Assembly (NCBI RefSeq): GCF_900111025.1
Contig: NZ_FOFN01000003.1
Span: 496,001 to 560,000 of the forward strand
Reading direction: 5' to 3'
From: Hyunsoonleella jejuensis
GTDB taxonomy: Bacteria > Bacteroidota > Bacteroidia > Flavobacteriales > Flavobacteriaceae
Length of the DNA: 64,000 bases
The notes beneath the pieces were generated by a model. That model was not told the origin of the DNA and did no database searches. It was given only the letters and a program-made list of their open reading frames with translations. The position numbers and the translations under genes were made by a program. Of this stretch, positions 1 to 64,000 are shown piece by piece. How positions within the stretch are numbered: position 1 is the first letter of the stretch; each line of letters starts with the position of its first letter.

Positions 1-1934
1 TTCCAAACCGGGAAGGCCCCTCTAATGGTTTGCTCTGTTCCAAAAGGTGTTATTTGAATAAAATCCTTGATGTGGTTTAAAAAACCCTCTGCATTTAGCT
101 TTAGCTTATTTGAATTTAATTGATATGTAACTCCAAATCTATTAGATGTTTCCTGATTCATCCTTAAATCACCCAATTCTATTCTGGCGGCAGAATGATG
201 TAAACCATCACTAAACAATTCGGACGGATTTGGAGACCGTTGCGACAATGCATAATTGGCAAGAATGGACTGTGCTTTACTTATTTTATGAGATATCCCT
301 GCAGAAATTGAAATGTTATGAAAATTATACACAGGATTTGTTAATAATTGAGATGCATTAAAATCTACAACACCATATTGAATGTCCTTGCCAAAAACAG
401 AAGCTATAATGAGATTATTAAACCCGTCATCATAATTTCGCTCTAACCACCTAGAAGTGAGATAAAATTTCTGTGCATCAACTCTGTTATAATCATAACG
501 CAAACCAAAATCAATATTGGTTTTATCCCCCCATTTGAAATTCGAAATGGCAAAAACACCAATATCATATCGGTCATAATCTGGAATTAATCGTCTCACA
601 CCAGTTTCAGGATTGGAACGATTATTCTGATACCTTGTATGAATGCCGAACGTATAAATACTGTTTGTATTCGCATCTAATTTCAATTCTGTTCTAAGAG
701 CATGTGTATTTAAACTTAAATCTATGGCAGGTTTGCTATTATCAGTTCTTCTAACATCATATTCAAAACGTTGATTATTTTGAAAGTCGTACTGAATAAG
801 AAACCTACCAAAGCGTTTAAAGCGTTTGTAAAATTCAGCTTTAAAGATTTGATGCGTTACTTCTTGACGTGGTGCATTGATGTCATAACTAAAATCTTCA
901 ATCACAACAGGATTGCCATTATTAATTGCATTAACTAAATCGTTAATACTACCAATATGCGCTGCTCTTAAAATACCAATGTCATTGCTTAAGTAACTGT
1001 AGTTAATGTTGAAACCTTTTTCGAAAGTCTTAAAACCAAGATTTAAATTCAACCCTTTAGAGTCCAAGCCAGTATTGGTTAAAGTGTAATCTGGTGCTTC
1101 AAAATCACCAAAACGTTTCATGGAGGCTTGCCCATTTACAAACCAGCCTTCTTTCCAAGTTTTTGTAAGCGAAGAAGCCATGTTATAACCTCTTCCGTTA
1201 GTTTGACCACCAAGAATGGTTTTTCCATAAAGTGAATCATTCAAACTAATTCTTTCTGGTTTTAAAACAACTACACCGCCAATAGCATCTCCACTGTAAG
1301 CTAAAGCGTTAGCCCCTTTAATAACATTTACAGTCCCTGCGGCATTCAAGTCGATATTAGGCGCATGTTCTATACCCCATTCTTGGTCTTGCAACAAAAC
1401 ACCATTTGTAATCACTGATATTCTACTACTATGCAACCCGTTTATCACAGGTTTTACAATAGAATTTCCTGTATTTATGGATGAAACACCACTTACTTCC
1501 TTAAGTGCATCACCAAGATTTAAGGCGCTAAATCGCTCAAGTGTTTCAGTATTTAATTGTGTTTCTTGGGCAGTTTTGGTAAGGCTTTTAGGCGCACTTC
1601 CTGATACTTTAACTTCATGAAGTTCTTCAATATGGTGCTCCATATCAATTTCCTTGAATGTGTCTCCGTTAATATCTACCTCAATGCGCTGAGTTTCACA
1701 ACCAATGTGAGATATGACTAATACAAGCTTACCGTCACAAATATCTTTAATGGTGAATTTACCATTAATATCTGCCGTCGTATAAGTATTTAGCGTTTCA
1801 ATATAAACGGTAGCTCCAGACATTGGGGTGCCGTCATGAAAATCCTTTATTTCTCCAATAAGAGTATGTGAACAGTTTTGAGTATGAACACTGTTTAATA
1901 AACAAATGGCCACAATCAACATATAATATTTCAT
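1..1934 (-). CDS. TonB-dependent receptor, N-terminal part (runs off the window start)
   Basis: The frame is read from an ATG at 1934-1932 down to the window edge, giving about 644 codons without the C-terminus. It opens with a signal peptide (MKYYMLIVAICLLNSVHTQ). A carboxypeptidase-regulatory-like beta domain follows at about residues 22-105, with text such as GEIKDFHDGTPMSGATVYI and DINGKFTIKDI, and then a plug domain with LGDALKEVSGVSS and VIKGANALAYSGDAIGG. The visible end (RGAFPVW) is outer-membrane barrel sequence. The protein should import a ligand across the outer membrane using TonB. Its start is 30 bp downstream of a His/Cys-rich exported protein, so the ligand may be a metal; that is inference. 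Family assignment is sure, substrate is not. Confidence 0.9.
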   Translation of the reverse strand, partial: MKYYMLIVAICLLNSVHTQNCSHTLIGEIKDFHDGTPMSGATVYIETLNTYTTADINGKFTIKDICDGKLVLVISHIGCETQRIEVDINGDTFKEIDMEHHIEELHEVKVSGSAPKSLTKTAQETQLNTETLERFSALNLGDALKEVSGVSSINTGNSIVKPVINGLHSSRISVITNGVLLQDQEWGIEHAPNIDLNAAGTVNVIKGANALAYSGDAIGGVVVLKPERISLNDSLYGKTILGGQTNGRGYNMASSLTKTWKEGWFVNGQASMKRFGDFEAPDYTLTNTGLDSKGLNLNLGFKTFEKGFNINYSYLSNDIGILRAAHIGSINDLVNAINNGNPVVIEDFSYDINAPRQEVTHQIFKAEFYKRFKRFGRFLIQYDFQNNQRFEYDVRRTDNSKPAIDLSLNTHALRTELKLDANTNSIYTFGIHTRYQNNRSNPETGVRRLIPDYDRYDIGVFAISNFKWGDKTNIDFGLRYDYNRVDAQKFYLTSRWLERNYDDGFNNLIIASVFGKDIQYGVVDFNASQLLTNPVYNFHNISISAGISHKISKAQSILANYALSQRSPNPSELFSDGLHHSAARIELGDLRMNQETSNRFGVTYQLNSNKLKLNAEGFLNHIKDFIQITPFGTEQTIRGAFPVW

Positions 1935-1964
1935 TACATTGTATTTTAGTTTAAAAATGAGATT

Positions 1965-2297
1965 TTAAACTAAAACAGGTGGCCCTCTTAAAGAAAAAGA
2001 TAATTGCCGATGATTATTAAGGAAATTATATGTTACTGTTGGAATTTGATAATAATGTGAAATATGAAAGTCACTATTATTTTCATCAGGTAATAAAAAG
2101 TGTGTATTTAATTGAAATTTGTAAAATTCACAATCTAGATCGACTTTGTGAATATGCGTTGAATGATCGTTAATACATACAATGTGCTGGTGATGCTCAA
2201 AAATATGAACAAACTTAGAGGCTGTTGGAGCAAAAAGTGACGCAACTAGTAAAAGCGTAAATAACCTAAAGGCGATATGTTGTTTTATGTTTTCCAC
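1965..2297 (-). CDS. Small exported His/Cys-rich protein next to the TonB receptor
   Basis: This 110-residue protein starts at a GTG whose first base is the last base of the upstream gene's TAG stop (TAGTG), which suggests translational coupling. No ATG is available further in. Residues 1-25 form a hydrophobic export signal or anchor. The mature part has a dense group of possible metal ligands: HIFEHHQHIVC, then HSTHIH and DCEFYKF, and it ends with RGPP. I do not know a named family with certainty. Similar short His/Cys proteins ending in a Pro pair sit beside metal-related TonB receptors in Flavobacteriia, so a periplasmic metal-binding accessory role is inferred. Confidence 0.7.
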   Translation of the reverse strand: MENIKQHIAFRLFTLLLVASLFAPTASKFVHIFEHHQHIVCINDHSTHIHKVDLDCEFYKFQLNTHFLLPDENNSDFHISHYYQIPTVTYNFLNNHRQLSFSLRGPPVLV

Positions 2298-2599
2298 TAT
2301 TCTACAAAACGTCCTAGACCTAATCTTGAAAGCATTTTCTTTTCAAAAGCCCAAAAGAATTTAAATTGACCAAAAACCCAACCGAAAAACACTAATAAGA
2401 ACTGGTACATTATAAATAGAATTAGAATTCTAACCACCCAATATCCAAATGTACTAAAAGATTCAGGCGTTATATCTAGGAAAGAAAGTATTGGTTTTCC
2501 TATATAAGAGGCAGTTGAACCCGTTACAGCAAATACAATAAGTATTAAAACGATTTGCAAATTAGATTCTATACCCCAACGTTCTTTTAACTTTTTCAC
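2297..2599 (-). CDS. Small membrane protein, DUF6787-like
   Basis: A 100-residue protein with two hydrophobic segments (about residues 15-40 and 52-80) and a basic N-terminus (MKKLKERWGI). The C-terminal part, FKFFWAFEKKMLSRLGLGRF, resembles the short Flavobacteriia proteins labelled DUF6787; this is recognition from memory, not a search. It is first in a tight group with the His-rich protein (1-bp overlap) and the TonB receptor, so the three are probably co-transcribed. Function is unknown. It should sit in the inner membrane. Confidence 0.75.
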   Translation of the reverse strand: MKKLKERWGIESNLQIVLILIVFAVTGSTASYIGKPILSFLDITPESFSTFGYWVVRILILFIMYQFLLVFFGWVFGQFKFFWAFEKKMLSRLGLGRFVE

Positions 2600-2634
2600 A
2601 TGTACAATTTACATGCAAAAATATTAATATAAAA

Positions 2635-3078
2635 TTAAATTCGAGGAACGAAAGGGCCTAATCTTTGTTTATATTTTAATTGGAAATAAATAAAGTAGTT
2701 GTATAACATGTAATTTACTTCATAACCATAATTAATATTTGGTTCGTAATCAATCTGTAATTCATATAATTGCGGATTGAAACGCTGTGGTTGCAGCACG
2801 CGCTGGTTCCATTCTATAACATAAATTCTGTTTCTGTTTTCCATATATTGTTGCGAGTAAAACCCTCTTGGTCTTGCAGTGGCGGTTAACCAAAAGTTAA
2901 AGCCAGGATCAATGATAATTATTTCGTACTCTAACTCGTCATTTGTAATTCTTATGGTGTCGTTTTCTGTATTCGCAATTTCATTTAGGTCTTTTTTAGA
3001 AGTAGGAGTTTTTGATGTATTACAATTAAAAAGGAAAATGCTTAGCAATACGTATAAAATGTAAATACAATTTTTCAT
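2635..3078 (-). CDS. Putative lipoprotein, DUF6146-like
   Basis: A 147-residue protein with a lipoprotein-type signal (IYILYVLLSIFLFNC, Cys19 as lipid site). The mature domain contains YEIIIIDPGFNFWLTATARPRGFYSQQYMENRNRIYVIEWNQR, rich in aromatics and typical of the Flavobacteriia family I recall as DUF6146. The stop is 35 bp before the DUF6787-like gene on the same strand, so it may lead that group. No enzyme motif is visible. Likely an envelope lipoprotein of unknown role. Confidence 0.75.
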   Translation of the reverse strand: MKNCIYILYVLLSIFLFNCNTSKTPTSKKDLNEIANTENDTIRITNDELEYEIIIIDPGFNFWLTATARPRGFYSQQYMENRNRIYVIEWNQRVLQPQRFNPQLYELQIDYEPNINYGYEVNYMLYNYFIYFQLKYKQRLGPFVPRI

Positions 3079-3244
3079 GGTTTAATATTTTAATGATGCC
3101 TCAAAAGTATGTTCAATAAACAACATAAAAAATTTAGAATGAGCAAACGCCGTATTTCAGTTAGTGTATTATCTCTTTTTTGTACTATGTTTAAAAATAC
3201 AAAAATCATTCCGCAAGAATTTGTATTTATCTATTTTTAACAAA

Positions 3245-3272
3245 AAATGCCAAATCAACTGATTTGGCATTT
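3245..3272 (-). terminator. Perfect hairpin after the DUF937 gene
   Basis: A 13-bp perfect stem (AAATGCCAAATCA paired with TGATTTGGCATTT) with a 2-nt apex lies 25 bp past the DUF937 stop. On the minus strand the stem runs into a short T stretch, which fits a rho-independent terminator. Confidence 0.75.
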
Positions 3273-3297
3273 AAATATGTATTTGTTGTGGAAAAAC

Positions 3298-3933
3298 TTA
3301 TTTCCCAAACAGCCCACCTAGCAAGCCTCCAAGCCCACCTTTTTTCTTACTACCTCCTAAAACCATACCCGCAACATCATCAACAATACTGCCATCACCA
3401 TCTGCATCAAGTATAGATTCTAAGAAACTTTGTTCATTTTTTGCAGAACTTCCGCCCAATAAACCACCTAATAAGCCGCCTAGATCGTTTTGTGAACTTA
3501 CATTATTTTGGCGTGCCTGTTTGCCTAAGACACCCATTAATATAGGTGCCGCTACTTTTAAAATGTTCGCAACAGAACCAGCATCAAGTCCAGATTTTTG
3601 ACCTATAATTTGCTCTACACCCTGCCTTTTTTGTCCAAGTACGTGCCCGAGAATTTTATCACCGTCGGTTTTTACATTCTCGTCTACACCGCCACTAAAC
3701 AATCCACCAAGATTGTCTAAAATGCTACCATCATGTTTACTGTTTAGTGCACCCATTAAGCCTTGTGCTCCTTGAGGTGTTGCTGCATTACGCTCCATAG
3801 CTTTCATCAAAACGGGAAGAGCCATTGTAAGTACGCTGCTTGTTTTGTTTTGATCTGTTCCTGCAGAGCCTGAAACACCGCTGATAATGGTCTTACCTAG
3901 GTCGCTGTTTAATAAATCTAAAATTCCTGACAT
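3298..3933 (-). CDS. DUF937 domain protein
   Basis: A 211-residue protein with the DUF937 pattern: alpha-helical segments rich in Gly/Leu, repeated ILKVAAPILMGVLGKQ-like text, and Gly-rich linkers (GGLLGGLLGG). Near residues 176-186 it has DADGDGSIVDD, an acidic loop resembling a calcium-binding EF-hand/dockerin loop and typical of this family. No signal peptide is visible. The molecular function of DUF937 is not established. It appears monocistronic, with a hairpin on each side (3245-3272 and 3984-4015). Confidence 0.85.
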   Translation of the reverse strand: MSGILDLLNSDLGKTIISGVSGSAGTDQNKTSSVLTMALPVLMKAMERNAATPQGAQGLMGALNSKHDGSILDNLGGLFSGGVDENVKTDGDKILGHVLGQKRQGVEQIIGQKSGLDAGSVANILKVAAPILMGVLGKQARQNNVSSQNDLGGLLGGLLGGSSAKNEQSFLESILDADGDGSIVDDVAGMVLGGSKKKGGLGGLLGGLFGK

Positions 3934-3983
3934 TATAATATATTTTTTAATTAATAAGAGTTAAAATTTGGCAGTTGAATGTA

Positions 3984-4015
3984 CAAAAAAAGTCCCAACC
4001 TTTAAAGTTAGGACT
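3984..4015 (-). terminator. Terminator after serA
   Basis: An interrupted stem (AGTCC-C-AAC with GTT-A-GGACT around a TTTAAA-containing loop) is followed on the minus strand by seven Ts. It lies about 35 bp past the serA stop and fits a rho-independent terminator ending the serine-biosynthesis transcript. Confidence 0.75.
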
Positions 4016-4049
4016 CAAATAATCTATCTAGGTCACAATTTATTAGATA

Positions 4050-5000
4050 CTATCCAAGTATGTTTATAATCTGTGACGCTAATTCTGTACCAATTCTATC
4101 TTGTGCTTCATTTGTTGCAGCACCTGTATGAGGTGTTAATGATAATGAGGAATTCATCAACAGTTGAATTTCTGGTTTAGGTTCTTTTTCAAAAACATCA
4201 AGTGCTGCTCTTGCTACTTTACCACTTTCAATAGCTTTTACTAGTGCAACTTCATTTACCACACCTCCGCGAGCAGCATTAGCTAAAATTACACCATCTT
4301 TCATCATATTGAATTCAGCTTCATCTATCACGTAGTCTTTTTGGGCTGGAACGTGTAATGTGATAAAATCAGATTGTTTTAAAACATCTTCTTTAGAAAT
4401 AGTTTCAATAGCAAAGTTTACTTTTTGTCCGTCAAAAAACTCTAATTCTAAATTGGCCTTTTCTAAGAAAGGATCAAATGCAACTACTTTCATTCCTGCA
4501 CCAAGTGCTACTTTAGCTGTAGCCTGACCTATACGACCAAAACCTAGAACACCTAAAGTTTTCCCTTTTAACTCTGTACCTTTAGAATACGCTTTCTTTA
4601 ATCCTTTAAAGTTGCTATCTCCTTCCAAAGGCATTTCTCTGTTAGAGTTATGCAGAAAACGGGCTAATCCATATAAATGGCCAAATACCAATTCTGCTAC
4701 AGAATGAGATGATGCAGCAGGTGTATTTATAACATGTAATCCCTTTTCACGAGCGTATTCAACATCAATATTGTCCATACCTACACCACCACGACCGATA
4801 ATTTTTAAATTTGGACATGCATCAATTAAATCTTTACGCACAGTTGTTGCACTTCTTACTAATAATACTGTAATATCTTTTTCGTTAATGTAATTTGCAA
4901 GTTGCTCTTGTGCTACAGTTGTTGTACTTACTTCGTAGCCTGCTTTTTCTAATGCATCGATACCAGTTTGAGAGATACCATCATTTGCTAATACTTTCAT
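4050..5000 (-). CDS. serA: D-3-phosphoglycerate dehydrogenase (short form)
   Basis: A 316-residue D-2-hydroxyacid dehydrogenase. It should oxidise 3-phosphoglycerate with NAD+ to 3-phosphohydroxypyruvate, the first step to serine. Visible motifs are the Rossmann loop GVLGFGRIG (150-158) and the catalytic triad Arg244 (NAARGG), Glu273 (FEKEP) and His291 (TPHTGAAT). It lacks the C-terminal ACT domain of the E. coli enzyme, so serine feedback through that domain is not expected. The PGDH call rests on the serC gene 127 bp upstream on the same strand, which supplies the next step. Confidence 0.93.
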
Positions 5001-5003
5001 GAT

Positions 5004-5116
5004 TAAGTTTAAAGTTATAAGTTTAAAGTTTCAAGTTGTTTCACTCATCCACTCTAAGCTTTCTGATTTTTTTTATTTTAAGGTTTCAGCAATTACTGTA
5101 AACTGTGGCTGTTTAC
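5004..5116. repeat. Degenerate repeats in the serC-serA spacer
   Basis: Two 14-nt tandem units (TAAGTTTAAAGTTA then TAAGTTTAAAGTTT) occupy 5004-5031. Further on, 5098-5116 can fold as GTAAAC-(7 nt)-GTTTAC among ACTG-type repeats. Such low-complexity units are common between flavobacterial genes. No protein or RNA family is recognised. Confidence 0.5.
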
Positions 5117-5127
5117 TGCCTACTGAA

Positions 5128-6192
5128 CTAAGCTTTACTTTCCAATTCACTCATTACTTCTACCAAGGCCTTCACGCTATCTATAGGTAATGCGTTGTAC
5201 ATAGATGCTCTATAACCACCAACACTTCTGTGTCCGTTCACTGCACTTATACCTGCTTCTTTTAGCATGGTCTCAAATGTTTCCTTTAGGTTTTCGTTCT
5301 CTAAAGTAAACGTAGCATTCATTAAAGAACGATCTTCTTTAGCGGCAAAACCTTTAAATAAAGGGTTTAAATCTATCTCAGAATACATCAAACGTGCTTT
5401 CTTTTCATTTTCTTTTTCAATTGCAGCAATTCCACCTTGTCCTTTCAACCACTCTAAGGTTAGCATAGACGTATAAACCGCGAAAACCGGAGGAGTATTA
5501 AACATACTTCCTTTTTCGATATGTAATTTATAATCCATCATCGATGGTATTTTGCGAGATACTTTTCCTAAAATATCCTCTTTTACCACAACTAATGTAG
5601 TTCCAGCGGGTCCCATATTTTTTTGTGCGCCTGCGTAGATTATTCCAAATTTTGAAAAATCTAAAGTTCGAGAAAAAATATCACTACTCATATCACAAAC
5701 CATTGGTATAGGCGAGTTAGGGAACTCCTTCATTTGTGTACCATAAATGGTATTGTTTGAAGTACAATGGAAATAATCGTAATCCTCTGGAATTTCGTAA
5801 CCTTTAGGAATGTAGTTATAGTTAGCATTTTTAGAAGAACCTACTTCATAAATGTCATCATAAATCTTAGCTTCTTTAATCGCTTTAGCAGCCCATGAAC
5901 CTGAATTTAAATATCCTGCTCTTTTCTCCAATAAATTAAGGGCAACCATTAAAAACTGTGTACTGGCACCTCCTTGTAAAAACAAAGCTTTGTAACCTTT
6001 GCCTTCAAGCCCTAGCAACTCTAAAGCCAGTGCTCTCGCATTCTCCATAATGTCAACAAAAGCTTTACTTCTGTGTGATATTTCTAGAACAGATAATCCG
6101 CTTCCATCCAAATCTACCACACCTTGTGATGCTTTTAGTAATACTTCTGGGGGTAAAATACTTGGTCCTGCGCTAAAGTTGTGTTTTTTCAT
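5128..6192 (-). CDS. serC: Phosphoserine aminotransferase
   Basis: A 354-residue PLP enzyme that should transfer the amino group from glutamate to 3-phosphohydroxypyruvate, giving O-phosphoserine; it also serves pyridoxal phosphate synthesis in many bacteria. It begins MKKHNFSAGPSILP as the family does. His41-Arg42 (ISHRSK) bind the substrate phosphate, and Lys191 in AGAQKNMGPAG is the PLP Schiff-base lysine. The length is normal. serA follows on the same strand after a 127-bp repeat-bearing spacer, forming a serine-biosynthesis unit. Confidence 0.96.
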   Translation of the reverse strand: MKKHNFSAGPSILPPEVLLKASQGVVDLDGSGLSVLEISHRSKAFVDIMENARALALELLGLEGKGYKALFLQGGASTQFLMVALNLLEKRAGYLNSGSWAAKAIKEAKIYDDIYEVGSSKNANYNYIPKGYEIPEDYDYFHCTSNNTIYGTQMKEFPNSPIPMVCDMSSDIFSRTLDFSKFGIIYAGAQKNMGPAGTTLVVVKEDILGKVSRKIPSMMDYKLHIEKGSMFNTPPVFAVYTSMLTLEWLKGQGGIAAIEKENEKKARLMYSEIDLNPLFKGFAAKEDRSLMNATFTLENENLKETFETMLKEAGISAVNGHRSVGGYRASMYNALPIDSVKALVEVMSELESKA

Positions 6193-6269
6193 TTTTTGTA
6201 GTCAAATTTAAAGCTGCAAAGTTGCTAATTTATAAGCTAAATTTTATTAAGAATTCAATAATTTTTTCG

Positions 6270-7328
6270 TCAAATTGATAATAAAAATTTAACAGAATCT
6301 ACACTATCCGCATAATCCCAAAGTTTGGGCTTTTGGGTTTGTCCAAAGTCAACTTCGTTTTCAATAAATCCGTTGGAAACTATACATTGAATTTGGTCAC
6401 TATCCGTTTTTAATTGTTCCTTTAAAGCAGCACTATCTTCGTAGTATTCATAAAATGCCGTAGCAATGGGCGATGCGTAGCTTTTATCTTCTTTTATCAT
6501 GAAAAAACCATTCTCCAAAATATCAAATTCGCTCATCAGGTAAACCGCCTTGTTATAATCGTAATTATTGGCATATTTTGCCTTTTCTATGATGGGGTGC
6601 CAGTGGTACATGGCCTCAAAAAACGAATTAAAATCATAACCATTAGGAACAAATAGTTTCGAAACGTTTCTACACCCAAGTCCGTAATATCTAAATATAT
6701 CTTCAGATAGCTGTTTTAAATCTTCTTCAGATTCGTGCCCAGTTAAAACGGCGACTGAATTTCTATTATTTCTTATGATGGAAGGTTTGCCTTTAAAATA
6801 ATACTCAAAATAGCGTGCTGTATTGTTGCTGCCTGTAGCTATAACGGCGTCAAAACCTTCTAATTTTTTATCAGTAAAATTTATTTTTCCTTTGAATTCA
6901 GGTGCAACATACTCCAGATATTTTGATAAAAAGGGTAAGATGTGTTTATCGTTTGAAGACTGTTTTACCAATACATCATGCCCTGTTATTAATACCGATA
7001 AAAAATCGTGAAAACCCACAAGCGGAATATTGCCAGCCATAATAACGGCAACCTGTTTTGGTTTTACAGATGCTATGTTATAAGGTTTTAACCATATTGA
7101 AATATTGCTAAGCGTTAACGCCTCTGACCATGAGTTTAGGGCAAACCTTATGTTTTCTGGCGTAAACCACCCATTGTACTCTTCGGCTAATTTTAGTTGA
7201 TGCTTAAAGCCATCAAAAAAGATATCGTTATGTTCAACTTTATCATTTTTTTGGATAGCTTCGTTAGAAAATTGCCTGATAAAATCTCCTAATTTTACAA
7301 AAGCGTTAATTCTTTCTTGTAATTGCAT
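6270..7328 (-). CDS. LuxC-type acyl-CoA reductase
   Basis: A 352-residue protein of the LuxC/acyl-CoA reductase family within the aldehyde dehydrogenase fold. It has AVIMAGNIPLVGFHDFL (94-110), VIATGSNNTARYFEYYF (162-178) and the candidate catalytic Cys219 in GLGCRNVSK. Such enzymes reduce activated acyl groups with NADPH to aldehydes. The true substrate here is unknown, and no lux or wax genes are adjacent. It lies 77 bp upstream of serC on the same strand and is divergent from the ferredoxin gene, an arrangement I recall in other Flavobacteriia. Confidence 0.85.
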   Translation of the reverse strand: MQLQERINAFVKLGDFIRQFSNEAIQKNDKVEHNDIFFDGFKHQLKLAEEYNGWFTPENIRFALNSWSEALTLSNISIWLKPYNIASVKPKQVAVIMAGNIPLVGFHDFLSVLITGHDVLVKQSSNDKHILPFLSKYLEYVAPEFKGKINFTDKKLEGFDAVIATGSNNTARYFEYYFKGKPSIIRNNRNSVAVLTGHESEEDLKQLSEDIFRYYGLGCRNVSKLFVPNGYDFNSFFEAMYHWHPIIEKAKYANNYDYNKAVYLMSEFDILENGFFMIKEDKSYASPIATAFYEYYEDSAALKEQLKTDSDQIQCIVSNGFIENEVDFGQTQKPKLWDYADSVDSVKFLLSI

Positions 7329-7334
7329 CCTTAA

Positions 7335-7366
7335 TTTGGTTATGAATGGTTTTGGCTTTATTTTTG
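7335..7366 (+). promoter_or_regulatory. Bacteroidota promoter of the ferredoxin gene
   Basis: TTTG at 7335-7338 is followed after 20 bp by TATTTTTG at 7359-7366. This is a full match to the -33/-7 pattern TTTG-N19/20-TAnnTTTG. The predicted start of transcription is about 25 nt before the ferredoxin ATG. Confidence 0.75.
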
Positions 7367-7396
7367 CAACCGCAAAGTTAGAAAGAAAAAAACGCT

Positions 7397-7750
7397 ATGG
7401 CAATTATAATAACAGACGAATGTATAAACTGTGGTGCTTGTGAACCTGAGTGCCCAAATACAGCGATATACGAAGGGGCCGACGATTGGCGCTATAAAGA
7501 TGGTACTAGCTTAGAAGGTAAGGTTGTACTTACTAATGGTATGGAAGTTGACGCAGATGAAGCGCAAGAACCAATTAGCGATGAGCTATACTACATTGTA
7601 CCAGATAAGTGTACCGAGTGCAAAGGGTTTCATGATGAGCCACAATGTGCTGCGGTATGTCCAGTAGATTGTTGTGTGCCAGATGAGGATGTTGTAGAGA
7701 CCGAAGAGGAATTATTAGCGAAGCAAAAATTTATGCATCCCGATGGATAG
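7397..7750 (+). CDS. 2[4Fe-4S] ferredoxin
   Basis: A 117-residue cytoplasmic electron carrier. The first cluster motif is C9-x2-C12-x2-C15-x3-C19-P and the second is C72-x2-C75-x8-C84-x3-C88-P, with an extra Cys pair at 92-93. The eight extra residues between C75 and C84 and the acidic middle insert place it with the longer YfhL/Alvin-type ferredoxins. The acidic C-terminal tail is also typical. It has its own strong promoter and terminator, so it is a single-gene unit. Its redox partners are not evident from the neighbours. Confidence 0.92.
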
Positions 7751-7777
7751 TTGATTTATCGGATGTAAAATATATGG

Positions 7778-7806
7778 AAACCCTGAGTTTATGCTCGGGG
7801 TTTTTT
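7778..7806 (+). terminator. Terminator of the ferredoxin gene
   Basis: The stem AAACCCTGAG / CTCGGGGTTT with a TTTATG loop and a run of six Ts lies about 30 bp past the stop. It is a clear rho-independent terminator. Confidence 0.85.
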
Positions 7807-8072
7807 GTTCAATGGCATAAATAATTAAATATTATTACGCCTTGGTATATTAATTTAAAATGCAAATTCTTCTTATTCATTTATACATTTTATTAAAATA
7901 CGACTATATATAACAAGTAACTTTAATCCAGTTTATCTTCATAAAGTGTGATTTGTTCCATACAATTCGCAGTTGAAGCTACTTATAATATTTCATTATA
8001 TGAGAATATAGACCCTTCTGTTTAAAGCGCCATAAATGCTACATTTTAGAACGCTTTATGAATGGAATAGCT

Positions 8073-8101
8073 TAAATTTGTCCTTACTTTCAGAAAGTAA
8101 G
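8073..8101 (+). promoter_or_regulatory. -7 element and operator-like palindrome before the pyruvate kinase gene
   Basis: TAAATTTG at 8073-8080 is a perfect -7 element. Directly after it, 8083-8101 reads CTTACTTTC-A-GAAAGTAAG, a hyphenated palindrome with perfect 9-bp arms at the expected transcription start. This favours translation from the ATG at 8135. No convincing -33 box was found, which would suit an activated promoter. The spacer from 7807 to 8072 holds only AT-rich sequence with no gene I can support. Confidence 0.55.
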
Positions 8102-8134
8102 AAGACTAGGGTAATATTTAATGAATTGGTTGAA

Positions 8135-9649
8135 ATGAAACAAGCAAAAGTTGAGCACGAACTCACAAATATTTTAAAGCATATAATTGAAAGTGAGCCA
8201 ATTATTGAATCTAAGATTTCTGAAACTCACAACGACTATCACCCTAGTGCAAAAAATCTGTACCGTTATTTAATTCTAAGGAGTTTTGATTTGAGAGGAT
8301 ACCACGATACATTATCTGATTTGGGTATCTCCTCGATAAGAACTGGGGAAGGATATGTTTTTAGTAACCTTTACAACGTTGTGCGAAACCTTAGCCTTGT
8401 TCAGGGTAATGCGTTTAAAATGGATACCGATATTGAACTTATTGGCTACAAAAAGAGTAAGGCTTTATTAAAAAAACATGCCAATAGTTTGTTTAACGAT
8501 GTTAAAAAACCACATTTTACCGAAATAATGGTTACCATACCTGAAGAAGCTGCTGAAAATGAGCAAATTATTAGAGATATGGTCATCCAAGGTATGGAAG
8601 TGGCAAGAATTAATTTAAGCCATGGCGATATTGCAATGTGGCAAAAAATGATTCGGACAATCCATAAAGTGAGGCAGGAATTGAATGAGGATGTGAAAAT
8701 ATATATGGATTTGTCAGGGCCAAAGATAAGGACAGCTCAAATTAAGATTAAAGGAAAAAAAGGGAATTTTAAAAAGGGTATTCCCGTTAGAAAAGGGGAG
8801 CGCATTATACTCACGAAAAACGAGACAAACGGGAGAAAATCTATTTTTAATAAAAATAATCAGCAAATCGCACTAGCTGAAATTGGGGTATTATTGCCTC
8901 AAATCATCGACGATGTTTCCATTGGAGAAGTGGTGCTTTTTGATGATGGTATGATAACTTCAGAAGTAATTGCAAAAAGAGACGATGAGGTAGAAGTAGT
9001 GGTTACAAATTGTTACAAGCAAAAATTATCTTCGTTTAAAGGTATTAATCTTCCTGATACGGTACTTAACCTACCAGCCTTAACAGAAAGGGATATTGAG
9101 CTGCTGCCATTTATATGTGAAAATGCTGATATAGTTGGTTATTCTTTTGTGAGAACTGCAAAGGATGTAAAATGCCTTTATAGCGAACTAGATAAGTACA
9201 ATGCCAAAGATATAGGTGTGGTGTTTAAAATAGAAAACCGTGAGGCTTTTGAGAATTTACCAGAGATATTACTTGAAGGAATGAAACGCAATAAAATTGG
9301 GGTAATGATAGCTAGGGGTGATTTGGCAGTAGAAATTGGGTTTGATAGAATTTCAGAAGTTCAAAATCAAATTTTGTGGTTGTGTGAAGCAGCGCATGTA
9401 CCTGTAATATGGGCAACGCAGGTATTAGAAAACCTTGCGAAAACAGGTATTCCAACACGAGCAGAAATTAGTGATGCTGCACAGGCAACCCAAGCAGAAT
9501 GTGTTATGCTAAACAAAGGCCCACATATTAACGAGGCCATAAAAACTCTTAAGGAGGTCCTAACAAGAATGCAAGGTCATTTGTTTAAGAAAAAGAATGA
9601 GTTAAGGCCACTAAATGTAGCCAAAACATTTGTTAAGGAAAATGTATAA
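8135..9649 (+). CDS. Non-canonical pyruvate kinase with N-terminal extension and no C-domain
   Basis: The core resembles pyruvate kinase A and B domains: VTIPEEAAENEQIIRDMVIQG, ARINLSHGD, DLSGPKIRTA, GVVFKIENREAF (catalytic Lys region), IARGDLAVEIGF and IWATQVLENL. An extension of roughly 125 residues precedes it, containing HPSAKNLYRYLILRSFDLRG, a motif I recall from a separate bacterial branch of this family. The usual SGETAxGxYP segment is replaced by NKGPHINEAI, and the protein ends without the allosteric C-terminal domain. The ATG at 8135 (504 residues) is preferred because a -7 element and palindrome lie just before it; the ATG at 8036 would add 33 residues. Direct pyruvate kinase activity is likely but not certain. 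Confidence 0.82.
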   Translation: MKQAKVEHELTNILKHIIESEPIIESKISETHNDYHPSAKNLYRYLILRSFDLRGYHDTLSDLGISSIRTGEGYVFSNLYNVVRNLSLVQGNAFKMDTDIELIGYKKSKALLKKHANSLFNDVKKPHFTEIMVTIPEEAAENEQIIRDMVIQGMEVARINLSHGDIAMWQKMIRTIHKVRQELNEDVKIYMDLSGPKIRTAQIKIKGKKGNFKKGIPVRKGERIILTKNETNGRKSIFNKNNQQIALAEIGVLLPQIIDDVSIGEVVLFDDGMITSEVIAKRDDEVEVVVTNCYKQKLSSFKGINLPDTVLNLPALTERDIELLPFICENADIVGYSFVRTAKDVKCLYSELDKYNAKDIGVVFKIENREAFENLPEILLEGMKRNKIGVMIARGDLAVEIGFDRISEVQNQILWLCEAAHVPVIWATQVLENLAKTGIPTRAEISDAAQATQAECVMLNKGPHINEAIKTLKEVLTRMQGHLFKKKNELRPLNVAKTFVKENV

Positions 9650-9684
9650 TTGGGGTTTTTCCCACTATAGCAGAAACATCGCCG

Positions 9685-11154
9685 CTACTCCTCACTCGTA
9701 AATTGTTTCATTTCTAACGAAGGTTCTAAAACGCCTTCACTATCCCAAATAGTTTTTTCGTATTTAGCAAGTTTTATTACAGGCGCTTTTTCTGCTTGTC
9801 GTTCTGCCTGAAAATCTAAAAAGGTAAGGGGGTTATGTCCTGTAATTAAAAGTTCCTCTTTATTCGTGTTGTCGCCTTCAATCTTAAATTCAAAACTTAC
9901 CTTGTAACGGTTACTACTGTTTTCAATAAATTTAAGCGGTCTACTTACATAAAAATAACTTCCAGAAGTGCGCTTTACATATTTGGGATGATACGAGTTA
10001 CTGCTATCTTTTTCAAAAATAATGGTACCATTACTCACATTTTCAATGAATTTCACGCCTAGAAGTAAACGCAGGTTAACTTTCTGTCCGTGGCGTTTTT
10101 TATAATAACTGTAATCTGCCCGTGTAATGGCATAGGTGTCGTCGGCAACATAAAGTTTACCGGTATATTTAGCTTTTCCCTTGCGTGGTAAAAAGGAAAT
10201 TACATAAGTAAGTTCTCCATTATTATAGCCAACATCTTCAAAAGTATAATCGTAGAAATCAGAATTTAAAATTTTGCTCAAAAAAGAGTTTTCATAAAAT
10301 AGGGAGCGTCGTAATATCGATTTGGTTTCGTTATTTAAATGCGAAACACTATATTCATTCTTATTATTATCCTTAAAATCATCGTCATTTAAGGATAGAG
10401 AATCTTCAATTTTAAACAACCCTGTTTTTAGCTTATAGGTTTTTGTGGTATCTAAATACTGCAAAATAATATGTTGCATTTTCTCTTGAATATTGTCAAT
10501 AGAAAAATCGTTTTTAGCATCCAGAAGTTCGGTGGCTTTTTCAACTTCAAGTTTTATACTGTCCTTATTTAGGGTGTAAACCTTTCCCTTAAAATCTGTA
10601 AACTGTACCATGTTGCTATGTTTTACCTGGTTTACCAAGGCGGTTAAGCTGTTATTCACCCCTTCAAGTTGTTTCTTTTTTACATGCGACGCTTTATCAA
10701 TTTCAAACTCTAAACTTTTAAAATCCACATGGTCTGTAATGCGGTGGAAGATGTTGTATTGGTTTAAATCGTAATTATAATTGTTATCAAGGTTTGCCTT
10801 TACTCTAGCAATTATACTATCTACATTTGGCGCGCTGTTACTAACGTATACCTCATCAAGTTGGTTAATAGCTTGTTCTAGGGCAATCACTAAATTAAGG
10901 GATTTCATATCCTTTATGCTAAGGGTTTTATCTTTATATCCCATACAAGAAATGGTAATGGTTTTCACTTCACTTTTCGATGCAATCGTAAAATAACCTT
11001 CATCATTCGAAATAGTACCAGAATAGGCACCAGTTTTAATATTCGCGTACGGAATAGGTGCATTGGTAGTTTCATCTATAAGTTTTACAGTAATGCTTTG
11101 TGAAAGCACCGAAAAACTAACTAAAAACAATAAAAAGGTAATTTTTGATTTCAT
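9685..11154 (-). CDS. Exported protein with carboxypeptidase-like regulatory domain
   Basis: The chosen ATG at 11154 gives a clean signal peptide, MKSKITFLLFLVSFSVLSQ; an upstream ATG would add 13 non-conserved residues. Residues about 20-105 form a CarboxypepD_reg-like beta domain (VKLIDETTNAPIPYANIKT, ISNDEGYFTI, KTITISCMGYKDKTLSI). The rest is a beta-rich region of unknown function, often seen in Bacteroidota outer-membrane-associated proteins. No barrel or plug is evident, so it is not a TonB receptor. It is convergent with the pyruvate kinase gene. Likely envelope protein; role unknown. Confidence 0.78.
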   Translation of the reverse strand: MKSKITFLLFLVSFSVLSQSITVKLIDETTNAPIPYANIKTGAYSGTISNDEGYFTIASKSEVKTITISCMGYKDKTLSIKDMKSLNLVIALEQAINQLDEVYVSNSAPNVDSIIARVKANLDNNYNYDLNQYNIFHRITDHVDFKSLEFEIDKASHVKKKQLEGVNNSLTALVNQVKHSNMVQFTDFKGKVYTLNKDSIKLEVEKATELLDAKNDFSIDNIQEKMQHIILQYLDTTKTYKLKTGLFKIEDSLSLNDDDFKDNNKNEYSVSHLNNETKSILRRSLFYENSFLSKILNSDFYDYTFEDVGYNNGELTYVISFLPRKGKAKYTGKLYVADDTYAITRADYSYYKKRHGQKVNLRLLLGVKFIENVSNGTIIFEKDSSNSYHPKYVKRTSGSYFYVSRPLKFIENSSNRYKVSFEFKIEGDNTNKEELLITGHNPLTFLDFQAERQAEKAPVIKLAKYEKTIWDSEGVLEPSLEMKQFTSEE

Positions 11155-11295
11155 GAAATGATGATTGAAGATTTTGTACTTTAAACGAACCAAGGTAAAT
11201 AATGTTACAGTTTGTAATTATGTTGCAAGTACGATTTAACGTTTATTTATCTGTTTTTGCCAAAACAATCTTAAAATCTTTAGGCTAAAAATAAG

Positions 11296-11303
11296 TACAT
11301 TTG
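11296..11303 (+). promoter_or_regulatory. -7 promoter element of ychF
   Basis: TACATTTG is a perfect TAnnTTTG -7 element, 23 bp before the ychF ATG. No TTTG box was found at the matching -33 distance. Confidence 0.5.
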
Positions 11304-11326
11304 CACTCGCAAAAATCATTATAACT

Positions 11327-12421
11327 ATGAAAGCTGGAATTGTAGGGTTGCCAAATGTTGGAAAATCAACATTATTCAATTGTTTGTCTAATGCAAAAGC
11401 ACAAAGTGCGAACTTTCCGTTTTGTACTATTGAGCCCAATATTGGTGTGGTAAATGTACCAGATCCACGTTTAGAGAAATTAGAAAGTCTGGTAAATCCA
11501 GAACGCGTAATACCAGCAACTGTAGAGATTGTAGATATTGCAGGTTTGGTAAAAGGCGCAAGTAAAGGCGAAGGTCTAGGCAACCAGTTTTTAGGAAATA
11601 TTCGCGAAACTGATGCTATTTTACATGTGTTGCGATGTTTTGATAATGATAATATTGTGCATGTTGATGGGAGTGTAGACCCTATCCGGGATAAGGAAAC
11701 CATCGATATGGAGTTACAGTTAAAGGATTTAGAAACTGTAGAGAAAAAGCTGGACAAAGTAAAACGCGCAGCTAAAACAGGAAATAAAGAAGCCCAAAAA
11801 GAAGAAGCCGCTTTGCTTAAACTAAAAGAGGGTTTAGAATCTGGAACATCGGTTAGGGCAATTGAAGTTGGTGAAGACGATTATGACGAATTCGTAAAAC
11901 CATTACAGCTAATTACCGATAAACCTGTTATGTACGTTTGCAATGTAGATGAAGGTTCGGCAGTGTCAGGAAACACCTACGTGGAGAACGTTAAGGAAGC
12001 CGTTAAAGATGAAAATGCTGAGGTTTTAGTGTTGGCTGTTGGTACAGAAGCTGATATCAACGAGTTGGACGATTACGAAGAACGTCAAATGTTTTTACAA
12101 GATATTGGTTTAGACGAACCAGGTTCGGCGAAATTAATTCGAGGTGCCTACAAACTGTTAAATCAACAAACTTATTTTACGGCAGGCGTTAAGGAAGTTC
12201 GTGCGTGGACTGTGGATATTGGTGCCACTGCCCCACAAGCTGCAGGTGTTATACATACCGATTTTGAAAAGGGCTTTATACGTGCTGAAGTAATTGCGTA
12301 TGACGATTACGTATCCTACGGTAGCGAAGCCAAAGTAAAGGAAGCTGGTAAAATGAGAGTTGAGGGTAAAAACTACATTGTGAAAGATGGTGATGTAATG
12401 CACTTCTTGTTTAATGTTTAA
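11327..12421 (+). CDS. ychF: Redox-responsive ribosome-associated ATPase YchF
   Basis: A 364-residue OBG-family P-loop protein. The P-loop GLPNVGKSTLF begins near residue 7, the switch region has DIAGLVKGASKGEGLGNQFL, and the G4 position reads CNVDE rather than NKxD, the feature that shifts YchF towards ATP. A coiled-coil insert lies in the middle and a TGS domain at the C-terminus (AWTVDIGATAPQAAGVIHTDFEKGFIRAEV). The family binds ribosomes and modulates stress responses. Start and length match the family. Confidence 0.97.
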   Translation: MKAGIVGLPNVGKSTLFNCLSNAKAQSANFPFCTIEPNIGVVNVPDPRLEKLESLVNPERVIPATVEIVDIAGLVKGASKGEGLGNQFLGNIRETDAILHVLRCFDNDNIVHVDGSVDPIRDKETIDMELQLKDLETVEKKLDKVKRAAKTGNKEAQKEEAALLKLKEGLESGTSVRAIEVGEDDYDEFVKPLQLITDKPVMYVCNVDEGSAVSGNTYVENVKEAVKDENAEVLVLAVGTEADINELDDYEERQMFLQDIGLDEPGSAKLIRGAYKLLNQQTYFTAGVKEVRAWTVDIGATAPQAAGVIHTDFEKGFIRAEVIAYDDYVSYGSEAKVKEAGKMRVEGKNYIVKDGDVMHFLFNV

Positions 12422-12453
12422 ATAACAGTCTTTTTGTTTTTTTCTTCTAAAAA

Positions 12454-12528
12454 CTTAGGTAGCTAAGGTTCTCAACAACTTTGTGTTTTCTTTGTTAATT
12501 ACTTTGTGTGCCTGTGGTTTCATATTTT
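12454..12528. repeat. Degenerate CTTTGTG repeats before parE
   Basis: The spacer holds CTTAG-GTAG-CTAAG and then three spaced CTTTGT units (about 12479, 12490 and 12502), a low-complexity pattern I have seen in flavobacterial intergenic regions. No product is proposed. Confidence 0.4.
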
Positions 12529-12576
12529 GGTATGATGTGCTATATTAGCGTGCTATCACGAAATTCACCCTTATTT

Positions 12577-14427
12577 ATGGCAGAACAAACCAAATACACT
12601 GAAGATAATATACGTTCATTAGATTGGAAGGAGCATATTCGTATGCGCCCAGGAATGTATATTGGCAAACTTGGTGATGGCTCTTCACCTGATGATGGTA
12701 TTTATATTCTATTAAAAGAGGTTTTAGATAACTCCATTGATGAGTTTGTAATGGGGGCTGGTAAAACTATTGAAATTTCCATTCAAGGTACAAAAGTGAT
12801 AGTTCGAGATTACGGACGTGGTATTCCTCTCGGAAAAGTTGTAGATGTAGTCTCTAAAATGAATACGGGTGGAAAGTACGATTCTAAAGCATTTAAAAAA
12901 TCTGTCGGACTCAATGGAGTAGGTACAAAGGCAGTCAATGCACTTTCAAACTATTTTAGAGTAGAGTCCAATAGAGACGGTAAATCTGCTGCAGCTGAAT
13001 TTGAGCAAGGGAACTTAATTAATCAAGAATTACTGGATGATACTACAAGGAGAAAAGGTACCAAAGTATCATTTGTGCCAGATGAAACTATATTTAAAAA
13101 CTACAAATACCGAAGTGAATATGTAGTGAAGATGCTTAAGAACTATGTGTATCTTAATCCTGGATTAACCATAGTTTTTAACGGTGAAAAATATTTTAGC
13201 GAAAATGGATTAAAGGATTTGCTAGCTGAAAAGATTGCCGAATCAGATTTGTTATATCCAATAATTCACTTACGCGGTGATGATATAGAAATAGCACTAA
13301 CACATAGCAAGACACAGTATAGTGAAGAGTATAACAGTTTTGTAAACGGACAAAATACTACACAAGGCGGAACACATTTAAATGCATTTAGAGAAGCCCT
13401 TGTTAAAACTATTCGAGAATTTTATGGTAAAAACTATGATGCTTCTGATGTTCGTAAATCTGTAGTAAGTGCTATTGCGATAAAAGTGATGGAGCCTGTT
13501 TTTGAAAGTCAAACAAAAACAAAGCTAGGGTCTACAGATATGGGTGGAGATTATCCAACCGTGAGAACCTATATTAACGATTTTGTAAAAACAAACCTTG
13601 ACAATTATCTGCATAAAAATCCTGATGCAGCAGAGAAAATTCAACGTAAAATACTTCAGGCTGAACGGGAACGTAAAGAGCTGTCTGGAATTAGAAAATT
13701 AGCTAGAGATCGTGCGAAAAAGGCAAGTCTTCATAATAAGAAATTAAGAGATTGTCGCGTGCATTTTGGAGATACTAAAAACGAACGAAATTTAGAAACT
13801 ACCTTGTTTATAACAGAGGGAGATTCAGCTTCTGGAAGTATCACAAAATCACGTGACGTAAATACGCAAGCGGTATTTAGCCTTAAAGGGAAACCTTTAA
13901 ATTCTTACGGCTTGAGTAAAAAAATAGTTTACGAAAATGAAGAATTCAATTTATTGCAAGCCGCTTTAAATATCGAGGAATCTTTGGAGGATTTACGTTA
14001 TAACAATGTGGTAATAGCAACCGATGCTGATGTTGATGGAATGCATATTAGACTGCTGCTAATTACATTTTTTCTACAATTTTTTCCTGAAATAATTAAA
14101 GAAGGGCATTTGTATATTTTGCAAACACCATTGTTTAGGGTTCGAAATAAAAAGGAAACCATTTATTGTTATTCAGAGCAAGAACGAATTGATGCCATCG
14201 AAAAATTAAAACCAAAACCAGAAATAACACGATTTAAAGGACTTGGTGAGATTTCCCCAGATGAGTTTAAACATTTTATTGGAGATGATATTCGATTAGA
14301 TCCTGTGATGCTGGACGATAATATGTCTATTGAAGAATTATTATCCTTTTATATGGGTAAGAACACTCCAACCCGACAAGAATTTATTATTGATAATTTA
14401 AAGGTTGAATTGGATGTCATCGAATAA
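12577..14427 (+). CDS. parE: DNA topoisomerase IV subunit B
   Basis: The ATG at 12577 gives 616 residues beginning [20 protein letters not shown]; the upstream ATG at 12508 adds 23 residues that do not look conserved. It is the ATPase subunit of the type IIA topoisomerase that decatenates chromosomes. Visible are the GHKL ATP site ([33 protein letters not shown]), the transducer, and the Toprim domain (TEGDSASGS and [13 protein letters not shown]), which binds catalytic Mg2+. parC follows after a 244-bp gap holding one small reading frame. Confidence 0.96.
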
Positions 14428-14524
14428 TACTAATTTAAACCCGTTTGTATTTGTTTGAACCACGTAAGATTTTTAATTTTAATGGTGAATTTGAAATTGT
14501 AAAAACAACCAATAAACTATAAAG

Positions 14525-14662
14525 ATGTTATATAATAAAAATAAGGAAGACAAAAAGAAAAAACGATCCTACAGCTATTTACATATTCATACAAGCAAAG
14601 AGCAAGTGCATAGATTGCAAAAGAAAGGTAGAGTGATGCTTAATGGAAAGCCTAAAAATTAA
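14525..14662 (+). CDS. Possible 45-residue basic protein between parE and parC
   Basis: An ATG at 14525 opens a 45-codon frame ending TAA at 14660-14662, 9 bp before the parC ATG. The product is strongly basic (MLYNKNKEDKKKKRSYSYLH at the start, then HTSKEQVHRLQKKGRVML). Its position within the parE-parC unit and the close spacing to parC favour a real gene or translational leader, but I recognise no family. It has no membrane segment. It could be chance. Confidence 0.45.
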   Translation: MLYNKNKEDKKKKRSYSYLHIHTSKEQVHRLQKKGRVMLNGKPKN

Positions 14663-14671
14663 AGCTAATTA

Positions 14672-17329
14672 ATGACTGAGGAAAACGACGATTTAACCAA
14701 CGCCCATAACGACGAGCCCCAAGAAACCATTACCCGAGTTACGGGTATGTACAAAGATTGGTTTTTAGACTATGCTTCTTACGTAATTCTAGAACGTGCT
14801 GTACCAGCTATTGAGGATGGTTTTAAGCCCGTGCAGCGTCGTATCATGCACTCTATGAAAGATTTGGATGATGGGCGCTACAATAAAGTAGCAAATATAG
14901 TTGGACATACCATGCAGTACCACCCTCATGGTGACGCAAGTATTGCCGATGCTATGGTGCAAATCGGTCAAAAAGATTTGTTAATCGATACTCAAGGAAA
15001 CTGGGGAAATATTTTAACAGGAGATAGTGCAGCTGCTTCTCGATATATAGAGGCGCGATTATCTAAGTTTGCCTTGGATGTTGTTTACAATCCTAAAATT
15101 ACAGAATGGCAAGCTAGTTATGATGGACGAAGAAAAGAGCCAGTAAATTTGCCAGTAATGTTTCCATTACTCTTAGCTCAAGGCGGAGAAGGTATCGCCG
15201 TAGGACTGTCTACCAAAATACTACCACATAATTTTATTGAACTCATTGATGCTTCCATAAAGCATTTACAAGGCAAACGCTTCACCATTTTACCCGATTT
15301 TCCAACTGGAGGAATCGCTGATTTTTCAAATTATAACGACGGTAATCGAGGAGGAAAAGTACGTATTCGCGCAAAAATATCACAGTTAGACAAAAATACA
15401 CTCGTCATTACCGAGTTGCCTTTTGGCACAACCACATCCTCTTTAATAGATTCTATTTTAAAAGCGAATGATAAGGGGAAAATTAAAGTTAAAAAAATAG
15501 AGGATAATACTGCTGCTGAGGTTGAAATTTTGGTGCATCTACCTTCAGGATTGTCTCCTGATAAAACTATTGATGCTTTGTTTGCTTTTACAAGTTGCGA
15601 ATCGTCCATTTCTCCTTTAGGATGTGTCATTGAAGACAATAGGCCTTTATTTATTGGAGTGTCTGAAATGTTGCGTCGCTCAACTGATAATACCGTTCAG
15701 CTGTTAAAGCAAGAACTCGAAATTAAACTCAACGAACTTGAAGAGCAGTGGCATTTTGCATCCTTAGAGCGTATTTTCATTGAAAACAGAATTTATCGAG
15801 ATATTGAAGAAGAAGAAACCTGGGAAGGTGTAATTTCTGCCATAGATAAAGGGCTGCAACCACATATTAAACATTTAAAGCGCGCAATAACCGAAGATGA
15901 TATTGTACGTTTAACAGAAATAAGAATTAAGCGCATCTCTAAATTTGATATAGATAAGGCGCAACAAAAAATTGATGCTCTAGAAGCGCAAATAGCTGAA
16001 GTAAAACACCATTTAGCGCATTTAATTGATTATGCGATAGCTTTCTTTGCACGACTTAAAAAAGAATACGGAGAAGGGCGCGAGCGTAAAACAGAAATTA
16101 GAACCTTTGATGATGTAGATGCTACTAAGGTTGTTATTCGAAACACAAAACTTTATGTAAATCGCGAAGAAGGCTTTGTGGGAACATCATTGCGAAGAGA
16201 CGAGTATGTTTGCGATTGTAGTGATATAGATGATATTATTGTGTTTACCAAAGAAGGTAAAATGATGGTTACTAAAGTAGATTCCAAAACTTTTATTGGT
16301 AAAGATATTATCCATGTCGCTGTATTTAAAAAGAAGGATAAGCGCACCATTTATAATATGATTTATCGTGATGGAAAAAAAGGACCATCATACATTAAAC
16401 GATTTGCTGTTACCAGTATTACAAGAGACAGGGAGTACGATTTAACCAATGGTAATAAAGGATCTGTTGTCTTGTATTTTTCTGCTAATCCTAATGGTGA
16501 AGCCGAAATAGTTACCATTAATTTGAGACAAGCAGGCAGTATTAAAAAGCTAAAATGGGATATTGATTTTGCTGATATATTGATTAAGGGGCGCGCCTCA
16601 AAAGGAAATTTGGTAACAAAATTTCCCGTAAAGCGTGTAGAACTTAAAGAAAAAGGTGTTTCTACTCTAAAACCACGAAAAATATGGTTTGATGATACAG
16701 TGCAACGTTTGAATGTTGATGGTAGAGGCGAATTAATTGGTGAGTTCAGGGGAGAGGATAAATTACTAATAATTAATCAATCAGGAATACTTAAAACAGT
16801 CACTCCCGAGGTAACCATGCATTTTGATAATGACATGATTGTATTAGAAAAGTGGGTGCCTAAAAAACCTATTTCCGCCATTTATTACAATGGTGAAAAA
16901 GACCTCTACTATGTAAAGCGCTTTTTAATAGAAAACGAAGGCAAGGAGGAATCCTTTATTTCAGAACACCTTAATTCTCAGTTGGAAATAGTGACTACCG
17001 ATTGGAGACCTATGGCAGAAGTGGTTTTTGCAAAGGAGCGAGGGAAAGACAGACGTGATAATCTTGAAATAAACCTCGAGGAATTCATTGACATCAAAGG
17101 TATAAATGCTCAAGGAAACCAACTTACTAAATACAAGGTGAATCAAATTAATCTGTTAGATGCCTTGCCTTACGAAGCGCCCGAAGAAGTGCATGCGGAC
17201 GATTTAGAGGTTATTGACGAAAAAGAGGTGTCTTCTGAAGAGCCCAATACTGAAAACAGTTCAGGGTCAAACGATGCTTCCAAAAAGAATTTAGGTAAGG
17301 ATGATGAAGGACAGATCACGTTGTTTTAG
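14672..17329 (+). CDS. parC: DNA topoisomerase IV subunit A
   Basis: An 885-residue GyrA/ParC-type subunit that cuts and rejoins DNA. The N-terminal winged-helix region contains KPVQRRIMHSM and HPHGDASI, and the catalytic tyrosine lies in SAAASRYIEARLS near residue 131. A coiled-coil tower (about 430-480) leads to a C-terminal beta-pinwheel with degenerate blades, then an acidic Ser-rich tail ending DDEGQITLF. Pairing with parE supports topoisomerase IV over gyrase. Length is typical of flavobacterial ParC. Confidence 0.95.
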   Translation: MTEENDDLTNAHNDEPQETITRVTGMYKDWFLDYASYVILERAVPAIEDGFKPVQRRIMHSMKDLDDGRYNKVANIVGHTMQYHPHGDASIADAMVQIGQKDLLIDTQGNWGNILTGDSAAASRYIEARLSKFALDVVYNPKITEWQASYDGRRKEPVNLPVMFPLLLAQGGEGIAVGLSTKILPHNFIELIDASIKHLQGKRFTILPDFPTGGIADFSNYNDGNRGGKVRIRAKISQLDKNTLVITELPFGTTTSSLIDSILKANDKGKIKVKKIEDNTAAEVEILVHLPSGLSPDKTIDALFAFTSCESSISPLGCVIEDNRPLFIGVSEMLRRSTDNTVQLLKQELEIKLNELEEQWHFASLERIFIENRIYRDIEEEETWEGVISAIDKGLQPHIKHLKRAITEDDIVRLTEIRIKRISKFDIDKAQQKIDALEAQIAEVKHHLAHLIDYAIAFFARLKKEYGEGRERKTEIRTFDDVDATKVVIRNTKLYVNREEGFVGTSLRRDEYVCDCSDIDDIIVFTKEGKMMVTKVDSKTFIGKDIIHVAVFKKKDKRTIYNMIYRDGKKGPSYIKRFAVTSITRDREYDLTNGNKGSVVLYFSANPNGEAEIVTINLRQAGSIKKLKWDIDFADILIKGRASKGNLVTKFPVKRVELKEKGVSTLKPRKIWFDDTVQRLNVDGRGELIGEFRGEDKLLIINQSGILKTVTPEVTMHFDNDMIVLEKWVPKKPISAIYYNGEKDLYYVKRFLIENEGKEESFISEHLNSQLEIVTTDWRPMAEVVFAKERGKDRRDNLEINLEEFIDIKGINAQGNQLTKYKVNQINLLDALPYEAPEEVHADDLEVIDEKEVSSEEPNTENSSGSNDASKKNLGKDDEGQITLF

Positions 17330-17360
17330 CTATTATAATATTTAAAATTATCAATGTTTA

Positions 17361-18383
17361 ATGTTTTTAAATAAAATAATTTTATATGATAAATTTTGGT
17401 TAATTATTTCATATGCTTTTTCAGCACTTTTACTTGTAGGCTGTTTTATCTCTTATTATAAGTCAAACATATTTTCTTTTTTCTTTTCAGTAACAATTCC
17501 AATTTTATTTATTATAAATATTTTTATAGTGTTTTATTGGTTGCTGAAACGTAAAAAACATATTTATATCAGCTTATTATCTGTATGCATTCATTTTGTG
17601 TTTTTTACCACTCCTTTGCAATTAAATGGTAAAAGTGAAATTTTAGATGATGAAGATGTATTTAGTTTTATGACTTTTAATGCTAGAGATTTTGGTGTCT
17701 TAAATAACATAAGAAATATTGAAAGAACTAAAAAAATCATAGATTTTATTGAAAATAAAAATCCTGATATAACTTGTTTTCAAGAATTTTCAAAATTTGA
17801 GTTTCAAAGTTTTTCATATTACCCTCATACATTTGTTGGCTATAGACCTAATTTTGAAAAAACGCTACAAGTGATTTATTCTAAATATCCAATTATAAAT
17901 AAAGGATTTGTAGATTTTCCTGATACCAGAAATCAAACTATTTATGCTGACATTAATATTAATGGTTCTATTGTAAGAGTATATAATATTCATTTGCAAT
18001 CTTACAGATTAAGATTTGTTAAATCAATTTTAACATTTGATGGGGCTGAGATTATTATAAACAAGATTGCGGAAGCTCAAAAAAAGCAAGAGGTTCAAGT
18101 TGAAATTATCCTAAAACACGCAAGTGATTTCAAAGGTAAAATAATTTTTTGTGGTGATTTTAACAGTACAAATTATACTGAAAATTATAAAAAATTAAGC
18201 CAAAATAAAAAAGACACGTTTGTGAGTGCAGGATTTGGTTTTGGTATAACTTATTATTTATTAAAGTATCCCTTAAGACTAGATTATATATTAATAGATA
18301 AGGAAATAGACGTCTTATCTCACGAAAATTTTAATGTAAGTATTTCAGACCATGAACCTGTGTTAGCTAAATTAAAATTCTAG
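17361..18383 (+). CDS. Membrane-anchored endonuclease/exonuclease/phosphatase-fold protein
   Basis: A 340-residue protein with about three transmembrane helices in residues 10-95 and an EEP-fold catalytic domain after residue 110. Motifs in order are MTFNARDFG, FQEFSKF (metal Glu), YNIHLQS (His), FCGDFNST (Asp/Asn), RLDYILID and SDHEPVLA (catalytic SDH). Such domains hydrolyse phosphodiesters in nucleic acids, phospholipids or phosphoinositides. Membrane anchoring favours a lipid or extracytoplasmic substrate, but this is inference. It starts 31 bp after parC and may be co-transcribed. Confidence 0.85.
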   Translation: MFLNKIILYDKFWLIISYAFSALLLVGCFISYYKSNIFSFFFSVTIPILFIINIFIVFYWLLKRKKHIYISLLSVCIHFVFFTTPLQLNGKSEILDDEDVFSFMTFNARDFGVLNNIRNIERTKKIIDFIENKNPDITCFQEFSKFEFQSFSYYPHTFVGYRPNFEKTLQVIYSKYPIINKGFVDFPDTRNQTIYADININGSIVRVYNIHLQSYRLRFVKSILTFDGAEIIINKIAEAQKKQEVQVEIILKHASDFKGKIIFCGDFNSTNYTENYKKLSQNKKDTFVSAGFGFGITYYLLKYPLRLDYILIDKEIDVLSHENFNVSISDHEPVLAKLKF

Positions 18384-18395
18384 TTTATAATTTTT

Positions 18396-19571
18396 TTAAA
18401 ATGCTTTATTCACTTTTTCAGAAGATAATAATTTAACTAATTTTTCAAGTATTTTACAGTAGTCTTTCAATTCATCTTTAGCAATAAACTCGTTGGCTCT
18501 ATGTGCTTGTTCAATTGAACCAGGACCACATATAATGCTTTGAAAGCCCGCTTCATTGAATTGTCCAGCTTCTGATGCATAGGCTACTGTTGCAATATTT
18601 TTATTCTCGTTTATTTGAGCCATTAGCTTCACAATGGCACTATTTACATCACTGTCAAAAGGAGCTACTGGCGGATGTATTTCTGTGGTGTCTATTGTAA
18701 ATTCTGGAAATATTGGCCTTAATTCGCACATGCGCTTTTCACAATGTTGCTCAAACTCCTTTACAATTTCTGAGAGGTTATCACTTGGAATCATTCTCGC
18801 ATCCCATGAAAAATAAACGGTGTCAGCAATAACATTGGCCGCAATACCACCATGGATAATGCCTGTGTGCAATGAAGAATGCGGTGGTGAAAATCGCTCA
18901 TCGGTATTTCCAGAATCGACTAAAAGTTTCATCTTGTTTTCTAACCATAAAACTAACCTTGCAGCTTCGTTAATGGCACTAACTTCTTGCAATATTCTAC
19001 TACTATGGCCAGCAGAACCATTTACTGTTGTGGTATACAAACAAATACCTTTGTGTCCAATAATAGGCTGCAGTAAAGAAGGTTCACCAATAATGGCATA
19101 TTTTGGCGTTTCAGGATAATGACCTTTTAGATGTTCTATTAATTCTGGAGCAGATAAACAGCCAATTTCTTCATCATATGAAAATGCAAAATATATTGGT
19201 TTTTTAAGATTTACATTTACTAAACTAGGAAGTGCATTTAAACAGCATGCCAAAAACCCTTTCATATCGCAAGCACCACGACCGTAAAGCTTTCCATCAC
19301 CTTTATCAGTAAGAATAAAAGGGTCTGTATCCCAGTGCTGACCTTTTACCGGCACAACATCGGTATGTCCAGATAAAATGATACCACCATCAACCGAAGG
19401 GCCAATACGGCAATGCAATGATGCTTTTGTGCCTTCTTTATTTGGAACCAAAGTACACGTAATTCCAAAATCTTCAATATAATCTTTAATCCAGTGAATT
19501 ATAGAAAGGTTAGACTCGCCACCTAAAACGGGAAATGCTACTAATTTTGAAAGTATGGTTTCAGTCGTCAT
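18396..19571 (-). CDS. argE: Acetylornithine deacetylase (M20 family)
   Basis: A 391-residue M20 metallohydrolase. The zinc-site motifs are LSGHTDVVPV, GACDMKGFLA and DEEIGC (general base Glu), with a dimerisation domain in the middle (HSSLHTGIIHGGIAANVIAD). The family releases acetate from N-acetylornithine, but close relatives hydrolyse other acylated or dipeptide substrates. No other arginine genes are nearby, so the substrate is probable rather than proven. Its ATG overlaps the miaA stop by 4 bp (ATGA), indicating coupled translation in a miaA-argE operon. Confidence 0.85.
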   Translation of the reverse strand: MTTETILSKLVAFPVLGGESNLSIIHWIKDYIEDFGITCTLVPNKEGTKASLHCRIGPSVDGGIILSGHTDVVPVKGQHWDTDPFILTDKGDGKLYGRGACDMKGFLACCLNALPSLVNVNLKKPIYFAFSYDEEIGCLSAPELIEHLKGHYPETPKYAIIGEPSLLQPIIGHKGICLYTTTVNGSAGHSSRILQEVSAINEAARLVLWLENKMKLLVDSGNTDERFSPPHSSLHTGIIHGGIAANVIADTVYFSWDARMIPSDNLSEIVKEFEQHCEKRMCELRPIFPEFTIDTTEIHPPVAPFDSDVNSAIVKLMAQINENKNIATVAYASEAGQFNEAGFQSIICGPGSIEQAHRANEFIAKDELKDYCKILEKLVKLLSSEKVNKAF

Positions 19572-20482
19572 TTAAGTTTATGTTCTATGGCATTAATAAT
19601 TGTTGCAATATATTCCTGGTAATCGAACCAATGTATAGTTTCATCTTTTCTAAACCACGTTAATTGTCGTTTTGCAAAGCGTCTTGTATTCTTTTTTATT
19701 TCTGAAATAGCAAAATCTAGTGTCCATTTACCCTCTAAATAGTTAAATAACTCTTTGTAGCCAACGGTGTTTAAGGCGTTTAGATTTTTGTGCGGAAGCA
19801 ATCCCTTTACTTCCTTAAGTAAACCATCTTCTATCATTAAATCAACACGTTGGTTAATTCGTGAATAAATTGTTGCTCTTTCTGCAGTTAGCCCAATGGT
19901 GATAGTTTTAAAATTGCGTTTAACTTTAGGTTTGTTTAAAAAAGTCGAGTAAGGTTTGCCGGTACCAATGCAAATTTCTAATGCTCTAATAACCCGATGA
20001 GGATTATCGATAGCGATGGTATTGTAGCTTTTTATATCTAACTTTTTAAGTTGTTTTTGTAATTCTTCTAGACCTTGTTGTTCTAATGTTTTATTAAGGT
20101 TTTCCCTAATTGATACATCTACATCAGGAAAATCATCCAATCCTTTAGTAACAGCATCCACATATAAACCTGAACCGCCTACCATAATTACGACGTTATA
20201 TTTTTGAAATAAGGCATCTAGTGTGGCGATAGCATCTTTTTCGAATGCACCTACGCTATAATGGTCTTTTATGGATTTATGATGAATAAAATGATGTGGG
20301 ACTGTATGTAACTCTTCTTGGGTTGGTGCCGCTGTGCCGATTTGCATTTCTTTAAAAAACTGACGAGAGTCTGCCGAAACAATTTCAGTGTTAAAATATT
20401 TTGCCAGTGCAATACTTAATGCTGTTTTACCTATTGCCGTTGGGCCAACGATGGAAATGAGATATGTATTTGAGGTTTTTAT
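19568..20482 (-). CDS. miaA: tRNA dimethylallyltransferase, start codon uncertain
   Basis: MiaA attaches a dimethylallyl group to A37 of tRNAs reading UNN codons. Motifs are the P-loop SIVGPTAIGKTALS, VSADSRQFF and MVGGSGLYVDAV. No ATG or GTG lies near the expected start. A TTG at 20533 would work, but it falls inside a near-perfect promoter (20504-20534), so its codon would precede the predicted transcription start. An ATA at 20482 would give 304 residues beginning (M)KTSNTYLISIVGPTAIG, the length expected for the family. The identity is firm; the start is a proposal. It shares ATGA with argE downstream. Confidence 0.9.
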   Translation of the reverse strand: MKTSNTYLISIVGPTAIGKTALSIALAKYFNTEIVSADSRQFFKEMQIGTAAPTQEELHTVPHHFIHHKSIKDHYSVGAFEKDAIATLDALFQKYNVVIMVGGSGLYVDAVTKGLDDFPDVDVSIRENLNKTLEQQGLEELQKQLKKLDIKSYNTIAIDNPHRVIRALEICIGTGKPYSTFLNKPKVKRNFKTITIGLTAERATIYSRINQRVDLMIEDGLLKEVKGLLPHKNLNALNTVGYKELFNYLEGKWTLDFAISEIKKNTRRFAKRQLTWFRKDETIHWFDYQEYIATIINAIEHKLK

Positions 20483-20503
20483 GGATGAATTTTTTAGAAA
20501 AAG

Positions 20504-20534
20504 TAAAGGTACTGTGAAAAAAGAAGAGACCAAA
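20504..20534 (-). promoter_or_regulatory. Promoter of miaA-argE
   Basis: Read on the minus strand, TTTG (20534-20531) is followed after exactly 19 bp by TACCTTTA (20511-20504), matching seven of eight -7 positions' fixed logic (TAnnTTTR). It overlaps the long TTG-initiated version of miaA. Confidence 0.65.
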
Positions 20535-20563
20535 GTATGGTTTTAAAATAGTGATGGCAGAAA

Positions 20564-20668
20564 GGTGCGCAAGGGATTGAACGGTATGTGGAGCTCCCGA
20601 CTTTTGGAGGAGCGACTAGTGAAAGCCCGACCTCCAGCCCTGAGGCTCTCGAAGGGTGTGGTTGCGCC
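20564..20668 (+). ncRNA. Structured GC-rich intergenic element, Flavo-1-like (copy A)
   Basis: This GC-rich block in an AT-rich genome can fold with an outer stem GCGCAA (20567-20572)/TTGCGC (20662-20667), a middle hairpin around GCTCC...GGAG and an inner AGCC-CTGA-GGCT hairpin. It carries GCGCAAGGGATTG, AACGGTAT and CTAGTGAAAGC-CCGACC, which recur in copy B at 32869-32990. I recall similar elements scattered in Flavobacteriia, possibly the Rfam Flavo-1 family; the family name is unverified. The strand is chosen by the conserved text. It sits between miaA and the ion-channel gene. Confidence 0.55.
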
Positions 20669-20674
20669 CGAAAC

Positions 20675-21523
20675 CTAAATATGTAATTTTTCGCCGCAAT
20701 TATAGCAAAAATCGGCTTTGTCTCTATGGTCTTCGGCAAGACAGTTTTCGCAGGATTTTGAATTAAGTCTTAATCTATCTTCGGGCTTAACGTACTCTTT
20801 TTTGCCTTGGGCTGTGTACTCCGCTGATACAATACCCGTAGGTACGGCAATGATACCGTAACCTAAAATCATGATAAGTGCCGCAATAAATTGACCAAGA
20901 GGCGTTACAGGAGCAATGTCTCCAAAACCAACCGTAGTAAGGGTAACGATACACCAATAAACGCTTACAGGGATACTTTTAAAGCCGCTCTCCTCTCCTT
21001 CAACAAGGTACATTAACGTTCCGAAAATAACACATAGAATAAGCACCGCGAAAAGGAATACCAAAATTTTAGCACGACTCGCTTTAATAGCGGAGGTTAG
21101 TACTTTTGATGCACCTAAGTATCGCGCAAGTTTTAAAATTCGGAATATACGTAGTAATCGCAATGCACGAAGTGCCGCCAAGGCATGAACGCCCCCAAAT
21201 AATAACGAAATATACTTTGGAAGTGTTGATAGCAAATCGATAATACCATAAAAACTAAAAATATATTTATATGGTTTTTTTACCGTAATGATGCGCGCAA
21301 TATATTCTATAGAGAACAAAATGGTAATAATCCATTCTGAAATATTTAAAAAATTATGATACTTTTCATCGAAACTCTTTATACTTTCTAGCATTACAAA
21401 AATAATACTGGCTAGAATGGCTATTAGGAGAATAACGTCAAATATCTTACCCGCACGTGTATCGGCTTCATAAATGATATCATGAAGTTTTTTCCGCCAG
21501 TACCTATCTTTTTTAGTATTCAT
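20675..21523 (-). CDS. Voltage-gated-type potassium channel with C-terminal zinc ribbon
   Basis: A 282-residue ion transporter with six hydrophobic segments. S4 carries regularly spaced arginines (ALRALRLLRIFRILKLARYL), and the pore loop TLTTVGFGD is the potassium selectivity filter. It should form a tetrameric K+ channel in the inner membrane. After the last helix a cytoplasmic tail has CENC and CYNC separated by about 14 residues, a likely zinc ribbon that is unusual as a channel terminus. Its stop is just past the structured element at 20564-20668. Confidence 0.92.
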   Translation of the reverse strand: MNTKKDRYWRKKLHDIIYEADTRAGKIFDVILLIAILASIIFVMLESIKSFDEKYHNFLNISEWIITILFSIEYIARIITVKKPYKYIFSFYGIIDLLSTLPKYISLLFGGVHALAALRALRLLRIFRILKLARYLGASKVLTSAIKASRAKILVFLFAVLILCVIFGTLMYLVEGEESGFKSIPVSVYWCIVTLTTVGFGDIAPVTPLGQFIAALIMILGYGIIAVPTGIVSAEYTAQGKKEYVKPEDRLRLNSKSCENCLAEDHRDKADFCYNCGEKLHI

Positions 21524-21549
21524 TCTTTAAATGTAATAAAAAGAAGCGG

Positions 21550-22917
21550 TTAGTTTTCAATGTGCAACGTTTTTACTTTCTTATTACGCCTTAAATAACT
21601 TTGAATAATATGTTGGGTATCTCTGTTATTTTGCATGGGAGTGATGATCGATTCCAAAACCTTTAAATTATTAATTTGGTAATTTAGGTTAAAAAAACCT
21701 AAGCCTTTAAATGCCCCATCTTTTATAAGGATGGCGCTTCTTTCATCTATATCGCGCCCTTTATCAATAACCACCATGTTTTTGTTGGCGTAACTATTTT
21801 TATCTATTAAGGCTGTTACGCGTTTATTATATTGTTCAGGCAATTCTTCGCCTATACAAGCACCATTACATTCCTTGATATCATAATTAAAGCAACTAGT
21901 TTTTGTTTTATATTCACCAGTTAGTTTTTGGCATAAACCGTAATCGACAATTGCTCTAGAAATAAAGCTTTTACCGCTTTGTAGATTATTGAATGTTGTA
22001 ATAGGTTTTTTTCTATGATCCACCTTTCCAACACTTAAGTTTAAGTAGTTGTTTTCGTCGGTAAAGCTATAGAGGGCGTGCGAAAAACTATTGCGCTTTA
22101 AGGCACGGTTAAAAACGGGCTTGTTGCGTTTTATCTCTTCACTTTCTTTCAACAATGCAACTAGCTCACTTCCGGTAGCTTCGTAGGTAACAGCCGTAAC
22201 CAAAGACTGTATTTTTTTTGATTTAGGATTTGTATTTGTAAAATGCTGGTTTATCCGCTTTTTTATATTATTACTTTTACCAATATAGATAATTTCCCCA
22301 TCGTCTTTATGGATATAATATACACCGGTAATTGAGGGTAATTCTGCAATAATATCTAAATGTCGCGGTTCTAGTTGGTGTTTCGGATTGAGACGAACTG
22401 CATCTTTTATGATGTTTTTTTCAGTATCCTTATCCAAAAGCATTTTAAACAATTTAACAGTAGCTTGTGCATCTCCAGAAGCGCGGTGTCTGTCGGCCAC
22501 AGGAATCCCAAGGGAACGTACTAGTTTCCCTAAACTATAAGAAGGCTGGTCTGGAATAAGATATTTTGAAAGTTCAACAGTGCAGAGCGATTTCCGTTCG
22601 TATTCAAAACCTAACCTCCTAAATTCAGTACAAAGAATGCGATAATCAAATTGGGCATTGTGGGCTACAAGAATACAGCCATCTGTAATTTCTACAATGC
22701 GTTTGGCGACTTCATAGAATTTAGGCGCATTTCGTAGCATATTACTATTAATTCCGGTAAGGTTAACCACGAAAGGTTGAATTTCTCGCTCAGGATTAAC
22801 GAGACTAATAAATTGGTCTACAATTTTATGGCCATCAAATTTATAGATAGCTATTTCGGTAATACCCTCCTCATTGTACTTGCCACCCGTAGTTTCTATG
22901 TCTAATACTGCGTAAAT
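21550..22917 (-). CDS. DEDDh exonuclease / GIY-YIG nuclease fusion, ATT start proposed
   Basis: The N-terminus is a DNA polymerase III epsilon-like exonuclease: YAVLDIETTGGKYNEEGITE (ExoI), VAHNAQFDYRIL (ExoII) and HRASGDAQATVKLF (ExoIII). After residue 200 comes a UvrC/Cho-like GIY-YIG domain (GVYYIHKDDGEIIYIGKSNN) and a Cys-containing tail (CFNYDIKECNGACIG). It probably acts in DNA repair. The first GTG (22770) would cut off ExoI with its catalytic Asp-Glu. No ATG, GTG or TTG precedes that motif after the in-frame stop at about 22932. ATT at 22917-22915, 5 bp after the yggS stop, gives 455 residues and the expected N-terminus. Confidence 0.85.
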   Translation of the reverse strand: MYAVLDIETTGGKYNEEGITEIAIYKFDGHKIVDQFISLVNPEREIQPFVVNLTGINSNMLRNAPKFYEVAKRIVEITDGCILVAHNAQFDYRILCTEFRRLGFEYERKSLCTVELSKYLIPDQPSYSLGKLVRSLGIPVADRHRASGDAQATVKLFKMLLDKDTEKNIIKDAVRLNPKHQLEPRHLDIIAELPSITGVYYIHKDDGEIIYIGKSNNIKKRINQHFTNTNPKSKKIQSLVTAVTYEATGSELVALLKESEEIKRNKPVFNRALKRNSFSHALYSFTDENNYLNLSVGKVDHRKKPITTFNNLQSGKSFISRAIVDYGLCQKLTGEYKTKTSCFNYDIKECNGACIGEELPEQYNKRVTALIDKNSYANKNMVVIDKGRDIDERSAILIKDGAFKGLGFFNLNYQINNLKVLESIITPMQNNRDTQHIIQSYLRRNKKVKTLHIEN

Positions 22918-22922
22918 ATTGT

Positions 22923-23594
22923 TTAATTTGAATAATTTCTAGCTCCAAAAATACTGCTGCCAACGCGAATCATGGTGCTGCCACAATCAATCGCTAGTTT
23001 GTAATCACCACTCATGCCCATGCTAATAATTTCAGGTTTAAAGTTAAACTTTTCGTACGATTTTAAACTATCAAAAGTACTTTTTAAGGTGTTAAATTCT
23101 TTTTTTATTTGAGTTTCATTATCGGTAAAAGTAGCCATACCCATTACACCGGTAATGTTAATGTTTTTTAATGCTGAAAATGCTTCTGAAAATAAAATTT
23201 TTGAAGCGTCTTCGGCCGACATCCCAAATTTAGAATCTTCTTCGGCAATTTTTATTTGTAATAAGCAATCTATTATTCTGTTGTGCTTTTTAGCTTGTTT
23301 ATTTATTTCCTTCAGTAATTTAAAATTATCTACACCGTGAATTAAACTCACAAAGCTTGCCATATATTTTACTTTGTTGCGCTGTACATGGCCAATCATA
23401 TGCCATAAGATGTCTTTTGGCATTTGCTCATATTTCTCTACCATATCTTGGACTTTGTTTTCTCCAAAAATTTTATGTCCAGCATTATAAGCTTCCATAA
23501 TATCGCTCACTGGTTTTGTTTTTGAAACAGCCACAAGCGTAATGTGTTCTGGTATAGAGGATTTTATGGTTTGAAGGTTTTGTTTTATACTCAT
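22923..23594 (-). CDS. PLP homeostasis protein, YggS/PROSC family
   Basis: A 223-residue single-domain TIM-barrel PLP-binding protein. The PLP lysine is in LVAVSKTKPVSDI near residue 25, followed by GENKVQDMVEKYEQ and WHMIGHVQRNK, and ending with GMSGDYKLAIDCGSTMIRVGSSIFG. Members buffer pyridoxal phosphate in the cytoplasm and affect amino-acid metabolism; no catalytic reaction is known. Its stop is 5 bp before the exonuclease/GIY-YIG gene, suggesting co-transcription. Confidence 0.95.
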   Translation of the reverse strand: MSIKQNLQTIKSSIPEHITLVAVSKTKPVSDIMEAYNAGHKIFGENKVQDMVEKYEQMPKDILWHMIGHVQRNKVKYMASFVSLIHGVDNFKLLKEINKQAKKHNRIIDCLLQIKIAEEDSKFGMSAEDASKILFSEAFSALKNINITGVMGMATFTDNETQIKKEFNTLKSTFDSLKSYEKFNFKPEIISMGMSGDYKLAIDCGSTMIRVGSSIFGARNYSN

Positions 23595-23663
23595 GGTTTA
23601 AAATATATTACTGAAGGTCTTGGTATAATTTGAGAAAGATTAACTTTTAAATAGGATATTTGA

Positions 23664-24554
23664 TTAATTCAAAAACTGTTTAGAAACGTTTTCAGCTTTT
23701 TTGTTTTCAGAATAATCATAGAAGCCTTCTCCAGATTTTACTCCTAATTTACCAGCATTTACCATGTTAACCAATAACGGGCAAGGTGCATATTTTGGAT
23801 TTTTAAAGCCATTGTACATCACATTTAAAATAGAAAGGCATACATCTAAGCCTATAAAATCTGCCAGTTGTAAAGGCCCCATGGGGTGTACCATTCCTAA
23901 TTTCATTACAGTATCAATTTCTTCAACGCCTGCCACACCATTGTAAAGCGTTTCAATTGATTCATTCAGCATTGGCATTAAAATGCGGTTTGCTACAAAA
24001 CCAGGGTAATCGTTAACTTCAACAGGAATCTTGCCTAATGTTTTTGATAGTTGCATGATGGTTTTAGTAATAGCATCGCTAGTGTTGTAACCGCGAATAA
24101 TTTCTACCAATTTCATGATAGGCACAGGATTCATAAAATGCATTCCAATAACACGTTCTGGTGCAGAAGTTACTGCAGCTATTTGCGTAATAGAAATAGA
24201 GGAGGTGTTGGTAGCCAAAATTGTTGAGTGTGCACAAGTGCTATCCAACTCTTTAAAAATTTTAAGTTTTAAATCTAGATTTTCTGTTGCTGCTTCAACC
24301 ACTAAAGATGTGTCTTCAACCCCTTCTTTTATAGCTGTGAAGATTGAAATATTACCGAGTGTTTCATCTTTCTTTTCAGTAGAGATTTTTTCCTTTGCCA
24401 CCATGCGGTCTAAATTATTGGTAATAGTTTGTAAACCTCTCTTTAGGGCTAATTCGTTAACGTCAATTAATTTAACTTTAAATCCGTTTTGTGCAAAAAC
24501 ATGGGCAATACCGTTTCCCATGGTGCCCGCTCCAATTACTGCTATATTTTTCAT
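23664..24554 (-). CDS. 3-hydroxybutyryl-CoA dehydrogenase
   Basis: A 296-residue single-function 3-hydroxyacyl-CoA dehydrogenase. The NAD-binding loop is IGAGTMGNGIAHVFAQNG (5-22), and the catalytic region reads ERVIGMHFMNPVPIMKLVEII with the His in GMHFMNP and a Glu in KLVEI; NRILMPMLNESIETL lies in the C-terminal domain. It oxidises short-chain 3-hydroxyacyl-CoA with NAD+ or runs in reverse. Size matches Hbd. A separate two-domain enzyme (fadN) serves the fad operon, so this one may handle short chains. It lies 69 bp upstream of yggS on the same strand. Confidence 0.92.
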   Translation of the reverse strand: MKNIAVIGAGTMGNGIAHVFAQNGFKVKLIDVNELALKRGLQTITNNLDRMVAKEKISTEKKDETLGNISIFTAIKEGVEDTSLVVEAATENLDLKLKIFKELDSTCAHSTILATNTSSISITQIAAVTSAPERVIGMHFMNPVPIMKLVEIIRGYNTSDAITKTIMQLSKTLGKIPVEVNDYPGFVANRILMPMLNESIETLYNGVAGVEEIDTVMKLGMVHPMGPLQLADFIGLDVCLSILNVMYNGFKNPKYAPCPLLVNMVNAGKLGVKSGEGFYDYSENKKAENVSKQFLN

Positions 24555-24617
24555 GCGTCTAATTTTATTATAAATTTTAACTTCTATACCCTAAGTTTTC
24601 AGGGTATGAGTAAAATT

Positions 24618-24645
24618 CCTCTCCTTCGGGTAGGTTAGGAGGGGC
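24618..24645 (+). repeat. REP-like GC-rich repeat, copy 1
   Basis: CCTCTCCTTCGGGTAGG followed by TTAGGAGGGGC and a T run. It matches two further copies in the fadN-fadA spacer (50678-50706 and 50772-50798), with the consensus CTCCCC-loop-GGGGAGG then YTAGGnGGGGC. It lies between the Gfo/Idh/MocA gene and hbd. A terminator role on the plus strand is possible but no plus-strand gene ends here. Confidence 0.6.
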
Positions 24646-24652
24646 TTTTTTT

Positions 24653-25612
24653 CTAAAACTGATTGATAACCATATTTGCAACCCGTAGTGCTTCTGTACC
24701 ATCATGTAAAGTTACAACTGGTGTTGTATCATTATTTATGGCATCAGCAAAGGTTTCTAGTTCCATTAGAATAGAATTTACATCTGAAATTTTTGGGTTA
24801 TCAAAGTAGATTTGCTTTTTAATACCCTCTGCATTTTGTAAAATCATATCGAAATCGCCAGGGTTTTCTGGAGCATCTTTCATTTTAACCACTTCACAGT
24901 TCTTCTCTAAAAAGTCAACGGAAATATAGGCATCTTTTTGAAAGAATCTGGCCTTTCGCATCTTCTTCAAAGAAATTCTACTAGCTGTTAAATTGGCTAC
25001 ACAACCGTTTTTAAATTCAATACGCGCATTGGCAATATCTGGTGTGTCGCTAATTACGGCAACACCGCTGGCTGAAATATGCTTAACCTCAGATTTTACG
25101 ATACTTAAAATAATATCAATGTCATGAATCATTAAATCCAATACCACAGGGACATCGGTTCCACGCGGATTAAACTCTGCCAAACGATGCGTTTCAATAA
25201 ACATTGGTGTCTTAATATCTTCTTTAACCGCTAAAAACGCAGGATTAAACCGCTCTACATGTCCTACTTGTCCTTTTACTTTATGCAATGCAACCAAAGC
25301 TCTAATGTCCTCAGCCTCTGCAACTGTATTGGTAATAGGTTTTTCTATGAAAATATGTTTGCCTTTGGTAATGGCTCTTATAGCACAATCGTGATGTGAA
25401 AGTGTAGGTGTTACAATGTCTACAACATCAACAGCATTTATAAGTTCATCTATAGAATCGAACAATTTATACCCAAACTCATCTGCTACTTTTTGCGCGG
25501 TAGAGGTATCGGCATCGTAGAAGCCAAGAAGCTCATATTTTTCAGATTGTTTTAAAAGACGTAAATGAATTTTTCCCAAGTGGCCAGCACCAAGAACTCC
25601 AGCTTTTAGCAT
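24653..25612 (-). CDS. Gfo/Idh/MocA-family oxidoreductase
   Basis: A 319-residue NAD(P)-dependent oxidoreductase. The Rossmann motif is GVLGAGHLGKIHLRLL (5-20), the family's catalytic-site sequence EKPITNTV lies near residue 95 (Lys in EKP), and DLMIHDIDIIL appears near residue 160. Members act on sugars, inositols or UDP-sugars. No pathway neighbour defines the substrate here. It is upstream of hbd on the same strand with a REP-like element between them, and divergent from pcm. Confidence 0.9.
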   Translation of the reverse strand: MLKAGVLGAGHLGKIHLRLLKQSEKYELLGFYDADTSTAQKVADEFGYKLFDSIDELINAVDVVDIVTPTLSHHDCAIRAITKGKHIFIEKPITNTVAEAEDIRALVALHKVKGQVGHVERFNPAFLAVKEDIKTPMFIETHRLAEFNPRGTDVPVVLDLMIHDIDIILSIVKSEVKHISASGVAVISDTPDIANARIEFKNGCVANLTASRISLKKMRKARFFQKDAYISVDFLEKNCEVVKMKDAPENPGDFDMILQNAEGIKKQIYFDNPKISDVNSILMELETFADAINNDTTPVVTLHDGTEALRVANMVINQF

Positions 25613-25787
25613 AATTTTAATTTTTCAACGAAGCTATTATTAGTTAAATAGTGTAAATGTAAGGTACGTTTTTAATACAAAACTGACCAAAATTTCAAAG
25701 CTTAAAGATACTAAATTTAAATTCTGTAAAAATTGTTTTTAGGTTAAAAATGTTTGAGTAAATTGTGCAGAAATAACCTCCCAAACA

Positions 25788-26432
25788 TTGAAAGATACAT
25801 TTAAACATCAAGGTTTACGCCAACAATTAGTTAACATCGTTAAAGCTAAAGGTATACAAGATGAAAAAGTTTTGAATGCCATAGGTAAAATACCGCGGCA
25901 TTTATTTATGGATTCTGGATTTTTAGATCATGCTTATCAAGATAAGGCTTTCCCTATTGCAGCAGATCAAACAATTTCACAACCCTATACTGTGGCATTT
26001 CAAACAGAACTATTGCAGGTGTCGCCTGGAGATAAAGTATTAGAAATAGGTACAGGAAGCGGATACCAAACTGCTGTGTTGTGTGAGTTAGGTGCCAAAG
26101 TGTATAGTATTGAACGTCAGCAGGAATTGTTTAAAAAAACCAGTAAGTTTTTACCAAAATTGGGATATCGCGCCAAAAAACTCATTTTTGGTGATGGCTA
26201 TAAAGGACTGCCTGAAGAGGCTCCTTTTGATAGTATTATCGTTACTGCTGGTGCGCCTTTTGTGCCAAAACCCTTATTGAGTCAGTTGAAGTTAGATGGC
26301 GGACGCCTAGTGATCCCCATTGGTGATGATGTACAGGTCATGAACTTGTTCATCAGGAAAGGACAGAAAGAATTTGAACAACATGAGTTGGGAGAGTTTC
26401 GTTTTGTGCCACTTTTGGAGGATAAGAATTAG
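25788..26432 (+). CDS. pcm: Protein-L-isoaspartate O-methyltransferase
   Basis: A 214-residue SAM-dependent methyltransferase that starts repair of isoaspartyl residues in aged proteins. Motifs are PRHLFMDSGFLDHAYQDKAFPI (substrate region), DQTISQPYTVAFQTELL and the SAM loop LEIGTGSGYQTAVLCELG. Translation starts at TTG (25788); the first residues KDTFKHQGLRQQLV match the family's usual N-terminus, so no upstream ATG is needed. A lipoprotein gene follows after 19 bp. Confidence 0.95.
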   Translation: MKDTFKHQGLRQQLVNIVKAKGIQDEKVLNAIGKIPRHLFMDSGFLDHAYQDKAFPIAADQTISQPYTVAFQTELLQVSPGDKVLEIGTGSGYQTAVLCELGAKVYSIERQQELFKKTSKFLPKLGYRAKKLIFGDGYKGLPEEAPFDSIIVTAGAPFVPKPLLSQLKLDGGRLVIPIGDDVQVMNLFIRKGQKEFEQHELGEFRFVPLLEDKN

Positions 26433-26451
26433 GCTTTTATAGAGGTAGGTT

Positions 26452-26979
26452 ATGGAAAAAGCAATTTTTCTTCTTTTCATTTTATTTTTAGGTTGTTCAA
26501 GAAATGATTTCTCGGAGACTAAATTTAATATTGAAACTGATAAAGAAACTTATTCTATTGGAGATAAATTTCAATTTAAACTTATCATTTCTCCATTTAA
26601 AGAAGAGCAAACTATTCGATTTTACAAAACTTTTAGTAATGTTGATTTTTCCTTTGTAATAACGGATTTAGAATATAATTCTAGTCAAGAATTAAAAAAA
26701 TATTTTATAGAAGGTCCTAGTTTATTTGAAGATAACGATGAGTATATAGATGAATATACTATTACGACAGAAGAGCCATTTAAAAAAACGTTTTATGGAA
26801 CGATTTCTGAACTTGAAAATAAAATTGTTTTTGAAATACCTGAATTGAAATTACGCAACCAAATAGAAAAATATCTTTTAAAAGAAAATGATGTAATTAC
26901 TATTGAAGGAAGCTGCAGAACTGTTTATGGGTCAGGGGAAAAGGCTTTTACAAAAAAAGTTAGACTTTTATTAGAATAA
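26452..26979 (+). CDS. Putative lipoprotein of unknown function
   Basis: A 175-residue protein with a lipoprotein signal (MEKAIFLLFILFLGC, Cys15 lipidated). The mature part looks like one beta-sandwich domain: FNIETDKETYSIGDKFQFKLIIS and later VITIEGSC, reminiscent of Ig-like or BsuPI-like domains, with no catalytic motif. It follows pcm by 19 bp on the same strand. No function is proposed beyond an envelope location. Confidence 0.75.
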   Translation: MEKAIFLLFILFLGCSRNDFSETKFNIETDKETYSIGDKFQFKLIISPFKEEQTIRFYKTFSNVDFSFVITDLEYNSSQELKKYFIEGPSLFEDNDEYIDEYTITTEEPFKKTFYGTISELENKIVFEIPELKLRNQIEKYLLKENDVITIEGSCRTVYGSGEKAFTKKVRLLLE

Positions 26980-27006
26980 AATTGTCTGATGCAGAATACT
27001 AAATAA

Positions 27007-27612
27007 TTATAGCCATTTTTTAGGTTTCTCAAAAACCCCATACAGCTCATTGCCCATTCTAGGTGCAATAGAATTGTAACAGTTTTCAAAAGTTTTAATA
27101 TTGAAATAAGGCTCAAAATAGCTGAGATATTCTTCTTTTGAACCACCAAACGGGGGGTTTTCCATGTCATTAGTTAAAGGAAAATTAAACCATAAACCTA
27201 CGAGTTTACCATTCTCACGCAGTAATTTATGCGTTTTTATGGCATACTGTTTACGGGTTTCTGGTAATGGTGGAAAGGAACAGAAAAAGGTCTGTTCCAA
27301 AATTAAGTCATAGGTGCCCCGATGTTCAAAAAAATCATCGTCAATAATCTGTTCTGAAGGAAAATTGGGTACTCGTTTTTGAAATGCTTCTAAAGGGGCT
27401 TTAGCAATATCTAAAACATAAACATTTTTAAACCCTTTGTTAAATAGATATTCAGCTTCATAAGAATTACCAGCACCTGGAATTAGAATTTTTAAAGATT
27501 TATTTTCTAATTGATCGATGTAAACTTTTAAAGGTTTAGATGGTTCACCAATATCCCAACCAGTATTCTTCTCTTTGTAACGTTTGGACCAATAGGTTTT
27601 ATTATCACTCAT
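27007..27612 (-). CDS. TPMT-family SAM-dependent methyltransferase
   Basis: A 201-residue protein of the thiopurine S-methyltransferase family. It has YWSKRYKEKNTGWDIGEPSKPL at the N-terminus and the SAM motif LKILIPGAGNSYEAEYLFNKG, then VLDIAKAPLEAF, DDDFFEH and ILEQTFFCSFPP. Bacterial members methylate sulfur, selenium, tellurium or similar small substrates, and the real one here is unknown. Its ATG directly adjoins the stop of the upstream PNPOx-like gene, so the two are co-transcribed. Confidence 0.88.
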   Translation of the reverse strand: MSDNKTYWSKRYKEKNTGWDIGEPSKPLKVYIDQLENKSLKILIPGAGNSYEAEYLFNKGFKNVYVLDIAKAPLEAFQKRVPNFPSEQIIDDDFFEHRGTYDLILEQTFFCSFPPLPETRKQYAIKTHKLLRENGKLVGLWFNFPLTNDMENPPFGGSKEEYLSYFEPYFNIKTFENCYNSIAPRMGNELYGVFEKPKKWL

Positions 27613-28161
27613 TTAATCTTCAAAAATATTGGTTTCCAATCCATCAATACTCTTGGTGTTTTTCTCCATCCAGTAGTTTTTAATATGTTCCTTACCTTGT
27701 TTTTCTGCCCAAGCATTCAATTGTTGACGCTCTTCTTTAAAATCCATAAAGGGTACGGCATAACCGCAAGAGGTTTGCACGCTTTCAATAATCATGTCCA
27801 CAATTTGTCGCGTTCCTGGAATTTCAGGAAACAAATGTTTGTTATTTTGAAATTCTATATCTCTTTCATGGTACACTTTAGCGTTTCCGTAGAGTCTTAA
27901 TATTAGTGGCTTGCCTTCAAATGAACAAAACATAATGGTCATTCTATCATTCTGTAAAATATGTGCCGCTGTTTCGTTACCACTTCCAGTTAAATTTAAC
28001 CACAACACTCTATTTTTGTCAACTATTCTAAACGTATCTGCTAACCCTTTGGGTGATAGGTTTATTCTACCTTCAGTAGCAGCGGTAGCAACAAAAAATA
28101 TGTGTTGTCCTTCGATAAAGGTTTTAAGTGCTGGTGTTATTTCGTTAAAAAAATTAGCCAT
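27613..28161 (-). CDS. Pyridoxamine 5'-phosphate oxidase-like flavoprotein
   Basis: A 182-residue split-barrel protein: FIEGQHIFFVATAATEGRINLSPKG, WLNLTGSGNETAAHILQN and RMTIMFCSFEGKPLILRLYGNAKV match the PNPOx-like family that binds FMN or F420. It lacks the full vitamin B6 oxidase signature, so PdxH activity is not claimed. It is first in a two-gene unit with the TPMT-like gene. A redox or detoxification role is plausible. Confidence 0.85.
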   Translation of the reverse strand: MANFFNEITPALKTFIEGQHIFFVATAATEGRINLSPKGLADTFRIVDKNRVLWLNLTGSGNETAAHILQNDRMTIMFCSFEGKPLILRLYGNAKVYHERDIEFQNNKHLFPEIPGTRQIVDMIIESVQTSCGYAVPFMDFKEERQQLNAWAEKQGKEHIKNYWMEKNTKSIDGLETNIFED

Positions 28162-28191
28162 TTTAGTACTAAATAATGTGAAGTTTGTTTA

Positions 28192-30009
28192 TTAGAATTT
28201 TTCAATGCCACCAACAATAGGTAAAATCAGTTCTGTCTTGTTTAAATCTATGGTTAATTCAGTGCCAGGTTTTGGGTGTAGGGTGTAATCCTTATCACTT
28301 GAAAAAATCATCAGGCCAATTTGCTGACCCGCTTTAATAATTTGGTCGTCTGGTTGTAAATCAAAACTAAATGTATAGAATTTACCTGGTTTTAGTGGCT
28401 CACTTTCAGATAATGACGCGTGATTCTGTGGATCTGCCCAACCGCGGGTAATAATGTTATCTGTTGTTTTAGCTCTTCTGCTTTCATTCCACGGTAATGA
28501 CACTAGCCACACCGATAAATTGGCAGCAGGTTTACTGCTTGCAAGTGATACCGTAATTCTAGGAACACCTGAAATGTGTAAGTCTTCTTTAAGTATTGGG
28601 CTAACGTAAAGTAACCTATGTTGTGTGATTTCAGCTTTGGCCAAGGCCTCACCGCTAAACGAGTAATTATCTACAAGTATTTCGTTTTTTTGTTTGTTAG
28701 GTTTAGACAGAACTAAACCGCCAGTTTCAGGGGCTCCACCCGTAAGATATAGTGATACGTCTTTAGATTTAGGATTTGGATAGTCTTTATAGGCAGTCGG
28801 TTTTTGCATGTCATCGCCTTCACGAACAATAAACGCTTTGTTGGTTTCTTTCTCGATGCCATTGTCTATACCATGCAAATAGTGCGTAAACCATTTGTTC
28901 ATCATTGCTACTGGAGGCGGGCCACCATGCCCAAACTGATGATAATAAATAGCGGTTTCCAGTCCCATTTCCTTGGCTTTTTTATATATTCTATAACTGT
29001 GCTCAGGCATAACGTTCCAGTCGTTAAATCCATGAGACATTAGCAATGCAGCTGTCATGGGTTTCATGTCATTAAGGTAGTCTCTGCCGGCCCAAAAATC
29101 GTTATAATCTCCAGTAATTCTATCCATACCGTTTTTCATTTCGGTATCTCTTACTCTTTTATTATTTGTGGCACGTTTGGTTTCGTCTCCACTGTGAATA
29201 TAATCATATAATACATCAATATCTTCACCAAGATAGCCCCCTGGAGACCGTACTAAACCGTTACTTCTGTAGTAATGATAGTAGGACGTATTTGGAGCAA
29301 TAGGAATAATAACTTCCAAACCCTTAACACCAGTTGTTGCAGCGGCTAGCGGTATAGTACCATTATACGAGGTGCCAGTCATTCCTACTTTTCCGGTGGA
29401 CCAGAATGCCTTAACCTCTTTTCCTCCATAGGGTTCGGTATATGCTCTCGTACGACCATTTAGCCAATCTATAACTGCTTTTGGTGCAAGGGATTCATTA
29501 TCTCCACCAACGGTAGGTGAACCTTGAGATAACCCAGTTCCGGGAGATGATGAATGTACTACTATATAACCTCTAGGTACCCAGGTTTTAATTTGGGAAT
29601 TTGAAATTATTGGCCGTTCACCAAGGCGAGCAACATCTGGGTGCACGCGTTCTGGTCCCATTTCTCCTAATTCGTGCTTCACATCCCAAAAAACGCCTTT
29701 AACATTTGGTGCAACACCCGCGTAGTACGGGCTAGACTCATAAATTACAGGTAGTTTTAATCCCTCGGTTTCGGTTTGGTAAGGTCGAGTAATATCGGCA
29801 TGCATTCTGTCTAATTTTCCATCACCGTCAGAGTCAAACTCGGTTTCCACAAACACATCGTGTCTAATCCATTTTTCAGGCGTATTAAATGCTTCAACTA
29901 CTTGTGCTTCTCCGTTTTCAAAAATTGGTTTTGCTTCATTTTGACTGCATAAACTGTACGATACCACCAAAGCTATGAGAACGTATATCTTTTTTAAAGT
30001 GCTCTTCAT
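28192..30009 (-). CDS. Exported CocE/NonD-type hydrolase (X-Pro dipeptidyl-peptidase-like)
   Basis: A 605-residue protein with a signal peptide (MKSTLKKIYVLIALVVSYSLCSQ). The alpha/beta-hydrolase domain has the nucleophile motif GMTGTSYNGTIPLAAA (G-x-S-Y-x-G), the acid in GFNDWNVMPEHS and the His in YYHQFGHGGPP. It ends with a C-terminal jelly-roll domain (HRLLYVSPILKEDLHISGVPRITVSL), the S15/CocE order. It probably cleaves X-Pro dipeptides or acyl esters in the periplasm. The gene at 30011-30571 ends 1 bp upstream, so the pair forms an operon. Confidence 0.88.
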   Translation of the reverse strand: MKSTLKKIYVLIALVVSYSLCSQNEAKPIFENGEAQVVEAFNTPEKWIRHDVFVETEFDSDGDGKLDRMHADITRPYQTETEGLKLPVIYESSPYYAGVAPNVKGVFWDVKHELGEMGPERVHPDVARLGERPIISNSQIKTWVPRGYIVVHSSSPGTGLSQGSPTVGGDNESLAPKAVIDWLNGRTRAYTEPYGGKEVKAFWSTGKVGMTGTSYNGTIPLAAATTGVKGLEVIIPIAPNTSYYHYYRSNGLVRSPGGYLGEDIDVLYDYIHSGDETKRATNNKRVRDTEMKNGMDRITGDYNDFWAGRDYLNDMKPMTAALLMSHGFNDWNVMPEHSYRIYKKAKEMGLETAIYYHQFGHGGPPPVAMMNKWFTHYLHGIDNGIEKETNKAFIVREGDDMQKPTAYKDYPNPKSKDVSLYLTGGAPETGGLVLSKPNKQKNEILVDNYSFSGEALAKAEITQHRLLYVSPILKEDLHISGVPRITVSLASSKPAANLSVWLVSLPWNESRRAKTTDNIITRGWADPQNHASLSESEPLKPGKFYTFSFDLQPDDQIIKAGQQIGLMIFSSDKDYTLHPKPGTELTIDLNKTELILPIVGGIEKF

Positions 30010-30010
30010 T

Positions 30011-30571
30011 TTACTTGTTTTTTCGAGGTAAGTGGGCTTTAGGAATTGGTTGTTCTTCGGTTTCTTGTGCCCAAAAAATATTTACTATCCACCATCTATC
30101 TTCATCATAAATTAATTGAATACTGTTGATGCCTCTCATAAACGGTTTTTCATCTTTCTTACTGTAAAAACTTTCATAAGTACTAAAAACATGAGCGATG
30201 TTTCCAAACGTATTTACGGTTCTATAAATTTCTTTTTCAATAAAACCATTCATTTTCAACCACTTTTGAGAGTTTTTAATATATTCTTGAGGCGTTAGAT
30301 ATTTAGCCTTATATACGTAGTCTTGATTCATCCCGGTTGGAATTAACTTTGCATCTGGATAGAACAAAAACTTAAATTGTTTCCAATTACGCTCTTCTTC
30401 TTTTTCAGCAGAAATAACGTCGTATAAGGTTTTAATAGTTTTGTCTAGAGTTAGCACTTTAGTGCTATCAACAACAAATTCTTTTTTCTCTGAGTTTTCC
30501 TCTTTTTTTTTGGCTTCCTGGGCATGAATTGCTATGGTGAAGCAGCTTAATAGAAATACTAATTTTTTCAT
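30011..30571 (-). CDS. Exported NTF2-like protein
   Basis: A 186-residue protein with a signal peptide (MKKLVFLLSCFTIAIHAQ) and a charged linker (AKKKEENSEKKEF). The remaining domain has the SnoaL/DUF4440 look: TIKTLYDVISAEKEEERNWKQF, AKYLTPQEYIKNSQKWL, FGNIAHVFSTYESF and a final DEDRWWIVNIFWAQE strand. Such cone-shaped domains bind small ligands or act as enzymes, and the role here is unknown. It directly precedes the CocE-type hydrolase gene. Confidence 0.75.
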   Translation of the reverse strand: MKKLVFLLSCFTIAIHAQEAKKKEENSEKKEFVVDSTKVLTLDKTIKTLYDVISAEKEEERNWKQFKFLFYPDAKLIPTGMNQDYVYKAKYLTPQEYIKNSQKWLKMNGFIEKEIYRTVNTFGNIAHVFSTYESFYSKKDEKPFMRGINSIQLIYDEDRWWIVNIFWAQETEEQPIPKAHLPRKNK

Positions 30572-30640
30572 ATATACTAATGTAAACTAGGATGCAAAAT
30601 AATGAATTAGTAACCTACCAACGGTTAATAACATCATAAA

Positions 30641-31099
30641 TTATTTGTAGATTTTTTTAATTCTATCTAGATGGCGTTTATTGTCGCGATCTTTAATAGT
30701 TTCACGCTTATCGAAAAGTTTTTTACCTTTTGCTAGTGCAATATCTAGTTTTGCGTAACCTTTATCATTAATAAATAAACGAAGTGGAATAATTGTAAGC
30801 CCCGTATTTTGAACTTCTTTATTTAGTTTTTTAAGTTCTCTTTTGTTTAGTAGTAATTTACGCGTTGCTTTGGGCTTATGGTTGTAGTAAGTACCATAAA
30901 GGTATTCTTCAATTGTCATGTTTACCACAAACAACTCACCTTTCTCATTAAACTCGCAAAAACTTTCAGAAATAGATGCTTTACTATTTCTGATAGATTT
31001 TATTTCAGTACCAGTTAACACAATACCAGCAGTGTACTTATCCAATATCTCGTATTGAAAACGTGCCTTTTTATTTTGTATGTTAATGGTTTTTTGCAT
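30641..31099 (-). CDS. smpB: SsrA-binding protein
   Basis: A 152-residue SmpB that carries tmRNA to stalled ribosomes for trans-translation. The OB-fold core has KARFQYEILDKYTAGIVLTGTEIKSIRNSKASISESF, then EYLYGTYYNHKPKATRKLLLNKRELKKL and the basic C-terminal tail KGKKLFDKRETIKDRDNKR, which enters the mRNA channel. Length is standard. No tmRNA gene was seen nearby. Confidence 0.97.
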   Translation of the reverse strand: MQKTINIQNKKARFQYEILDKYTAGIVLTGTEIKSIRNSKASISESFCEFNEKGELFVVNMTIEEYLYGTYYNHKPKATRKLLLNKRELKKLNKEVQNTGLTIIPLRLFINDKGYAKLDIALAKGKKLFDKRETIKDRDNKRHLDRIKKIYK

Positions 31100-31249
31100 G
31101 GTTGCAAAACTACATAAATTTCCTTGATACCAATAGTTATAGGTACGAGAATATAGTTGAAAAATACTCCTTATTAAACGTTAAATAATGATTAATAGGT
31201 TTTAAGATATATGAAATACACCTATTTTAGCTTTCGAAATTTTCATGTT

Positions 31250-32848
31250 ATGAAGCGATTTTTCTTCGGGATTATTAGTGCATTATTTTTGATTTCGTGC
31301 GGCAGTGTAAAAAAACATAATGAAAACATATCCAAATTACATTCGGTGGATGATCTTAGGAATGATGTAGATAAGCTATACCATCAACTAAAGAAGCATC
31401 ACCCAAAGCTTTATCAATATACATCACAAGAGATTATGGAATTTAAGTTTGATAGCTTAAAACAATCCATAAGAACTCCAATGGACTCTCGTGATTTTTA
31501 TAAAAAAGTAGCTCCGGTATTAACAAGTGTGCGGCAGGGGCACGTATCCATTCGCCCTTTAGGTAAGCGCTTCAAAAGAAAAGAAAGAAAAGCTCTAAAA
31601 GAAAAAAAATTCGAGTTTTACGATTTGGATTTTCAATACATTGACGGCAAACTTATAGTAGAGCGTACTATAGGAAAAGATTCCTCTTTTGTAGGTGCAG
31701 AAGTAGTAAGTATTGCAGGAGAATCTGCCTCTGAATTATTAGAGGTTTACAAAACCCGTTTTGCTTCCGATGGTTACAACGTAACATTGTATGACAGGTT
31801 TGTTAGTAAAGGTTTTAAATCTTTCTATGTAAGGGATAAAGGTTTTTTAGATAGTTTGAAGGTTACTTTTAAGGCCAATGATTCGGTGTTTTCTAAAACG
31901 TTCAAGCGTGTTCCTAAGAAAGAAAAAAAGCGTACCGATTCTGCCAAAGTTAAAAACGACAGTATTAAAAAGGTAAAGCGAAAAAAACTAACAAAACAAG
32001 AAAGAGATAGTATAAAAATAGCGGCAAAAAAGCGAAAAAAATACAATAGAAAACACGGTTATATTCCAAGAACTAAGTCGTACACGCGTAATTTTAGTTT
32101 TATTGGTAATGATAGTACAGTAGCTTACATGAAAATTAGAGGTTTTTCAAACGGCAACTATAAAAAGTTCTATGAAGAAAGTTTTAAGAAAATAGACTCT
32201 GCAAAATCAAAATACTTTATTCTAGATTTAAGAGATAATGGTGGCGGACGTATTGCCGAAATAGAACGCTTGTATTCCTATTTAACCGATAAAGAATTTC
32301 AGTTTATTACTGAAAGTGAGGTAAATAGTAGAATTCCCATTTTAAAATCTATAATGAGTAATACCACGCCTACGGGACTAAAAATTCTGTCTGGAATATT
32401 ATCACCAATTTTGATTGTTCAAAATGTACTAAGAATAAAAAAGAAAGACGGAAAATTGTATTATAAGTTCAAATATGTAAAGCCAGAAGTACCAAATCCT
32501 TTAAATTTTAAAGGTAAGGTCTATGTGCTCATAAACGGCAACTCTTTTTCGGCGTCATCGATAATTTCTACCAATTTGCAGGCTACCAAACGTGCCACTT
32601 TTGTTGGTGAGGAAACCGGTGGTGCATATAACGGCACTGTGGCAGGGTTTTACAAGTTGTATCAACTACCCAATTCAAAATTAATTACCAGAATTGGTCT
32701 CATGCAAATTGAGGCCCCTTATAAACAAGAGCCCGACGGTTTTGGTGTGAAGCCCGATATTGAGATTGTACCCACGATTAAGGATATACAACAGCAAAAA
32801 GATCCAGAGTTAGAATGGATTTTAAACGATATCGATACGACAAACTAA
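31250..32848 (+). CDS. S41-family peptidase, lipoprotein, with lysine-rich insert
   Basis: The ATG at 31250 gives MKRFFFGIISALFLISCGS, a lipoprotein signal with Cys17; the ATG at 31211 adds 13 residues and hides it. The C-terminal half is a tail-specific-protease domain: FILDLRDNGGGRIAEIERLYSYL, VYVLINGNSFSASSIISTNLQ (candidate Ser) and VGEETGGAYNGTVAGF. A PDZ-like region (EVVSIAGESASELL) precedes it. Between them, at about residues 217-273, lies an insert rich in Lys and Arg (KRVPKKEKKRTDSAKVK, KKVKRKKLTKQERDS). It should act in the periplasm, attached to a membrane. Confidence 0.85.
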   Translation: MKRFFFGIISALFLISCGSVKKHNENISKLHSVDDLRNDVDKLYHQLKKHHPKLYQYTSQEIMEFKFDSLKQSIRTPMDSRDFYKKVAPVLTSVRQGHVSIRPLGKRFKRKERKALKEKKFEFYDLDFQYIDGKLIVERTIGKDSSFVGAEVVSIAGESASELLEVYKTRFASDGYNVTLYDRFVSKGFKSFYVRDKGFLDSLKVTFKANDSVFSKTFKRVPKKEKKRTDSAKVKNDSIKKVKRKKLTKQERDSIKIAAKKRKKYNRKHGYIPRTKSYTRNFSFIGNDSTVAYMKIRGFSNGNYKKFYEESFKKIDSAKSKYFILDLRDNGGGRIAEIERLYSYLTDKEFQFITESEVNSRIPILKSIMSNTTPTGLKILSGILSPILIVQNVLRIKKKDGKLYYKFKYVKPEVPNPLNFKGKVYVLINGNSFSASSIISTNLQATKRATFVGEETGGAYNGTVAGFYKLYQLPNSKLITRIGLMQIEAPYKQEPDGFGVKPDIEIVPTIKDIQQQKDPELEWILNDIDTTN

Positions 32849-32868
32849 GTAATAATTAGTGTTTTAAG

Positions 32869-32990
32869 GTATTGCTGTCGGGTCGCGCTCTCCACTAGAT
32901 TTTTTTTAAAGCTTCGCTTTGGTGACTTCAACCAAAATATATTTTGGTCTTGATAGTCTCAAAAAAAGATACCGTTGCAATTCCTAACGC
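32869..32990 (-). ncRNA. Structured intergenic element, Flavo-1-like (copy B)
   Basis: Read on the minus strand, this matches copy A (20564-20668) at both ends: GCGTTAGGAATTGCAACGGTAT at the 5' side (in part GCGTTAGGAATTG then AACGGTAT) and CTAGTGGAGAGC-GCGACC at the 3' side. The variable middle can form an AT-rich stem (ATCTTTTTTTGA with TTAAAAAAAATCT) capped by ACCAAAATATATTTTGGT. The 3' end is less well closed than in copy A, so this copy may be decayed. It lies between the S41 gene and the P-ATPase gene, which converge here. Confidence 0.5.
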
Positions 32991-33018
32991 ACTCATCCGC
33001 TAAATTCTGATTTAGTTC

Positions 33019-35394
33019 CTATTTCAGTTTTCGTCCTACAAGGTTGGTGCAAACTGTTGTAAATACCACAATACTAATAGAGCTTAATGGCATTAAAATG
33101 GCTGCTACCACAGGAGCTAATTGACCCGTAACAGCAAAATAAAGCCCAATGGTATTATAAATAAACGAAAGTACAAAACTCCATTTGATAATTGATATAG
33201 CTGATTTTGAAGCTTTTATGAAGTTGTTTAGCTTATTAAATTTCGAGGCATCTAAAATAGCGTCACAAGCAGGCGAAAATACGTTTACATCTTCTGAAAT
33301 GGCTATACCAACATTGCTTTGTGCTAAGGCGCCGGCATCGTTCAACCCATCACCAATCATTAAAACCTTTGCACCAGAATCTTGATGGTGCTTTATGTAT
33401 TCTAACTTGTCCTCTGGTTTCTGGTTAAAAAATAGTTTCGTTTTCGCAGGTAATAATTTAGTTAAGTTTTCTTTTTCACCAGCATTATCACCCGATAAAA
33501 TCACTAAATCATAGTCTTTTTTAAGTGAATTGAATAATTTGGATAGTCCTTTTCTATACTTATTGTAAAAAGTAAATTTCCCTTTGTACTGGTTATTTGT
33601 ACTTACATGAACTGCAGTATTTAAAGTTGTTGTTTCTGAAGCATAACCCACAAAAGGTGCGGAGCCTATTTTTATCGAATTAGTATTGTGTTTTGCTGCA
33701 ATGCCTTTACCAACATGCTCTTGGTAGTCATCTAAAGTCACTATGGCATTGTCCTCTAACAGTGTATATAACGAACGACTTAAAGGATGGTTTGAATTTC
33801 GTAACGAACTTTTTAATAGCATTTCTTCAGCTTCTGAAAGCTTAGTACCTTCATAAGCTATAGCTGTTTCCTTATTGGCCGTTATGGTACCTGTTTTATC
33901 GAAGATTATAGTGTTTATAGCTGCTAGCTGTTCAATTACTGATGCATTTTTTACGTAAAATTTCAACTTGCCAAAAATGCGCAATAAATTTCCAAAAGTA
34001 AAAGGTGCAGCTAACGCAATTGCGCACGGGCAAGCTATAATTAAAACAGCGGTAAACACATTTAAAGCTTTTGAAGCATCAATAAATAACCAATATGAGG
34101 TAGCTACAACAGCTATGGTTAATAATGTTATGGTAAATTTTTTGCTAATAGCATTAGTAAGGTTGGTAAAACCATCTTCCTTGTTTTTGTTAAAAACATC
34201 ATTGCTCCACAATTGCGTTAGGTAACTTTGCTCCACGGTATTTAAAACATCAACTTCAATACTGCCATTTAATTGCTTGCCACCAGCAAATAGTTTGTCG
34301 CCAGACTGTTTTGAAACCGCATCCGATTCTCCTGTTACGAAACTATAATCAATTCTGGCATTACCTTTTATCAAGATACAATCAACAGGAATTAACTCTT
34401 CATTTCTAATTAATAACCGATCGCCCTTTTTAATATCGTATACTTGTATAGACTCTTCGTTGCCTTCAGAAGTTATTTTTGTAATTCCAATAGGAAAGTA
34501 CGATTTATAATCACGTTCAAACGATAAGAAATTGTAGGTTTTCTGCTGAAAAAATTTCCCAAGTAGTAAGAAGAATACAAGTCCTGATAAACTGTCGAAA
34601 AAACCTGTGCCTATATCAAAAACAATTTCTGCTGTACTTCTTAAAAATAATACCGTTACTCCTAGTGCAATCGGTACGTCAATATTTAACAGATTTGATT
34701 TTAAACCCTTATATGCAGAAATAAAATAATCTTGTGAACAATAGAACACCACAGGAAGCGAAAATGTAAACATGAGCCATCTAAAGGTATGTTTAAATTG
34801 TTCTAACCAATATTCACCCACTTCAAAATATTCTGGAAATGATAAAAACATAATGTTTCCAAAGGCAAAACCAGCAATTCCTAGTTTGTAAATTAGCGAG
34901 CGATCTACATTTTTTTTACCAACGCTGTAGTCATCCAAACTTATAAATGGTTCGTAACCAATACTGCTTAAAAGACGCACCAATGCCTTTAGCGAAAAAT
35001 TCTCACTGTTGTAATTAACTCTAACGGTTTTCTTTCCAAAATTAACGACAGATGCGCTAATGGATGCATTTAGTTTATTTAAATTTTCTAAAATCCAAAT
35101 GCACGAACTACAATGTATATGCGGAATATAAAGTGTAACTATTTGTGTTTTATCATCATTAAACTCCAGTAAGCTTTCAACAATCTTTTCGTTATCTAAA
35201 AAGTTGTATTTACCTTCAACTTCCTTTGGAGTAGCCCCGGGAGCTTGTTGTAAATCATAGTAACAAGTTAAATCGTTAGCAGAAAATATCTCGTACACAG
35301 TTTTGCAACCGTTACAACAAAACGACTTATTATCAAAGATGATTTCAGAAGATGTGGCGTCTAGCCCACAGTGGAAACATGTTTTTGCTCCCAT
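33019..35394 (-). CDS. CcoI/FixI-type copper-translocating P-type ATPase
   Basis: A 791-residue P1B ATPase. The N-terminus has two Cys motifs (CFHCG and CCNGC) typical of the CcoI-associated metal-binding domain, then a heavy-metal-associated domain with HCSSCIWILE. The core has TGES, the intramembrane CPC (ACPCAIALA), the phosphorylation site DKTGT and GDGLNDAGALA. CcoI exports copper for assembly of cbb3 oxidase. The usual ccoSNOP genes are not downstream; instead an intergenic element and a convergent gene follow. The divergent Fnr-family gene and an Fnr-type site upstream support an oxygen-linked role. Confidence 0.9.
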   Translation of the reverse strand: MGAKTCFHCGLDATSSEIIFDNKSFCCNGCKTVYEIFSANDLTCYYDLQQAPGATPKEVEGKYNFLDNEKIVESLLEFNDDKTQIVTLYIPHIHCSSCIWILENLNKLNASISASVVNFGKKTVRVNYNSENFSLKALVRLLSSIGYEPFISLDDYSVGKKNVDRSLIYKLGIAGFAFGNIMFLSFPEYFEVGEYWLEQFKHTFRWLMFTFSLPVVFYCSQDYFISAYKGLKSNLLNIDVPIALGVTVLFLRSTAEIVFDIGTGFFDSLSGLVFFLLLGKFFQQKTYNFLSFERDYKSYFPIGITKITSEGNEESIQVYDIKKGDRLLIRNEELIPVDCILIKGNARIDYSFVTGESDAVSKQSGDKLFAGGKQLNGSIEVDVLNTVEQSYLTQLWSNDVFNKNKEDGFTNLTNAISKKFTITLLTIAVVATSYWLFIDASKALNVFTAVLIIACPCAIALAAPFTFGNLLRIFGKLKFYVKNASVIEQLAAINTIIFDKTGTITANKETAIAYEGTKLSEAEEMLLKSSLRNSNHPLSRSLYTLLEDNAIVTLDDYQEHVGKGIAAKHNTNSIKIGSAPFVGYASETTTLNTAVHVSTNNQYKGKFTFYNKYRKGLSKLFNSLKKDYDLVILSGDNAGEKENLTKLLPAKTKLFFNQKPEDKLEYIKHHQDSGAKVLMIGDGLNDAGALAQSNVGIAISEDVNVFSPACDAILDASKFNKLNNFIKASKSAISIIKWSFVLSFIYNTIGLYFAVTGQLAPVVAAILMPLSSISIVVFTTVCTNLVGRKLK

Positions 35395-35419
35395 AATATT
35401 TGCTCATTTATACCTGCTA

Positions 35420-35462
35420 CAAATGTTGAAAGTTAAGTATAATTAAAATATGATATTAATCA
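35420..35462 (-). promoter_or_regulatory. Crp/Fnr-type site and -7 element of the copper ATPase promoter
   Basis: On the minus strand TGATTAATATCA (35462-35451) is a 4+4 palindrome with a 4-bp spacer, close to the Fnr box core TGATnnnnATCA. After exactly 23 bp comes AACATTTG (35427-35420), seven of eight matches to TAnnTTTG counting free positions. The same site-N23-(-7) layout occurs at pflB and ppdK. The centre falls near -42, a class II activator position. The divergent fnr-type gene shares this 104-bp spacer and may also be controlled. Confidence 0.65.
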
Positions 35463-35498
35463 TGATTTATTTATTTTTACCTAATTATTAAATAAGGT

Positions 35499-36176
35499 AT
35501 GAGTAAATGTGAACAATGTATCATTAAGCAATTTAACGCGCTTAAGTCTTTGACTAAGGATGAGTTAATTAGAATTTCTGGATGCAAAACCTCCAAAACA
35601 ATTAAAAAAGGTGAAATTATTTTTGAAGAAGGTGATGCTATAAATGGTGTATATTGTATTAAGGATGGTATATGTAAATTATCAAAATTAAGTGAAAACG
35701 GAAAGGACCAAGTTGTAAAGATGGTAGTGAAAGGGCAGTTGATTGGACAACGATCTTTGGTCTCAAATGAAAGTTCTAATTTACAAGCCACGGCACTAAA
35801 CGATATGGAGGTATGTTTTATTCCAAAAAGCGAAATTATTGCTGATTTAGAACGAAATCCAAAATTCACTTTAGATATGCTAAAGGATATGGCCCATGAT
35901 TTAAAGGAGGCAGACGATGTAATAGTAGATATGGCTCAAAAATCTGTAAAGCAACGTTTAGCTGAAACATTAATTTATGTAGAAAAAAACTTTGGTACTA
36001 ATCCTGACGGTACTATAAGCCTTGTGTTATCTCGTGAAGATTATGCAAATATTGTTGGTACAGCTACAGAATCCGCAATAAGGGTATTATCCCAATTTAA
36101 AAAAGAGGGCTTAATTTCTTTGGTAGGTAAGCAAATTAAAATAGAAGATTCTAACGGATTGCGACGTGTGGAATAG
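35499..36176 (+). CDS. Crp/Fnr-family transcriptional regulator
   Basis: A 225-residue regulator. The N-terminus has C4-x2-C7 (MSKCEQCIIKQF), and further cysteines occur at 29, 53, 59 and in VCFIPKS, so an oxygen-sensing Fe-S cluster is possible but spaced differently from E. coli Fnr. A cyclic-nucleotide-binding-like beta-roll spans about 30-115, then a long dimer helix and a winged HTH (SREDYANIVGTATESAIRVLSQF). The recognition helix keeps the Glu and the Arg four residues later that Crp and Fnr use to read TGA half-sites. It is divergent from the copper ATPase gene and is the best local candidate to bind the TGAY-N4-RTCA sites. Confidence 0.92.
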   Translation: MSKCEQCIIKQFNALKSLTKDELIRISGCKTSKTIKKGEIIFEEGDAINGVYCIKDGICKLSKLSENGKDQVVKMVVKGQLIGQRSLVSNESSNLQATALNDMEVCFIPKSEIIADLERNPKFTLDMLKDMAHDLKEADDVIVDMAQKSVKQRLAETLIYVEKNFGTNPDGTISLVLSREDYANIVGTATESAIRVLSQFKKEGLISLVGKQIKIEDSNGLRRVE

Positions 36177-36264
36177 TTCGTATTGCATTTTCATGTTAAA
36201 GAATAGATAAATCTGATTGTTGTCCTAATAGTTTTATTTTGAAATGTAGTATTTTTATACTGCG

Positions 36265-37392
36265 ATGAAAGAGAATAAAATTTTTAGAAAAGGGTTTGTT
36301 TTTAATACTTACGAAGCACCCTATAAATCACCTTTCGATACACTATTTGAGGTCTTCAAAGAATTAATAATACATACTTCAGGAGATTTTGACGAAGCTA
36401 TTAGTTGGCTTAGGGAGCTGGATAAAGAGTATAAGCTTACCACGCCAGAATATACGATAGACGATTTTATTGAAGACTTAAAAAAGAAGGGCTATTTACG
36501 TGAGGAAATTGATCCTGATGGTAATGGTTTCTTGGCTATAACGGCTAAGACTGAAAGGGCCATTCGACAACAAGCCTTAGATCAAATTTTTGGAAAAATA
36601 AAACGTAGTGGTCAAGGTAATCATAAAAGTAAAAGCCCTGGTATTGGCGATGAACATACTGGAGATTTTAGAGGTTATCAATTTGGGGATGCCTTGGACA
36701 AAGTATCGATGACGGAAAGTTTAAAGAATGCCCAAATTAATCATGGAATTTCTGATTTTACATTATCGGAAGAGGATTTAGTAGTTGAGGAGACTTTGCA
36801 TAAATCACAAATGAGTACAGTGTTGATGATAGACATCAGTCATAGTATGATTTTGTATGGTGAAGACCGTATTACCCCAGCAAAGCGTGTAGCCATGGCA
36901 TTAGCAGAGTTAATCACAACAAGATATCCAAAAGACACCTTAGATATTATAGTGTTTGGAAATGATGCTTGGCGTATTGAGATTAAGGATTTACCATATT
37001 TAAAAGTAGGGCCTTATCACACAAATACCGTGGCCGGTTTAGAATTGGCTATGGATTTATTAAGGCGAAAACGAAATACCAACAAACAGATTTTTATGAT
37101 TACCGATGGTAAACCAAGTTGTTTACGCTTGCCCGATGGTCAGTATTATAAAAATAGTATGGGCTTAGATACACATATCATTAATAAATGCTATATGATG
37201 GCACAACAAGCAAGACGTTTGCATATACCAATAACTACATTTATGATAGCTAAAGATAGTTATTTAATGCAATTTGTTCGTGAGTTTACATATGCAAACC
37301 AAGGAAAAGCATTTTACACAGGACTTAAAGGTTTAGGTGAAATGATTTTTGAAGATTACGAAACAAACAGAAAAAAACGGATTAGAGGTTAA
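36265..37392 (+). CDS. VWA-domain protein (magnesium-chelatase D-like partner)
   Basis: A 375-residue soluble protein. The C-terminal half is a von Willebrand A domain with an intact MIDAS motif (MIDISHSM, D-x-S-x-S), then IVFGNDAW and MITDGKPS. The N-terminal half is charged and unassigned (KGFVFNTYEAPYKSPFDTLF). It precedes an AAA+ ATPase on the same strand by 96 bp. Such VWA/AAA+ pairs work like chelatase D and I subunits or MoxR systems that remodel a protein or insert a metal. The target is unknown. Confidence 0.85.
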   Translation: MKENKIFRKGFVFNTYEAPYKSPFDTLFEVFKELIIHTSGDFDEAISWLRELDKEYKLTTPEYTIDDFIEDLKKKGYLREEIDPDGNGFLAITAKTERAIRQQALDQIFGKIKRSGQGNHKSKSPGIGDEHTGDFRGYQFGDALDKVSMTESLKNAQINHGISDFTLSEEDLVVEETLHKSQMSTVLMIDISHSMILYGEDRITPAKRVAMALAELITTRYPKDTLDIIVFGNDAWRIEIKDLPYLKVGPYHTNTVAGLELAMDLLRRKRNTNKQIFMITDGKPSCLRLPDGQYYKNSMGLDTHIINKCYMMAQQARRLHIPITTFMIAKDSYLMQFVREFTYANQGKAFYTGLKGLGEMIFEDYETNRKKRIRG

Positions 37393-37405
37393 ATAATTAG
37401 TTGTT

Positions 37406-37482
37406 GGCTTTTAGGTATTGGGCTTTAGTTTACAATATTTTTTAAGACTCTTGCCAATAGCGAAAAGCAAACGGCCAAAAGC
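37406..37482. repeat. Related direct and inverted repeat units in the VWA-AAA spacer
   Basis: GGCTTTTAGGTATTGGGC (37406-37423) is inverted as GCCAATAGCGAAAAGC (37453-37468), and a third partial unit GGCCAAAAGC follows at 37473-37482. The arms could form an imperfect hairpin. It may affect the relative expression of the two genes or may be neutral. Confidence 0.45.
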
Positions 37483-37488
37483 TAAGAA

Positions 37489-38949
37489 ATGAAAAATATA
37501 AAAACACTAGGAGCACTAAAAAAAGAAGGATATCAATCCAAATCAATAAAAGATGAACTCAGGGATAACCTGATTCAAAAGATAAAACATAATGAGACGA
37601 CTTTTGAAGGCGTTCATGGGTATGAGAATACTGTGATTCCAGAATTAGAGCGTGCCATTTTGTCCAGACATAATATCAATTTATTGGGATTAAGAGGACA
37701 GGCAAAAACACGTTTAGCACGCTTGATGTTGAATTTACTAGATGAATATATACCTGTAGTTGAAGGTTCTGATGTTAATGACGACCCCCTAAAACCTATT
37801 TCAAGATATGCGATTGAGCTAATAAAAGAAAAAGGGGATGATACACCTATTACTTGGATGCACCGAAGCGAGCGTTTTGCTGAAAAACTTGCAACACCAG
37901 ACGTAACCGTTGCAGATATTATTGGTGATGTAGATCCTATAAAAGCAGCTAATTTAAAATTGAGTTATGCTGATGATCGTGTGATTCATTACGGTATGAT
38001 ACCACGGGCGAACCGTTGTATTTTTGTTATTAACGAATTACCCGATTTACAGGCTCGCATTCAAGTAGCTTTATTTAATATTTTACAAGAAGGAGATATC
38101 CAAATAAGAGGCTTTAAAGTACGATTGCCTTTAGATATTCAATTTTTATTTACTGCAAACCCTGAAGATTATACGAACAGAGGTAGTATCGTTACGCCTT
38201 TGAAAGATAGAATTGGTTCGCAAATTTTAACACATTACCCTGAGGATATTGAGACTGCACGTTTAATAACCGAACAAGAAGCTAATTTAGTTGAAGGCCA
38301 GAAAGAGAATGTACTGGTTCCAGATTTGGCAAAAGATTTATTAGAACAAATAGTTTTTGAAGCTCGGGAAAGCGAATATATCGATGCAAAATCCGGGGTA
38401 AGTGCAAGACTCAGTATCACTGCTTTTGAAAACTTATTAAGTACTGCTGAAAGAAGAGCGCTAATAACAGGTGACGAAAAAACCACCTTACGATTAAGCG
38501 ATTTTATTGGCGTAATTCCATCTATTACTGGGAAAGTAGAATTGGTATATGAAGGAGAGCAGGAAGGTGCTGCTGTAGTGGCATACAATCTGATCGGTGA
38601 AGCTGTGAAGAATTTGTTTGTTGAGTTTTTTCCAAAGATTGAAAAACTAAAAAAGCAAGATGAAGAAACCCCTTATGACGATATTGTTTCGTGGTTTTTT
38701 AATCAAAAAGATGGTTTTGAATTATTGGATGACCTAAGAGATAAAGAATACAAAAGTATGCTCGATGCCATTGCTCCATTAGATGATTTATTAGGGCGGT
38801 ACCAACCAAACCTTAAAAAAGAAGATAGTTATTTTGTGAAAGAATTTGTGCTTTGGGCCTTGGCAGAATACAAACAGTTAAGTAAAAATAGGTTTTCAGA
38901 AGGTATGCAGTTTAAAGATCCGTATGGAAGTTTTATAAGCGGTATTTAA
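37489..38949 (+). CDS. AAA+ ATPase, magnesium-chelatase I-like
   Basis: A 486-residue ATPase of the ChlI/MoxR group. The P-loop region reads GLRGQAKTRL (67-76), with Ala in place of the second Gly, and the Walker B region reads FVINELPDL with Asn in place of the usual Asp. I recall the same GQAK and INELPDL text in homologues, so this is a family trait. Sensor and helix-2 insert text follows (ILQEGDIQIRGFKVRLPL, FTANPEDYTNRGSIVTPLKDRIG). It should form a ring and work with the VWA protein encoded just upstream. Confidence 0.87.
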   Translation: MKNIKTLGALKKEGYQSKSIKDELRDNLIQKIKHNETTFEGVHGYENTVIPELERAILSRHNINLLGLRGQAKTRLARLMLNLLDEYIPVVEGSDVNDDPLKPISRYAIELIKEKGDDTPITWMHRSERFAEKLATPDVTVADIIGDVDPIKAANLKLSYADDRVIHYGMIPRANRCIFVINELPDLQARIQVALFNILQEGDIQIRGFKVRLPLDIQFLFTANPEDYTNRGSIVTPLKDRIGSQILTHYPEDIETARLITEQEANLVEGQKENVLVPDLAKDLLEQIVFEARESEYIDAKSGVSARLSITAFENLLSTAERRALITGDEKTTLRLSDFIGVIPSITGKVELVYEGEQEGAAVVAYNLIGEAVKNLFVEFFPKIEKLKKQDEETPYDDIVSWFFNQKDGFELLDDLRDKEYKSMLDAIAPLDDLLGRYQPNLKKEDSYFVKEFVLWALAEYKQLSKNRFSEGMQFKDPYGSFISGI

Positions 38950-38976
38950 GTCTGTTTTTAATACAATAATCAAATT

Positions 38977-39014
38977 AAAAGAGTCAATTTTTAAATCAAA
39001 TTGGCTCTTTTTTT
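38977..39014 (+). terminator. Terminator of the VWA-AAA unit
   Basis: GAGTCAATTT (38981-38990) pairs with AAATTGGCTC (38998-39007) with one G-T pair and a 7-nt loop, followed by a run of Ts. It lies 30 bp past the AAA+ stop. Confidence 0.85.
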
Positions 39015-39081
39015 ATTGAATTGAGTTCATTTTTAGATTGTGTAATCATTAAAATTGTTACGAGAACTTTTAATAATTCTT

Positions 39082-39110
39082 AATGTGAGACAATGAATTT
39101 ATCACATTGT
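39082..39110 (+). promoter_or_regulatory. Nested inverted repeats upstream of the sugar operon
   Basis: AATGTGA (39082-39088) and TCACATT (39102-39108) are perfect inverted arms 13 bp apart. Nested in them, ACAATG (39090-39095) and CATTGT (39105-39110) are inverted arms 9 bp apart. They lie about 100 bp before the first gene of the operon in a 260-bp spacer with no other gene. A regulator site is likely; no sugar-type repressor gene is adjacent. Confidence 0.4.
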
Positions 39111-39209
39111 AAATACTAACGAAATTTGATGAATTTAGCTTGTTTTTAAGTGTTTAAAGCCTTATTTTCTCAAAAAACGAAATAAAAACACTAAATTTTA
39201 AACATATCT

Positions 39210-41297
39210 ATGATTAATAAAAGTGCCGAAATTCCAGAAAAGATAAGTTTTCTTTCTTTCGATATAGACAATACATTAATAGATTTTGACACGTATAAAA
39301 GCAATTTTAAGAAAGTGTGGGAATCTTATACGCCAAAAGATGTTTTTTTGGCATATAATACAGGGCGCTTAATTGATGATGTTCTAAATTTAATAGACAA
39401 TGGTATATTGCCAGAACCCCATTTTATAATTTCTGGTGTAGGCACCCATATTTACAATTTTACAGAAAAAAAAGTTGTAAAGGAGTTTAATGATGTTTTA
39501 GATGATGGTTGGGATATAAAAACGGTCGAGGATATCATTACCAGTATCAACTTTCCAATTAATGAGCAGCCTTCACGATTTCAGCATGCTTATAAAAGAA
39601 GCTATTTCTTTCACGACGCAACATTAGATGCAATTGAAGAGATTGAACGAAAATTTTTAGATAAAGAGATGCATATTAATGTGGTGTATTCACAGGATAA
39701 ATACTTGGACATACTGCCAAAATTTGCAAACAAATCCAATGCTTTGCAATGGTTAATTAGAAAACTTGAATTAAAAACACAGCAAGTTTTGGTGGCAGGC
39801 GATAGCGGTAATGATTCTGCCATGTTCGACTTAAAAGATGTGCAAGGTATTGTGGTGTCAAACGCTCACGAAGAATTATATACATATACGAAACATAAAA
39901 AAGTTTATCACACAGAACAAGAAAAAAGTGATGGTGTTATAGAAGGTTTGGTGTATTTCGGGATTTTACCTGAAGAAGCTAAAATAATAAGCGATATAGA
40001 TCACAGTGAAGATTTTTTTATTAAAAAGGAACTAGATACTATTGCAAAGGAAGATGAAGACGAAAAAATTGCCCTTATAAAAGAAGGTTACAAAAAAGCT
40101 ATAGAAGCATTAAAAAAGAATATTACTCCCTTAGGATTTTCGGCATGTTCTATTGAAGACAACGTTGCGCACGGAACTGATGAAAATTATTATAGTGTTT
40201 GGGCTCGAGACGGCGCTATAACTGTTATTGGCGCATTGCCTTTGATACATAAAGATGAGGCAATTCATAATTGTGCTAGACAAACACTGGTTACGCTATT
40301 TGAGCATATTTCTAGAAACGGCCAAATACCTTCAAATGTACGTATCAAAAACAATATTCCAGATTACTCAGGAGTAGGAGGGATCTGTTCAATAGATAGC
40401 GGTATCTGGGTGGTTATTGCTTTTTACGAATATGTTAATATCACTAAAGACATTAAATTTCTTAGAGAATACATTTCCAGCTTAAAAGAGACCATGCGAT
40501 GGTTGGGGGCACATGACAGTAATAATGATGCACTTTTAGAAATTCCAGAGGCAGGTGATTGGACGGATTTATTTGGAAGGAGTTATAATATTTTATATGA
40601 TGAAATTTTATGGTACCGAGCCAATGTGTGTTTTGGTCGTATGCTAGAAATGCTCGGAGATCATGAACAGGCCGGAGAATATATACGGTGGTCTCAAGTG
40701 ATAAAAAAGGAAATTGTACAAAACTTTTGGCCATCAACACAACAGCAATTATTTCAGTCAGTTTCTTTTGCCGAAAAACAATTTACACTTGGAGATACCT
40801 CGTATTTAATTGCTCAAACTACACCTTTTGATTTTAGTTGGCGTTGTGATACACTAGGAAATGTTCTTGCGTTTTTACACGGTACAATTGATGCTGAAAA
40901 AGCGCATCAAACTTTTAAATTCATGTTAGGCGTTGGTGTAAACGATCCTTTTCCTATAGCTAATGTGTATCCCGTTGTTAGCCCGGGAGATCCTGACTGG
41001 AGACCATATTACACAGTTAATTTATTGAATTTACCAAATCATTATCATAATGGTGGTATTTGGCCTTTTGTAGGAGGGTTTTGGGTAAAATTTATAAATA
41101 AATTAGGATTGAAGGATGTAGCAATTTCAGAATTACACAAATTGGCATTGATAAATAAGGAAGGTATAAATAACGAGTGGGAATTCACAGAATGGGCACA
41201 TGGAACAACTGGAAAGCCAATGGGAAAAGCATACCAAGCATGGTCTGCGGCGCAGTATATTTCTGCTTGTCATGACCTAAAAATTACAAAAAAATAA
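39210..41297 (+). CDS. Fusion of sucrose-phosphatase-like HAD domain and (alpha/alpha)6 glycosidase
   Basis: Residues 1-255 are a HAD-IIB phosphatase of the sucrose-6-phosphatase type: D18-x-D20-x-T22 (FDIDNTLID), T51 (YNTGR), the Lys in KFANKSNAL and GDSGND (197-202). Residues about 285-690 form a second domain resembling amylo-alpha-1,6-glucosidase, GH63 and GH100 (neutral invertase) proteins: WARDG (331-335), IDSGIWVV (395-402), EAGDWTDL (448-455, acid candidate Asp450) and NEWEFTEWAHG (655-665, base candidates Glu). With the synthase and fructokinase genes downstream, the phosphatase should finish disaccharide synthesis. The glycosidase may release fructose from the same sugar. Domain calls are firm; the substrate is inferred. 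Confidence 0.82.
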   Translation: MINKSAEIPEKISFLSFDIDNTLIDFDTYKSNFKKVWESYTPKDVFLAYNTGRLIDDVLNLIDNGILPEPHFIISGVGTHIYNFTEKKVVKEFNDVLDDGWDIKTVEDIITSINFPINEQPSRFQHAYKRSYFFHDATLDAIEEIERKFLDKEMHINVVYSQDKYLDILPKFANKSNALQWLIRKLELKTQQVLVAGDSGNDSAMFDLKDVQGIVVSNAHEELYTYTKHKKVYHTEQEKSDGVIEGLVYFGILPEEAKIISDIDHSEDFFIKKELDTIAKEDEDEKIALIKEGYKKAIEALKKNITPLGFSACSIEDNVAHGTDENYYSVWARDGAITVIGALPLIHKDEAIHNCARQTLVTLFEHISRNGQIPSNVRIKNNIPDYSGVGGICSIDSGIWVVIAFYEYVNITKDIKFLREYISSLKETMRWLGAHDSNNDALLEIPEAGDWTDLFGRSYNILYDEILWYRANVCFGRMLEMLGDHEQAGEYIRWSQVIKKEIVQNFWPSTQQQLFQSVSFAEKQFTLGDTSYLIAQTTPFDFSWRCDTLGNVLAFLHGTIDAEKAHQTFKFMLGVGVNDPFPIANVYPVVSPGDPDWRPYYTVNLLNLPNHYHNGGIWPFVGGFWVKFINKLGLKDVAISELHKLALINKEGINNEWEFTEWAHGTTGKPMGKAYQAWSAAQYISACHDLKITKK

Positions 41298-41313
41298 TAA
41301 AAACAAAATAATT

Positions 41314-42588
41314 ATGAAATCAATTTTAATGATCTCTTTGCACGGATACGTAGCCGCTAGTCCAGAACTTGGAAAACCAGATACAGGCGGGCAAGTAGTT
41401 TACGTTTTAGAACTTGCCGAACGCTTTAGCCGTCTAGGGCGAAGGGTAGATTTGTTGACGCGTCAGTTTGAAGATCAACCTGAATACGATCATGTGAATG
41501 AAAACTATAATATATGGCGCATCCCTTTTGGCGGAAAGGAGTTTATTAGAAAAGAGGATATGCACGATTACTTAAAAAAGTTTGTTACCAATACTTTGGC
41601 AGCCATAAAAAAGGAAAATAAAAAGTATGACATTGTCTATTCGCATTACTGGGATGCAGGATGGGCTGGACAAAAAATTGCTGAAGAGCTAGGTATTTCC
41701 CACGTACATACCCCACATTCTCTAGGTTGGTGGAAACAACATACCATGGGAAGTGATATGGATGAAAAAGAGATGGAAAAGACATATCGATTTAAAGAGC
41801 GCATTCAAAAGGAGTATTTTGTATTTCAAATGTGTAACCATGTTATAGCTACTACAATTCCCCAAGTAGATTTACTAACACAGCAGTATGATCTTTTGCC
41901 TCGAAACTGTACTATGATACCCCCTGGAATTGATGAAAATCGATTTTATCCTGTCCCTTCAAAGGAAAATGATAAGATAAGGGCAAAGTATGATATACAT
42001 CCTACCGATATATTGGCTTTAGGAAGAATGGCGCACAATAAAGGCTATGATTTATTAATCAAGGCATTACCTACCGTATTTGAATTGGTACCTGAAGCAC
42101 GATTAGTGGCAGCCGTTGGTGGCGATTCTGCTCAAGATAAACAAGGCATAAAAAAGTTAAAAACATTAGCTAACAAACTTGGTGTGAACGACAAAATAAA
42201 ATGGAAAAACTATATAGCCGATGAAGATTTAGCAAACGTTTATCGATCTGCTAATATTTTTGCTATGCCGTCTCGATACGAGCCTTTTGGAATGGTAGCT
42301 ATAGAGGCTATGGCGTGCGGAACTCCTAGTGTAATTACTGTTCATGGTGGATTGAATGACTTAATTGATTTTGGAAACCAAGCTTTATTTGCTGATCCTC
42401 ATAGACCAATAGAATTTGGTGCAATGATGTCGATGCCATTGCTTTATCCAAATTTAAGAAATGAACTCTCTGTTGAAGGGGCTAGATTTGCACGACGAAA
42501 TTTTGGATGGACTGGGATTGCAAAACGTATGCTAAAGGTGTTTACAAATTCCATAAATCAGCGTACTATGGAGTCTAACATTTTTTAA
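41314..42588 (+). CDS. Sucrose-phosphate synthase-like glycosyltransferase (GT4)
   Basis: A 424-residue GT-B transferase of the sucrose-phosphate/mannosylfructose-phosphate synthase branch. The N-terminal acceptor region reads SLHGYVAASPELGKPDTGGQVVYVLELAERF (in part HGYVAASPELG and DTGGQVVYVLELA). The donor side has GRMAHNKGYDLLIKAL and the E-x7-E motif in EPFGMVAIEAMACGTPSV. It should transfer glucose or mannose from a nucleotide sugar to fructose-6-phosphate. The two products cannot be told apart by eye. It starts 16 bp after the fusion gene and 12 bp before the kinase gene, so all three are one operon. Confidence 0.88.
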   Translation: MKSILMISLHGYVAASPELGKPDTGGQVVYVLELAERFSRLGRRVDLLTRQFEDQPEYDHVNENYNIWRIPFGGKEFIRKEDMHDYLKKFVTNTLAAIKKENKKYDIVYSHYWDAGWAGQKIAEELGISHVHTPHSLGWWKQHTMGSDMDEKEMEKTYRFKERIQKEYFVFQMCNHVIATTIPQVDLLTQQYDLLPRNCTMIPPGIDENRFYPVPSKENDKIRAKYDIHPTDILALGRMAHNKGYDLLIKALPTVFELVPEARLVAAVGGDSAQDKQGIKKLKTLANKLGVNDKIKWKNYIADEDLANVYRSANIFAMPSRYEPFGMVAIEAMACGTPSVITVHGGLNDLIDFGNQALFADPHRPIEFGAMMSMPLLYPNLRNELSVEGARFARRNFGWTGIAKRMLKVFTNSINQRTMESNIF

Positions 42589-42600
42589 GTTTCCTTAAGG

Positions 42601-43485
42601 ATGACTAAAATTGTTTGTTTTGGAGAAGTATTATGGGATGTTTTTCCCAACGGAGACAAAAAAATTGGTGGAGCCCCACTAAATGTGGCTTTACGTTTAA
42701 GTGCCTTTCAAAACGAGGTCGCTATGGTGAGTGCCGTAGGGCAAGACGACAATGGTAAAATAATTCTTGATTATTTAGAAAAAAATAAAGTATCATCTTC
42801 TTTTATTCAAAAAAAAGAAGATTTTAATACGGGAGAAGTATCAGTAAAACTAAATAAGAAAGGATCTGCCACTTATGATATTGTTTACCCAAGTGCTTGG
42901 GACAAAATTGAATTAACTGAAGACCTAAAATCTTTAGTGACCTCTGCCGATGCATTGGTTTTTGGTAGTTTGGTGACACGAGATGAGATATCTAAAAACA
43001 CCTTATGGTCTCTCTTACGGTTATCTTCGTTTAAGGTTTTTGATGTCAACTTACGTCCTCCACACTATTCAAAAGATATTTTGATAAAATTGATGGAGCA
43101 ATCAGATTTTATAAAGTTTAATGACGAAGAACTTTACGAAATTGCAGGTTATTTAAAGTCAAAATACAACGCGTTAGAACAAAATCTTCTATTTATTGCG
43201 GAAAAAACTAATACGTCTCAAATTTGTGTTACCAAAGGAGAGCATGGTGCTGTTTTATTGATTAATGGTAAACTCTATTATAACAGCGGGTATAAAATAA
43301 AAGTTAAGGATACTGTTGGTGCGGGCGATTCGTTCTTAGGTACACTATTGAGTCAATTATTAAATGGAGTAAATCCGCAAAAAGCAATTGATGTCGCTTG
43401 TGGCGTTGGTGCACTCGTGGCGCAGAGCGAAGGGGCAAACCCCAAATTATCCAAAGATGAAATAAATGCATTTATCAACCCTTAA
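42601..43485 (+). CDS. PfkB-family fructokinase
   Basis: A 294-residue ribokinase-fold sugar kinase. The substrate side is VCFGEVLWDVFPNGDKKIGGAPLNVALRL and the ATP/anion-hole motif is DTVGAGDSFLG with catalytic Asp. Sequence and length fit bacterial fructokinases that phosphorylate fructose at C6. As the third gene of the disaccharide operon it can return fructose released by hydrolysis to fructose-6-phosphate, the acceptor of the synthase. It converges with the next gene, 5 bp apart, and I see no clear terminator between them. Confidence 0.9.
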   Translation: MTKIVCFGEVLWDVFPNGDKKIGGAPLNVALRLSAFQNEVAMVSAVGQDDNGKIILDYLEKNKVSSSFIQKKEDFNTGEVSVKLNKKGSATYDIVYPSAWDKIELTEDLKSLVTSADALVFGSLVTRDEISKNTLWSLLRLSSFKVFDVNLRPPHYSKDILIKLMEQSDFIKFNDEELYEIAGYLKSKYNALEQNLLFIAEKTNTSQICVTKGEHGAVLLINGKLYYNSGYKIKVKDTVGAGDSFLGTLLSQLLNGVNPQKAIDVACGVGALVAQSEGANPKLSKDEINAFINP

Positions 43486-43490
43486 ACCAT

Positions 43491-43982
43491 TTAATGCAGT
43501 TTCAATATGGTGTAAGGATTTAAATGCCCTTTTCTTAAGTTTTCACAAACAATTAAAGCTTTGTCGATTTTCGTTTGACTGGTTTTATACCTTGCAATAG
43601 CGTAAATAATAGTTCGTTGTTTTCCGACAGTTAAAGTTTCAAAAACGTTAAAGGCTTCAGGATATAATTTAAAAACCTCTTGGAGTTCTTCTGGCATCTG
43701 AACACCGTATTTTGATGTGTTTTCAAAAATTTGAATTTCAAAATAATCGTTTTGCAAAACACCAAGTTCCTTTTGCAAACGCTTCCCGAACATGATGCGG
43801 TAATCCTCTTTATGTTTATCTCTTACAAACGCTGCATAAAAATCGATTAATTTATTATTGTAAGATGCTTTAATATATAAACGTTCCACTTTAGCATCTA
43901 TAAATGGTTTCATGATACGTTTAGGAATGTAAATATGGTATCGGTCTAATAACCCGACTTCAAAAACATCACTTTTTATCAT
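43491..43982 (-). CDS. YdeI/OmpD-associated-like protein with DUF1905-type domain
   Basis: A 163-residue protein. The first part (FEVGLLDRYHIYIPKRIMKPF, then RIMFGKRLQKELGVLQNDYFEIQIF) has the DUF1905 look. The second (MPEELQEVFKLYPEAFNVFETLTVGKQRTIIYAIARYKTSQTKIDKAL) is the YdeI/OmpD-associated tail: ELxxxL..xPEA...F..L....R..I...I..AK...T...RI. It ends just before the second YdeI-type gene begins on the same strand. Some members have been linked to protection from bacteriocins or peptides; the biochemical role is unknown. Confidence 0.75.
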   Translation of the reverse strand: MIKSDVFEVGLLDRYHIYIPKRIMKPFIDAKVERLYIKASYNNKLIDFYAAFVRDKHKEDYRIMFGKRLQKELGVLQNDYFEIQIFENTSKYGVQMPEELQEVFKLYPEAFNVFETLTVGKQRTIIYAIARYKTSQTKIDKALIVCENLRKGHLNPYTILKLH

Positions 43983-44549
43983 TTATCTACTTTTAATATT
44001 TGCTTCGCAAAGCTTAATGATTTCTGCAATTCGCTTTTGTCGAGTCGCTTCTCTTTTAGCACTATGCAACCACGATAAATAACTTTTCCTATAGCCTTTT
44101 GCAAAACTTTGATAATTTTCAAAGGCCCTTTTATTAGTATCAAATGCTTTTTGTAAATCTTCTGGAATTACGCCATTTTCAACATCATCCATAGCTGTCC
44201 ATGTACCGGTTTGTTTTGCAAGTTGAATCATTTTGTATCCCGATTCGTGAATCAATCCAGTTTTCTCTAAAGCTTTAACGTGTCTTTTGTTTAGGGCGCT
44301 CCAATTGCTTTTAGGGTTTCTTGGGCAGAAATATTGTTTACGTTTGCCATTACCTAAACTTTTTACGGTAGAATCTATCCAGCCAAAACAAATGGCAACT
44401 TTCACGGCTTCTTCCCATCGCATCGTTGGAATATTCATTTCCAATTTGTAGAATATTAAATAAATACCTTTGAATTGGTTGTGATTATGCAATAACCAAT
44501 CATACCAATCGGTGTCACGTTCAAAATGTATTTCCGGTAAGTTTTTCAA
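43983..44549 (-). CDS. YdeI/OmpD-associated family protein
   Basis: A 188-residue soluble protein with the family's layout: WLLHNHNQFKGIYLIFYK, RWEEAVKVAICFGWIDSTVKSLGNGKRKQYFCPRNPKSNWSALNKRHV (in part CFGWIDSTVK and FCPRNPKSNWS), VIPEDLQKAF and SYLSWLHSAKREATRQKRIAEII. It is directly followed (0 bp) by the DUF1905/YdeI gene, so the pair is co-transcribed, and it begins 2 bp after the M1 peptidase start region. Function unknown; see the neighbouring entry for possible roles. Confidence 0.82.
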   Translation of the reverse strand: MKNLPEIHFERDTDWYDWLLHNHNQFKGIYLIFYKLEMNIPTMRWEEAVKVAICFGWIDSTVKSLGNGKRKQYFCPRNPKSNWSALNKRHVKALEKTGLIHESGYKMIQLAKQTGTWTAMDDVENGVIPEDLQKAFDTNKRAFENYQSFAKGYRKSYLSWLHSAKREATRQKRIAEIIKLCEANIKSR

Positions 44550-44551
44550 AT

Positions 44552-46201
44552 TTAAAGTTGTTTTGAATAGATGTAAAAATCCTCATCTACTTCAAAGTTT
44601 TTAATTTTGGTATCCGTTTTTAATGTTTTCCACTCTGAACTTGGAAATAGCCACTCTTCAGCATCGTTTATTTTAACTTGAATAGGCATATCAAAACCAT
44701 GCACAATATTAGTGTATCGATATTTTAAAGTCTTTGTATTAATTTTATATTCAAGTGTCGGTATTTTTGTGGTTCTTAAATATTGATTAAAAAACTCGGT
44801 TAGATCCTTTGCGAATTGTTTGCTAATAAAATTTTCAATTTGGGTTGTAGTCACGGTTTGATGATAAAACTTTCTGTTTAAACCTATCAGCATTTCCCGC
44901 CATTTATTATCATCCTCTATCAGTTGGCGCAAAGTATGTAGCATATTAGCGCCTTTATAATACATGTCGGTACCTTCACTGGATTTGTTAACATTATAAG
45001 TGCCTATAATTGGTACGTTATTAGTGATAAGTTTTCGAGTTCCTATTACATATTCCGCTGATGCTTCTTTTCCAAAATGATAGTCTAAATACAAATTTTC
45101 AGAATAAGCGGTAAAACTTTCATGTATCCACATATCAGCGACATCTTTATTGGTAATATTATTTGCAAACCATTCATGTCCTGATTCATGAACGAGTATA
45201 AAGTCAAATTTCAAACCCCAGCCAGTATCAGATAAATCGCTGCCTAAATACCCATTCATATATTTATTACCATAGGTTACAGAACTTTGATGCTCCATTC
45301 CCAAATAGGGTACTTCAACCAACTTAAAACTATCTGCATAAAACGGGTATTGCCCAAACCAATGCTCAAAAGCCTCCATCATCATTGGTGCTTGTTTAAA
45401 CTGTTCTTTGGCTTTTTCTAAGTTGTAGCTTAACACATAATAATTCATATCAAGATTACCCGCCATACCATCATACACTTCAGAAAAATTCACGTAGTCT
45501 CCAATATTAATATTTACACCATAATTATTTATTGGATTCTTTACGACCCAATGAAATGTTTTGGTATCTCCAATACGCTCTACAAGTCGTAACCGTCCAT
45601 TCGAAACATTAGTTAGTTTATAGGGTACATTTACACTTATCTGCATACTATCTACTTCATCGTACATATGGTCTTTACAAGGCCACCAAACACTGGCGCC
45701 CAAGCCTTGACAAGATGAGGCTATAAAGTGATTGCCGTTTTTGTCTTTTTTCCATGAAATACCGCCATCCCAAGGGGCTCTTATAGCTTCTCTTGGGTGT
45801 CCTTCATAATACACTTCAATACTATGTATATCTCCGATATTTTGAACTTCTCTTAAAGAAATAAAATGGGCGTTTCCATCATGTTTAATAGCCAGTTCTT
45901 TTCCGTTTTGAATGGCTTTTAGCAGTGTCATGGGCGGTTGCAAATCTATTTGCATCACAGCGTTTTCCTTTAACACTTTATATTGAATGGTGTTTTTCCC
46001 TGAAATGAATTTTTTATCAGGTTCAACTTTGATGTCTAAATGATAATAAGTTAAATCCCACCATTCACGCTCAGGAGTTATACTTCCACGAAGTGTATCT
46101 TGTCTTGTAAAGGTTTTTTTTTCGTGTAAAAGTTCTTGAGCATAACTTAGAAACGATAGAAGAATTAATAATCCTGTTATAGATAGTTTTGACATATTCA
46201 T
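44552..46201 (-). CDS. Exported M1-family metallopeptidase
   Basis: A 549-residue aminopeptidase-like protein with a signal peptide (MNMSKLSITGLLILLSFLSYAQ). The zinc site is HESGHEWFANN plus IHESFTAYSE, giving H-E-x2-H-x18-E, and the substrate exopeptidase region appears as YLGMEHQSSVTYG (compare GAMEN). It lacks the long C-terminal helical domain of full-size aminopeptidase N. It should cleave N-terminal residues from peptides in the periplasm or outside. The M28 peptidase gene is 10 bp upstream on the same strand, so both belong to a peptide-degrading unit. Confidence 0.93.
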   Translation of the reverse strand: MNMSKLSITGLLILLSFLSYAQELLHEKKTFTRQDTLRGSITPEREWWDLTYYHLDIKVEPDKKFISGKNTIQYKVLKENAVMQIDLQPPMTLLKAIQNGKELAIKHDGNAHFISLREVQNIGDIHSIEVYYEGHPREAIRAPWDGGISWKKDKNGNHFIASSCQGLGASVWWPCKDHMYDEVDSMQISVNVPYKLTNVSNGRLRLVERIGDTKTFHWVVKNPINNYGVNINIGDYVNFSEVYDGMAGNLDMNYYVLSYNLEKAKEQFKQAPMMMEAFEHWFGQYPFYADSFKLVEVPYLGMEHQSSVTYGNKYMNGYLGSDLSDTGWGLKFDFILVHESGHEWFANNITNKDVADMWIHESFTAYSENLYLDYHFGKEASAEYVIGTRKLITNNVPIIGTYNVNKSSEGTDMYYKGANMLHTLRQLIEDDNKWREMLIGLNRKFYHQTVTTTQIENFISKQFAKDLTEFFNQYLRTTKIPTLEYKINTKTLKYRYTNIVHGFDMPIQVKINDAEEWLFPSSEWKTLKTDTKIKNFEVDEDFYIYSKQL

Positions 46202-46211
46202 TTTTAAAAAT

Positions 46212-47543
46212 TTATCGCATTACTTTATTAGGAAATACCACAGGACTCTCAAATCCGTTTTCGCCAACAGCAGCAATTCCGAAGAAATAATTATCAATAA
46301 CAATACCATCCAAGGTAAATTCTGTTACATCACCTACATATCGACTGTTATCCCATGTCGGGGAGGTGGTATCTCGCCAATATATTTTATACCCATTTGC
46401 GCCTTCAATTTTATCCCATTTAAATTTAGCTGAGGGCTCAACAACACCGCCAATAGCAACTTCTTTAGGTGCAGGAGGTGCCCAACCTAAACTGGCTAAA
46501 TTAATGGCGTTAACTGCTGTTAACTTTTTGGCATACCCAAAATTAACATGTTCGATGACGTCACCATACTTTATCCCGTTTTCCTCTCGAATATCTTGAT
46601 GTTGTTGTGTGTAATTTTCATGAGCTTCCATAATGCGAACACCTGCAAATCCTAAATCGTTAAACGGACGATGGTGCCCACCGCGACCAAAACGATCTAA
46701 TCGATATACCATCATCGGATTCATTTCAGGCATATAAGTTTTAGTGTTTTTATAGATGTAACGCGCTAACTGTCTTGAAATACCATCAACTTCGCCACCG
46801 TAAAAACGTCTCAAGGTTCTTTGGCGTTCCGTTTCATTAGCTGGAACAGGTTCTGAGAAAATTCTAAACGTGCGGTTATCAATAACACCATCCACACCTT
46901 TAATATTTCCAATCATATCGTTGTTTAAAACACCAATAATATCCCAATTGTTGTCTTTGGCATATTTTGCTAATCCAGCGCCACCAAACAAACCTTGTTC
47001 TTCACCTGATAAACCCACATAAACAATGCTACTTTCAAATTCGTATTTTGATAGTACTCTGGCTGCTTCTATAGTTCCTGCCATACCAGAAGCATTGTCG
47101 TTTGCTCCCGGTGCATCAATCGTAAAATTCATGGTATTGCTGGCTCTCGAATCAATATCACCGCTCATAATTACATACCGGTTTGGATATTTTGTACCTT
47201 TTTGAATAGCCACAACATTTACCACCCAAGCATCGTGCGGCACACGGCTGTTCCCTTCTTTACTTACAAAATCTTTTTGATAGAAAACCTCTAAGCAATT
47301 ATCACAGTTTTTTGAGATGTTATCAAATTCACTCTTTATCCAACGTCTGGCAGCACCTATGCCACGCGTTTCTGATATAGTGTCACTAAAGGTGTTTCTT
47401 GTGCCAAAATCTACTAAAGTTTGTATGTCTTGTTGAATACGTTCTGCAGATACGTTATCAATAATGTTATAAATGTCTTGTTGGTTTTGAGAGAAATTGA
47501 AATTGTAAAATAATATTAGGGTAAGAACTAGAACTTTTTTCAT
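46212..47543 (-). CDS. Exported M28-family aminopeptidase with C-terminal Fn3-like domain
   Basis: The ATG at 47543 gives a signal peptide MKKVLVLTLILFYNFNFSQ; the ATG at 47558 adds five residues. Zinc-ligand motifs of M28 are visible: SGDIDSR (position of the usual HxD, here with Asp), APGANDNASGMAGTIE and GLSGEEQGLFGG, and a late MEAHENYTQQHQD. The C-terminal 90 residues (PKEVAIGGVVEPSAKFKWDKIEGANGYKIYWRDT) are fibronectin-III-like. It should be an extracytoplasmic aminopeptidase. The first motif deviates from the family and deserves a check. Confidence 0.9.
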   Translation of the reverse strand: MKKVLVLTLILFYNFNFSQNQQDIYNIIDNVSAERIQQDIQTLVDFGTRNTFSDTISETRGIGAARRWIKSEFDNISKNCDNCLEVFYQKDFVSKEGNSRVPHDAWVVNVVAIQKGTKYPNRYVIMSGDIDSRASNTMNFTIDAPGANDNASGMAGTIEAARVLSKYEFESSIVYVGLSGEEQGLFGGAGLAKYAKDNNWDIIGVLNNDMIGNIKGVDGVIDNRTFRIFSEPVPANETERQRTLRRFYGGEVDGISRQLARYIYKNTKTYMPEMNPMMVYRLDRFGRGGHHRPFNDLGFAGVRIMEAHENYTQQHQDIREENGIKYGDVIEHVNFGYAKKLTAVNAINLASLGWAPPAPKEVAIGGVVEPSAKFKWDKIEGANGYKIYWRDTTSPTWDNSRYVGDVTEFTLDGIVIDNYFFGIAAVGENGFESPVVFPNKVMR

Positions 47544-47569
47544 GAAATTTATTTTCATCTAAAGTAATA

Positions 47570-47606
47570 AAAAAACGCCTCAAAATTGAATTTGAGACGC
47601 CTTTTA
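47570..47606 (-). terminator. Terminator of the fad operon
   Basis: On the minus strand CGTCTCAAA pairs with TTTGAGGCG (one G-T pair) and is followed by seven Ts. It lies about 40 bp past the acyl-CoA dehydrogenase stop. Confidence 0.85.
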
Positions 47607-47645
47607 CATTTGAATTAGTCACACGAAATTGTTAGAGTTTTACAC

Positions 47646-49457
47646 TCAAAAACAATATTTATTTTCATTAATTACTTTTTCGGCAATTATATGTCTTAGT
47701 TCTATAATATTAGGCATGTTTACATATTTAATATAGCGTTTTAGCCCCATTAGCATCATGCGTTGTTCGTCGCCCGATGAGAACGAAATAATAGAATGTT
47801 TCCCAGCAGTTTCAATCACATCAATAGCATGAAATAAATTTAGTTTTGCCATAGCTATTTGCTCTTTTACATTCTCTTCACCTTCTTTCTTTGCCATTTT
47901 TTCAGCACGGAGTATGGCAGATTCGGCTAAATAAACTTGAATTAAAATATCAGAAGCAGCTAACATTAATTGCTGTTGTTTTTCAATAGCTTCACCATAT
48001 TTTTGAAGTGCAGCACCAGCTACCATTAAAAATAATTTCTTAAGATTTTTGATGATATTTTTTTCTTCTGAAAATAACGCTGAATAATCAGGAACATCGA
48101 ATGAAGGAATACCCATCAATTCTTCTTTTACTGCCATTGCGGGCTCTAAAACATTCACATGTCCTTTCATGGCCTTTTTTATCAGCATACCAATACTCAA
48201 CATTCTGTTAATTTCATTGGTGCCTTCATAAATTCTAGCAATACGGGCATCTCTCCAAGCAGATTCAATAGGTGTTTCTTCTGAAAATCCCATACCTCCA
48301 AAAATTTGGATGCCTTCATCTGTACAATTTTGCACAAATTCTGAAACTGCAACTTTTAAAATAGAACATTCAATTGCATACTCTTCAACCCCTTTTAATT
48401 CGGCCTCTTGGTGCGTATCTTTACCGTTATTTTTTCTAAGTTCAATGCGATCTTCAATATTTTTTGCAGCACGGTAAGTGGCTGCTTCACCTACCCAACA
48501 ATTGGTTGCCATTTCAGCAATTTTTTGACGGATAGCACCAAAACTTGAAATTGGGGTTTTAAACTGAATACGCTCGTTGGCATACTTTACCGATTCGGTT
48601 ATAGTACGTCTTTGTGCATCTAAACATGCGGCAGCAAGTTTTATCCTTCCTACGTTTAGAGCATTCATAGCTATTTTAAAACCATTACCTCTTGTGGATA
48701 ACATGTTTTCAACAGGAACAACAGTTTCGTTAAAAAACACTTGGCGAGTAGAGGACGCACGAATTCCTAATTTATGCTCTTCTTCACCCATGGTGATGCC
48801 ATTTGGGTTTTCAGGATCGTATTCTACGATAAATCCTGTGATGTTTTTATCATCTTCTATACGTGCAAAAACTATCATCACACTACAAAATCCGGCATTA
48901 GAAATCCACATTTTCTGTCCTGTGATTTTATAGGTTTTGCCATCGTCTGATAATACAGCTTTGGTTCTTCCAGAATTCGCATCACTTCCCGCTGTTGGCT
49001 CAGTTAAGCAATAGGAACCAAACCATTCGCCAGAAGCTAATTTTGGTACATATTTTTGCTTTTGCGCTTCATTACCATATAATGTAATTGGCATAGTACC
49101 AATACCTGTATGGGCTCCAAAAGCAGTGCTAAACGATCCTGTGGCACCAGAGATGTAATCACAAACCAAACAAGTATCAACAAAGCCCATGCCCATGCCA
49201 CCATATTCTTCAGGCACTGCAACACTTAAGAACCCAAGCTCTCCAGCTTGACGCATACATGATTCTGTTAATGCATAATCTTTTTTCTCAAATTGTGCTT
49301 TTTTTGCCCAAATTTCACGGTCTACAAATTCGGTAACAGCTTCTTTCATCATTAACTGATCCTCATTGAAATCCTCTGGGGTAAAAATATCATTGCAATC
49401 TGTTTCTTTAACGAGAAACTGACCACCTCTTAAAATATCTTTTTCTGTTGCTTCCAT
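47646..49457 (-). CDS. Acyl-CoA dehydrogenase (VLCAD/FadE-like)
   Basis: A 603-residue flavoprotein that should introduce the 2,3 double bond in fatty acyl-CoA. Motifs include SYCLTEPTAGSDANSGRTKA, MWISNAGFCSVMIVFARI (FAD side), IFGGMGFSEETPIESAWRDARIARIYEGTNEI with the candidate catalytic Glu in YEGTNEI. The extra 200 C-terminal residues match the longer VLCAD/ACAD9-type enzymes. It is the last gene of marR-fadN-fadA-acyl-CoA dehydrogenase, the same set as Bacillus fadNAE. Confidence 0.93.
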   Translation of the reverse strand: MEATEKDILRGGQFLVKETDCNDIFTPEDFNEDQLMMKEAVTEFVDREIWAKKAQFEKKDYALTESCMRQAGELGFLSVAVPEEYGGMGMGFVDTCLVCDYISGATGSFSTAFGAHTGIGTMPITLYGNEAQKQKYVPKLASGEWFGSYCLTEPTAGSDANSGRTKAVLSDDGKTYKITGQKMWISNAGFCSVMIVFARIEDDKNITGFIVEYDPENPNGITMGEEEHKLGIRASSTRQVFFNETVVPVENMLSTRGNGFKIAMNALNVGRIKLAAACLDAQRRTITESVKYANERIQFKTPISSFGAIRQKIAEMATNCWVGEAATYRAAKNIEDRIELRKNNGKDTHQEAELKGVEEYAIECSILKVAVSEFVQNCTDEGIQIFGGMGFSEETPIESAWRDARIARIYEGTNEINRMLSIGMLIKKAMKGHVNVLEPAMAVKEELMGIPSFDVPDYSALFSEEKNIIKNLKKLFLMVAGAALQKYGEAIEKQQQLMLAASDILIQVYLAESAILRAEKMAKKEGEENVKEQIAMAKLNLFHAIDVIETAGKHSIISFSSGDEQRMMLMGLKRYIKYVNMPNIIELRHIIAEKVINENKYCF

Positions 49458-49481
49458 TTATTTTTCTTTTAATATCTTTTT

Positions 49482-50672
49482 TTAGTTTAAAAACTCAAAA
49501 ATACCACAAGCACCTTGTCCTGTACCAACACACATAGTTACAGCGCCGTATTTACCGCTCATGTTGCGCTTTCGCATTTCATCAAATAACTGTACTGAAA
49601 GTTTAGCTCCTGTACATCCTAGTGGATGTCCTAATGCGATGGCACCCCCATTTACATTTACAATATCTGGGTTGAGTCCTAATTCTCTGATAACGGCTAA
49701 AGATTGAGAAGCGAATGCTTCATTTAATTCAATTAATTCTAGATCTGCTTGTCTCAATCCTGCTTGACTTAATGCTTTTGGAATAGCTTTCACAGGACCA
49801 ATACCCATAATTCTAGGCTCTACGCCGGCAGCAGCGTAATTTACTAATCTTGCAATGGGTTCAAGGTTTAACTCTTTTACCATAGCTTCACTCATCACCA
49901 TAACGAAGGCTGCGCCATCACTCATTTGCGACGAATTCCCTGCGGTAACGCTTCCACCTTGGGCAAAAACCGGACGCAATTTTGCTAATGCTTCTAAACT
50001 TGTACCTTTTCTAGGGCCTTCATCCTTGGTTACGGTATAGCTTTTCGTAGCTTTTTTACCGTTTTCATCTACATAAGTTTGTTCTACTTCAATAGGCACG
50101 ATTTGATCTTGAAATCTATTTTCAGCTTGTGCTTTTAATGCTTTCATATGTGAATTATAGGCAAACTCGTCTTGGTCTTCTCGAGAGACTTTAAACTCGT
50201 TGGCGACAGCTTCAGCGGTATTTCCCATGCCCCAATAGTATTCCTCATGTCCTTGCTTTACAATATCGTAATTCAACTCGGTTTTAAAACCTGTCATAGG
50301 AACAGCACTCATGCTTTCTGCACCACCAGCGATAATACAATCTGCCATACCGGCTTGAATTTTAGCAGCGGCAATAGCAATAGTTTCTACGCCAGAGGAG
50401 CAAAAACGATTTACGGTAACTCCAGGAACATCTACGATGTCTAATCCCATTAAAGAAATTAAACGCGCCATATTTAAACCTTGTGAACCTTCTGGCATGG
50501 CATTACCTACAATAACATCATCAATACGTTTTTTGTCAAGTTGAGGTAACTCCTTCATTATATGCTGAATGGTTTCCGCAGCTAACTCATCTGTTCGTTT
50601 GAATCTAAATACTCCTTTTGGAGCTTTTCCAACCGCCGTCCTATATGCTTTAACTATATATGCTTGTTTCAT
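49482..50672 (-). CDS. fadA: Acetyl-CoA acyltransferase (thiolase)
   Basis: A 396-residue thiolase that cleaves 3-ketoacyl-CoA in the last step of beta-oxidation. The nucleophilic Cys is in [12 protein letters not shown] near residue 90. The other catalytic residues lie in [13 protein letters not shown] (His) and [14 protein letters not shown] (Cys). It is 24 bp upstream of the acyl-CoA dehydrogenase gene. The 132-bp spacer from fadN is unusually long for this operon and carries two inverted GC-rich repeats. Confidence 0.95.
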
Positions 50673-50677
50673 AATGT

Positions 50678-50798
50678 GCCCCCTCTAACTCCCCCAAAAA
50701 GGGGGAGAAACTTACTCGGGGTATTTTATAATTATTTATTCAAAATATTTTTCATTTAGTTTTTCACTTTTCTCCCCTATGGGGAGGCTAGGTGGGGC
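50678..50798. repeat. Pair of inverted REP-like repeats between fadN and fadA
   Basis: Copy 2 (50678-50706) reads GCCCCCTCTAACTCCCCC then AAAAAGGGGGAG; copy 3 (50772-50798) reads CTCCCCTATGGGGAGG then CTAGGTGGGGC in the opposite orientation. Each is a small hairpin by itself, and the two can also pair with each other across about 65 nt of AT-rich sequence. Copy 1 of the family is at 24618-24645. The pair lies in the intercistronic mRNA of the fad operon. Confidence 0.75.
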
Positions 50799-50804
50799 TT
50801 TGTT

Positions 50805-53213
50805 TTAATTACGTAACGGTTTACCAGTTTTTAGCATGTGCTGAATACGTTCCAAAGTTTTACGCTCTGTACATAAGCTTAAGAAAGCCTCGCGTTCTAA
50901 ATCCAGTAAATACTGTTCGGTTACAAAGGTTGGTTCAGATAAATCGCCTCCAGCCATTACATAGGCAAGTTTATTAGCTATTTTATGGTCATGCTCACTT
51001 ATGTAGTTGCTAGCTTCCATAGCATCTGTTCCAACTAAGAACATTCCAAGTGCTTGTTTGCCTAATACTTTTACGTCTTTACGTTTTACTGGTTGTGTAT
51101 AACCTGCGTCTGCCATTAGTCTTGCATGTGCTTTGGCGGTAGCAATTTGTCTGTCTTTATTCACTACAACTATATCTTTTCCCTTTTGAAGTATGCCTAA
51201 ATCGTAAGCTTCATAAGCTGAAGTTGATACTTTAGCCATACCTATAGTTAAGAAATACTCTTGTAAAACATTCAATTCTACATCACCTTTTCTGAATGTG
51301 TCTGATGCTCGTAATGCCATTTCCTTAGAACCAGCACCACCTGGGATAACACCAACACCAAATTCAACTAAACCAATATACGTTTCTGCTGCTGCAACTA
51401 CCTTATCAGCATGCATTGATAATTCACAAGCCCCACCCAAGGACATGCCATGAGGTGCAGAAACCGTTGGAATCGCAGAATAACGCATACGCATCATGGT
51501 ATCTTGGAAATATTTTACTGCCGCATTTAATTCATCATATTCTTGTTCTACAGCCATCATGAAAATCATTCCGATATTTGCACCTACTGAGAAATTAGCA
51601 CCTTGATTTCCAATAACTAAACCATCAAAATCTTTTTCAGCAATATCAACGGCTTTATTTAATCCAGCTAAAACATCACCGCCTATGGTATTCATTTTAG
51701 ACTGAAATTCACAATTTAAAATACCATCTCCTAAATCTTCAATTACAACACCTGAGTTTTTAAAAACTTCATTAGATGTTCTGATGTTATCTAAAATGAT
51801 AAAGGCATCTTGACCAGGTACTTTAGTTTGTGTTTTTGAAGGAATATCGTAATAATGGGTAGCACCATTTTGAACTGTGTAAAATGATTTGCTTCCTGAA
51901 CTTATCATATCATTAACCCATTCGGCAGCTTCTAAACCCTCGGATTTAATCAATTCTAAACCTTTTTCAACACCAATGGCATCCCAAATTTGGAACGGAC
52001 CGTGTTCCCACCCAAATCCAGCTTTCATTGCATCATCTATCTTGTATAATTCATCTGAGATTTCAGGAATTCTATAGGTTACATAAGCAAACAACTGTGC
52101 AAAGGATTTTCTGTAGAAATCACCAGCTTTATCTTTTCCAGAAACTAAAATTTTGAATCTGTCTACAACTTTATCGACAGTTTTGGTAAGCTCTAAAGTG
52201 GCAAATTTTGCGCTTTTTTTATTTCGGTATTCTAAAGTATTTAAATCTAAGGATAGAATTTCACTCTTTCCGTTTTCACCTTTAACTTTTTTATAAAATC
52301 CTTGTCCTGTTTTGCTGCCTAACCATTTATTTTCAACCATGGTTGATATAAAATCAGGAAGCTTAAACAATTCTAAACGTTCATCATCTTTACAGTTATC
52401 GGCAATACCGTTCGCCACATGTACTAAGGTATCTAAGCCTACAACATCAACAGTTCTGAAAGTGGCTGATTTCGGTCTCCCAATTACAGGGCCTGTTAAT
52501 TTATCAACTTCCTCAATGGTCATATCCATGTCTTTTACAGTATGGAATAAACTCATGATACTAAAAATACCAATACGATTTCCAATAAAGGCTGGCGTAT
52601 CTTTAGCTACTACGGAGGTTTTCCCTAAATACTGTTCTCCATATCCGTTTAAAAAATCTAAAACTGAAGCATCGGTTTTCGGCCCCGGAATAATTTCAAA
52701 CAACTTTAAATATCTAGGAGGATTAAAGAAGTGTGTTCCACAAAAATGCTTTTGGAAATCTTCACTTCTGCCTTCACTCATAAATTGAATAGGAATTCCA
52801 GAGGTGTTACTCGTAATTAACGTTCCAGGAGTTCTGTGTTTTTCAAGATTTTCAAAAACTTGTTTTTTAATATCAAGACGTTCCACAACTACTTCAATAA
52901 TCCAATCTACATTTTTTACCTTTGCAATATCATCTTCAAGATTTCCAGTGGTAATTCTACTGGCAAATTTTTGATGGTAAATAGGTGAGGGTTTCGATTT
53001 TAAAGATGTATTTAGTGCATCGTTCACCAATCGGTTTCTCACGGCTTTATCTTCTAGAGAAAGACCTTTCGCTTTTTCAATATCGGTTAATTCTCTCGGA
53101 ATAATATCTAAAAGTAAAACTTCTACACCTATATTGGCAAAATGACAAGCAATACCGCTTCCCATAATTCCAGATCCAATAACAGCAACTTTTTTAATTA
53201 TACGTTTGCTCAT
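50805..53213 (-). CDS. fadN: 3-hydroxyacyl-CoA dehydrogenase / enoyl-CoA hydratase, FadN-type
   Basis: An 802-residue two-function beta-oxidation enzyme. The dehydrogenase comes first: VAVIGSGIMGSGIACHFANIG (9-29), SNTSGIPIQFMSEG and GTHFFNPPRYLKLFEIIPG. The hydratase comes last, after about residue 500: NFSVGANIGMIFMM and GMSLGGACELSMHADKVVAAAE, IGLVEFGVGVIPGGAGSKEM. This order is the reverse of E. coli FadB and equals Bacillus FadN. It hydrates enoyl-CoA and oxidises the 3-hydroxyacyl-CoA. It starts 18 bp after marR. Confidence 0.95.
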   Translation of the reverse strand: MSKRIIKKVAVIGSGIMGSGIACHFANIGVEVLLLDIIPRELTDIEKAKGLSLEDKAVRNRLVNDALNTSLKSKPSPIYHQKFASRITTGNLEDDIAKVKNVDWIIEVVVERLDIKKQVFENLEKHRTPGTLITSNTSGIPIQFMSEGRSEDFQKHFCGTHFFNPPRYLKLFEIIPGPKTDASVLDFLNGYGEQYLGKTSVVAKDTPAFIGNRIGIFSIMSLFHTVKDMDMTIEEVDKLTGPVIGRPKSATFRTVDVVGLDTLVHVANGIADNCKDDERLELFKLPDFISTMVENKWLGSKTGQGFYKKVKGENGKSEILSLDLNTLEYRNKKSAKFATLELTKTVDKVVDRFKILVSGKDKAGDFYRKSFAQLFAYVTYRIPEISDELYKIDDAMKAGFGWEHGPFQIWDAIGVEKGLELIKSEGLEAAEWVNDMISSGSKSFYTVQNGATHYYDIPSKTQTKVPGQDAFIILDNIRTSNEVFKNSGVVIEDLGDGILNCEFQSKMNTIGGDVLAGLNKAVDIAEKDFDGLVIGNQGANFSVGANIGMIFMMAVEQEYDELNAAVKYFQDTMMRMRYSAIPTVSAPHGMSLGGACELSMHADKVVAAAETYIGLVEFGVGVIPGGAGSKEMALRASDTFRKGDVELNVLQEYFLTIGMAKVSTSAYEAYDLGILQKGKDIVVVNKDRQIATAKAHARLMADAGYTQPVKRKDVKVLGKQALGMFLVGTDAMEASNYISEHDHKIANKLAYVMAGGDLSEPTFVTEQYLLDLEREAFLSLCTERKTLERIQHMLKTGKPLRN

Positions 53214-53231
53214 GTTTACTTAAACTATGAT

Positions 53232-53672
53232 TTATTTATTGTTATAAATTTTTTTGTTTGAAACCAACTCATTTATGGTTTCGGCGACTTCATAAAAATG
53301 GTTGATTTTTTCCTCATCTACATTTTTTTTGATAGCTTCATTAAAACCAAGCACCTTAGCTTTCGATAGTTCTCGTTTTTCTTTTCCAAATTCAGTTAAA
53401 TGAATTAAAACGCCTCTACCATCGTCGGGGTTGGGGTGACGTTCAATTAAACCACGTTTTTCCATTGATTTTAAAATGCGAGATAGACTTGTGGCTTCCA
53501 TACCCATTTTAGGACCTAAAGCGGTGGAGGGTGTACCTTTTTCAGGATCTATACTTAATAAGGTAAAACCTGTAGCCATTGTACTTTCAAATTTTGCGGC
53601 CTCTTCGTTATACATTTTATTTACGGTTAGCCAAGTAGTTCTAAGTACATAGTCTATTGTTTTATCTTTCAT
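53232..53672 (-). CDS. MarR-family regulator of the fad operon
   Basis: A 146-residue winged-HTH protein. The DNA-binding region reads PSTALGPKMGMEATSLSRILKSMEKRGLIERHPNPDDGRGVLIHLTEFGKE (in part ATSLSRILKSMEKRGLI and DDGRGVLIHLTEFG), the MarR recognition helix and wing. It is first in the fad operon and has a 22-bp palindrome in its promoter, so autoregulation and control of fadN-fadA are likely, perhaps relieved by acyl-CoA as for other fatty-acid regulators. The ligand is inference. Confidence 0.9.
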   Translation of the reverse strand: MKDKTIDYVLRTTWLTVNKMYNEEAAKFESTMATGFTLLSIDPEKGTPSTALGPKMGMEATSLSRILKSMEKRGLIERHPNPDDGRGVLIHLTEFGKEKRELSKAKVLGFNEAIKKNVDEEKINHFYEVAETINELVSNKKIYNNK

Positions 53673-53692
53673 TCTTTCTTAGGTTGGTTTGC

Positions 53693-53729
53693 CAAATATA
53701 ATAAAAATTTATTATGCATGCATAATAAA
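53693..53729 (-). promoter_or_regulatory. Promoter and perfect palindromic operator of the fad operon
   Basis: The -7 element TATATTTG (minus strand, 53700-53693) fits TAnnTTTG perfectly, about 20 bp before the marR ATG. Upstream, 53708-53729 is a 22-bp perfect palindrome with core ATTATGCATGCATAAT (53711-53726), covering where the -33 box should be. A regulator bound there would block RNA polymerase. The first gene behind it encodes a MarR protein, so it is the likely operator. Confidence 0.7.
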
Positions 53730-53756
53730 AAAACAAAAATAGTTTAAGGTTTGGTC

Positions 53757-53790
53757 AAAAAAAATCACTCTACAATGAGAGTGATTTTAT
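53757..53790 (-). terminator. Terminator of the small membrane protein gene
   Basis: AAAATCACTCT (53761-53771) pairs with AGAGTGATTTT (53778-53788) around a 6-nt loop, with a T run on the minus strand. It lies about 20 bp past the stop at 53810. Confidence 0.85.
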
Positions 53791-53809
53791 AAAACATGAA
53801 TGATTTTTA

Positions 53810-54202
53810 TTAGCCCAATTTGCCGTTAACCGCGCCAATTACCGCACCGATTATAGCAGTCATTACAATCGAAATTCCAACATCTAAAGCTGCAAGTTCA
53901 ATTGTTGCCTCAGGTTGCATAGCTAAATTGAAAAAATTATAATAAATGCCTATTAACAAACCTATAATAGCGCCTGCTTTTGCTCCTGTTGCTGCCGTAG
54001 ATATTTGCGCCCAACGTGTGTAAATGTAAGACACGAATAGTCCAAAGGTTAAGCAACCCAGAAATATAAAGAGCATTGTGGTGGAACTTTCTTCTGGTTG
54101 AGGAAAAGTGTTTATAAAAATAATTCCATAAAATAGCCACCCTAAAAGGAAGTCCACAATGCCTCCAACAATACCAGCAATTAAGAAGTTTTTTGTTTTC
54201 AT
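53810..54202 (-). CDS. Small four-helix membrane protein of unknown function
   Basis: The ATG at 54202 gives 130 residues beginning MKTKNFLIAGIVGGIVDFLL; the ATG at 54253 adds 17 polar residues that do not look like an export signal. Four hydrophobic segments are visible, the second and fourth rich in Gly and Ala (GAKAGAIIGLLIGIYY, AIIGAVIGAVNG). It resembles small DUF1761-type membrane proteins, but I am not sure of the family. It has its own terminator and lies between the fad operon and fadD. No link to fatty acids is shown. Confidence 0.65.
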   Translation of the reverse strand: MKTKNFLIAGIVGGIVDFLLGWLFYGIIFINTFPQPEESSTTMLFIFLGCLTFGLFVSYIYTRWAQISTAATGAKAGAIIGLLIGIYYNFFNLAMQPEATIELAALDVGISIVMTAIIGAVIGAVNGKLG

Positions 54203-54327
54203 TTTTTTAGTTTTTAATTGGTTATGTTGAATTAAATGTACTAAAAAAAACAATAACTTACTGATTATATATAAATTACGGAATTGTTTGGGTCGAAAAC
54301 AAAGACTCTTTGTTAAATAAGATTAAT

Positions 54328-56103
54328 TTATTTGGGACGATAAATGTTTTCAATTAAGTCTTCATACATTTTCTTTATAACGTCTCTTTTCATTTTCATT
54401 GTAGGTGTAAGATGTCCGTCATCAATCGACCAAATTTGTGGTGTAATTTCGAATTTTTTTATTTGTTCCCATTTCCCAAATTTCGTATTACACTTATCTA
54501 CCTCTTTTTGAATTCTTTTTTTAACTATTTCAGAACTCGCCATGGCATCCATTGAATTTTCAATACCATGATTTTTACGTTCTATCCATTCATGTAAGAA
54601 ATCAAAATTTGGTTGAATTAAGGCAGCTGGCATTTTTTCTCCCTCACCAATTACCATGACTTGTTCAATAAAACGAGACTGTTTTAATTGATTCTCCAAT
54701 AGCGTTGGAATAATATATTTACCACCAGATGTTTTGAACATTTCTTTTTTACGCCCAGTAATTTTCAAGAATCCATCAGCATCAATTTCGCCTTTGTCTC
54801 CGGTATGAAAGTAATCGCCTGTCATAACAATTGCTGTTTTTTCAGGATCTTTATAGTAGCCCATCATTACGTTTGGGCCTTTAATGAGTATTTCGCCATC
54901 TTCGGCAATTTTAACTTCAACATTGGCAATAGGAATTCCGACGGTTCCCACTTTGTACATTTTATCAGCGTATTTGCCAACAGATACAACAGGAGATGTT
55001 TCTGTTAAACCATAGCCTTCCATAACCTGCATTTTTGCGGCCCCAAATATTCTGGCTAATCGCGGTTGTAGTGCAGCACTACCGGAAACCATAGTGCCTA
55101 AATTGCCACCAAGTGCAGCACGCCATTTACTAAAGATGAGTTTATTGGCTATTTTTAGTTTAAATTCGTACCACGCTCCATTTTCACCATAGGGCTTCCA
55201 TTGCTCTCCTAAACTTACTGCCCAGAAGAATAGTGCTTTTTTTACACCAGATAAGTCTTCGGCTTTATCCATAATTTTATCATATACCTTTTCTAATAGT
55301 CTTGGAACAACGCTCATCATATCAGGTTTAATCTCTTTAGCGTTGTCGCCAATTTTATCTAAACCTTCGGCGTAATAAATAGAAGTACCTGCGTGTTGAT
55401 ATACATAAATAAGCACGCGTTCAAAAATATGACATATCGGTAAAAAGCTTAAAATTCTGGTCTCTCCTTCTTTCAAAGGTACTCTCGGGGCACTATCTAA
55501 AACGTTACTGGTAATATTCCAATGAGAGAGCATTACACCCTTTGGTTTTCCTGTTGTTCCAGATGTATAAATTATGGTAGCTAAATCATTAGGTTTTACG
55601 GCTTCTTTTCTAGCTTCAACTTCATTTTGAGTAGACGTATCTTTTCCTAACTCGAACAATTCGGAATAGTGCCTACAACCTTCAATATGATCAAAAGAAT
55701 ATACTTCTTTTATATTGGTGTTTTTTTTGACTTTGTTTACTTTTTCAAGCACCTCTTCATCAGAAACAAAGCAATAAATAGATTCACTATGATTGATTAC
55801 ATATTCATAATCTTCAGCACAAATTGTTGGATATATTGGTATGTTTTGAGCGCCTACTTGTAGTACACCAATATCAACAATATTCCATTCTGTTCTGTTA
55901 GTGGTGGAGATAACAGCAATCTTATCGTTTTTTTTAACGCCAAGTTTTAATAAAGCTCTACTTAGTGCATTGGCTTTATCTAGATATTCTTGGGTAGAGG
56001 TTTTTACCCATGTACCATCGTATTTTGTTACTAAAGCAGCATTATTGGGTTTATGCTTTAATTGGTAATACGGAAAATCAAAAAGTCTAGTAATCTCTTT
56101 CAT
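54328..56103 (-). CDS. fadD: Long-chain fatty acid-CoA ligase
   Basis: A 591-residue AMP-forming ligase. The ATP motif is IIYTSGTTGKPKGVMLSH (near 180), then MEGYGLTETSPVVSVG, YFHTGDKGEIDADGFLKITGRKKEMFKTSGGKYI (adenylation and hinge) and the C-terminal lysine domain. It activates fatty acids to acyl-CoA, feeding the fad operon next door. Length and text match the long-chain AMP-dependent synthetases of Bacteroidota. It is transcribed alone from a promoter at 56127-56156. Confidence 0.93.
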   Translation of the reverse strand: MKEITRLFDFPYYQLKHKPNNAALVTKYDGTWVKTSTQEYLDKANALSRALLKLGVKKNDKIAVISTTNRTEWNIVDIGVLQVGAQNIPIYPTICAEDYEYVINHSESIYCFVSDEEVLEKVNKVKKNTNIKEVYSFDHIEGCRHYSELFELGKDTSTQNEVEARKEAVKPNDLATIIYTSGTTGKPKGVMLSHWNITSNVLDSAPRVPLKEGETRILSFLPICHIFERVLIYVYQHAGTSIYYAEGLDKIGDNAKEIKPDMMSVVPRLLEKVYDKIMDKAEDLSGVKKALFFWAVSLGEQWKPYGENGAWYEFKLKIANKLIFSKWRAALGGNLGTMVSGSAALQPRLARIFGAAKMQVMEGYGLTETSPVVSVGKYADKMYKVGTVGIPIANVEVKIAEDGEILIKGPNVMMGYYKDPEKTAIVMTGDYFHTGDKGEIDADGFLKITGRKKEMFKTSGGKYIIPTLLENQLKQSRFIEQVMVIGEGEKMPAALIQPNFDFLHEWIERKNHGIENSMDAMASSEIVKKRIQKEVDKCNTKFGKWEQIKKFEITPQIWSIDDGHLTPTMKMKRDVIKKMYEDLIENIYRPK

Positions 56104-56126
56104 AGTTGGTATAGAATATATTGATG

Positions 56127-56156
56127 CAAATTATGAAAATAAATATGACTAACAAA
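56127..56156 (-). promoter_or_regulatory. Promoter of fadD
   Basis: On the minus strand TTTG (56156-56153) is followed after 19 bp by TAATTTG (56133-56127), a -7 element one base short of TAnnTTTG. It is 24 bp before the fadD ATG. Confidence 0.5.
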
Positions 56157-56379
56157 TACTCTGAATTTTTTAAACATTCTAAAGCGCAATTGGTTTCTAT
56201 TTTTAAGTAAATGCGTAAACAATTTAGGAAAACGATGTGTTTTCTATTCTATAATTGGCATTTTTTTAACGATAATATTTAGCATATTAATAACCACACT
56301 GGGTTTTTTTTGTCAAATTCTAGATATTTTTTATTGTTTTAATTGAAGTTGAGAAAAATATTCATTCTTAATATATAGC

Positions 56380-56441
56380 TGACATTTGTCATAATTTTCC
56401 ATGAATCCTACTTCTAAATTTGTCTTGTCAAATAATGACAA
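56380..56441 (+). promoter_or_regulatory. Crp/Fnr-type site, -7 element and second palindrome before pflB
   Basis: In the 368-bp fadD-pflB spacer, TGACATTTGTCA (56380-56391) is a palindrome of the TGAY-N4-RTCA type. Exactly 23 bp later TAAATTTG (56415-56422) is a perfect -7 element, placing the site centre near -42. A second inverted repeat, TTGTCA-AATAA-TGACAA (56425-56441), covers the predicted start of transcription and could be a repressor or redox-regulator site. The rest of the spacer (56157-56379) is AT-rich without a gene I can support. Confidence 0.7.
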
Positions 56442-56471
56442 CATTTTACAAAATATAAATTATACATAGAG

Positions 56472-58697
56472 ATGGAAGTAAAAGAGTTTAAGCCAGGAGT
56501 TTGGATTGATGAGATTAACGTTAGAGATTTCGTAATTAAAAATGTTACACCTTATCATGGTACAGATGAATTCTTAGTTGGACCTAGCGAAAGAACTGAA
56601 CGCTTGTGGAATATTTGTAAAGCAGCCACTAAGGAAGAGCGCCAAAATAATGGTGTTCGTGCCTTAGATACTGAGACAATTTCAACGGTTAGTGCCTTTA
56701 ATGCAGGTTATATAGATAAGGCAAACGAAGTAATAGTTGGGTTACAAACCGACGAGCTATTAAAGCGCACAATGAAACCGTTTGGTGGTTTTAAAGTGGT
56801 GCAAAAAGCCTTAGCTGAACAAGGTGTAAAACCTAATGATAACTTAACAGAGTTATTTTCTAAATATGTAAAAACACACAACGATGGTGTATTTTCAGCA
56901 TATAATGCAGAGATTAAAAAGTTCCGTTCTTTAGGATTTTTAACAGGGTTACCAGACAATTATGCTAGAGGAAGAGTTATTGGAGATTATCGTCGTTTAG
57001 CGCTCTACGGTATTGACGCTTTAATTGAAGCTAAGAAAAAAGATTTGGCAAATATCACTGGGCCAATGACAGATGCTGTGATTCGTCTTCGAGAAGAGGT
57101 TTCGGATCAAATCAAGGCCTTAAAGGAAATGATTGTTTTAGGCGCTAAATACGATTTAGATCTAACACGTCCTGCAGAAAATGCAAGAGAAGCGGTACAA
57201 TGGACCTATATGGGATACTTGGCAGCGGTAAAAGAGCAAGACGGTGCTGCAATGTCGCTTGGGAATGTATCTACTTTCTTAGATATATATATTGAAAACG
57301 ATTTGCAAGAAGGTTTAATAACCGAAGAAGAAGCACAGGAATATATCGACCAGTTTGTTATGAAACTTAGAATGGTGCGCCATTTAAGAATGAGTGCATA
57401 CGACGAGATTTTTGCTGGTGACCCTACTTGGGTAACAGAAGCTATTGGTGGTATGTTTGAAGATGGTAGAACTAAAGTTACTAAAACGTCATTTCGATTC
57501 TTAAATACACTTTACAACTTAGGAGCATCCCCTGAGCCAAATATGACGATTCTTTGGTCTAAGGACTTACCACAAAATTTTAAGGATTTTTGCGCTAAAG
57601 TAGCGATTGACACCTCTTCTATTCAGTTTGAAAATGATGAATTAATGCGTCTAAATAGAGGTTCTGACGATTATGGTATTGCATGTTGTGTGTCTTACCA
57701 AGCATTAGGTAAATCTATCCAATTCTTTGGTGCACGTACTAATTTGGCCAAAACATTATTATTAGCAATAAACGGTGGTCGTTGTGAAATGACAGGAACG
57801 CAAATGGTGGATGGTATTGAGCCATGCGATTGTGAGTATTTGGATTTTGATAAAGTAATGGCCAACTTCAAAATAGCAATGAAGGAAGTAGCTAGGGTTT
57901 ATAATGACTCTATGAACATTATTCACTATATGCACGATAAATACTATTATGAAAAAGCCCAAATGGCCTTAATTGACACAAATCCGAGTATTAATATTGC
58001 TTATGGTATTGCAGGCTTATCAATAGTAGCAGATTCACTTTCAGCTATTAAATATGCGAAAGTAAAACCAATTAGAAATGAAGAAGGTTTAACGGTAGAT
58101 TTTAAAATTGAAGGAGACTTCCCTTGCTACGGAAATGACGATGATAGAGTAGATGCATTAGCTGCAAATGCAGTTGCTGATTTTAATGATGAATTGAAAA
58201 AATTACCAGTATATAAAAATGCAGAACCAACAATGTCTGTATTAACCATTACATCCAATGTGGTTTATGGTAAGAAAACAGGTGCTACGCCAGATGGAAG
58301 ATCGCAAGGTGTACCTTTTGCACCTGGTGCCAACCCAATGCACGGTAGAGACACCCATGGCGCAATAGCTTCATTAAACTCTGTAGCCAAAATAGATTAC
58401 AAAGATTCTCAAGATGGTGTTTCAAATACCTTCTCAATCGTTCCAAAATCATTAGGAGCAAGTAAAGAAGAGCGAATAGAAAACCTTGCTTGTATCTTAG
58501 ATGGCTATTTTTCTAAAAATGCACAACACGTTAACGTGAATGTTTTAGATAAAGAAACCTTACTAGATGCCATGGAGCATCCAGAAGAGTATCCACAGTT
58601 AACCATTAGAGTTTCTGGTTACGCGGTAAACTTCGTAAGATTAACCAAAGAACAACAAATGGAAGTGATAACGAGATCATTCCACGAATCAATTTAA
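56472..58697 (+). CDS. pflB: Formate C-acetyltransferase (pyruvate formate-lyase)
   Basis: A 741-residue glycyl-radical enzyme that splits pyruvate with CoA into acetyl-CoA and formate without oxygen. The adjacent catalytic cysteines are Cys405-Cys406 in [14 protein letters not shown], and the radical Gly716 is in RVSGYAVNF near the C-terminus. The Cys-Cys pair distinguishes true PFL from diol-dehydratase relatives. It is oxygen-sensitive, so its presence suggests growth with little oxygen. pflA follows after 64 bp, and a Crp/Fnr-type promoter lies upstream. Confidence 0.97.
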
Positions 58698-58723
58698 AAC
58701 CAAACTCTATTTTGTATTTTGTA

Positions 58724-58766
58724 AGCATCTGAAAAATGAAGTATAACAGCTTCTTTTTCAGATGCT
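58724..58766 (+). other. Hairpin between pflB and pflA covering the pflA start codon
   Basis: AGCATCTGAAAAA (58724-58736) pairs perfectly with TTTTTCAGATGCT (58754-58766) over a 17-nt loop. The right arm contains the ATG at 58762 assigned to pflA. It may lower pflA expression relative to pflB, act as an mRNA processing or 3'-protection site, or be a weak terminator; the T stretch after it is short. Confidence 0.65.
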
Positions 58767-59535
58767 AATTTTAAAACGACTAATTATCGAACATAAAGAA
58801 AACATATTAAGAGTACATTCTATTGAATCTTTCGGGACGCATGATGGGCCGGGGGTAAGAATGGTAATATTTTTACAAGGATGTAAGCTAAAATGTTTGT
58901 ACTGTCATAATCCAGATACAATAGATACGCATGGGGGTAAAGCATACCAAATAGAGGACTTGGTACAAATGGCAATAAAAGAAAAGCCTTATTTCGGAAA
59001 AAAGGGAGGTGTTACCGTTTCAGGTGGTGAACCTTTATTGCAAGCTAAAGCTTTAGTGCCTTTTTTTAAAAGACTAAAAGAAGAAGGTATTCATACCAAC
59101 ATAGATACTAATGGTAGATTACTAAACCACTTTATTGAGGAGTTATTGGATGAATATGCAGACTTGGTGATGTTGGATATAAAGCATATGAATGAGGAAG
59201 GCTATGAGTATATCACAGGTCAAAAAAATAAGGAAACCACATTTAGTTTTGCAAAATACAGAGAAGCCTCAGGAAAAAAAATGTGGTTGCGTTATGTGTT
59301 AATTCCAGGGATTACAAACCAACCTGAATTATTGCATCAGATGGGAGGTTATTTTAAGGATTATAAAACAATTGAAAAAATAGAGATTCAGCCCTATCAC
59401 AAATTAGGTGTACACAAATGGGATGCCTTAGGTTGGGAGTATCAGTTAAAAGATGCTAGAGAGAACACTATAGAAGAGATTGATACTGCTGTAGAAATTT
59501 TACAACAATATTTTAAAGAAGTTAGAGTAAATTAA
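58762..59535 (+). CDS. pflA: Pyruvate formate-lyase-activating enzyme
   Basis: A 257-residue radical-SAM protein that uses SAM and a [4Fe-4S] cluster to form the glycyl radical on PflB. The cluster motif C-x3-C-x2-C is in GCKLKCLYCHNPDT, preceded by HSIESFGTHDGPGVRMVIFLQ and followed by VSGGEPLLQ (SAM-binding GGEP). The ATG at 58762 adds about 15 residues before the family's usual N-terminus (LRVHSIES) and lies in a hairpin; no other ATG is available before the conserved part. The OFA transporter follows by 37 bp. Confidence 0.95.
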   Translation: MLILKRLIIEHKENILRVHSIESFGTHDGPGVRMVIFLQGCKLKCLYCHNPDTIDTHGGKAYQIEDLVQMAIKEKPYFGKKGGVTVSGGEPLLQAKALVPFFKRLKEEGIHTNIDTNGRLLNHFIEELLDEYADLVMLDIKHMNEEGYEYITGQKNKETTFSFAKYREASGKKMWLRYVLIPGITNQPELLHQMGGYFKDYKTIEKIEIQPYHKLGVHKWDALGWEYQLKDARENTIEEIDTAVEILQQYFKEVRVN

Positions 59536-59572
59536 TGAGTGCTATTATAGAAGCAACTCGAATACAAATATT

Positions 59573-60844
59573 ATGCAAACACAAAAACTAAAAAACCGTT
59601 GGTTAATAGCAGCTTCGGCGGTAGGAATACATATTTCAATAGGATCGGTATACGCGTATTCTGTAATGACCAATCCAGTAAAAGATATTTTTGATGTTGA
59701 TGGAAGTGTAATAAAATGGGCATTTAAAATAGCCATTTTATTGCTAGGGCTATCAGCAGCATTTTTAGGAAGATGGGTAGAACGTGTTGGCCCAAAAATT
59801 AGTGGTACTGCTGCTGGTATTTTTTACGGTGTTGGTATTCTAGGTTCTGGACTTGCCGTTCAGTTGGAATCATTGTGGTTATTTTATTTATGCTACGGTG
59901 TTATTGGCGGTATTGGTTTGGGCTTAGGGTATATTACTCCCGTAAGTACTTTAGTAAAATGGTTTCCAGATAGGCGAGGTTTAGCGACAGGTATGGCAAT
60001 TATGGGCTTTGGTTTTGCCGCCCTAATTTTTGGCCCTGTAATGCAATCATTGTTTGATGCAGTAGGTGTGTCCAATGCATTCTATGTATTAGGACTAATA
60101 TATATGGTACTTATCTTATCTTCTGCTAGATATATTGAAAGACCACCAGAAGGCTATTTGCCTGATGGGTTTAAACCTGGAGAAGGAAAAACAATTAAGA
60201 AAGACATGGCAAACATAACGGCCAATGAAGCTTTAAAAACCCCACGATTTTATTATATCTGGATCATGATGTTTATTAATATTGCATGTGGTATTGCCAT
60301 TATTTCTGCGGCAAGCCCGATGATGCAAGAAAAACTAAGCTACACACCCATGGAGGCTGCTGCAATAGTTGGTTTAATAGGTGTATTTAATGGGCTTGGT
60401 AGAATTATGTGGAGCACTTTATCCGATTATTTAGGACGTGCAAACACCTATATTGTTTTCTTTGGATTTCAAATTTTGGCCTTCTTCTTCCTTCCAAAAA
60501 TAGGTGTAGAAATTATGTTTTTAGTAGTGCTCTTTACGGTAATCACCATGTACGGTGGAGGTTTTGCAACATTGCCGGCATTTTTAGGAGATTTATTTGG
60601 CACCAAACAGTTGGGGGCTATTCATGGTATGGTGCTTACTGCTTGGGCATTGGCAGGGGTTGTAGGGCCTACTGTTTATGATATGGTTAAAAACGCAACA
60701 GGTTCCTTAGATACTACATTAAAAGTATTTGCTGGGTTGTTTATTATTGCCTTAATCGTATCATTATTAATGAAACGTGTGGTTATGAACGCCTACCGAA
60801 AAGAGGAAAAAAAAACTAACAATAAACTTAAGTTCGCAGCATAA
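59573..60844 (+). CDS. OFA-family MFS transporter, possible formate or organic-acid carrier
   Basis: A 423-residue major-facilitator protein with about 12 transmembrane helices. It matches the oxalate/formate antiporter family: WLIAASAVGIHISIGSVYAYSVMTNP, GGIGLGLGYITPVSTLVKWFPDRRGLATGMAIMGFGFAALIF (in part YITPVSTLVKWFPDRRG) and TLPAFLGDLFGTKQLGAIHG. As the third gene of the pfl operon, in the place where other bacteria have focA, it may move formate, pyruvate or lactate across the inner membrane. The substrate is inferred from context. Confidence 0.88.
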   Translation: MQTQKLKNRWLIAASAVGIHISIGSVYAYSVMTNPVKDIFDVDGSVIKWAFKIAILLLGLSAAFLGRWVERVGPKISGTAAGIFYGVGILGSGLAVQLESLWLFYLCYGVIGGIGLGLGYITPVSTLVKWFPDRRGLATGMAIMGFGFAALIFGPVMQSLFDAVGVSNAFYVLGLIYMVLILSSARYIERPPEGYLPDGFKPGEGKTIKKDMANITANEALKTPRFYYIWIMMFINIACGIAIISAASPMMQEKLSYTPMEAAAIVGLIGVFNGLGRIMWSTLSDYLGRANTYIVFFGFQILAFFFLPKIGVEIMFLVVLFTVITMYGGGFATLPAFLGDLFGTKQLGAIHGMVLTAWALAGVVGPTVYDMVKNATGSLDTTLKVFAGLFIIALIVSLLMKRVVMNAYRKEEKKTNNKLKFAA

Positions 60845-60870
60845 CGAACTTTGAAGTTTTAGTTGAAACG

Positions 60871-60905
60871 AAAAGCGCCTTCAGTAAAATGAAGGCGCTT
60901 TTTTA
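60871..60905 (+). terminator. Terminator of the pflB-pflA-transporter operon
   Basis: AAAAGCGCCTTC pairs with GAAGGCGCTTTT around AGTAAAAT, with six Ts after the stem. A strong rho-independent terminator. Confidence 0.92.
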
Positions 60906-61019
60906 TTTAAATATAAATGCTCAAAAAACACAGTTTTGTGGTGAAAATGCATTTTCAATAAATAATCCATGAAAAAAGCTTTATTAAATGCTAATTCTTT
61001 AAAAGTCATAATATTTCTA

Positions 61020-61062
61020 TGATTTTTGTCATAATTATTCACCTGTTTAAATTCTACTTTTA
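61020..61062 (+). promoter_or_regulatory. Crp/Fnr-type site and -7 element before ppdK
   Basis: TGATTTTTGTCA (61020-61031) matches the pflB site at 10 of 12 positions, and the five following bases TAATT are also shared. After exactly 23 bp comes TACTTTTA (61055-61062), a -7 element with one mismatch. The spacing equals that at pflB and the copper-ATPase promoter. The predicted start lies about 30 nt before the ppdK ATG. Confidence 0.65.
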
Positions 61063-61098
61063 CTTAAGTTTTTATTAAGAAATTAAACAACAAATATT

Positions 61099-63828
61099 AT
61101 GGAAATACTTGAAAATGTAAAGGCGCGAGTTTTCAAATTTGGAAACAAGACCGCCGATGGAGACAGCTCTATGAAAAACCTCTTGGGAGGTAAAGGAGCA
61201 AATTTAGCAGAAATGAGTTCAATAGGAATACCTGTGCCTCCAGGGTTTACGATTACAACTGAAGTTTGCACGGAATATAATGCACTAGGGAAAGAGGCAG
61301 TAGTAGAGCTAATAAAAAAAGAGGTAGAAGATTCCATAGCGAGTATAGAAAAGCAAATGGGGACCGTTTTTGGAGATAAAGACAATCCTTTATTAGTTTC
61401 CGTGCGTTCTGGGGCGAGGGTGTCCATGCCTGGAATGATGGATACTGTATTGAATTTAGGGATGAATGACGAGGTGGTTTTAGGGCTAGCTAAAAAAACC
61501 AATAATGAGCAATTTGCTTGGGATTCTTACCGCCGTTTTATTCAAATGTACGGAGGTGTAGTTTTAGGTATGAAGCCAGCTTCAAAAGAAGATATAGATC
61601 CTTTTGAGGAAATTATGGAACACCTAAAGGAAAAAAGAGGTATTACTTTAGATACAGAGTTTACTGTTCAAGATTTACAAGATTTAGTTTATGATTTTAA
61701 AGACGCTGTTAAAAAGAGAACAGGTCATAATTTCCCAACAAATCCATGGGACCAACTTTGGGGAGCCGTTATAGCAGTATTCAATAGTTGGAACGGAGAC
61801 CGCGCTGTGTACTACAGAAACATGAACGGTTACCCTGCATATTGGGGTACCGCTGTAAATGTACAAGCTATGGTTTACGGTAACATGGGTGAAAACTCTG
61901 GTACTGGTGTGTGCTTCACAAGAGATGCTGGAACAGGTGAAAATGTTTTTAATGGTGAGTATTTAATTAATGCACAAGGTGAAGATGTAGTGGCTGGTGT
62001 AAGAACACCACAACAAATTACCAAATTAGGTTCTGAAAGATGGGCAGAATTGGCAAAAATTGAAGAAGAAGATAGAGCGGAAAACTATCCGTCTTTAGAA
62101 GAGTTAATGCCTTCAATATTTAATGAATTAAATACATATCAGGACATTTTAGAAAAGCATTATCGAGATATGCAAGATATGGAGTTTACCATTCAAGATG
62201 GAAAACTTTGGATTTTGCAAACAAGAAACGGTAAGCGTACAGGTGCTGCAATGGTGAAAATTGCCATGGACCTACTAAAAGAAGGAATGATTAATGAAAA
62301 AGAGGCGTTATTGCTCATTGAGCCAAATAAATTGGATGAGTTGTTACACCCTGTTTTCGATCCTATCGCTTTAAAAAGAGCTCATGTGATAGCGCAAGGT
62401 TTACCGGCATCACCAGGTGCAGCTACTGGAAAAATAGTATTTTTTGCAGACGAAGCCAGTAAATATAAGAGCAGTATATTAGTAAGAATAGAAACCTCTC
62501 CAGAAGATTTAGAGGGGATGAATATTGCTAAGGGTATTTTAACCGCCCGCGGTGGTATGACGTCTCACGCGGCAGTTGTTGCGCGTGGTATGGGCAAATG
62601 TTGTATTTCTGGTGCTGGTGCATTAAAAATAAACTATAAGAAAAGAACACTTACTGTTGGAGACCACGAATACCATGAAGGTGATTGGATTTCATTAAAC
62701 GGTTCTACTGGAAATATTATAGAAGGTAAGGTAGCCACAAAAGAGCCCGAATTGAGCGGTGAATTTGCTGAGGTTATGGCTCTTACGGATAAGTATAGCC
62801 AAATAAAAGTGAGAACGAATGCCGATAGTCCTAAAGATGCAAAAATTGCCCGCAGTTTTGGTGCGCAAGGTATTGGTTTAACAAGAACAGAACACATGTT
62901 TTTCGAGTTAGATAGAATAAAGGCAATGCGCGAAATGATTCTTGCTGACACCGTTAAAGGTAGAAAACAAGCACTTGAAGAGTTATTGCCAATGCAACGA
63001 GAGGATTTCGAAGGTATTTTTGAAGCTATGGAAGGACACTCTGTTACCATTCGATTACTAGACCCACCATTGCATGAGTTCGTACCACATCAATTAGCGA
63101 CTCAAAAAGAGTTGGCTGAAGATATGCACATCTCTCTACAAGCCGTTAAAAATAAAGTAGCTGAGTTGGAAGAGTTCAATCCAATGTTAGGTCATAGAGG
63201 TTGTAGATTAGGAAATACTTATCCTGAAATTACAGAGATGCAAACTCGAGCTATTATTGAGGCTGCGCTTAACTTAAAGGAAAAGGGTATCAATTGTAAA
63301 CCAGAAATTATGGTGCCATTGGTAGGAACTGTCGCAGAGTTTGAAGCTCAAGCTCAAGTTATTCGATCTACTGCAGATGTTATTTTTAAAGAACGAAATG
63401 ATAGTGTTGAATATTTAGTAGGAACCATGATAGAAGTGCCGAGAGCAGCCTTAATGGCAGATTTAATTGCTGAGAAAGCAGATTTCTTCTCTTTTGGAAC
63501 AAACGATTTAACACAAATGACTTTTGGTTACTCCAGAGATGATGCTGGTAAATTCTTGCCGTTATATATAGAAAAGGGTATTTTAAAAGTTGACCCGTTC
63601 GAGGTGATTGACCAAGAAGGAGTGGGACAACTTGTAAAACTAGGAACAGAACGCGGCAGAAGCACTAAGCCAAACTTGAAAGTTGGTGTTTGTGGCGAGC
63701 ACGGTGGCGAACCAAGTTCAGTAGAGTTTTTCTACAATACAGGAATGGATTATGTAAGTTGTTCGCCTTATCGTGTACCTATTGCAAGACTAGTTTCTGC
63801 ACAGGCTGCGATAAAAGCAACGCCGTAA
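61099..63828 (+). CDS. ppdK: Pyruvate phosphate dikinase
   Basis: A 909-residue enzyme that interconverts ATP, Pi and pyruvate with AMP, PPi and phosphoenolpyruvate. The N-terminal nucleotide domain has GNKTADGDSSMKNLLGGKGANLAEM and SVRSGARVSMPGMMDTVLNLG, the central phosphohistidine domain GGMTSHAAVVARGMGKCCI, and the C-terminal PEP domain GFGTNDLTQMTFGYSRDD-like text and VGVCGEHGGEPSSVEFF. It follows the pfl operon, so both act on pyruvate under what looks like shared control. PPi-driven PEP use would suit energy-limited growth. Confidence 0.97.
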   Translation: MEILENVKARVFKFGNKTADGDSSMKNLLGGKGANLAEMSSIGIPVPPGFTITTEVCTEYNALGKEAVVELIKKEVEDSIASIEKQMGTVFGDKDNPLLVSVRSGARVSMPGMMDTVLNLGMNDEVVLGLAKKTNNEQFAWDSYRRFIQMYGGVVLGMKPASKEDIDPFEEIMEHLKEKRGITLDTEFTVQDLQDLVYDFKDAVKKRTGHNFPTNPWDQLWGAVIAVFNSWNGDRAVYYRNMNGYPAYWGTAVNVQAMVYGNMGENSGTGVCFTRDAGTGENVFNGEYLINAQGEDVVAGVRTPQQITKLGSERWAELAKIEEEDRAENYPSLEELMPSIFNELNTYQDILEKHYRDMQDMEFTIQDGKLWILQTRNGKRTGAAMVKIAMDLLKEGMINEKEALLLIEPNKLDELLHPVFDPIALKRAHVIAQGLPASPGAATGKIVFFADEASKYKSSILVRIETSPEDLEGMNIAKGILTARGGMTSHAAVVARGMGKCCISGAGALKINYKKRTLTVGDHEYHEGDWISLNGSTGNIIEGKVATKEPELSGEFAEVMALTDKYSQIKVRTNADSPKDAKIARSFGAQGIGLTRTEHMFFELDRIKAMREMILADTVKGRKQALEELLPMQREDFEGIFEAMEGHSVTIRLLDPPLHEFVPHQLATQKELAEDMHISLQAVKNKVAELEEFNPMLGHRGCRLGNTYPEITEMQTRAIIEAALNLKEKGINCKPEIMVPLVGTVAEFEAQAQVIRSTADVIFKERNDSVEYLVGTMIEVPRAALMADLIAEKADFFSFGTNDLTQMTFGYSRDDAGKFLPLYIEKGILKVDPFEVIDQEGVGQLVKLGTERGRSTKPNLKVGVCGEHGGEPSSVEFFYNTGMDYVSCSPYRVPIARLVSAQAAIKATP

Positions 63829-63856
63829 TATTATCTGTTTATAATTATTTTAAAGT

Positions 63857-63889
63857 CAAAAAAACCACCTTTTTTAAGGTGGTTTTTTA
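63857..63889 (+). terminator. Bidirectional terminator between ppdK and the converging gene
   Basis: AAAAAACCACCTT pairs with AAGGTGGTTTTTT around a short T loop. It has A and T runs on both sides and can serve ppdK and the minus-strand gene ending at 63907. Confidence 0.9.
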
Positions 63890-63906
63890 AGTAAATACTC
63901 TTAAAA

Positions 63907-64000
63907 TTATTGTATGATTATTTTTTTAGTCCTACTAATACCGTTTATATATTCAACGTTTAGAATATAGATTCCTTGATTTAAAAAGTTTAATAATAAT
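63907..64000 (-). CDS. C-terminal end of a type IX-secreted protein (partial)
   Basis: The minus strand reads an open frame from the window edge to TAA at 63909-63907. The last residues are FLNQGIYILNVEYINGISRT followed by KKIIIQ. This is the end of a type A C-terminal sorting domain: Gly-Ile-Tyr-x-Leu, a Gly turn, then a basic Lys-Lys-Ile-x-x strand. Such domains direct proteins through the Bacteroidota type IX secretion system to the surface. The body of the protein lies outside the window. Confidence 0.75.
   Translation of the reverse strand, partial: LLLNFLNQGIYILNVEYINGISRTKKIIIQ

Follow-up and report, generated by a model that had tools for sequence, protein, structure and literature searches.

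Within the window, the whole stretch of 64,000 nucleotides of DNA of the marine flavobacterium Hyunsoonleella jejuensis analysed here, three promoters carry a Crp/Fnr-type palindrome upstream of a -7-like element, which raises the question of whether their genes belong to a single regulon and, if so, which protein reads the site that they share. All three palindromes lie where the preliminary description had placed them (Table 1), and direct reading gives the same 23 bp spacer between palindrome and -7-like box at ccoI, pflB and ppdK. A perfect TAnnTTTG is found among these boxes at pflB only, the ccoI element deviating at its first base and the ppdK element at its last. Because the flavobacterial -7 box spans -12 to -5 (PMC9723704), a spacer of 23 bp puts the palindrome centre at -41.5, in keeping with the proposed centre near -42, and the predicted sites would therefore occupy the position typical of class II activators. 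Neither element is enriched in the window, in which four palindromes were observed against 3.8 expected and 107 copies of TAnnTTTG against 103 expected. The signal resides in the spacing rather than in the frequency of either element.

Table 1. Promoter elements and genes of the predicted regulon within the window
Feature	Position	Strand	Basis or remark
Copper-type P-ATPase, ccoI/fixI-like (target)	33019..35394	minus	Pfam E1-E2 ATPase and metal-binding domain; name ccoI by context
ccoI -7-like element AACATTTG	35420..35427	minus	Sequence; first base not T
Crp/Fnr-type palindrome, ccoI-fnr intergenic	35451..35462 (35462-35451 read on minus)		Predicted to serve the divergent ccoI and fnr promoters
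Predicted fnr -7 element TATTTTTA	35472..35479	+	9 bp from palindrome
Fnr-like regulator, 225 aa	35499..36176	+	Cys4, 7, 53, 106; reading helix TESAIR
pflB promoter palindrome TGACATTTGTCA	56380..56391	+	Sequence, conservation
pflB -7 element TAAATTTG	56415..56422	+	Sequence
Pyruvate formate-lyase, pflB (target)	56472..58697	+	ORF, Pfam
Probable PFL-activating enzyme	58762..59535	+	Likely co-transcribed with pflB; name by eye from sequence
ppdK promoter palindrome TGATTTTTGTCA	61020..61031	+	Sequence, conservation
ppdK -7 element TACTTTTA	61055..61062	+	Sequence
Pyruvate phosphate dikinase, ppdK (target)	61099..63828	+	ORF, Pfam

A scan of the whole genome for the palindrome followed by TAnnTTTG, as the preliminary description had suggested, makes spacer 23 stand out. 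Exact pairs at spacers of 8-38 bp number 21, 12 of which have the 23 bp spacer, whilst the remaining nine are scattered among the 30 alternatives; taking these nine as background, the Poisson P is about 8e-16. The expectation that the pattern would not be equally frequent upstream of random genes was thus upheld for a stand-in only, namely the other spacers. A reversed-pattern control gave seven matches in the whole genome; in the reduced genomes of one family (f15, n = 52), 36 matches to the pattern were found against 4 in this control, an excess that by eye seems to come from homologous coding matches recurring from genome to genome. The reversed-pattern control is too lenient and the other-spacer control was therefore relied on. 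Allowing up to one mismatch at spacer 23, 51 sites are present in the genome; DNA was examined for 48 of these, of which 43 precede an ORF and four lie inside ORFs, whilst for one no downstream ORF was found. The median distance from the -7 box to the ATG is 22-29 bp across the four site groups counted. The predicted regulon is much larger than the three promoters of the window.

Conservation in relatives, a further expectation of the preliminary description, was also upheld. A box at spacer 23 is present in 27 of 30 orthologous ccoI promoters, 9 of 10 for ppdK and 5 of 7 for pflB, compared with at most 5, 1 and 1, respectively, at any other spacer from 8 to 38. A second set of ccoI loci has this box in 71 of 80, against no more than eight at any other spacer, and in all 71, as in the 27 of the smaller set, the first base of the -7 element is never T. 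Within 350 bp upstream, the box is absent at pflB in two genomes (G240, G114), at ppdK in one (G156) and at ccoI in three (G061, G192, G034); in G232, 194 bp separate the ccoI box from the start codon used. The three promoters belong to a predicted set of low-oxygen and stress genes with a common switch that is widespread in this bacterial family.

The sites precede 42 distinct proteins, of which 40 were scanned; at E<=1e-5, a Pfam family was assigned to 33 of these and none to the other seven. Many of the families suit life at low oxygen or fermentation. Predicted targets include ccoNO (a COX1+FixO fusion), ccoI, pflB, ppdK, pyruvate:ferredoxin oxidoreductase (PFOR), phosphate acetyltransferase (Pta), an iron-containing alcohol dehydrogenase (Fe-ADH) and a radical SAM protein that by eye is HemN-like, together with the stress genes Usp, Hsp20 and DnaJ. 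Genes unspecific for low oxygen also occur among the targets (pgk, malate dehydrogenase, DnaJ and patatin). In an oxygen-starved flavobacterium, the cbb3 oxidase was strongly induced and haem-synthesis enzymes were also up (PMC9723704). The enrichment of spacer 23 and the conservation of the promoters support the redox regulon that had been predicted, for which we infer oxygen to be the signal.

The gene adjoining the first site encodes a protein with a cNMP-binding-like domain (PF00027, E 7.5e-19) and a Crp-type HTH (PF13545, E 2.3e-16), and matches structures of an FNR type regulator (for example 5cvr and 5e44). In FNR, a Glu and an Arg of the reading helix contact TGA. This pair is kept here (TESAIR), as had been noted before, with Glu in 28 of 28 sequences and Arg in 27, the one exception being a paralog in G160. 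In this set of 28 sequences, which includes one paralog, Cys4 is present in 28, Cys7 in 27, Cys53 in 28 and Cys106 in 27. In comparison with the solved structures, the known regulator has cysteines at the positions of Cys4, Cys7 and Cys106, and the third N-terminal Cys of the E. coli type is absent, Asn13 being aligned there; the E. coli-type set for a [4Fe-4S] cluster, three N-terminal cysteines and one central, is incomplete. In the AlphaFold model, pLDDT is under 50 at residues 1-28, an N terminus too weak for cluster placement.

The palindrome beside this gene appears to serve two divergent promoters. A predicted -7 box for fnr at spacer 9 is found in 65 of 80 loci; among 23 diverse fnr genes, 10 have this spacer and 16 one of 8-11 bp. 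In 62 of the 80 loci a single palindrome stands at spacer 23 from the ccoI box and spacer 9 from that of fnr. The palindrome centre would fall at about -27.5 on the fnr promoter, and this geometry predicts that fnr is probably autorepressed. A separate spacer-23 box for fnr in five rearranged loci was considered and dropped; these boxes end 860-915 bp before fnr and therefore most likely serve another gene.

Is the adjacent Fnr the sole reader of the boxes? The whole genome contains seven Crp-type HTH genes, and by eye the products of at least three share these reading residues. One encodes a receiver and a Crp domain in a single 350-aa protein, with the same E and R residues in its reading helix as Fnr; its gene overlaps a kinase gene and lies inside the densest box cluster (C4 50-91 kb). 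The boxes of ccoNO, ccoI and hemN persist in several genomes that lack an Fnr ortholog and have a histidine kinase with a receiver-Crp fusion; two regulators therefore probably share the box. Boxes at ccoNO and hemN-like genes are found in Fnr-only and in receiver-Crp-only genomes. Across 53 genomes of the same family, which are not phylogenetically independent, 232 sites were counted in 24 genomes with Fnr only, 118 in eight with receiver-Crp only, 469 in 20 with both and one in the single genome with neither. That Fnr alone reads the boxes is improbable on this evidence, and a second reader is likely. The site logos of the two single-regulator groups, in which some genomes are covered in part, differ mildly (A at base 5, 0.66 in Fnr-only against 0.32 in receiver-Crp-only; T at base 8, 0.81 against 0.46) and do not assign the window sites to either protein.

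Of the alternatives to be weighed, coincidence in an AT-rich genome would fit the lack of enrichment of either element within the window, yet one spacer holds 12 of the 21 genome matches and 71 of 80 orthologous promoters have the box at that spacer; a chance origin was rejected on the other-spacer control and promoter conservation and deserves next to no credence. Another Crp/Fnr paralog could read the boxes, given the seven Crp-type HTH genes, and the one at C4:619427 (L041) keeps the Glu/Arg pair and by eye has a Cys-rich N terminus. However, at E<=1e-45 no more than 18 of the 246 genomes of the order have an ortholog of it, whereas family genomes with boxes are far more numerous, making this a very improbable solution.

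More plausible than either, albeit still unlikely, is that most boxes, among them the three in the window, are activated mainly by the receiver-Crp protein and its kinase, with Fnr tuning only ccoI and itself. Besides the reading helix of the fusion and the position of its gene within the densest cluster, site densities speak for it: genomes with both regulators have 5.35 sites per Mb and those with receiver-Crp only 4.24, compared with 2.39 in Fnr-only genomes (Mann-Whitney p 6e-5 and p 0.001, respectively, with relatedness ignored). Nevertheless, G160 and G204, two genomes with an Fnr ortholog, yielded no receiver-Crp at E<=1e-50 but have the box at ccoI, pflB and ppdK (at pflB of G204 with one mismatch), whilst in G240, which carries two fusions and lacks an Fnr ortholog, no pflB box was found. 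In addition, fnr is the neighbour of the ccoI box here and in the majority of the relatives read.

We therefore favour, as likely, a class II activator regulon that includes the three window sites, with Fnr as their most probable reader and receiver-Crp as the second reader of the box. A dimeric Crp/Fnr-type protein would bind TGAY-N4-RTCA(T) centred at -41.5 and, judging from the geometry, replace the -33 contact and recruit the Bacteroidota housekeeping RNA polymerase to the TAnnTTTR -7 box. At the three window sites this protein is most likely the adjacent Fnr, which may act at low oxygen through an Fe-S cluster on its altered cysteine set. On the divergent fnr promoter the palindrome would lie between -33 and -7, and active Fnr should therefore lower its own gene whilst switching ccoI on. 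The receiver-Crp fusion, whose partner is a PAS/LOV histidine kinase and which is encoded at another place in this genome, probably reads the same box; it may add the universal-stress-protein island and substitute for Fnr in genomes without it. The exact geometry offers a rule for predicting activator-dependent TAnnTTTG promoters and, if the model is true, one- and two-component regulators would have been swapped over conserved operators in a natural regulator exchange.

What is new here is the spacing of the fnr -7 box, the predicted use of one box by two regulators and the LOV domain in the kinase; no description of a flavobacterial Fnr-type regulon or its box was found in the titles, abstract openings and passages covered of the open-licence literature. 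In PMC8510549, a Flavobacteriales Crp/Fnr homolog is assigned to MalR and a carbon response, a role that does not fit this regulon. HcpR, PgRsp and CrpPg of Porphyromonas gingivalis are Crp/Fnr regulators from the same phylum, set apart by being described as regulators of haem, redox, nitrosative stress or virulence. The Fnr described here has in common with E. coli-type FNR the Crp fold, an N-terminal CxxC with a later Cys, TGA half-sites, a centre at -41.5 and predicted targets, pflB and oxidase maturation among them. It differs in the missing third N-terminal Cys, with Cys53 invariant instead, and in the predicted repression of the divergent fnr promoter through the palindrome shared with ccoI. 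The E. coli FNR box is TTGATnnnnATCAA, with flanks TTGAT..ATCAA. Here the flanks favour (A)TGAY..RTCA(T) and the -7 box is TAnnTTTR; base 13 is T rather than A in 77-100% of sites (four groups counted), and among 43 sites of this genome TGA is preceded by A in 23 and by T in 2.

In FixL-FixJ-FixK of rhizobia, a PAS kinase cascade ends in a Crp/Fnr-family regulator and targets cbb3 oxidase genes. The kinase and fusion likewise lead from a PAS histidine kinase to a Crp/Fnr-family regulator with predicted cbb3 oxidase targets, although receiver and Crp output are joined in one protein, in place of a separate FixJ activating fixK. The motif [LIV][LMIV]P-x6-H, whose His marks the position of the FixL haem ligand, occurs in 20 of the 23 distinct kinases, and the G057 kinase matches FixL structures. 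In this genome, the motif is absent from the first PAS of the kinase and a LOV domain is present: residues 132-253 match 4gcz, a YtvA/FixL chimera (1.7e-29), and YtvA itself (2pr5, E 1.4e-30). As in the YtvA-type blue-light receptors, alignable over the domain, the core motif NCRFLQ with the photoactive Cys is retained, with the difference that output here would pass through the kinase to the receiver-Crp fusion. This poses a concrete question on light and low oxygen. A bolder reading, possible but less likely than not, is that one box is served by two unlike sensors, the Fnr-like protein with its rearranged cysteines and the kinase/receiver-Crp pair, exchanged between lineages whilst promoters such as those of ccoNO, ccoI and hemN keep the box. 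Blue light as well as oxygen would then perhaps gate low-oxygen respiration, fermentation and the stress island in this lineage, as if FixL-FixJ-FixK had been condensed into two proteins and turned towards light.

The palindromes and -7-like elements (TAnnTTTG) upstream of the copper P-ATPase gene (ccoI, named by context), pflB and ppdK belong to a predicted class II Crp/Fnr regulon; the finding is real and larger than the preliminary description claimed, and the regulon is widespread in the family. The coordinates, when re-read, place all three palindromes and their -7-like boxes where they had been described, and the spacer is 23 bp in every case. The palindrome occurs four times in the window against 3.8 expected, and TAnnTTTG 107 times against 103 expected; as neither is enriched, the window by itself is weak proof. 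A genome scan had been proposed as a check, and in the 3.48 Mb scanned (11 contigs, the window being positions 496001-560000 of contig 7) the 23-bp spacer stands out, accounting for 12 of the 21 exact pairs with spacers of 8-38 bp, the remaining nine being spread over 30 spacers (Poisson P about 8e-16).

The proposed comparison of orthologous promoters likewise revealed conservation. Among 53 genomes (all from the same family except G045, which belongs to another family of the order), orthologues at E<=1e-100 were found for pflB in 7, ppdK in 10 and ccoI in 49, and all promoters of the first two and 30 ccoI loci were read. A box at spacer 23, with at most one mismatch, is present in 5/7, 9/10 and 27/30 of these, respectively, the best alternative spacer reaching 1, 1 and 5 loci. 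A second set comprised 80 loci whose genome records carry titles, Jejuia, Hyunsoonleella, Algibacter and Flavivirga among them, with some MAGs or uncultured organisms included. A ccoI-side box at spacer 23 was identified in 71 of these and the runner-up spacer in 8, counts drawn from related genomes that are not independent samples. All 71 ccoI -7 boxes start with A, G or C and never with T, a departure from TAnnTTTG; this conserved weak box may hold the promoter to strict dependence on its activator. Five of the nine remaining loci (L284, L350, L352, L353 and L356) contain an operon of a PAS histidine kinase and a receiver-Crp fusion between ccoI and fnr, and four of these five nonetheless carry a spacer-23 box toward the ccoI side, with the ccoI start 25-27 bp past the box in two and beyond the stretch read in the other two. 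In the rearranged loci a spacer-23 box follows closely on the fusion gene; it is 860-915 bp short of fnr and probably serves a further intervening gene.

Class II sites of Crp and FNR are centred at about -41.5. When the housekeeping -7 box is placed at -12 to -5, as given for Flavobacterium psychrophilum in PMC9723704, a 23-bp spacer would centre the 12-bp palindrome at -41.5, in agreement with the proposed class II activator position. Median distances of 22-29 bp from -7 box to ATG, in the four site groups counted, fit short leaders.

Features discussed in the text, with their positions in the window or in the H. jejuensis genome (G000)
Feature	Sequence	Positions	Strand	Locus read
ccoI -7 box	window	35420-35427		
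ccoI/fnr palindrome	window	35451-35462		
ccoI/fnr palindrome to fnr -7 box	window	35451-35479		
fnr-like gene	window	35499-36176	+	
pflB palindrome	window	56380-56391		
ppdK palindrome	window	61020-61031		
Cytochrome c/Rrf2 divergent promoters	contig 2	105972-106045		L060
Stress island	contig 4	about 50-91 kb		L047-L049
Kinase and receiver-Crp genes	contig 4	about 72680-75606		L048, 8678-11607
Third Crp/Fnr paralogue	contig 4	619394-620140		L041

On its other side, the ccoI palindrome of the window is separated by 9 bp from the -7 box of fnr. This 9-bp distance from a palindrome recurs in 65/80 loci, 62 of the 80 having a single palindrome with 23 bp on the ccoI side and 9 bp on the fnr side; among 23 fnr genes of wider diversity, 16 have a spacer of 8-11 bp and 3 a spacer of 23 bp. 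With 9 bp the centre of the palindrome falls near -27.5, a position from which protein bound there would be expected to obstruct polymerase. A single palindrome is thus predicted to mediate both activation of ccoI and repression of fnr, the regulator probably being self-repressing, and a few lineages seem to employ fnr self-activation instead.

Genome-wide, 51 sites have spacer 23 with at most one mismatch. Of 48 examined, 43 precede an ORF (42 distinct downstream proteins), four lie within longer ORFs and one has no downstream ORF found. A Pfam scan of 40 of these proteins, which omitted one Usp and a TonB-type receptor whose gene is 489 bp from its box, assigned a family at E<=1e-5 to 33. 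They include a COX1-FixO fusion (ccoNO), the P-ATPase, a cytochrome c, a molybdopterin oxidoreductase, PFL, PPDK, PGK, PFOR, phosphate acetyltransferase, malate dehydrogenase, Fe-ADH, a radical-SAM protein resembling HemN, an Rrf2 regulator, an S30AE ribosome-binding protein, and the stress proteins Usp, Hsp20 and DnaJ. Judged from these predicted targets, some of which have no low-oxygen specificity, the regulon would respond to low oxygen and stress. A single palindrome lies between the divergent cytochrome c and Rrf2 genes, 23 bp from each -7 box, that of Rrf2 having one mismatch. Twelve of the 43 boxes fall within one stress island (Usp, Hsp20, DnaJ, PFOR, patatin and MlaE-type genes). The base after RTCAT is T in 10 of these 12 and preferentially A in the other 31, which may mark either a second reader or local duplication.

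The genome encodes seven Crp-type HTH proteins. In addition to the Fnr-like regulator (225 aa), a candidate reader is a 350-aa fusion encoded in the stress island, in which a phospho-receiver is joined to a cNMP-like domain and a Crp HTH; its gene overlaps that of a PAS histidine kinase (626 aa) by 4 bp. A related kinase gene adjoins 23 of 24 distinct full-length fusions read (the exception being the second copy of G240), and all 24 retain the receiver Asp. With presence set by E-value cuts, 53 same-family genomes, including that of the window, contain Fnr and fusion (20), Fnr only (24), fusion only (8) or neither (1); sites counted without mismatch (TANNTTTR) total 469, 232, 118 and 1, respectively, and the genome with neither is also without ccoI. 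The reversed-pattern control for these site counts is lenient. Exact ccoNO and hemN-like boxes occur in Fnr-only and fusion-only genomes alike (18 genomes, six covered partly). The ccoI box is kept in fusion-only G057, where ccoI lies about 1 kb past the fusion gene, G164, G188 and G240, and was not found in the promoters read from fusion-only G192 and G034. The simplest reading would be one box recognized by both proteins, either of which a lineage can lose, making the two-component fusion a probable second reader. Fnr-only G160 and G204 keep the pflB and ppdK boxes (G204 pflB with one mismatch) and no pflB box was found in the promoter read from fusion-only G240; the pflB and ppdK evidence therefore favours Fnr as reader. 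A third Crp/Fnr paralogue, which shares the reading residues and is Cys-rich at its N terminus, has matches in 18/246 genomes; its orthologues in genus g2 (G002, G017, G096, G126, G168, G184 and G208) each contain one stop codon within the match, which could be end-of-alignment overrun or real.

A domain search assigns the window regulator to the Crp fold, and its relatives of solved structure include an FNR type regulator, with which Cys4, Cys7 and Cys106 align; the window protein lacks the third N-terminal cysteine. Cys53 is invariant in 28/28 sequences, and it is plausible that the protein holds an Fe-S cluster in which one ligand has moved. Sequence comparison upheld the Glu/Arg pair reported in the reading helix. 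The protein is thus FNR-like but, by the cysteine criterion, is not an E. coli-type FNR. In the partner kinases, a His at the haem-ligand position of FixL is present in 20/23 distinct proteins by motif count, whereas that of H. jejuensis is without it. The latter has a PAS-LOV-PAS arrangement, its second PAS domain being a LOV domain with NCRFLQ (YtvA 2pr5, E 1.4e-30); LOV motifs occur in 8/23 distinct kinases, one with NCR replaced by SCK. Kinase and fusion may together form a two-component system that senses blue light and has an output of the Crp type.
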